Both the position numbers and the translations under genes were made by a program. This document shows positions 1 through 29,007 of a stretch of 29,007 nucleotides of DNA, piece after piece. Position 1 is the first letter of the stretch. Each line of letters opens with the position of its first letter. The stretch covers positions 1 through 29,007 of the forward strand of contig JACQWU010000138.1 of NCBI GenBank assembly GCA_016209155.1, in the 5' to 3' direction. Source of the stretch: Candidatus Desantisiibacteriota bacterium. Its GTDB lineage: Bacteria; JACRDZ01. The notes beneath the pieces were generated by a model. The model was given only the letters and a program-made list of their open reading frames with translations. It ran no database searches and was not told the DNA's origin.

Positions 1-17
1 ACTAAAAGGAGATAAAT

Positions 18-1298
18 ATGTATTGTAATCAATGCGAACAAACTTCAGCGAGCGGATGTGTAAAAACAGGTGTGTGCGGCAAAAATGAGGATGTAGCGAG
101 CCTTCAGGATATTTTACTGCTCGGGCTAAAAGGGATTTCAGCATATGTGGTTCATGCTGGAGAACTTGGATACCGGTCGGAAGAGGTGGATAAATTTATG
201 CATGAAGGTCTTTATTCCACAGGGACTAACGTAAATTTTGATGCCAATAGATTCATTAATCTTAACCTTAAAGCAGGAGAAATTTGCCTGAAAGCAATGG
301 AATTATTGGATAAGGCTAATACTGAAACATTCGGTTTGCCGAAACCTGTTGAAGTCAGTAGCGGAACTGTCGCGGGGCATGGAATTTTAGTGACAGGGCA
401 TGATCTTCTTGCATTAAGTGAACTTTTAAAACAGACAGAAGGTAAAGGTATAAATATTTATACTCATGGAGAAATGCTGCCCGCTCACGGGTATCCAGAA
501 TTAAAAAAATATAAACATCTTGCCGGGAATTATGGCGGAAGCTGGGTTGATCAGAAAAAAGTATTTGAGCACTTTAGCGGTGCAATTCTTGGAACAACAA
601 ACTGTGTTGTCCAACCGAAAGATTCTTACAAAGATAGAATGTTTACCTGCGGTATTGCCGGTTTGGAAGGTGTAACACACATAGAAAATATGGATTTTAC
701 ACCTGTTATAAAAAAGTCTTTAGCGCTTCCTGAATTGATTGATAATCAGAGTAATATGCTGACAGTGGGTTTTCATCATTCCAATGTTCTGGCTCTTGCG
801 GATAAAATTGCCGGTGCGGTAAAAAATGGGAAAATAAAGCATTTTTTTCTTGTGGCCGGCTGTGACTGCCCCGGGAACGGAATGGATTATTACGCTCAAT
901 TAGTAAAATCAATTCCTGATAATTGTATTATTCTTACACTCGCTTGCGGTAAGTTCAGGTTTAATAGCAGCCATTACGGGAGTATTGACGGTATCCCGCG
1001 CCTTATAGATTTAGGGCAGTGTAATAACGCATATTCAGCGATAAAAATAGCGTCAGCTCTCGCGGAAGTATTTAAATGTTCAGTGAATGAATTACCTTTA
1101 TCAATAGTTTTATCCTGGTTTGAACAGAAGGCTGTAGCAATACTCTTAACATTATTTCATTTAGGTATAAAAAATATAAAAATAGGTCCGAAACCTCCGG
1201 TATTTGTCTCCTCAGGAGTATTTAAAGTATTACAAGATACATTCAATTTAAAATTAATTACAGATCCGGCGAAGGATTTAAAAGAAATGATAGGATAG
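18..1298 (+). CDS. hcp: Hydroxylamine reductase / hybrid cluster protein, short class
   Basis: Hcp carries a cubane cluster and a hybrid Fe-S-O cluster. It reduces hydroxylamine in vitro and is linked to nitric oxide detoxification and protein S-nitrosylation in other bacteria. The N-terminal cluster cysteines are C3, C6, C14 and C20 (CX2CX7CX5C). All expected hybrid-cluster ligands can be placed: H128 (GHD), E152 (GEM), C196 (TTNC), C282 (GCD, the persulfide position), C310 (LACGK), C335 (GQCNNAY), E369 and K371 (WFEQK). At 426 residues it matches the short class found in archaea and Thermotoga rather than the ~550-residue enterobacterial form, so it is complete and not truncated. The ATG at 18 follows a strong AAAGGAGA. 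The promoter lies left of the window. No HCR reductase partner gene is visible here. Confidence 0.96.
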   Translation: MYCNQCEQTSASGCVKTGVCGKNEDVASLQDILLLGLKGISAYVVHAGELGYRSEEVDKFMHEGLYSTGTNVNFDANRFINLNLKAGEICLKAMELLDKANTETFGLPKPVEVSSGTVAGHGILVTGHDLLALSELLKQTEGKGINIYTHGEMLPAHGYPELKKYKHLAGNYGGSWVDQKKVFEHFSGAILGTTNCVVQPKDSYKDRMFTCGIAGLEGVTHIENMDFTPVIKKSLALPELIDNQSNMLTVGFHHSNVLALADKIAGAVKNGKIKHFFLVAGCDCPGNGMDYYAQLVKSIPDNCIILTLACGKFRFNSSHYGSIDGIPRLIDLGQCNNAYSAIKIASALAEVFKCSVNELPLSIVLSWFEQKAVAILLTLFHLGIKNIKIGPKPPVFVSSGVFKVLQDTFNLKLITDPAKDLKEMIG

Positions 1299-1412
1299 TT
1301 ACTCCCTGTTCTTCCGCTCTGTTGATAAGTATGTATGAAAACGAAAGCATATGAAAATTAGTGATTTTTTTGTAAAAATGGAATCAAGATTGCAAAAGCA
1401 AAGGCATAAGAA

Positions 1413-2453
1413 ATGAATATCATTTTGAAAAATCTGACTACCGAGGAACTGTGCAATCAAATAAAACCTCTGGGTGGAAGTTTATATCTTGCAAGAAAAA
1501 TACAGACTGCGGCTTTATGCCATAATGATATGCTCAAGCATGGACCCGGAATATCAGGGCGGGTATTGGTACGAGTGCGGGAATCATGTGTATTACCGCA
1601 GCTGAAAATGTTAGATAGAATTGAATCCTCTAAAGACAGATTTGTACGTTATGTTTTTGAAGGAGAAAGTAAAGGTGCTATTGAGGCGGTAAGGATTCCT
1701 CTTTTACACCGTCATGATGATTATAAATATGTCGTCTGTGTGAGCTCTCAGATTGGATGTCCAATGGGATGTGCTTTTTGCTTCACAGGGAAAATGGGCT
1801 TTGTCAGAAATCTTTCTCCCTGGGAGATTGTTGATCAGGTTGTTCAGATTGCAGGGGATTCCCAATATCCGGTAAAAGGAGTAGTGTTCATGGGAATGGG
1901 GGAGCCCATGTTGAATTATGACGCTGTTATGAAAGCAGCAGGTATACTATGTGAACCATGCGGTATGGCAATTTCCTCAAAAGCAATCACAATAAGTACA
2001 TCAGGAATAGTACCCGGGATTAAAAGGTTTATCGAAGATAAAAAGAAATACCGGCTTATAGTATCCTTGACTTCGGCAAATCCCGCTATACGCTTAAAGC
2101 TCATGCCGGTTGAAAAAAAATGGTCAACCGATCTTCTTATGGAAAGCCTGCGGGAATATCATAAAAATACTAATGAACGGATAATTCTGTCCTGGACACT
2201 TATCTCAGGGGTAAATACCGGCATAATAGATGCGAAAGAACTGGCAATGATTACCAAAGGGCTGCCTGTAAAAATTGATCTTATTGATGTTAATGATCCG
2301 GAAGGGAAATTTAATCCCCCGTCAAATGAAGAATTGAACTTTTTTCGTGATGCGCTCCGCAGGGAATTGGCTATGCCGGTATCACGCAGGTATAGCGGTG
2401 GAGCAGATATAAAAGCTGGATGCGGTATGCTGGCTTCACATTTCCAAAATTAA
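1413..2453 (+). CDS. RlmN/Cfr-family radical SAM methyltransferase, divergent
   Basis: Family members methylate A2503 of 23S rRNA (RlmN at C2, also some tRNAs; Cfr at C8) through a radical SAM mechanism using a protein-bound methyl group on cysteine. Seen here: the CX3CX2C cluster motif at C116, C120 and C123, the preceding VSSQIGC signature, GMGEP at 161-165, an EAVRIP strand with the family glutamate at E91, and the C-terminal catalytic cysteine C337 in IKAGCGML. Length (346) is normal. Several RlmN positions are unusual: the usual SLHA is SLTS (218-221) and the NLIPFNP region reads IDLIDVND. It could therefore be a divergent RlmN or a paralogue with another position or substrate. It begins 114 nt after hcp with only a weak ribosome-binding site and runs 13 nt ahead of the broken truD. 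Confidence 0.82.
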   Translation: MNIILKNLTTEELCNQIKPLGGSLYLARKIQTAALCHNDMLKHGPGISGRVLVRVRESCVLPQLKMLDRIESSKDRFVRYVFEGESKGAIEAVRIPLLHRHDDYKYVVCVSSQIGCPMGCAFCFTGKMGFVRNLSPWEIVDQVVQIAGDSQYPVKGVVFMGMGEPMLNYDAVMKAAGILCEPCGMAISSKAITISTSGIVPGIKRFIEDKKKYRLIVSLTSANPAIRLKLMPVEKKWSTDLLMESLREYHKNTNERIILSWTLISGVNTGIIDAKELAMITKGLPVKIDLIDVNDPEGKFNPPSNEELNFFRDALRRELAMPVSRRYSGGADIKAGCGMLASHFQN

Positions 2454-2466
2454 AAGGTAAAAACTA

Positions 2467-3559
2467 ATGCATTTTAAAATTAAATGTATTCCTGATGATT
2501 TTATGGTTGATGAAATTGCGAATCTGCCTCTTAAAGAAAGAGGGGAGTATGCAAGTTATATTTTAAAGAAAAAAGAATGGAATACAATAGAACTAGGATA
2601 AACATGCACTTACTACTCAATATATAACAATAAAAAGTCCTGATATAGTTCTTCTGGAAAAGAAAAAATTTTCACTAAAGTTTTACGGTTTTATGGAACA
2701 GCCCATGACCCCAAATTTAATTGAGGGGAATAAGTTCAAAATTATATTAAGGGATATTACCGAAGAAAATATAGAAAACATACAAAAAGAAATAGAAATT
2801 GTAAATTCCATAGGTTATATTAATTATTTTGATGATCAGAGATTTGGAAGTTTTGAACAAAAACAGGGATTTTTGGCAGAGGAAGTGCTCAAAAGGCATT
2901 TTGGCGAAGTCCTTAAAATATATCTTGTCTCAAGTTGTGATTCTGATAAAAAAGATTTTTTTTTAAAGCATTGGAATGACTGGAAGACCTGTAGAAAAAA
3001 AGCTGCAACAAAATTTGAGAAAAAGACCTTTGATTTTCTAATCAAAAATCCAGTATATTTTCTTTCAATGATTAAACAGATTCCAAAAGAAGGATTGACC
3101 AATCATTTTAGCGCTTATAACGGTTATATCTGGAATGAAGTCCTGCGCAGGATTTTACGGGTAAAAGCTCTATCAGGATTAAAAAGCTATCCCGGAGCTA
3201 TTGGAGATTATATTTTTTATTCTCAACTAAAAAATGAAGATTTTAGCTGGTTTAAAGATTTATTTATCCCTACATTACCTTATAAATTTAAGAATGAAGA
3301 AGTTTTAGTTGATAAGATTTATAATGAAGTAATGGAGAGCCGCGGAATAAAATATTCTATGTTCAATAAGGTAAAGACAAGGCAGGTATTTTTTAAATCT
3401 GTTTTACGTAAAGCTTTTGTAAAACCTGAAGGGTTAAATTTTAGTATTCAGGATGACGATATATATAACAGCAGGAAAAAACTTATTTTAAGTTTTATTT
3501 TACCCCGCGGAAGTTATGGGACAATCCTGATAAAACGAATATTTAGTTCAAGTAAATAG
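2467..3559 (+). pseudogene. truD: tRNA pseudouridine-13 synthase TruD, broken by an internal deletion and frameshift
   Basis: TruD makes pseudouridine 13 in tRNA-Glu. The first piece (ATG 2467, stop TAA 2599-2601, 44 residues) carries the family start (PDDFMVDEI, then KKEWNT). The second piece is in a different frame and reads DKHALTTQYITI from 2597, which matches the catalytic KDKHA motif with its aspartate (D80 in E. coli). It continues through EGNKFKIILRD, NYFDDQRFG and a normal C-terminus (LPRGSYGTI), ending at 3559. Between NTIEL and DKHAL about 21 codons of the family are missing (estimated from remembered E. coli TruD), with a net frame change. A TAG stands where the lysine before the catalytic aspartate should be. 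An ATG-started fragment at 2693-3559 would lack the active site. It follows the RlmN-like gene by 13 nt, so the two were probably co-transcribed. Confidence 0.88.
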
Positions 3560-3638
3560 ACTGAAGGACTTTAGACTGAAGGATAAATCAACAAATTAAT
3601 AACTGAATCTTGCACTTTTTTACCTTCAGACTTCAGCT
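3557..3638. repeat. Intergenic repeat with TAGACTGAAGGA direct repeats and an inverted arm
   Basis: TAGACTGAAGGA occurs twice in tandem (3557-3568 and 3572-3583, separated by CTT). About 40 nt on, ACCTTCAGACTTCAG (3622-3636) is the inverse of the same motif, so the stretch can fold into a hairpin. The stop codon of the broken truD is the first TAG of the repeat. A related but diverged element lies at 4558-4635. This looks like a dispersed intergenic repeat family of unknown mobility. Confidence 0.55.
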
Positions 3639-3667
3639 TAAATATCTGAACGACTATATTTTTTCAT

Positions 3668-3697
3668 TTGACATCTATGTTTTATTTAATTTATAAT
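3668..3697 (+). promoter_or_regulatory. Consensus sigma70 promoter for the beta-barrel gene
   Basis: TTGACA at 3668-3673 and TATAAT at 3692-3697 are both perfect hexamers, with an 18-nt spacer. They lie about 60 nt upstream of the ATG at 3759, which itself has AAGGAG at the right distance. Confidence 0.75.
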
Positions 3698-3758
3698 AAA
3701 TGATTAAGTAATAGCTTGATTACAGAAAAGGTGCTAATATCGAATAAGGAGTAATTTA

Positions 3759-4541
3759 ATGAAGGATATAAATGAAAAATTTATTGTTTTTGCAGTTATT
3801 TTAGCAATATTAGTTTTGCCTCATGTTTTAACAGCATCCGAGGAAAATCAACTTATTGATATTCCTACTGCAGCGATAGTACGTAAAGGTAATTATCAGA
3901 TAACTACGCGTTTATACAAAGATGGCGGATTGCTGGTTCGCGGTAATATTGGATTAATGCAGAGATTTAATCTTGGGATATCTTATGGCGGAACAAGAAT
4001 TATAGATCAGGAAGATCCGGAATTAAATCCAAGTCCAAGCGTAGATATTAAATACCGCCTTTCAGACGGCGGAGTTGGGCTTCCTGCTATTGCTGTAGGG
4101 TATGATCAACAGGGACTGGGTGCGTCTATTAAAGATATTAATGTAAAGGATCCGGTATATAAAAGGTACAGGAATAAATCGAAAGGTTTTTATCTGGTAA
4201 CAACATTGGAGTTTAAATCACTGGGCGGCTTAGAAGCACATGGCGGAGCAAATTACAGTTTTGAAGATAGAGATGATAAAACCGGCAGTGCATTTTTTGG
4301 GATAAATAAAAAAATCGGTCCGGAAATTATTATGATGGCTGATTATGACTTAGCCCTTAATGATGATGCAACATATAGTTATGGTAATGGGAAAGGATAT
4401 TTAAATGCCGGTCTGCGCTGGTATTTTGCTCCGGAACTGGCTCTTGAATTTGATATGTTGAATTTAACTGAAAATGGAAAAAATCAGGGAAGCGATAAGA
4501 TAAACAGGATTATTAAAATTTGTTATACAAATTATTTTTAG
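3759..4541 (+). CDS. Probable outer-membrane beta-barrel protein
   Basis: This is a 260-residue protein with an N-terminal hydrophobic segment (about residues 8-24) ending in LTASEEN, which reads as a signal peptide. The mature part is rich in alternating polar and hydrophobic strands with glycine and aromatic residues (for example GLLVRGNIGLMQRFNLGISYGG, broken here by the strand turns), and the chain ends in an aromatic residue (TNYF), as many outer-membrane barrels do. The early IDIPTA motif and the overall pattern recall the YjbH-like barrel proteins, but I cannot assign a family firmly. It has its own consensus promoter and AAGGAG ribosome-binding site, and is flanked on both sides by the intergenic repeat family. 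This gene is one of the main signs that the organism has an outer membrane. Confidence 0.7.
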   Translation: MKDINEKFIVFAVILAILVLPHVLTASEENQLIDIPTAAIVRKGNYQITTRLYKDGGLLVRGNIGLMQRFNLGISYGGTRIIDQEDPELNPSPSVDIKYRLSDGGVGLPAIAVGYDQQGLGASIKDINVKDPVYKRYRNKSKGFYLVTTLEFKSLGGLEAHGGANYSFEDRDDKTGSAFFGINKKIGPEIIMMADYDLALNDDATYSYGNGKGYLNAGLRWYFAPELALEFDMLNLTENGKNQGSDKINRIIKICYTNYF

Positions 4542-4557
4542 ATAACATTCAGGTGGA

Positions 4558-4635
4558 TAGGCTGAAGGAGGGAAGGCTTTTAGGTATAAATCATTAAAAG
4601 CTAATATACTTCAGTCTTAAGTCTAAATACCTAAA
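4558..4635. repeat. Second intergenic repeat of the CTGAAG family
   Basis: TAGGCTGAAGGA (4558-4569) resembles the TAGACTGAAGGA units at 3557-3583. Downstream, TTTAGGTA (near 4580) is matched by TACCTAAA (4628-4635), and a CTTCAGTCT arm (around 4610) is inverse to the left unit. The element fills the gap between the beta-barrel gene and accA and may form a hairpin. No transposase is associated. Confidence 0.4.
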
Positions 4636-4660
4636 TTATTTTTAATTTGGAGGATAATTA

Positions 4661-5523
4661 ATGTTCTCAAGTAAAACGTTTGATATTGACAGCCCTTTTG
4701 AAAAGGATTTTTCCGGAGATACTGCAGAGGGTACGGCATCCGGGATTGATATTTTGAGAGAAAAAGCACTGGATGAAATCAGGAAAAGAATGCATACGGA
4801 TATCTCTCCGTGGCAAAGGGTTCAACTCGCAAGGCATCCTGAAAGGCCTTATACATTAGATTATATTAAACTATTAATGACCGATTTTATAGAAATTCAT
4901 GGAGATAGAGAGTTCTATGATGATAAAGCCATTGTCGGAGGACCGGCACGTTTTGATGGTAATAGTGTTATGATTATCGGTCATCAGAAAGGAAGAAATA
5001 CCAAGGAAAATCTGCTAAGAAATTTTGGAATGCCTCATCCTGAAGGATTTAGAAAAGCTCTTAGGCTCATGCAGATGGCAAGGGCAGGGCAATAGCATAT
5101 AATTTATATATTATGGCACAGCTTAAGGTTCCAATTATTTCAATAGTAATAGGAGAAGGGGCAAGCGGCGGAGCTTTGGCAATCGGAGTAGCTGACAAAA
5201 TATTAATGCTGGAAAATTCCTATTATTCGGTAATTTCCCCTGAAGGATGCGCCGCTATTCTATGGAAAGATAAAGCAAATGTTCAAGATGCTGCTGAAAC
5301 TTTAAAACTTACAGCAGAAGATCTGTTTAAATATAAAATAATTGATGATATTATCCCGGAACCTGATGAAGGTGCCCATTGTGATTATAAAAAGACTGCT
5401 GAAAATATTAAAATTTCTTTATTAAAACATCTAAGGACATTAAAAGAATTGTCTACTAATAAATTATTACAGATGAGATATGAGCACTATAATATGATAG
5501 GAAGTTTTACGGAAAATATATAA
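4661..5523 (+). pseudogene. accA: Acetyl-CoA carboxylase carboxyltransferase alpha subunit, broken by an internal deletion and frameshift
   Basis: AccA with AccD transfers carboxyl from biotin to acetyl-CoA to give malonyl-CoA, the first step of fatty-acid synthesis. The N-terminal piece (4661-5095) carries [49 protein letters not shown] and KALRLMQMA, then ends at TAG 5093-5095. The C-terminal piece is in another frame. It is readable from 5089 as [18 protein letters not shown] and continues with GEGASGGALAIG, ISPEGCAAILW and a normal end at 5523. Missing between them is the family block that includes the conserved DTPGAYPG and AEERGQ. Eight nucleotides (AGGGCAGG) replace about 87, so roughly 79 nt are lost by comparison with remembered E. 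coli AccA. The start has a good ribosome-binding site (TTGGAGGA). AccA is normally essential, so a sequence or assembly error must be considered. No accB, accC or accD is in the window. Confidence 0.9.
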
Positions 5524-5550
5524 ATTATCCCTCACAAAAGATGCCCTTCT

Positions 5551-5979
5551 ATGAAACATTTTTATATCACTAAAAGCGCAGAAGAAACACAGGAAATAGC
5601 TAAAAAGCTTGCGGTGGAATTAATATCAGGGGATATTGTACTGCTTTACGGAGAACTTGGAGCCGGCAAAACATGTTTTGTTAAAGGTATGGCTCAAGGA
5701 TTAAAAATAGACCCTGAGAAAGTTACAAGTCCTACATTTATAATACTTCATGAATATATGGGAAAATTATCTTTTTACCATTTTGATTTTTACAGAATGA
5801 AAAGTATGGAAGAAATAGAAAATATAGGATTTTTCGATTATATAGAAGCCTCAGGGATAACTGTAATAGAATGGCCTGAAAAAGTAGTTGATTATATAAA
5901 AAAAGAAAGATATGAAATAAATTTTAAAATAAGAGAAGATGGTAAAAGAGAAATAACGATAGAGGATTGGCGATTTTAA
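5551..5979 (+). CDS. tsaE: tRNA threonylcarbamoyladenosine biosynthesis ATPase TsaE
   Basis: TsaE is the ATPase that works with TsaB and TsaD to make t6A37 on ANN-decoding tRNAs. The Walker A loop is GELGAGKT (about residues 35-42), followed by the family motifs VTSPTF, HFDFYR and VIEWPEK. Length (142) is normal. It starts 27 nt after the broken accA with a weak purine stretch as ribosome-binding site, and is followed 68 nt later by tsaB, the usual pairing. Confidence 0.93.
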   Translation: MKHFYITKSAEETQEIAKKLAVELISGDIVLLYGELGAGKTCFVKGMAQGLKIDPEKVTSPTFIILHEYMGKLSFYHFDFYRMKSMEEIENIGFFDYIEASGITVIEWPEKVVDYIKKERYEINFKIREDGKREITIEDWRF

Positions 5980-6047
5980 ATATCATTATTTATAGATTTC
6001 TATGTTTTCTCTGCGGTTAGGTTTTGCCTGGATTTGGGAGATGAAAA

Positions 6048-6809
6048 TTGTGGATTTTGGGTATTGAAACTTCGACACGCACAGGCAGTCTTGCGCTTTT
6101 AAATAATGAGAAAATAGTCTCTGAATTTACTTTAAATACAGATGCTAAATATTCTTCATTGCTTATGCCTATGCTTGATATGATATTAAAATTTTCTAAA
6201 ATTACAGCAAAAGATATAAATGCTGCTGTTGTGTCTATCGGACCCGGATCCTTTACCGGTCTTAGGATAGGTATTAGTACAGCTTACGGGCTTGCGGAGG
6301 CTCTGGAAATACCTGTTATAGGAATCCCCACTCTTGAAGTATTAGCTTATAATTTATTTGATGTGCATGGATTGATTTGCCCGATTTTATCTGCAAGAAA
6401 GGGTGAAGTTTATGCGGCCGTTTATAGATCAGATGTCAATAAGAGCGAAAAAACGTCTCTAAACAGAAAAAAAATAAAAGATAATAGTACAATGCTAAAA
6501 GAATTATTCTCCAGTACAGCTATTAAGATCGAAAACTTTATTCCTATTTTAGAACAATATTCTTGTGCAGGTGAAAATATTTTTTTTGTTGGAGAAGGAG
6601 CGGACGCTTTTAATGAAATTCTTTATGACAGCCTTGGTGAAAAAGCAATATTTGTTCCTTCCTATCTGAATTATATAAGAGCAGGAATTTTAGCAGGTAT
6701 TGGAGGGAAAAGAATTGAGTATAAAAATAAAGCTTTTAATAATAAAAATATAATTACTCCTCTTTATTGCAGGAAATCCGAATTGGAATATAAAAGATTT
6801 AAAAATTAA
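6048..6809 (+). CDS. tsaB: tRNA threonylcarbamoyladenosine biosynthesis protein TsaB, TTG start
   Basis: TsaB is the ASKHA-fold partner that binds TsaD and TsaE in t6A synthesis. Motifs seen: ILGIETSTRTGSLAL at the N-terminus and SIGPGSFTGLRIG (about 68-80), the family hallmark. Length is 253. The start must be the TTG at 6048: GGGAG lies seven bases upstream, the family N-terminus begins right there, and the next in-frame ATG would remove the nucleotide-binding N-terminal strand. The near ATG at 6041 and GTG at 6050 are out of frame. It follows tsaE. No rimI or tsaD is visible nearby. Confidence 0.93.
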   Translation: MWILGIETSTRTGSLALLNNEKIVSEFTLNTDAKYSSLLMPMLDMILKFSKITAKDINAAVVSIGPGSFTGLRIGISTAYGLAEALEIPVIGIPTLEVLAYNLFDVHGLICPILSARKGEVYAAVYRSDVNKSEKTSLNRKKIKDNSTMLKELFSSTAIKIENFIPILEQYSCAGENIFFVGEGADAFNEILYDSLGEKAIFVPSYLNYIRAGILAGIGGKRIEYKNKAFNNKNIITPLYCRKSELEYKRFKN

Positions 6810-6837
6810 ATCGAAATATTCAAGTATTCCCCTGTAA

Positions 6838-6866
6838 TTGCATGAGAGTATATTATGTGATATAAT
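6838..6866 (+). promoter_or_regulatory. Sigma70 promoter for the IPT/TIG lipoprotein gene
   Basis: TTGCAT (6838-6843) and TATAAT (6861-6866) are separated by 17 nt. The gene's AGGAGG ribosome-binding site follows near 6880, and the ATG is at 6893. Confidence 0.7.
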
Positions 6867-6892
6867 TTATAAATATTATAGGAGGAAATTAT

Positions 6893-8974
6893 ATGCGAAC
6901 AAAGTTTGAAAATGGACTGATATTTTTATTGAATTTTGTTTTTATTACGTTATTAATTTCATCGCTTTCTTGCAGTCTGCAAGGTAAAAAAAATAAAGAT
7001 GATGATAGTAGCAGTAACAACAATAATAATAATAATAATTTAAAAAAAGCTTATATCTATTCACTTGATAAATCTAAGTTCAGGGTTGGGGACCAGATTG
7101 TAATTACCGGTTATAATTTTGGACCGGTTCAGGGTTCAAGTTATGTTAAGTTTAATACAACCAGAGTTATCCAATATCCCCTATGGTCAGATTTAAAGAT
7201 TAAAGTTATAGTACCTGTTAATTCATTTTCCGGTAAAACCAAAGTAGTGACCCCAACTTCAGATAGTAATATGGTTGATTTTAGAGTACTTTATCCTCCC
7301 ATCATAACTGATTTTTTTCCAAAAACAGCAAGACTGGTGTATGATACAGTTACTGTTACAGGAAGAAATTTTGGAACAGATCCAAGTGATATTGCAGGAG
7401 AAATAAAATTATTGGATGTAGATATCAGTTCTATTCATATTACGGAATGGAATGACAGTACTGTAGGTTTTATTGTACCGGTTATAACTCCTACAGGTCT
7501 AAGGAAAATATATATATCCACTTCTGAAGGAACAGACAGTACCTCAAGCAAAATTAAAATTATTAAAGGACCGGTTATTGATTCTATAACTCCAAATCCT
7601 GTATTTTTGGGAGATTATATATCTATAACAGGTACAGATTTCATAGATCCTCATTCTGATACTGAATATGTTACTATCGCAGGAAATGTTGTTGAAAGTT
7701 TTGTCTGGAATGATAATGAAATCAGGATTAATATAACAGATAATCTCACTTCCGGTGATGTTATTGTTCATACTTATATTGCGAATAGCCCTCCTGTATA
7801 TTTAACCATTAAGAAGCTGATTACCGGATGGCAGGCAGAAAATATAACACAGCTTGGAGATATTTCTGATTCAACATCCTTTGTATCAGTATGCTATGAT
7901 TCATCAAATGATAAAATCCATTTGAGCTATACAAATGTTAATTCGGAAGATACTTATATCTATTATTCAAATAATGGGTCCGGCAACTGGAATATAGAAA
8001 CAGTTGATAAGGGTTTTGTTCCCAGCATGACTCTTGATAATTCCGGGAATCCGGATATTATTTATTATACAAAAGAAAACACTTTGAAATTTGCACGCAA
8101 TATAGGATCGGGATGGGAAACGGCTATTATAGATAAGAGCGGCGGGGATAAAAAATTATTACGTCCTTCAACAGATTCTATAATGGATTCACAGGGAATT
8201 AATCACATTATTTATAATATAAATGATAAAAATTCAGACCAGAGAATAAAATATGCCCGGATAGATTCATCAGGCGGTTTGGTGCGCGGGCCGGGAAGTA
8301 TTTCCAGAAATAACGAATTTAGATATTCACAATTGGCAATAACTTTAAAAAATGATGATTTGCCTTTTGCAGCATCTACAGTTAAATATGATACTAGTAA
8401 ATTAAGTAAAGCTAATTTGATTAAATTTTTTGAAACAACATCTGTGAGCAGCTGGGAAGAAACAGAGATGAAAAGGCCTGAAGGATTTGACTCGCTTGCA
8501 TCCTATGGCGGTATAAGTCTGAAGACAGATGATGAAGGAGTAGTCCACGTAGCATACGTTGATGGCAGTACTATGCCGAATATTCAAAATCCGTCGATTG
8601 TTAATGGTGGAATAACTTATTTAACTTATTCCCCTTTATCAAAAACCTTGAAAGAATTACCAAAAGCTTATTCTTCTGATAAATTTTTTGACAGCTGGGG
8701 TAACCATTTATTTTTAACTTTTAAAGCAAAAAATACATTCATAATTTTTACAGTTCCTGAAAGTCCTTATTATCCGGGAGTAAAATATGCGCTTTATTCT
8801 ATTGAATTTAATACTCCGGATAAATACTGGTATGATCCTAAAAATATCAGAAATGGTTTAGATAGTCCAAACTTTGGCTTTATTAATGATAAGTTAAACA
8901 GACCTCATATTTTCTTTTATGATTCCGGACATTTAAAGCATATTATGTATTATGATACTATAATAGTTAAATGA
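6893..8974 (+). CDS. Secreted lipoprotein with IPT/TIG domains and a propeller-like C-terminal half
   Basis: This is a 693-residue predicted lipoprotein. A hydrophobic N-terminus (about 9-26) ends in SSLSC, a relaxed lipobox. The cysteine is followed by a charged and low-complexity linker with eight asparagines (residues 42-49). Three IPT/TIG immunoglobulin-like domains follow, at about 50-135, 136-225 and 226-306, each with the typical glycine-rich GxNFG or GTDF turn (ITGYNFGP, VTGRNFGT, ITGTDF). The C-terminal half has recurring units of the type 'SxxxDSSGNxHIxYY...LKYAR', as in sialidase-like beta-propellers. It is likely tethered to a membrane with the propeller facing outward. Ligand or substrate is unknown. 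It has its own promoter and a strong ribosome-binding site. Confidence 0.78.
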   Translation: MRTKFENGLIFLLNFVFITLLISSLSCSLQGKKNKDDDSSSNNNNNNNNLKKAYIYSLDKSKFRVGDQIVITGYNFGPVQGSSYVKFNTTRVIQYPLWSDLKIKVIVPVNSFSGKTKVVTPTSDSNMVDFRVLYPPIITDFFPKTARLVYDTVTVTGRNFGTDPSDIAGEIKLLDVDISSIHITEWNDSTVGFIVPVITPTGLRKIYISTSEGTDSTSSKIKIIKGPVIDSITPNPVFLGDYISITGTDFIDPHSDTEYVTIAGNVVESFVWNDNEIRINITDNLTSGDVIVHTYIANSPPVYLTIKKLITGWQAENITQLGDISDSTSFVSVCYDSSNDKIHLSYTNVNSEDTYIYYSNNGSGNWNIETVDKGFVPSMTLDNSGNPDIIYYTKENTLKFARNIGSGWETAIIDKSGGDKKLLRPSTDSIMDSQGINHIIYNINDKNSDQRIKYARIDSSGGLVRGPGSISRNNEFRYSQLAITLKNDDLPFAASTVKYDTSKLSKANLIKFFETTSVSSWEETEMKRPEGFDSLASYGGISLKTDDEGVVHVAYVDGSTMPNIQNPSIVNGGITYLTYSPLSKTLKELPKAYSSDKFFDSWGNHLFLTFKAKNTFIIFTVPESPYYPGVKYALYSIEFNTPDKYWYDPKNIRNGLDSPNFGFINDKLNRPHIFFYDSGHLKHIMYYDTIIVK
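7016..7039 (+). repeat. Asn-codon microsatellite (AAC)2(AAT)6 inside the lipoprotein gene
   Basis: Two AAC codons are followed by six AAT codons, encoding eight asparagines just after the lipidated cysteine region. The unit is three bases, so slippage would change linker length without shifting the frame. Confidence 0.85.
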
Positions 8975-8991
8975 GCTAAAAAAGGAGAAGT

Positions 8992-10542
8992 ATGATTGAT
9001 AATTTTTATGAGAATAAAATAATAGTTTTGGATTTCGGCTCACAATATACTCAATTAATTGCAAGACGCATCCGTGAGCTGGAAGTTTATTGTGAAATAC
9101 ATCCATATAATATTTCAATTGATGAATTAAAAAAAATAAATCCTAAAGGGATAGTTCTTTCAGGCAGTCCTTCAAGTGTGTATGAAGATGAAGCCCCGAA
9201 TTGCGACATTAATATATTTAATCTGGGGATTCCTGTAATTGGAATATGTTATGGAATGCAGCTTATGGTTTTTTTACTTCGTGGAGAAGTAATTAAAGCT
9301 GACCGTCAGGAATACGGGGAAGCTAAATTAACAATAGATAAACTTGATGGTGTTTTCGCGGGATTAGATGAGGAAATTTTTGTCTGGATGAGTCATGGGG
9401 ATTATATTTCAAAATTGCCGCAGGGTTTTGAAGTAATCGGACATACCAGAAACACACCGATGGCAGCCATTGCTTACGAAAAGAAAAAGCTCTATGGATT
9501 GCAGTTTCATCCGGAAGTTGTGCATACTCCGCTGGGTAAAAATATTTTAAAAAATTTTGTTTGTCAAATATGTGAATGTAAACAGAATTGGACTATGGGC
9601 AGGTTTATTGAGCATTCAATAGAAATAATTAAAACAAAAGTCGGAGATAAAAAAGTTGTTTGCGCTTTAAGCGGAGGGGTGGATTCTTCTGTTACAGCAA
9701 TATTAATACATAAAGCAATCGGTGATAATTTAATTTGCATATTTGTTAATAATGGTTTGCTGCGTAAAGGGGAAAGCAAAAAAGTTATAGATGTATTTAA
9801 AAATCATTTTCAGATCAACCTCCATTATGTAAATGCAGAAAAACAGTTTTTAGATAAATTAAAAGGAGTAACTGATCCTGAACAAAAACGGAAGATTATC
9901 GGGCACGAATTTATTTCTATATTTGAGAATGAAGCCAGATCCTTCGGGAATATTAAAATTCTTGCTCAGGGGACTCTATACCCCGATGTAATAGAAAGTG
10001 TATCGGTTAAAGGCCCTTCAGCTACAATTAAAACTCATCATAATGTCGGGGGGCTGCCGGCTAATATGAATTTAGAATTAATCGAACCCTTAAGAGAACT
10101 TTTTAAAGATGAAGTAAGAGAAGTCGGTAAGGAATTGGGTATGGCTGATGAACTTATTTACAGGCAGCCTTTTCCAGGCCCGGGGCTTGCAATCAGGATT
10201 ATTGGAGAGGTAACTGATGAGAGGCTGAATATTTTAAGAGAAGCAGACACTATTGTACTTGAAGAAATAAAGAAGAGCGGAATATACTATAATGTATGGC
10301 AGTCATTTGCCGTATTGCTTCCTATTAAAACTGTAGGAGTTATGGGTGACAGCCGTACTTATGAAAATGTCGTAGCTCTTAGAATTGTTACGAGCAAGGA
10401 TGGTATGACAGCTGACTGGGCAAAAATACCTTACCTGGTATTAAGTGATATATCCAATCGTATAATAAATGAGGTAAAAGGTATAAATCGTGTCGTTTAT
10501 GATATTAGTTCAAAACCACCAAGTACTATTGAGTGGGAATAA
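8992..10542 (+). CDS. guaA: GMP synthase (glutamine-hydrolysing)
   Basis: GuaA converts XMP to GMP using glutamine and ATP. The class I glutamine amidotransferase domain covers about residues 9-195, with catalytic C86 in GICYG and H173/E175 in QFHPEV. The ATP-pyrophosphatase domain has the SGGVDSS P-loop at 226-232, and the C-terminal dimerisation domain ends in the normal KPPSTIEWE. At 516 residues it is complete. The start ATG at 8992 has AAAGGAG at the proper distance, 17 nt after the lipoprotein gene. The phasin-like gene follows after 27 nt. Confidence 0.98.
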
Positions 10543-10569
10543 TTAGTTTATTTAAAGGAGGTGGAGAAA

Positions 10570-10881
10570 ATGGATTTTATAAAAAAAATAGCTACTGCCG
10601 GACTTGGAGCTGTTCTTCTTACTGAAGAAAAGATTAAAGAGGTAGTTGATGATTTAGTAAAAAAAGGAGAGATGTCTGAACTGGAAGGGAAAAGTACAGT
10701 AAAAGATATTTTAAATAAAATTGATGAAAATAAAAAATTTATTGAAGATAAAATTGTCGAACATTTTGAAGTATTAATGAAAAAGGCAAATATAGCAGCT
10801 CCTTCAGACATACAAAAATTAGAAAAGCGAATAGAAAAACTGGAAAGCTTATTGAAAGAGAAAAACAAAGAAACTAAATAA
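10570..10881 (+). CDS. Small phasin-like helical protein
   Basis: This is a 103-residue protein, almost entirely helical, with a hydrophobic first helix (FIKKIATAGLGAVLLTEEKI) and a coiled-coil C-terminus (KLEKRIEKLESLLKEK). It resembles the 'polyhydroxyalkanoate synthesis regulator phasin' group, where the name reflects sequence class and not proven polyester binding. A GTG at 10561 would extend the frame by three codons, but the AAAGGAGG Shine-Dalgarno overlaps that GTG, so the ATG at 10570 is the real start. No PHA synthase is in the window. The following gene is a UbiB-type kinase, a pairing I recall from other genomes. Confidence 0.7.
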   Translation: MDFIKKIATAGLGAVLLTEEKIKEVVDDLVKKGEMSELEGKSTVKDILNKIDENKKFIEDKIVEHFEVLMKKANIAAPSDIQKLEKRIEKLESLLKEKNKETK

Positions 10882-10910
10882 AAAGCTTCTTTGGGGAATT
10901 ATTCATATTA

Positions 10911-10938
10911 GTAGAGACGCAAAATTTTGCGTCTCTAC
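10911..10938. repeat. 28-bp perfect palindrome, GTAGAGACGCAAAA and its exact inverse
   Basis: The first 14 bases (GTAGAGACGCAAAA) are followed immediately by their exact reverse complement, giving a 14-bp stem with no spacer. It lies in the 73-nt gap between the phasin-like gene and ubiB. It is not followed by a T-run on the + strand, so it is a dispersed palindromic repeat rather than a clear terminator, though it may still affect read-through. Confidence 0.9.
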
Positions 10939-10954
10939 CTGTTGAGGTTATGCT

Positions 10955-12640
10955 ATGAAGGTAGATGAGACTTATAGTAATATGCAGCGAATCCGACAGA
11001 TTTTAAATATATTTATTAAGCATGGCTTCGGATATGTAATTGAATTTTTAAATCTGGATAAATTCCTTTCTATAGGTAAAAGATTTTTTAGACTGGAAAC
11101 TTCGAAATTACCTGAGGATGAGTCGCGTCTTTCAATCCCGGAACGTCTTGCCCTGACTTTAGAAGAATTAGGCCCGACCTTTATTAAATTTGGTCAGATT
11201 ATGAGCACTCGTCCTGATCTATTCCCTGAGGAACTGGTAGAAAGTTTTAAAAGACTGCAGGATCAAGTCACCCCGTTTAATTTTTCGGAAGTAAAAAAAA
11301 TAATTGAAGAAGAATTTGGGAAACCATTGGAATCTCTTTATAAAAGCTTTGAAGAAAAACCGGTTGCGGCAGCTTCTCTTTCTCAAGTCCATTATGCAGT
11401 TCTATATACAGGGGAAGAAGTAGTGGTTAAAGTCCAGAGACCTGATATTCAGAAATTAATACTTACAGATTTACGTATTCTAAACAAATTGGCTAATTTT
11501 ATTGATAAAAGATTAGGTGAAGACAGAATTTTTGAACCGCTTTTAATCGTTGCTGAGTTTGACAAATCCATCCGCAGGGAAATGGATTTTATTACTGAAG
11601 CGGCTAATACAGAAAAACTGTATAATAATTTTAAAGACAATACACATTTTCGTTTTGCAAAGGTATATTGGGAATACACCACTGTCCGTGTGCTCACACT
11701 CGAGAGATTTATTGGTTTCAGAATAGATGATTTTGAGAAATATAAATTGTATAATATTGATAGAAAAAAGATTGCGGAAAGAATTGTTCATGCTTATTTA
11801 AAGCAATTTTTCGAGGATGGTTTTTTTCATGCTGATCCGCACATGGGGAACATTTTTATTGCAAAAGACGGCACTATTTTAATGCTCGACTGCGGTATGG
11901 TAGGTTATCTTGATAATGATTTAAAAGAAAATTTTTCTCAGGTATTTATTGGAATAGTTACGCATGAATTTGATAAATTGGTTGAAGCTTATATACGTCT
12001 GGGGATGATGTCCCAGCCTGCTGATTATGAAGCATTTAAACGTGATCTTATTGATTTTTTAGAAAAACATCTGGATGTTCCGATAAACCAGTTTAAAATT
12101 TCAGAAGTTTTTATGGATACAATTAAAAATGCCAGGAAATACAATATACGTATTAATATTGATTTTTTGCTTTTAATGAGATCTCTTTCCATGCTTGAAG
12201 ATGTATCACGAATTCTTGATCCGGAAATAAATATTATTGAAACGACAAAGCCCTTTGCTCTTAACCTGCTAAAGAAAAAAATAAGTGTAAAAGAATTTAT
12301 TCATAGCATTGGAAAGGTGTTAGTGGATGCGGTTGATACATCAAGAGAACTGCCAAAACAAATAAGACAGATTTTTAATCTGCTGCTGTCAGGTAATTTG
12401 AGAATTGAACTTAAAGATTCAGCAGAGAAAAAGATAATAGACCAAATAAATAGTGTAGGGAATAGAATTTCCATGAGTATTATTATAGCAGGGATTGCTA
12501 TAGGTTCATCTATCCTTTTACAAAATGCACATTCCCCAACATTATGGGGCTTTCCTTTACTTGGAATTGTCGGATATTCAATGGCAGGTTTTATTGGATT
12601 TTTTTTGATAATATCAATATTTAGGTCCGGTAAATGGTAG
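10955..12640 (+). CDS. UbiB/ABC1 (AarF) family protein kinase-like ATPase, membrane-anchored
   Basis: ABC1/UbiB proteins are atypical kinases or ATPases that support isoprenoid quinone metabolism. Seen here: the KXGQ motif (K78, Q81 in FIKFGQIMSTRPDLFP), the alanine-rich loop AAASLSQVH (138-146), the lysine K159, ADPHMGN (293-299) and the metal-binding LDCGMVG (311-317). Two hydrophobic C-terminal segments (about 505-520 and 528-555) anchor it in the membrane. Length is 561. The ATG at 10955 has a modest GAGG upstream. It converges with the antiporter gene, with only 7 nt between the two stop codons. No other quinone genes are present here. Confidence 0.92.
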   Translation: MKVDETYSNMQRIRQILNIFIKHGFGYVIEFLNLDKFLSIGKRFFRLETSKLPEDESRLSIPERLALTLEELGPTFIKFGQIMSTRPDLFPEELVESFKRLQDQVTPFNFSEVKKIIEEEFGKPLESLYKSFEEKPVAAASLSQVHYAVLYTGEEVVVKVQRPDIQKLILTDLRILNKLANFIDKRLGEDRIFEPLLIVAEFDKSIRREMDFITEAANTEKLYNNFKDNTHFRFAKVYWEYTTVRVLTLERFIGFRIDDFEKYKLYNIDRKKIAERIVHAYLKQFFEDGFFHADPHMGNIFIAKDGTILMLDCGMVGYLDNDLKENFSQVFIGIVTHEFDKLVEAYIRLGMMSQPADYEAFKRDLIDFLEKHLDVPINQFKISEVFMDTIKNARKYNIRINIDFLLLMRSLSMLEDVSRILDPEINIIETTKPFALNLLKKKISVKEFIHSIGKVLVDAVDTSRELPKQIRQIFNLLLSGNLRIELKDSAEKKIIDQINSVGNRISMSIIIAGIAIGSSILLQNAHSPTLWGFPLLGIVGYSMAGFIGFFLIISIFRSGKW

Positions 12641-12647
12641 CATAAAA

Positions 12648-14336
12648 TTAAGCCATCGAAACTATTTTTTGTTCGATTTCAATTAATTTAACGGATACAA
12701 AATTATCTATTGTCCTTTTTTCTATGAATCCTAAAAGTATTGTATTTTCGTCAACAATAGTTAAATAATCAACACTATATTTAGCCATAATTTCAACAGT
12801 TTCAAGCAATGAGGATGTAGCGGATATATTTTTATCAAGCACTGTTTCCATAATATCATGCGCAAGGATAATGCTACCTGCTTCAGCGTGAGCTAATGAT
12901 TGCCTTATACTCTCTAATGTAATAACCCCTTTTAATTTTTTTTCGGAATCCACAACAGGATAATTATGATAATTGCTGTCACTAAATATTTTTAATATAT
13001 CTTTTATCTGAGAAGCTTCATTTATACATGGTGGATTTTTATCTATAATTTGGCTGACAATAGTTTTTCTAAGAACATCATCCTCTGTTATATCTAAACC
13101 TGCTTCCTGGGCTTTAACAACAGCATATTTTACACAAGGAGGACCTATAATCTGTACTATAAATGTGGTAAGAGTTATAATAACAATTATAGAGTTCCCT
13201 ATATTGCCTGGAAAAATCTGAGACGCAAGTATTGAGAGGCCAATAGCGACTCCTGCCTGGCTAAAGAGACAATATGGGAGATATTTCATGACGGTTACCG
13301 GAGCACCGGAATATTTTGCACCTAAATATGCACCTGCCATTTTGCCAAAAGTTCGACCCAATACATAAATTATCGCAATAAGTATTACACTCCATGATGT
13401 TACCTGAAAATCAAATTTTGCACCAACAAGAAAAAAGAATAATATATAAAATGGTGTTGCAAATTCAAAAGTCAAATCAAATACATCTTTGCTTAACCGT
13501 GATTCGAAATTCACAAGTACAATCCCCATAGTCATTGCCGCCAAAAGCATATCAATTTCTAAGATTAATGCTGTTCCCAGAGCAAAAAGTACGCTGCATA
13601 TAGAAAAAACCAATATTTTTTCTTTTTCCGCGTATTTCTTAAGTATTTTTATAAGAATGAAGCCAAATATAATTCCAACTAAAATTCCCAGTCCAATTTC
13701 ATAAATAGGTTTACTGATTGCGGAAAAAACAGATGAACGCGCACCAAGCATACCCGGAGCAATACTCGATGCAAACGCAAATAAAAATAGAGCCAATCCA
13801 TCATCTAAAGCCACTATCCCTAAAACTGTTGTTGTCAACGGGCCTTTTGTTTTATATTCCCAAAGCACATCAGTAGTTGCCGCAGGCGCTGTAGCAGACG
13901 CAATTGCCCCTAACAATAAACCAAGAGCCCAATAATAAACACCTCCGCCAAGAATTAAGCTTCCGAGCAATCCAACAAGAATAAAAACAACAGCAAATGC
14001 AGCCAGCCCTTCCGCTAATAATATAATTACAAGTTGTTTACCATAGCGCTGAAAAACTTCTTTTTTTAGTTCTCCGCCAATCATAAAACCTATCAGCCCT
14101 AAAGCAAAATAATTAAAAGGTATCAATGCTTCAATTATATCTTTGTTGATGATATTTAAGCCTGAGCGTCCAAATATAATACCTGCAATTATATAGCCTA
14201 CAACCTGAGGTATTTTCATTTTTTGAAATATCTTTCCGCCCATTACCCCTGCAAACAAAATCAAACCCAGTAAAAACAACACATTGGTATGTATACTGGA
14301 TATTTTTCCAAAAGTAGATGCAAATCCTTCAATCAT
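12648..14336 (-). CDS. CPA2-family monovalent cation:proton antiporter with C-terminal CBS pair
   Basis: Residues about 15-410 are a multi-span membrane domain of the Na+/H+ exchanger fold, with the ion-binding aspartate pair D178-D179 in IVALDDGLA and the preceding APAATTD stretch. Residues about 420-550 form two CBS domains (including IIDKNPPCINEASQIKDI and MAKYSVDYLTIVDE), a nucleotide-sensing regulatory module. There is no RCK/TrkA domain as in KefB. Substrate (Na+ or K+) cannot be read from the sequence. The product fits the cation and osmolyte theme of its neighbours. The start ATG at 14336 has GAGG upstream (read on the - strand). Confidence 0.88.
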   Translation of the reverse strand: MIEGFASTFGKISSIHTNVLFLLGLILFAGVMGGKIFQKMKIPQVVGYIIAGIIFGRSGLNIINKDIIEALIPFNYFALGLIGFMIGGELKKEVFQRYGKQLVIILLAEGLAAFAVVFILVGLLGSLILGGGVYYWALGLLLGAIASATAPAATTDVLWEYKTKGPLTTTVLGIVALDDGLALFLFAFASSIAPGMLGARSSVFSAISKPIYEIGLGILVGIIFGFILIKILKKYAEKEKILVFSICSVLFALGTALILEIDMLLAAMTMGIVLVNFESRLSKDVFDLTFEFATPFYILFFFLVGAKFDFQVTSWSVILIAIIYVLGRTFGKMAGAYLGAKYSGAPVTVMKYLPYCLFSQAGVAIGLSILASQIFPGNIGNSIIVIITLTTFIVQIIGPPCVKYAVVKAQEAGLDITEDDVLRKTIVSQIIDKNPPCINEASQIKDILKIFSDSNYHNYPVVDSEKKLKGVITLESIRQSLAHAEAGSIILAHDIMETVLDKNISATSSLLETVEIMAKYSVDYLTIVDENTILLGFIEKRTIDNFVSVKLIEIEQKIVSMA

Positions 14337-14521
14337 TTTAGCTCCTCAATCAATTATTCCGTTTTTATATATCAAAAATATTATTTATATGTTTTTTCTT
14401 AGTGAATATTTATAACCGGTTTGTCAATTACTATTTACGTTAGCTGCTGCTGTTTTAGCAGGTTTATTATTACAATTGAATATTTCCATTGATATAATTA
14501 TTTTTTAGTTTACTTTTTTGT

Positions 14522-15736
14522 TTATAAATAAACAATATCTTCCGAATGGTACAATGAAATAAATAATAATAAATAGTCTTTTAAATGTCTTGTTATTAAA
14601 TAATTATTTTTTATATGCTCCCTGCCGTTTTCTCCTAATTTTTTTGCATATTCAGGGCTATTCAAAAGCTGTTTAATTGCAAATGCGGCGCCATCAATAG
14701 AATGGCAAAGCAAACCGGAATGTTTGTGTGTTATTTGTAAAGGTATTCCGCCTACGTTAGATGCAACAACAGGCTTTGATTTCCAAAGAGCTTCGGAAAC
14801 TGTTAGGCCAAAACCTTCCTTAAGTGATTTTTGAATGATAATTGTTGATGCCCTCTGCAGAGCGTTAACTTCAAGGTCACTATGAGACAATAATAAAATA
14901 TGAATATCTTTATCCTTTGCCGCTTTTTCTTTTACCTCTTCAAAAACTTTTATCCCTTCTGGGTCATCAGCTGCAGTTCCTCCGGCAAGAATCAGCTGGC
15001 AATCTATATATTTTTTTTTTTCTATATAAGCATCTATAACTCCTACAGGGTCGTTTAACCGGTCAAATCGCGAAATTTGTGTAACCATAGGTTTATCTTT
15101 TATAATTCCATATTTTGTTAAAACTGAATCTATATATCCCTGCGGTAGTTCCTTATTCTTATCGCTTAAAGGATCAATTGAAGGCGCGATCAAAAATTGC
15201 CTTATCGGAAAGTTTTGCTGCGAATAACTTGGTGCGGAAAATACAGCCGCGTTATATTTAGGAATAAAATCCATTAAAAATTTCCATACTTTTTTATCAG
15301 GGTTAGACACATCAACATGACAACGCCAAATCCATTTATTATTTGTTTTTTTGTTTATTAAAACTATTGGCTGAGGATCGTGTACAAAAACTATATCACT
15401 GTAATTTGTTATTTCTTCCATATTTTTGCGGGATGTTTCCATGAAGATATCAAACTCATCTTTAGTTATATCTTCTTGTTTACCATGCAATGCATTATGA
15501 AATTTTTTTGTTATATCAAAATATTTTTCTCCTCCTTTAATAACATCCCATCTTGTGTCAACATTAAGGTCTATCATCAAAGGAACCATTTTGTTTAATA
15601 TCTCAGCCACACCGCCTCCGACAGAAGTAGAATTAATATGCTGAATTGACTTCCCTTTTAATTTTTCCGCGATAAGTTTAAGGTCATCAATGATTGGCTG
15701 TCCTACTATAGGTATATATTTTTCTATCTTTGCCAT
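14522..15736 (-). CDS. treT: Trehalose glycosyltransferring synthase (TreT-type GT4)
   Basis: TreT joins glucose to an NDP-glucose to give trehalose, reversibly. The N-terminal Rossmann domain has INSTSVGGGVAEIL and VHDPQP, and the C-terminal GT4 domain has QISRFDRLNDP and the donor-site block LKEGFGLTVSEALWKSKPVV with VGGIP. Length 404 is typical. It is the last gene of the trehalose operon, starting 1 nt after the DUF5752 gene ends. Having TreT together with OtsA and OtsB gives two independent routes to trehalose. The possible alternative, another GT4 sucrose or trehalose enzyme, is unlikely given the neighbours. Confidence 0.9.
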   Translation of the reverse strand: MAKIEKYIPIVGQPIIDDLKLIAEKLKGKSIQHINSTSVGGGVAEILNKMVPLMIDLNVDTRWDVIKGGEKYFDITKKFHNALHGKQEDITKDEFDIFMETSRKNMEEITNYSDIVFVHDPQPIVLINKKTNNKWIWRCHVDVSNPDKKVWKFLMDFIPKYNAAVFSAPSYSQQNFPIRQFLIAPSIDPLSDKNKELPQGYIDSVLTKYGIIKDKPMVTQISRFDRLNDPVGVIDAYIEKKKYIDCQLILAGGTAADDPEGIKVFEEVKEKAAKDKDIHILLLSHSDLEVNALQRASTIIIQKSLKEGFGLTVSEALWKSKPVVASNVGGIPLQITHKHSGLLCHSIDGAAFAIKQLLNSPEYAKKLGENGREHIKNNYLITRHLKDYLLLFISLYHSEDIVYL

Positions 15737-15737
15737 T

Positions 15738-16409
15738 TTAGTATCCTGCTTTTTTTTCTATTATTTCAATTAGTTTTTTCCTTAAAGCATCCAGTGTATA
15801 AGTATAAGGATCAAGTTTTGATATTTTTTTAGCCAGTTCTTTATCCTCTATGGAGTTTTCTACCCAATTGGAGAAATCATTTATTCCTTTTTCAAGCCTC
15901 AAACGCGCTTCAAAAATATGAAAATATATAGAATCTATGGTTATTTTTCTTAAAACCTCTGCGAATTCTTTTAAATTATATGCATAATAATTAGTTGGTA
16001 AAATAAAACTTATGGATTTAACAAAATGGAATTCATCATTTATATTCGCGAATCTATTTTTTACGGAAGGTTTTTCCTTTATATAATCTTCAATAGTTAA
16101 CATGATTTTTTCACGCAATGAACGAATTGTTGTAAATTGTATAGTATCAACACTTGCCAGTCTTTCACCTAAATCATCTTCTCCTAATATCTCAGTAACC
16201 CAATACGCAAAATCATTCGGTGGTTCCGGAGACAAATATTGATGCTGCTGTAAAAATTTATGTGTATGGTGATAAATGGAAGAACCCGGAACATTTTTAA
16301 TTAGCTCAACCAATTGTTCCAAATTTGCTGCTTTTAAACCCGTTAGTTCCGTTAAGTGCAGTCTTGTATAAAATCTGAATGGTTCCTGTGCGTTTTTTAT
16401 TTCTGACAT
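15738..16409 (-). CDS. DUF5752 family protein of the trehalose operon
   Basis: This is a 223-residue soluble, largely helical protein of unknown function. The conserved start FRFYTRLHLTELTGLKA and the HTHKFLQQHQYLSPEPPNDFAYWV block match what I recall as DUF5752. It contains two similar halves, each with an 'F..W' helix followed by 'LD..T.T...LR.K' (FAYWV...TIQFTTIRSLREKI and FSNWV...PYTYTLDALRKKL), suggesting an internal duplication. It sits between otsB (3-nt gap) and treT (1-nt gap), so translation is probably coupled. I infer a role in trehalose metabolism or its control from the location alone. Confidence 0.8.
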   Translation of the reverse strand: MSEIKNAQEPFRFYTRLHLTELTGLKAANLEQLVELIKNVPGSSIYHHTHKFLQQHQYLSPEPPNDFAYWVTEILGEDDLGERLASVDTIQFTTIRSLREKIMLTIEDYIKEKPSVKNRFANINDEFHFVKSISFILPTNYYAYNLKEFAEVLRKITIDSIYFHIFEARLRLEKGINDFSNWVENSIEDKELAKKISKLDPYTYTLDALRKKLIEIIEKKAGY

Positions 16410-16412
16410 TTA

Positions 16413-17207
16413 TTATTTCCTTATTTCTAAAATACATTTCAGTACTTTCACAACTTCCTTAGTATCCTTTAAATAATATTTTGCTTTTGACAATTTAGTT
16501 TTACCGACAAATATTGTTATTCCTTTATTTCTCAATATCTCAAATGCATCTTCATCAGTAGTATCATCGCCGAAATATATCGGGTATACATTCTTATTTT
16601 TAAATAAATTCTGTTGTTTTTTTAAAATTTGTGATACAGATTTGCCTTTATTCCATTCTATTGGAGGCATTATTTCAAAAACTTTTTTCCCATTTTTGAC
16701 TTTTATATCCATATTTTTTTTATATAATAATACTGCATCATTAATTATAGCTTTTACTAAAGGAATATTATTTTTATTTACTAATCGATAATGAATGCTT
16801 AAGGAAATATCCTTATCTTCTAACAGTATACCATTGATATCTGAAAATTTATTTATTAAACTATTTTTTATTATTTTTAAAACATTTTTGTATTTTTTTG
16901 AAACCAATGCTTTAAATTTAAATCCATATCCGTCTATTTCTAATCCATGATTACCTGAATAAATAATATTTTTTAATTGTATTTTGTTTTTTAGGTATTT
17001 AATTTCTCTTCCGCTTATAATAACTATTTTGCAATCGGATATTTGTGATAATTTCCTTAGTAATTCTTTTGTGTTTTTGGAAATAACCGCCTTCTCCGGG
17101 GTTTTAGCAATAGGTGTCAAAGTGCCGTCAAAATCACAAAATATTAATAAATATTTATATCGTAATATATTTTTTATATCATCCCATTTGCGGAATAAAT
17201 ATTCCAT
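16413..17207 (-). CDS. otsB: Trehalose-6-phosphate phosphatase
   Basis: OtsB removes phosphate from trehalose-6-phosphate. The HAD motif I is CDFDGTLTP with nucleophile and acid aspartates D25 and D27 (numbering from the start chosen here), followed by IISGREI, SGNHGLEI and GDDTTDEDAF with motif-IV aspartates. Length is 264. An upstream in-frame start at 17258 would overlap the end of the synthase gene by 49 nt. I choose the ATG at 17207, which lies 2 nt after the synthase stop and has AAGGA overlapping that stop codon. This arrangement suggests translational coupling of synthase and phosphatase. Confidence 0.92.
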   Translation of the reverse strand: MEYLFRKWDDIKNILRYKYLLIFCDFDGTLTPIAKTPEKAVISKNTKELLRKLSQISDCKIVIISGREIKYLKNKIQLKNIIYSGNHGLEIDGYGFKFKALVSKKYKNVLKIIKNSLINKFSDINGILLEDKDISLSIHYRLVNKNNIPLVKAIINDAVLLYKKNMDIKVKNGKKVFEIMPPIEWNKGKSVSQILKKQQNLFKNKNVYPIYFGDDTTDEDAFEILRNKGITIFVGKTKLSKAKYYLKDTKEVVKVLKCILEIRK

Positions 17208-17209
17208 AT

Positions 17210-19444
17210 TTAGGTTTTCCTTAGTGAGGTTAACTCTGTAATAATACTCCCTGCCCAATGATAAATATTGTTTTCTTTTACAATTTTACGCATATTTCCC
17301 ATTCGTTTTCTTTTTTCTTCAACTGGTAAATCCAACGCATATTTTATAGCTTCTGAAAATTCTTCTATGGAATAAGGATTAACTTGTACCGCATCCATCA
17401 ATTCTCTTGCCGCACCCGCAAAACGGCTTAAGATTAATGTTCCGTTCAAGTCGCTTTTCGAGGTAATATATTCCTTTGCAACAAGATTCATGCCGTCATG
17501 CAAAGAGCTTACAATACAAAAATCAGCAAGTATGTAATAAGGTTTTATTTCTTCAGGTGAAAAATGTCTTTTCATATAAATTATTGGCTTCCAATTCCCA
17601 TTCGAATGTTTCCAGTTCTTTTTTTCAACAAGGTCATCAATTTCTGCCATCAGATCATGGTAACGTTTTATATGAGTCCGGCTCGGAGCGGCAATCTGAA
17701 TAAAAACAAATTTGTTTTTATATTGAAGATTTTTATCCAGGAATTTATCTATTGCAAGGATTTTTTCAATTAATCCTTTAGTATAATCGATCCTATCAAC
17801 ACCTATCCCGATTATTTTATCTTTTAAATTTAATTCATTTCGAATTTCTTCTATTTTTGATATTTCATTTTTGGTAACATCACTATTTCTAAAGTCTACG
17901 CTTATAGGGAAAGGCCTTATAAATGTCTCTATATTATTTCTTATAACACTGAATTTTTCAGTATCAACGCGACTTTCGATTAATCTGTTAGCTGTATCTA
18001 GAAAATTATTGCAGTGTGATTGAAGATGAAATCCAATCAGGTCACAGCCCAGCATGCCATCCAGTATTTCCTGCTGATAAGGACAAATCGCGAAAACCTC
18101 AGGATTAGGCCACGGTATATGCCAAAATAACGCAATGGTGGCATCCGGCCGTTTTTCTTTGATCATTTTTCCTAAAAGTGTAAAATGATAATCCTGAATA
18201 AATATAAACGGATTTTTTGCGGGTAACTCATCTAAAATATTTTCGGCAAATTTTCGGTTTACTTCTTTATAAATATTCCAATCATTTTCTCTAAAACTAG
18301 GCCTTGTATGAGTAACATGGCAAAGCGGCCATAAACCTTCATTTGAAAAACCGTAATAATATCCGTCTTCTTCTTCTTTTGTAAGCCATATTCTTTTTAA
18401 TATACAGCGTATATCATCTGGAGGAACTCCTAATTTATTTTTGGAATTTACATAATTTTTATCGCTATTACCGGCTCCGTGAGCGATCCATGTTCCACCG
18501 CAGGCGCGTAAAATAGGGTCAATAGCCGTAACTACACCACTTGCAGGTCTGATTAAAACATCTTTTCCAATTGTTTCATCAAATACGTGCATAAATGGTT
18601 CTCTGTTAGATACTACAAATAAGGCGTTTTCCCCTAACCTGGCTTGAACAAGATCTCTTAATTTTTTTTCTGTCCATAATTCTTCTTTTTCTAAACGAAT
18701 TTTAGCACTATCAGTCACAACCTTTCGTGCTACTCTTAAACTTAAGGCAACCTGCTCAACCTCGCTTATAAGTTTTCCAAATTCCCCTTCTTCTAGGATA
18801 GATGGTCTTAATTTATCAATTTCTCCCTTTTGAAAATGTTTAAACCAGTCTGTAAGCCGGCGAACAGGTAAAACAAAAATTTGTCTTTGAATTAAAAGAG
18901 TTATAACAGTTATTGAAATCAATAAAATAGTTAAGGTAATTGTTATTCTTTTCCATAATTGTGTTAATGTTACAAACATATATGAAGTATCGTATATAAC
19001 TTCCACAAATCCCAGAATATTGCTTTCATCATCTAAAACAGGCAAAATATAACTATAGATGGAATATTCTTTATACTTATCTAATTTATCTTTTGGTTTT
19101 TTAGTTAATAAAATATTAGCTAAATCCGTTTTATTAATATTTTTCCATTCAAATATTTTTTCTGTAATAACAAAAATCTGCCCGTCTTTATCATAAATTA
19201 CACAGCCCTGGGCTCTTTCTCTTTTTTGAAAACTTTCAACAAGTTTAAGTGCTGATTTATGATCTTTATTAATTAAAATATGTTTAGCTGATAATTCCAC
19301 GCTTTCAGCTACTGCCCGCGCTTTTCTTTTAAGCTCGTCCATTAATCTTTCTTCTTCAAAACGCACCTGAAGAAATCCAAAACCAGCGATAATAATGGTT
19401 ATTATAATTAAAATTGGCAGTGTAAATAATAATATTCTTTTCAT
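17210..19444 (-). CDS. otsA: Membrane sensor-HAMP-trehalose-6-phosphate synthase fusion
   Basis: The C-terminal domain (about 275-744) is a GT20 trehalose-6-phosphate synthase, which joins UDP-glucose and glucose-6-phosphate. Motifs seen: VVSNREPFMH, CGGTWIAHGAG, FWHIPWPNPEVF (440-451), GVDRIDYTKGL (548-558) and SSLHDGMNLVAKEYI (646-660). The N-terminal part is unlike free OtsA. It has TM1 (about 4-24), a ~140-residue extracytoplasmic domain with a PAS/Cache-like strand pattern (GCVIYDKDGQIFVI, then LPVLDDESNILGFVEVIYD), TM2 (about 167-185), and a HAMP-like helix pair (about 186-240) with LPVRRLTDWF, then a coiled linker. This is the layout of a chemoreceptor or histidine kinase with the kinase replaced by a glycosyltransferase. 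It starts 22 nt after the small membrane gene. The start has CAGGA upstream. Confidence 0.93.
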   Translation of the reverse strand: MKRILLFTLPILIIITIIIAGFGFLQVRFEEERLMDELKRKARAVAESVELSAKHILINKDHKSALKLVESFQKRERAQGCVIYDKDGQIFVITEKIFEWKNINKTDLANILLTKKPKDKLDKYKEYSIYSYILPVLDDESNILGFVEVIYDTSYMFVTLTQLWKRITITLTILLISITVITLLIQRQIFVLPVRRLTDWFKHFQKGEIDKLRPSILEEGEFGKLISEVEQVALSLRVARKVVTDSAKIRLEKEELWTEKKLRDLVQARLGENALFVVSNREPFMHVFDETIGKDVLIRPASGVVTAIDPILRACGGTWIAHGAGNSDKNYVNSKNKLGVPPDDIRCILKRIWLTKEEEDGYYYGFSNEGLWPLCHVTHTRPSFRENDWNIYKEVNRKFAENILDELPAKNPFIFIQDYHFTLLGKMIKEKRPDATIALFWHIPWPNPEVFAICPYQQEILDGMLGCDLIGFHLQSHCNNFLDTANRLIESRVDTEKFSVIRNNIETFIRPFPISVDFRNSDVTKNEISKIEEIRNELNLKDKIIGIGVDRIDYTKGLIEKILAIDKFLDKNLQYKNKFVFIQIAAPSRTHIKRYHDLMAEIDDLVEKKNWKHSNGNWKPIIYMKRHFSPEEIKPYYILADFCIVSSLHDGMNLVAKEYITSKSDLNGTLILSRFAGAARELMDAVQVNPYSIEEFSEAIKYALDLPVEEKRKRMGNMRKIVKENNIYHWAGSIITELTSLRKT

Positions 19445-19466
19445 AATTCTTTTTCCTGGTTGTAAT

Positions 19467-19802
19467 TTATGCTTTTATAGATAAATAGTTTTTAGCAAAA
19501 TTCATAATGAGCCATAAAATAGAAGAAAAGATTATAAGTTTAACTGAATACTTTTTCCAATGATCTATTATTGCAGGTTCACGCTCGGTTGTTAACCCAT
19601 TTAAATAACGAATATCAATATAGCGTAAAATAATTAAAATTACTACGTTACTAAAATAAAAAATATTTATCTGCATCATTGATTCCGGATTATTAACAGC
19701 TACATAAATTGCTAAAATTATCATAATAAAATTACCCAAAGCCATCCAGTAAAGTCGAATTAAAAATTCTGCAAGTGAATTGTTATTGTCTTTTTTTTCC
19801 AT
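19467..19802 (-). CDS. Small three-span membrane protein, first gene of the trehalose operon
   Basis: This 111-residue protein has three hydrophobic segments, at about 16-36 (ALGNFIMIILAIYVAV), 45-60 (INIFYFSNVVILIILRY) and 88-105 (LIIFSSILWLIMNF). No family is recognised. It has a very strong AAAGGAGG ribosome-binding site, is the promoter-proximal gene, and lies 22 nt upstream of the sensor-synthase fusion. A role as a membrane partner of the fusion is possible but purely inferred from position. Confidence 0.75.
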   Translation of the reverse strand: MEKKDNNNSLAEFLIRLYWMALGNFIMIILAIYVAVNNPESMMQINIFYFSNVVILIILRYIDIRYLNGLTTEREPAIIDHWKKYSVKLIIFSSILWLIMNFAKNYLSIKA

Positions 19803-19833
19803 TTATTCCTCCTTTAAGTTTTTAATTGTTTGC

Positions 19834-19932
19834 AAAAAAAAAGACCGACATCCGGCAGATATGTTTATATGTATCTGCAGAATAGCGGCCCGGCTATCCC
19901 AAAAAAAACCTCCAGAAGAGAATATTCTTCTG
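19834..19932 (-). promoter_or_regulatory. Structured leader (three hairpins and two U-tracts) upstream of the trehalose operon
   Basis: Read on the - strand, the leader holds three hairpins in order. Hairpin 1 (19932-19913) has a 7-bp CAGAAGA/TCTTCTG stem, followed by GGAGG and eight T (19908-19901). Hairpin 2 (19900-19879) has a GGGATAGC/GCTATTCT stem with loop CGGGCC. Hairpin 3 (19878-19855) has a perfect 7-bp GCAGATA/TATCTGC stem. After these come GCCGGATGTCGGTC and nine T (19842-19834). The tract lies between a good promoter and the first gene (19802). The pattern suggests an attenuator or cis-regulatory RNA. It does not match any riboswitch consensus I can recall. Confidence 0.5.
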
Positions 19933-19965
19933 AACCCAATATAATTTAATGAAATTGATTTTTAT

Positions 19966-19994
19966 ATTATATATAAGTAATTTTATTAAATCAA
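19966..19994 (-). promoter_or_regulatory. Sigma70 promoter of the trehalose operon
   Basis: On the - strand, TTGATT (19994-19989) and TATAAT (19971-19966) are 17 nt apart. Transcription would begin near 19959, giving a leader of about 155 nt before the first start codon at 19802. Confidence 0.7.
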
Positions 19995-20052
19995 GTTTTT
20001 TATTTTCACCTGAAAATCTACGTAAGTCATTGATATTATTCGAAATATGGGA

Positions 20053-20139
20053 GGTAGGAGCAATCTCCTGATTGCGATATTTATAAATTCGTTACAGCAA
20101 TTACAATTACAGCATCGCAGTCAGGAGACTGCTCCTACC
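20053..20139. repeat. Pair of inverted REP-like elements (REPIN)
   Basis: The left copy (20053-20078) and the inverse of the right copy (20114-20139) agree at 24 of 26 positions. The common frame is GGTAGGAGC, AxT-type triplet, CTCCTG, matching triplet, GCGAT. Each copy folds on its own (GCAATC/GATTGC with loop TCCT on the left, GCAGTC/GACTGC with loop AGGA on the right), and the two copies can also pair with each other. The two differences fall on opposite sides of the same stem position and preserve pairing. A foot GTAG followed by a GC-clamped hairpin and GCGA is the general outline of bacterial REP elements mobilised by RAYT enzymes. No RAYT gene is in this window. A third copy is at 23299-23323. 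Confidence 0.8.
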
Positions 20140-20335
20140 AGCTCCTATTTACCTGCTCTTATAAATTTTCATGCTCCTTTGTGCCAATTTGTTGGCATGA
20201 ACGTTGCCTTATAAAAATTTGAAATAATCGATAATCTCTTAACTTAACACCTATGGGCTAAAGCCTTGCTCTACATAACAAAGGGACTGAATTTAATGCG
20301 TTTGCATCCGGGTGTTGAGCTGTTGAGCTGTGCTC
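20140..20335. other. Non-coding stretch with small repeats upstream of the trkA promoter
   Basis: No gene is seen. It contains a perfect 6-bp hairpin, TGCCAA/TTGGCA with loop TTTG (20182-20197), a GGGCTAAAGCCT motif near 20254 that looks like a decayed palindrome, and a tandem TGTTGAGC duplication (20313-20328) just upstream of the -35 box. Together with the REP pair it looks like a place where small repeats have accumulated. Confidence 0.5.
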
Positions 20336-20364
20336 TTGACTTATTATTCATAATGATATACTAT
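20336..20364 (+). promoter_or_regulatory. Probable promoter of the trkA-trkH operon
   Basis: TTGACT (20336-20341) is followed by TACTAT (20359-20364) at 17 nt, or by TATACT (20357-20362) at 15 nt. Transcription would start near 20371, about 80 nt ahead of trkA. Confidence 0.6.
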
Positions 20365-20394
20365 ACATTGATAATATAATAAATTAAAAATCAT

Positions 20395-20424
20395 GACCAA
20401 TGAAAATTGGTCTTTTGTTTTTTT
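20395..20424 (+). terminator. Rho-independent terminator or attenuator just upstream of trkA
   Basis: GACCAAT and ATTGGTC form a perfect 7-bp stem with loop GAAA (20395-20412), followed at once by TTTTGTTTTTTT (20413-20424). It lies downstream of the promoter at 20336-20364 and 26 nt upstream of the trkA start, so it would either end a very short RNA or act as an attenuator of the Trk operon. Confidence 0.75.
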
Positions 20425-20450
20425 AGGGATTATGAAAAAGGGATAAAAGT

Positions 20451-21095
20451 ATGAATATAATTATTGTTGGATGCGGCAGGGTGGGTTCGGATTTAGGTAA
20501 GATGCTCTCTGTTGAGGGGCACAATATCATAGTAATTGATACAAATCCGGATGCATTTAAAAGACTGGGTTCAATATTTAATGGTTTGCAGATTATTGGA
20601 TCGGGTACGGATGAAATTTTATTAAAAGAAGCTAAGGCAGAGCAAACTGATATTTTTATCGCGCTTACTGATAAGGATAATATAAATATTATGTCAGCTC
20701 AGGTTGCAAAAGCTGTTTTTAATATTCCCAAGGTTATTGCTAAAATCAATGACCCGGATAGAGAAAAAGTTTTTAGAGGACAGAATTTCGGGATAATAAG
20801 CGGTACGCATCTTATTGCGTCAGCTATTTTAAATGAAATATCAAACAAGCTGTATACTCAATGTTATATAATCTCAAATGATACTCAAATAGTAAAATTT
20901 ACTGCTGTAAATTCAATGATTAATAAATATATTAATCAATTGCATACAGATGAAAATTTTTTGATTTCCGCTGTTATCCGTGATAATAAAAGTCATCTTG
21001 CAATACCTAATTTAAAAATAAGACCAAAAGATGAGTTGATAGCAATAGTAAAAACCGAATTTTTACCGCAGCTTGAAGAAATGCTGCTAAAATGA
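20451..21095 (+). CDS. trkA: TrkA-type K+ uptake regulatory subunit, single RCK unit (first copy)
   Basis: This 214-residue protein has one RCK_N Rossmann domain (nucleotide-binding VGCGRVGSDLG at about 6-16, acidic end of strand 2 in IDTNPDAF, and TDKDNINIMSAQVAK) followed by a C-terminal RCK_C domain (about 135-212). It binds NAD(H) or nucleotides and gates a TrkH/KtrB-type channel from the cytoplasm. E. coli TrkA carries two such units in one chain. Here they are encoded as two genes, this one and the next, 18 nt apart. The ribosome-binding site AGGGAT is modest. Confidence 0.93.
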   Translation: MNIIIVGCGRVGSDLGKMLSVEGHNIIVIDTNPDAFKRLGSIFNGLQIIGSGTDEILLKEAKAEQTDIFIALTDKDNINIMSAQVAKAVFNIPKVIAKINDPDREKVFRGQNFGIISGTHLIASAILNEISNKLYTQCYIISNDTQIVKFTAVNSMINKYINQLHTDENFLISAVIRDNKSHLAIPNLKIRPKDELIAIVKTEFLPQLEEMLLK

Positions 21096-21113
21096 AAAAT
21101 TTAGGAGTCGAAT

Positions 21114-21779
21114 ATGTTTATTGTAGTTATGGGTGCAGGACAAGGTGGGTATTATCTTTGCAGAGAATTAATAGCAGATGGTCATACAATTACCCTTATT
21201 GATAAGGATAAATCCGTATGTGACAGAATAGCCAGAGAATTAGAGAAACTTATTGTGATATGCGGTGAAGGAAGCGATCAGAATTGTCTTGAAGATGCAA
21301 AGATTAAGAGAGCGGATGTTTTTGTCGCAGTTACAGGAATTGATGAGGATAACTTAATAGCATGTCAGCTGGCAAAAGAGGTTTTTGAAGTAAAACGTAC
21401 TATCGCAAGAGTAAATGATCCAAGAAATAAAAATATCTTTAGCAAGTTTAAAGTAGATACTTCAATAAACAGTACAAGTATTTTAATAAAAATCATTGAA
21501 GAAGAAACTTCACTTGATGATTATATGCCTTTATTTGCTTTTAAAAGAGGGAAAATATCTATTGTTAGAGTAGATTTGCCAACAACATCCCCTGTTGTAG
21601 GAAAACTGGTACGTGATATAACTCTTCCAAAGGATTGTGTATTAGTTTCTATTTTACGCGGTGAGCAGATGATACTGCCCAAAGGCGATACAAAGTTAGA
21701 AATAGGTGATGATGTAATTGCTTTAACAACAATTGAAAATGAACGGGATTTATTTCATGCGCTGGTTGGGGAATTATAA
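21114..21779 (+). CDS. TrkA-type K+ uptake regulatory subunit, single RCK unit (second copy)
   Basis: This 221-residue protein has the same RCK_N/RCK_C layout as its upstream neighbour: GxGxxG in MGAGQGGYYLC (6-16), DKDKSVCDRI, CGEGSDQNCLEDAKI, and an RCK_C domain about 140-218 with LPKGDTKLEIGDDVIALTT. The two copies are diverged and probably form hetero-oligomers under the TrkH channel, as with split TrkA pairs elsewhere (inferred). It starts 18 nt after the first copy, with TAGGAG as ribosome-binding site. Confidence 0.92.
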   Translation: MFIVVMGAGQGGYYLCRELIADGHTITLIDKDKSVCDRIARELEKLIVICGEGSDQNCLEDAKIKRADVFVAVTGIDEDNLIACQLAKEVFEVKRTIARVNDPRNKNIFSKFKVDTSINSTSILIKIIEEETSLDDYMPLFAFKRGKISIVRVDLPTTSPVVGKLVRDITLPKDCVLVSILRGEQMILPKGDTKLEIGDDVIALTTIENERDLFHALVGEL

Positions 21780-21802
21780 AGAATTTTAATAAGGAAATAG
21801 TA

Positions 21803-21946
21803 ATGGCTTATATAGAAAATTGTAAAAAACTCTGGTCGGATTCATGTAAATCAACTATAGGTATTATAGTTGAATTTGCTCTTCCTTTAGTTTTATTTGT
21901 ATTCCACTTGATCATTGCTTTAATTTTGTGGAGTATTTTTTCATGA
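21803..21946 (+). CDS. 47-residue single-span membrane peptide between trkA and trkH
   Basis: An ATG at 21803 with AAGGAA upstream opens a 47-codon frame ending at TGA 21944-21946, which overlaps the trkH ATG as ATGA. The product starts with a polar segment (MAYIENCKKLWSDSCKS) followed by a long hydrophobic helix (about 19-46). Ribosome-binding site, operon position and stop-start overlap all support a real small gene. I know no family for it. A small accessory subunit of the K+ transporter, in the manner of KdpF, is a plausible but unproven role. Confidence 0.65.
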   Translation: MAYIENCKKLWSDSCKSTIGIIVEFALPLVLFVFHLIIALILWSIFS

Positions 21947-23272
21947 CTATAAAACCAACTGCGCAGGATTTCCGCATTATTTTATTTAATACCGGAAGGG
22001 TATTAATCGGTCTTGCATTTATAATGCTTATACCTCTTATCACAGCTCTTGCTTATTGCGAATGGAATGTCGCAATTGATTTTGGAATAGGTATAAGCGC
22101 ATCCTTTTGCGCAGGGTATCTTTTTCTGATACTTTTCCATACTGATAAAGATCCTCAATGGGTACATGGAATGTCATCAGTAGCAATATCCTGGCTATTA
22201 TGTACTTTTTTAGGAGCATTACCGTATCATCTGTCCGGTCATTTTATTTCATATCTTGATTCCTGTTTTGATATAATGAGCGGTTATACCACAACATCTT
22301 CCAAATGTTACAAAAACAGCTCGAATGATATGGGTAATCAGTATAGTTTATCTTGTGATAGGATCATGTATGCTATGGATTACAGGAATGATAGAGGGGC
22401 TTAAACCTTTACAAGCTTTACTTCATAGCATATGGATTTTTATGTCCTGCTGGAGTACGGGTGGTTTTGCCCCACAATCGCAAAATTTGCTTTATTATCA
22501 TAGCCCGGCAATAGAATTTATAGGTATGACAATAATGATAATAGGTTCCTTAAATTTTGCATTACATTATGCTATATGGATAGGAAATTATAGAGAAGTT
22601 TATAAAAATATTGAAATTAAATCATTTATTATAACGCTTACCTTATCTTTTATTTTATGTTTTTCCGCTTTAATTTCAACTCATGTTTTTCCTGATTTTT
22701 TAACCATTTTCAGGAGGGCTTTTATCCATGTTATATCAGCTCATACTACAACAGGAGTAATGAGTGTATATGCAAGACAGTTTATCGTAGAATGGGGATC
22801 TCCTGCTATGGTTGGAATTATCCTTGCTATGGCAATCGGAGGAAGCGCATGTTCAACAGCAGGAGGATTTAAAGGAATACGCATGGGTATATTAGCAAAA
22901 GCGTTATCTCAGGATATAAAAAAGCTGGTATCTCCAGAATCATCGATTATAATTCAGAAGTTTCATCATATAAAAGATGTTGTGCTTGAGGATTCTCATG
23001 TCCGTTCAGCGGCTTTAATTGTAATTTTATATGTATTTATTTATTCGATAGGCACTGCAGTTGGAATGATGTATGGTTATCCTGCGCTTGATGCTGTTTT
23101 TGATGCGGTATCTGCAGGTTCAAATACAGGTCTTAGTTGTGGAATTACTTCTGCGTCAATGCCTGCATTGCTTAAAATAGTTTATTTTTTAGAAATGTGG
23201 GCAGGGCGCCTGGAGTTTAATGCAATTTTAGTTTTGTCAGGAGTATTTTATGCATCTTTTACTGGTAAATAA
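21943..23272 (+). pseudogene. trkH: Trk-type K+ transporter membrane subunit TrkH, broken by an internal deletion and frameshift
   Basis: TrkH is the K+ pore with four M1-P-M2 repeats. The first piece runs from ATG 21943 (preferred over GTG 21928 because of the ATGA overlap with the preceding small gene) through the first filter SGYTTTS, and then reads nonsense to TGA near 22404. The second piece, in another frame, is readable from about 22298 as LPNVTKTARMIWVISIVYLV, which aligns with the E. coli RPRIAETAK-LWLIY segment. It continues through the remaining pore repeats (STGGFAP; SAHTTTGVMS; GGSACSTAGGFKGIR; SAGSNTGLSCG) to the normal C-terminus AGRLEFNAILVL. About 62 codons are missing in between, including the FYR..WFGGMGI region after the first filter (estimated from remembered E. 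coli TrkH). An ATG at 22325 would start a C-terminal fragment. Confidence 0.88.
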
Positions 23273-23828
23273 AATTAAAAATATAATTTATAGAAAAATC
23301 GCAAACAGGAGTTTGCTCCTACCTGCAATGTGTATCTTATTTTTTATATTAAATTTAAGCTTATCTATTTCAGCAGAAAACATATCAGCCAATCTTTTAA
23401 TTGAAAAATTTAAAGATTATGACAGGAAGAATGTAACCCTTTTGGGAGAAGCTATTGGTGATAAGATGGCAAGAAAGGGAGGTGTATGGATAAATATCTG
23501 CGATTCTACCGGTACTGCTATGGGTGTATGGTTTAGACCGGAAGATGCTGGTAAAATCAATGTACTTGGTTCTTATAATTTTAGAGGTGATTTGATAAGT
23601 GTGACAGGTATTTATAATCGCGCATGTTTAAGTCATAAAGGAGAGATAGATCTGCATGCGGTTTCCTTCAAAATAATTCAGCGCGGATATCCAATAAAAC
23701 ATCCGGTTTCTAAAATAAAATTTCAGCTTTTTATTATACTTGCTATTTCCAGCATTGTTTTAATTTTTATATGGAAAAAATATTTTAAACATAAAATTGA
23801 AATTGAAGGTAATCACTTAAATGATTAA
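23250..23828 (+). CDS. Membrane-anchored extracytoplasmic OB-fold protein
   Basis: This is a 192-residue protein. A first hydrophobic segment (about 22-40, ending ISA-EN) acts as a signal or anchor. A central OB-fold-like domain (about 48-145) has FKDYDRKNVTLLGEAIGD, GGVWINICD, AMGVWF and the conserved RAC..HKGEIDLHA block (C126, H129, H136). A second span (about 157-175) is followed by a basic tail. I recall similar OB-fold membrane proteins but no established function. The ATG at 23250 overlaps the trkH end by 23 nt and has CAGGAG upstream. The ATG at 23329 lacks a ribosome-binding site. With the 23250 start, residues 17-25 (KIANRSLLL) are encoded by a REP-like element. Confidence 0.75.
   Translation: MHLLLVNKIKNIIYRKIANRSLLLPAMCILFFILNLSLSISAENISANLLIEKFKDYDRKNVTLLGEAIGDKMARKGGVWINICDSTGTAMGVWFRPEDAGKINVLGSYNFRGDLISVTGIYNRACLSHKGEIDLHAVSFKIIQRGYPIKHPVSKIKFQLFIILAISSIVLIFIWKKYFKHKIEIEGNHLND
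23299..23323 (-). repeat. Third REP-like element, within the 5' part of the OB-fold gene
   Basis: Read on the - strand it is GGTAGGAGC, AAA, CTCCTG, TTT, GCGA. The same frame as both copies at 20053-20139 is kept, with the variable stem triplets AAA/TTT instead of AAT/ATT or AGT/ACT. It folds as GCAAAC/GTTTGC around AGGA (+ strand). It lies just past the trkH stop, inside the overlapping reading frame of the next gene. Confidence 0.8.
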
Positions 23829-23848
23829 GAAAAAAGCGGTAAATTTTG

Positions 23849-23877
23849 TTGACAAATGTGTCTTTATAATTTATAAT
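23849..23877 (+). promoter_or_regulatory. Perfect consensus sigma70 promoter of the tetR-type gene
   Basis: TTGACA (23849-23854) and TATAAT (23872-23877) have exactly 17 nt between them. A second TATAAT lies at 23865-23870. Transcription would start near 23884, at the edge of the operator-like palindrome. Confidence 0.85.
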
Positions 23878-23884
23878 TTTTATG

Positions 23885-23902
23885 TAAGTAAACATTTACT
23901 TA
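23885..23902. promoter_or_regulatory. TetR-type operator palindrome TAAGTAAA-CA-TTTACTTA
   Basis: Perfect 8-bp arms flank a 2-bp centre, located just downstream of the -10 box and 12 nt upstream of the regulator's start codon. This is the classic place for an autorepressor site, and 18-bp palindromes with TAAGTAAA-like arms are common for TetR regulators of efflux or lipid genes. Confidence 0.8.
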
Positions 23903-23914
23903 TAAGGGAATAAT

Positions 23915-24517
23915 ATGAGTATAAGAATTGCAAAAAATCATTTACTTAGAAAAAATGAGATAGTTGAAAGTGCGCGGAGAATTATCAGTAATCATGGTAT
24001 TGAACGGCTTACTATCCGCGAAATAGCAAAAGATCTTAAGTTAACTGACGGGGCTTTATACAGGCATTTTAAAAGTAAAAAAGAAATAATGGAGTTATTA
24101 ATAGAAGATATCGAAAATACTTTACTTGGCACAATAGAATCTGCGGCTAAAATAGCGGATTGTCCGCTGGAAAAATTAGAAAATATTCTTTTATCTCATT
24201 TATCTTATTCGGAGCAAAGAAAGGGAATAACTTACATTGTCATAGTTGAAACTCTTAATTTACATGATAAAACTTTACAAGCAAAGATGTATAAAGTTAT
24301 AGAAAAATATCTTAGAAAAATAGAAGAAATGCTTGTTGAAGGTGTAAAGTCAGGGAAATTAAAAAAAGATACTAATAAAACTTTATCAAGCATAGCTTTT
24401 TTTGGCATTGTGCAGTCGCTGGTTACAATTTGGGCATTAAGCGGATATAAATATTCATTAGAGAAAAATCATATTAAGGAAATATTCAATATTTATATAG
24501 ATGGAATACGATCATGA
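23915..24517 (+). CDS. TetR/AcrR family transcriptional regulator
   Basis: This is a 200-residue repressor. The N-terminal helix-turn-helix (about 14-60) reads ARRIISNHGIERLTIREIAKDL, then LTDGALYRHFKSKKEIMELL, the TetR signature. The C-terminal half (about 70-200) is helical and would bind the inducer. It has its own perfect promoter and an operator-like palindrome, so autoregulation is likely. The ribosome-binding site AAGGGAA is moderate. TetR genes usually sit beside the gene they control. Downstream there is only a 40-residue stub, so the original target may be lost or elsewhere. Confidence 0.94.
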   Translation: MSIRIAKNHLLRKNEIVESARRIISNHGIERLTIREIAKDLKLTDGALYRHFKSKKEIMELLIEDIENTLLGTIESAAKIADCPLEKLENILLSHLSYSEQRKGITYIVIVETLNLHDKTLQAKMYKVIEKYLRKIEEMLVEGVKSGKLKKDTNKTLSSIAFFGIVQSLVTIWALSGYKYSLEKNHIKEIFNIYIDGIRS

Positions 24518-24581
24518 ATATGCTATTGTAAAAAGAGGAGAGAGAGGTAAAATTTGTTATGGGGGAAATTGGAGTTGAAAG

Positions 24582-24704
24582 ATGAAGTTTAAAAATTTTC
24601 TTTTCTTTCTATTTGCTATTATCATTGCCTCAATTTTATTTTTTGCCGGTTCTTATATTGTTGAATTAGTAGTTAAAAGTAGTACCCACACAAGATTATT
24701 TTAA
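24582..24704 (+). CDS. 40-residue peptide with one membrane span, probably a gene remnant
   Basis: ATG at 24582, with GGAG about 10 nt upstream, opens a frame ending at TAA 24702-24704. It encodes a basic start (MKFKN), a strong hydrophobic helix (about 6-24) and VELVVKSSTHTRLF. The pattern is that of the N-terminus of a membrane-anchored protein (AsmA- or transporter-accessory-like) that stops abruptly, which fits a truncated former target of the TetR regulator. A functional small peptide cannot be excluded. Confidence 0.4.
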   Translation: MKFKNFLFFLFAIIIASILFFAGSYIVELVVKSSTHTRLF

Positions 24705-25042
24705 ATATAAGAACAGTATGGTCATATTTTTTATCCATTTTTATAAGCAGACAAATATTTGCAGCACTTGTCTTTTAATATTTTGCAAGTTCTGTCTGTA
24801 TCCAACCTTTTAATTATTCATTTTTGAGTGTCCCTGTTGTTTTTCTATTAAAATTCCTGATTTCCTTTCTAATAATTTTGAACAATTACGATTATTTGTT
24901 AAAATTTATTGACTTATAATATGGATTGGGGTTAAAATATTATTATTTCATTTTAAAATTTTAGTTAATTTGAATAAATCATTTTCATAATTTATATAAT
25001 CAGTTATGAAAGCTCTTAATCTTAACATGGTAAGAGGAAGAT
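24705..25042. other. Non-coding gap between the gene stub and the giant surface protein
   Basis: No reading frame with a credible start was found. An imperfect inverted repeat lies at 24748-24798: CAGACA...TTGCA on the left and TGCAA...TGTCTG on the right. It is AT-rich otherwise. The right end contains the likely promoter of the next gene. Confidence 0.5.
24970..25000 (+). promoter_or_regulatory. Possible promoter of the giant surface protein gene
   Basis: TTGAAT (24970-24975) and TATAAT (24995-25000) are separated by 19 nt, longer than ideal. The start codon at 25043 has AGAGGAAG upstream. Confidence 0.4.
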
Positions 25043-28000
25043 ATGATTATTAAAAAGATAATTTCAAAAATATTAACTAAGACCTCAATGAAAATAGTAT
25101 TATTAATAATATTATGTGCAATAATAGTATCATACTATAAAAGCTTCTATCATTGGAATAAGCCGCAGAATACTTATAAATTATCTAAAAAAATTATATC
25201 AAATAAGTCCTCTGTTTTTAACAAAAAAAATAGTACCCATGAGATTGTAACTTACAGCATTTCCGGAAATATAAATTCAAATGGAATTCCTTTAACCGGT
25301 GTATCTGTTGCATTAGACGGTGCAAGTCATGATATTAGTTTTACGGATAAGAATGGAAATTATTCTTTTCATGGACTTTTAAATGGAGATTATACTGTTA
25401 ATATAGATAGATATTTTCCTCCGGTTAAAAAATATTTTTTTGATCCGGCAAATAAAGCTATATTTATTAACAATGCGAATATCATGGATATAAATTTTAA
25501 TGGTATTCCTGTCTATAACATTTACGGGAACATAACTTCAGAGAATGATCCGCTTTCTAATGTAACTGTAGCTTTAAGCGGGACAGGTTTGGAATATGAA
25601 ACAACTGAAACTGATTCAACAGGGAGATATTCGTTCTCCATACTTATAGGCGGAGATTATGTAGTTTCGCCATCCAAAAATGAATATATTTTTGATCCTA
25701 AAAATATCTCCTTAACTATTTATGATACGATTCATTCCGCTATAAATTTTAATGCTAAACATGTTTGCAGTATTTCCGGAAATATAACTTCAGCCGGCAA
25801 TTCTTTTTATAATTCTTCTTCTGCTCATACTCATAATACTTCAGATGCCAGCTTTATAGCAACTCCTATTTCCGCTCATGGCATTTCCGGTAAAATAAGT
25901 TTAAATGGGAATACCTTTACCGATGTAACTGTAACATTAAGCGGTGCAGGTTCCGGAAATGCAATAACTGATATAAACGGGAATTATTTTTTTACCGGAC
26001 TTGCAAATGGAGATTATATTGTTACTCCATCTAAAGCAGGATTTATTTTTACTCCTTTAAATCAGAATGTAAATATTAATAGTGCAGATAAGGCAAATAT
26101 CAATTTTACTACAGTCACTTATAGTATTTCAGGTAATATCACTCTTGATGATGGTGGTTATATTAGAAATATAAATGTAGCATTAGGAGGAGAATCATCC
26201 GGAAATACAACATCCAGTGCAAGAGGGTATTATTCTTTTCCCGGACTTATAAATGGGATATATATTATTACACCATCTAAACCCGGATATGTTTTCGCTC
26301 CGGTAAATCAAAGAATTAGTATTTTAGGATCAAATCAAGTGAATGAAAATTTTATAGTAAGCAAGTCTGTTCCAATAGTTGAGGTTAATGATGACATTTC
26401 TTTTTCGACAAACTGGAAAAAGAGTTTTATTTATTTAATTGATAAAAAAATAATTATTGCTGCAACACTGACTATTGAGGATAGTACAATTATTAAATTT
26501 AAGCAAGACGGATCTTTAAATGTAGTTTATGATGGGAATATTATTGCAAACGGGAAAAAAAATGCTCCGGTTATTTTCACATCATTTAAGGATGATGTCC
26601 ATGGCGGAGATACTAATAAAGATGGAACAGCGACAATACCTGCCGCAGTGGATTGGGGGAATATTATTGCCGGAAATGGGTCCGTATTCAACTATTGTGA
26701 ATTTTATTATGCCGGTAATGTTGATAAAAATACATTACGAATATTGAATAACAATACAGCTGCCGTGACTAACTGTATTTTTGCCAATAATGGCGGCGGG
26801 GGAGAGATAAACAACTGGGTGGCAACTTTTGATGCTTTTAAAGCTAGGGAACAGACAATTATTAAAAATAATATTTTTTATAATAATACAATACCGCTTG
26901 GAATAAATCCAAATATCAGTATTGATTCCAGCAACATATTCCATAATCCGTCAAATCCCAAACAGGTGCCTTTTGTGACAAATTGGCTGGAAATATTAAG
27001 TGGTGCATCTTTGATATTAAAAGATAATGTAATAATTAAATTTTTTGAAAATAGTTATATTAAAGTACATGGGGCTCTGATTGCCAATGCAACAGCAGGG
27101 AATAATATAGTATTTACCTCAATTAACGATGATACACATGGAGGAGATACAAATAGTGATAATGGTTCTATAAATCCTGTTGCAAATGATTGGATTAGTA
27201 TAGCTATTGATGCAAATGGATCAATATTTAATAATTGTGAAATTTATTATGGCGGTGATAACGGAGCATATTCCGGTTATAATCAGTCTGCTTTAGAAAT
27301 AACTAATAATTCAAAAGTGATAATTACAAATACTATTTTTGCTCATAATGGTATGGGAACTATTGATAATAACATTGCCGCTTTAAATGCAATAGCGGCT
27401 AATAGTGATTCAACAATTATTAAAAATAATATTTTTTATGATAATCTAAAGCCAATTATAATAAATGCTGAGACAGCTAATTTTGATAGTACAAATCTTT
27501 ACCATAATCCAAAAAATCAGGCTAAAAAAAATATTTATAATGGAATATTTATAACAGGAAATATATCCGGGAATATTCTCTGGGCTGAGACAGAAGTTCC
27601 ATATGTAGTAAGTTCTATAGATATAGATGATAGTGCATTTCTAACTCTTGGGGATAATGTTGTAGTCAAATTTAAGCAAGATGAAAATATCGGGGTATAC
27701 GGTAAATTCAATGTGCATGGAACTCTTGTTTCCAATGCTACAACAGGGAAAAACATAATATTTACATCAATTAAGGATGATAAGTATTGCGGTGATACAA
27801 ATGGTGATGGGAATGCTGCAATTCCTCTTCCTAAGGATTGGTCTGGTATTTCGGTTGATGCAAATGGTTCAATATTCAACAATTGTGAAATTTACTATGG
27901 CGGCGGAAAAACAAACCAAATTTTTTATTTATCCGCTTTAAATATTAATAACTATGCAAAAGTAACGATCACAAATTCTGTTTTTGCACATAACGGCGGT

Positions 28001-28567
28001 GGAACGATTAATGATGATTTTGCCGCTTTATCTGCAGGGAAAGCCGGTAATGATTCAATTATTAAAAATAATGTTTTTTATGATAATACAAAACCTATAG
28101 TAATAAATGCTGAAATAGTTGATTTTGACAGCACCAATTTATACCATAATCCGGAAAATTCTGCACAAAAAAATGCTTACAACGGGATATTTGTAACAGG
28201 AAATATATCTAATAAAATTATCTGGTCTGAGACAGAAATTCCATTTGTGATTGATTTTATAGTTATAAATGATCGTGCATCCCTGACTCTTGAAGATAAT
28301 GTTGTTATAAAGTTTAAACAAAATGGCAAAATTGATTTGTCCGGCGATTTTATTGGTTATAATAATCCCGGTGTATGGTTTACATCAATAAAAGATGATG
28401 CACTTCTTGGAAATACTGATAATGTTATTTCAGTGCCTTGCAATGGAGATTGGCAGGGCATCTGGGTTAATAATGGTGAGTATTGGATCCAGCCGAATAA
28501 TTATTTATATTCACATGGAAGTCCTGTTAAAGGTGTTAATAGAGAAAACGCTGCAAAAATTAGATGA
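25043..28567 (+). CDS. Giant secreted surface protein: Cna-B-like repeats plus beta-helix repeats
   Basis: This is a 1174-residue protein with an N-terminal hydrophobic anchor or signal (about 16-31). Residues about 71-441 hold carboxypeptidase-regulatory/Cna-B-like beta-sandwich repeats with the form 'YSISGNI...GV.VALSG......TD.NGNYSF.GL.NGDY.V.PSK.GY.F.P': units at about 71-153, 157-240, 279-357 and 359-441, and a stub at about 241-278. Residues about 445-1174 form a parallel beta-helix built of long repeats (about 180-215 residues), each with LTLxDNVVIKFKQ, NIIFTSIKDDxxGGDTN, DWxxIxIDANGSIFNNCEIYYGG, IIKNNIFYDN and DSTNLYHNP. The GDTNxDG loops may bind Ca2+. No sorting or PEP-CTERM tail is seen, and the last unit is incomplete. 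It is probably exported and displayed at the surface or in the matrix. Confidence 0.85.
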   Translation: MIIKKIISKILTKTSMKIVLLIILCAIIVSYYKSFYHWNKPQNTYKLSKKIISNKSSVFNKKNSTHEIVTYSISGNINSNGIPLTGVSVALDGASHDISFTDKNGNYSFHGLLNGDYTVNIDRYFPPVKKYFFDPANKAIFINNANIMDINFNGIPVYNIYGNITSENDPLSNVTVALSGTGLEYETTETDSTGRYSFSILIGGDYVVSPSKNEYIFDPKNISLTIYDTIHSAINFNAKHVCSISGNITSAGNSFYNSSSAHTHNTSDASFIATPISAHGISGKISLNGNTFTDVTVTLSGAGSGNAITDINGNYFFTGLANGDYIVTPSKAGFIFTPLNQNVNINSADKANINFTTVTYSISGNITLDDGGYIRNINVALGGESSGNTTSSARGYYSFPGLINGIYIITPSKPGYVFAPVNQRISILGSNQVNENFIVSKSVPIVEVNDDISFSTNWKKSFIYLIDKKIIIAATLTIEDSTIIKFKQDGSLNVVYDGNIIANGKKNAPVIFTSFKDDVHGGDTNKDGTATIPAAVDWGNIIAGNGSVFNYCEFYYAGNVDKNTLRILNNNTAAVTNCIFANNGGGGEINNWVATFDAFKAREQTIIKNNIFYNNTIPLGINPNISIDSSNIFHNPSNPKQVPFVTNWLEILSGASLILKDNVIIKFFENSYIKVHGALIANATAGNNIVFTSINDDTHGGDTNSDNGSINPVANDWISIAIDANGSIFNNCEIYYGGDNGAYSGYNQSALEITNNSKVIITNTIFAHNGMGTIDNNIAALNAIAANSDSTIIKNNIFYDNLKPIIINAETANFDSTNLYHNPKNQAKKNIYNGIFITGNISGNILWAETEVPYVVSSIDIDDSAFLTLGDNVVVKFKQDENIGVYGKFNVHGTLVSNATTGKNIIFTSIKDDKYCGDTNGDGNAAIPLPKDWSGISVDANGSIFNNCEIYYGGGKTNQIFYLSALNINNYAKVTITNSVFAHNGGGTINDDFAALSAGKAGNDSIIKNNVFYDNTKPIVINAEIVDFDSTNLYHNPENSAQKNAYNGIFVTGNISNKIIWSETEIPFVIDFIVINDRASLTLEDNVVIKFKQNGKIDLSGDFIGYNNPGVWFTSIKDDALLGNTDNVISVPCNGDWQGIWVNNGEYWIQPNNYLYSHGSPVKGVNRENAAKIR
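26400..28567 (+). repeat. Long internal direct repeats encoding beta-helix units
   Basis: Four copies are anchored by the DDxxxGGDTN coding motif at about 26590, 27122, 27771 and 28387. The second and third copies are similar at DNA level too: GATGCAAATGG followed by TCAATATT and AATTGTGAAATTTA occurs near 27210 and 27857, and ACAGGAAATATATC occurs near 27555 and 28197. This indicates recent duplication within the gene, while the fourth copy has lost its second half. Confidence 0.75.
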
Positions 28568-28572
28568 TTGAT

Positions 28573-29007
28573 TTACATAACAACTGTTTTTTTCTCAAGT
28601 TTCTTTTTAATATTTGGAAAAGTGTCTATATTTGTATGAGGGAGAAAAAGAGCGGAAATATATTCGTTCATAAAAAGTGAAGAAACGCTCAGTTCGACAT
28701 AGGTTATATTTTTTGCAATATGTTCTGCTTCCTTTCGCATTTTGCTGGATAATAAAACAAGCTGAGCTCCCATGACAGAAGTATTTCCTATATATTTAAA
28801 TTTATTACACGGCAAATCAGGCAGCATCCCCAGTGTAATTGCTTTTTCAATATTGAGATAATTTCCGAATCCTCCTGCAATTAAAAATTGATGTATATCA
28901 TCAAAAGAAAATCCCATATGCTTTAGGAGTACAGAAAAACCTGCATAGATAGCTCCTTTTGTTCTTATGATATTATCTATGTCTGCTTCTGTAAGAACAA
29001 TATCTTC
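28573..29007 (-). CDS. RACo-like ASKHA-domain 2Fe-2S protein, C-terminal part (runs off window)
   Basis: The frame stays open to the right edge, so the gene begins outside the window. The visible 144 residues cover the C-terminus of the ASKHA domain of COG3894-type proteins (reductive activators of corrinoid proteins and relatives): ADIDNIIRTKGAIYAG, FLIAGGFGNYLNIEKAITLGMLPDLP, YIGNTSVMGA, TYVELSVSSLFMNEYISALFLPHT. The N-terminal ferredoxin-like domain is not visible. An ATG at 28917 is internal and not the start. The stop lies 5 nt from the stop of the convergent surface-protein gene. It may point to a corrinoid-dependent methyltransferase system in the organism (inferred). Confidence 0.88.
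   Translation of the reverse strand, partial: EDIVLTEADIDNIIRTKGAIYAGFSVLLKHMGFSFDDIHQFLIAGGFGNYLNIEKAITLGMLPDLPCNKFKYIGNTSVMGAQLVLLSSKMRKEAEHIAKNITYVELSVSSLFMNEYISALFLPHTNIDTFPNIKKKLEKKTVVM

Follow-up and report, generated by a model that had tools for sequence, protein, structure and literature searches.

Three conserved genes, truD, accA and trkH, are interrupted within a single 29,007-nucleotide stretch of DNA from a Candidatus Desantisiibacteriota bacterium (the whole stretch is referred to as the window), which raises the question of whether the interruptions belong to the organism or to the assembly. The window is contig 51 of the draft metagenome bin G000, which comprises 3.08 Mb in 352 contigs and is 78.8% complete and 2.3% contaminated. 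Two relatives from the same phylum, G001 and G003, formed the comparison set, and proteins from these two genomes, from reference loci and from unrelated genomes were used as queries against the G000 stretches, which amounted to 606 kb (62 stretches plus the window, with two contigs wholly masked). A same-species or same-genus genome giving the true sequence was looked for, and none was found. The three breaks are very probably scaffold-join errors of draft metagenome assembly, that is, an ordinary error rather than biology.

The left piece of truD (2467..2601, plus strand, frame 1) corresponds to positions 17-60 of the Pfam TruD profile and supplies 43 in-frame residues, while past the break one codon is followed by a TAA stop. 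Similarity to L117 in this piece ends at 2595, and the frame changes at the junction (2595..2597, plus strand), where 21 residues (~62 nt) are gone when the intact TruD of G001 is taken as the reference. The right piece (2597..3559, plus strand, frame 2) covers profile positions 82-411 (E 8e-35), and the conserved DKHA motif stands directly 3' of the lost block. The left piece of accA (4661..5095, plus strand) matches Pfam ACCA positions 31-153, and the right piece (5081..5523, plus strand) continues in a different frame with positions 165-310 (E 1.7e-60). Their junction lies near 5080/5081 (5065..5081, plus strand), where the two alignments share 16 nt and ~79 nt are gone. This loss is evident against more than 20 different reference AccA proteins, which also bear out the proposal of the initial annotation that the near-universal DTPGAYPG block falls within the missing part; a pattern search through the whole bin found the motif nowhere else. 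Family similarity in the left piece of trkH (21928..22404, plus strand) stops at 22296, and the right piece (22298..23272, plus strand) covers Pfam TrkH positions 140-489 from 22298 onward. The intervening junction (22296..22298, plus strand) carries a frame change and fuses ...GYTTT straight to ...LPNVTKTAR.

The three genes had been described as sharing one lesion, i.e., the loss of an internal block together with a frame change, and this description is confirmed, since family sequence flanks one sharp break in each. The sizes originally given, roughly 60, 80 and 185 nt, hold for truD and accA, while the trkH loss is revised to ~173 nt. The junctions of truD and trkH are sharp to the extent that similarity reaches the break from both sides, leaving 0-1 unassigned base. 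The remaining conserved genes of the window look intact, as had been stated, and each of the other named genes covers its Pfam profile almost fully, with near end-to-end coverage for TsaE, the TsaB-type protein, GuaA, the UbiB-type protein, the Na+/H+ exchanger, TreT, OtsB, OtsA and both TrkA proteins.

Several other features of the window were recorded along the way. A trehalose cluster on the minus strand (14522-19444) harbors a TreT-type synthase, a DUF5752 protein, OtsB and an OtsA carrying a membrane segment at its N-terminus. On the plus strand, a perfect 12/12 match to a sigma-70 type promoter (TTGACA-18-TATAAT) is located at 3668-3697, upstream of a gene at 3759-4541 that has no Pfam match. 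A secreted-looking protein of 1174 residues (25043-28567, plus strand) contains carboxypeptidase-regulatory and SdrD B-like repeats, after which come more repeated units; its final ~30 residues are unlike the repeats, and it ends 6 nt from a converging gene for a RACo-type corrinoid activation protein (28573-29007, minus strand), of which the C-terminal part is present and which is truncated by the contig end. A further join at the end of the 1174-residue protein is possible.

The initial annotation had also advised scanning the rest of the genome for split conserved genes. A loss was counted when it was internal, free of Ns, at least 25 nt long, accompanied by a frame change and situated in DNA covered by homology. 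Ten more such losses, with sizes of ~28-254 nt, were detected outside the window in 114 kb of assayed coding DNA, versus one in 260 kb when the same scan was applied to G001 plus G003 (one-sided binomial p = 5.5e-5). For the two relatives this corresponds to a background of ~0.4 losses per 100 kb of assayed coding sequence, which the window, with its three, far exceeds. The genes hit outside the window encode a P-type cation ATPase, RadC, a UDP-sugar dehydratase-type protein, UDP-glucose dehydrogenase, RtcB, MurE, a family 4 glycosyl transferase, a family 2 glycosyl transferase, an AAA/DUF4143 protein and one protein that matches no Pfam profile, among which the AAA/DUF4143 protein and both glycosyl transferases gave the least sharp cases. 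In the majority of other genomes that strongly match RtcB, MurE or the two sugar enzymes, the protein is a single unbroken piece, and the flanks of the P-type ATPase retain 74-78% identity right up to the break. Moreover, a symmetric test at equal evolutionary distance, in which G000's own proteins were used on the relatives, gave losses in 7 of 76 G000 gene stretches, the window's three included, versus none of 82 in G001 and G003. The lesion type is genome-wide in G000 and is not special to truD, accA and trkH.

A MutL-like gene at L200:2940-2942 displays a frame change with only ~8 nt gone and more weak breaks downstream, which may represent a different kind of lesion or another join. In-frame losses (24-66 nt) resemble ordinary indels between relatives, and therefore the 2:1 ratio expected between out-of-frame and in-frame losses gave no usable test. 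A control that took 80 unrelated loci as search subjects was dropped, many of its 169 frame changes resembling shadow reading frames of high-GC genomes. Internal stop codons, counted as an indicator of decay, were likewise uninformative, at least some of the sites arising from antisense shadow frames.

The bin bears marks of its construction elsewhere. It contains 17 N-runs of 8-106 nt in ~601 kb, as compared with one in 800 kb for G003, which marks G000 as a scaffolded draft. At five of the 17 (11-106 nt in length) the sequences directly at the two edges repeat exactly, over 16 nt at L139:3102-3183, 10 nt at L148:1769-1874, 23 nt at L197:2303-2313, 17 nt at L205:825-858 and 7 nt at L206:5756-5774. 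The chance that a random join displays an overlap of at least 7 nt is 0.00025 per join. To judge from these repeats, the contig ends at the five sites most likely overlap and the Ns should be absent, which implies that the gap sizes were misjudged there and over-estimated by 26-116 nt.

A single scheme would account for both kinds of fault. Contigs would have ended inside truD, accA and trkH, and the assembler would have linked their ends by paired reads while misjudging the gap. A positive estimate would yield a run of Ns of the wrong length, either too long or too short; if the estimate was zero or less for a gap that in truth measured ~60-170 nt, the ends would be fused directly and the internal block lost, with a frame shift wherever the lost length is not a multiple of three. 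Gap errors as large as those at the N-runs, acting in the opposite direction, would swallow gaps of ~60-170 nt. The N-free losses thus probably stem from the same scaffolding step that misjudged the N-run gaps, and the living organism presumably carries intact truD, accA and trkH. At the N-free junctions no duplicated end or other direct trace of joining is visible, and scans for a shared motif, repeat, promoter or terminator at the junctions revealed nothing common. Loss during assembly, one of the explanations offered at the outset, is strongly supported on account of the genome-wide scan and the N-run evidence. The accompanying suggestion that assembly failed at highly conserved spots fared less well: in the eight genes with enough homologues, the lost blocks have a mean placement percentile of 0.72 (p ~0.04), a value confounded by the fact that detection needs conserved surroundings, and it hints weakly at a preference of the breaks for the most conserved spots.

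Recent small deletions in the lineage, produced by error-prone end joining or slippage, would fit the sharp junctions and the undecayed flanks, and any single lesion could in principle be real. Such deletions would have to explain at least 13 losses in ~124 kb of assayed coding DNA, affecting accA, murE and other housekeeping genes, and a density of ~9 per 100 kb assayed extrapolates to well over a hundred broken genes genome-wide, which is not credible in housekeeping genes of a free-living lineage. Nearly every bacterium that possesses AccA and MurE depends on them for survival. No long direct repeats lie beside the three junctions, and no repeat pair convincingly brackets them in the sequence as assembled; a search for Ku (PF02735) gave no match in the bin, which counts weakly given that the bin is 79% complete. 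Together with the independent marks of poor scaffolding in the same bin, these points make real deletions extremely unlikely, and end joining in particular, which the initial annotation had considered, is left unsupported by the missing Ku match and by housekeeping genes broken too densely. A more drastic form, in which conserved genes of the lineage truly have undergone numerous recent frame-shifting deletions of 60-170 nt, through an unusual mutator process and in a population nearing genome collapse, is barely conceivable.

Coexisting strains might instead differ at these sites, the assembly having taken a deletion allele or broken at a variant spot. Strain variation is a known cause of contig breaks, and the slight lean of the lost blocks toward conserved stretches (n = 8) agrees with it; however, a true deletion allele of accA or murE would presumably kill its carrier, no second copy of the missing pieces was found in the bin, and the idea mostly overlaps with the assembly explanation as a cause of contig breaks. 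Mixed alleles are therefore very unlikely as a separate account, while they may be one reason for contig breaks at the junctions. Functional rescue through programmed frameshifting, bypassing or split proteins would accord with both pieces of each gene being open and well conserved; the residues, including the DTPGAYPG block of AccA, are nevertheless absent from the DNA itself, which excludes frameshifting or bypassing as a rescue, and with many unrelated families affected and no common junction motif, the genes being functionally whole is next to impossible. Errors of assembly remain the best explanation of the whole set.

Comparable faults have been described in a review of metagenome curation (Accurate and complete genomes from metagenomes, Genome Res. 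2020, PMC7111523). Its passages on assembly errors describe local assembly errors as unsupported local joins, suspected to be most prominent in IDBA-UD assemblies, and a second type of fault in which Ns are inserted despite overlapping flanks, in IDBA-UD and CLC assemblies. G000 resembles the genomes treated in those passages in having Ns despite overlapping ends, local joins inside genes and many such errors per genome. The errors there are defined by read support, whereas the faults of G000 are known from the assembled sequence, and the join that drops bases without Ns is a mechanism proposed here for G000. Pseudogenes arising from small internal deletions likewise lose an internal block and change frame; in G000, by contrast, the losses densely affect housekeeping genes, their flanks are well conserved, and scaffold faults have been demonstrated in the same bin.

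The same passages warn that when curation is omitted, protein-coding sequences that are incomplete or wrong spread through public databases. About one in ten assayed conserved genes of this bin (7/76 stretches, as above) is broken without any N mark, and consequently automatic annotation would log false pseudogenes and false gene splits. Claims of gene loss in this lineage require prior read mapping.
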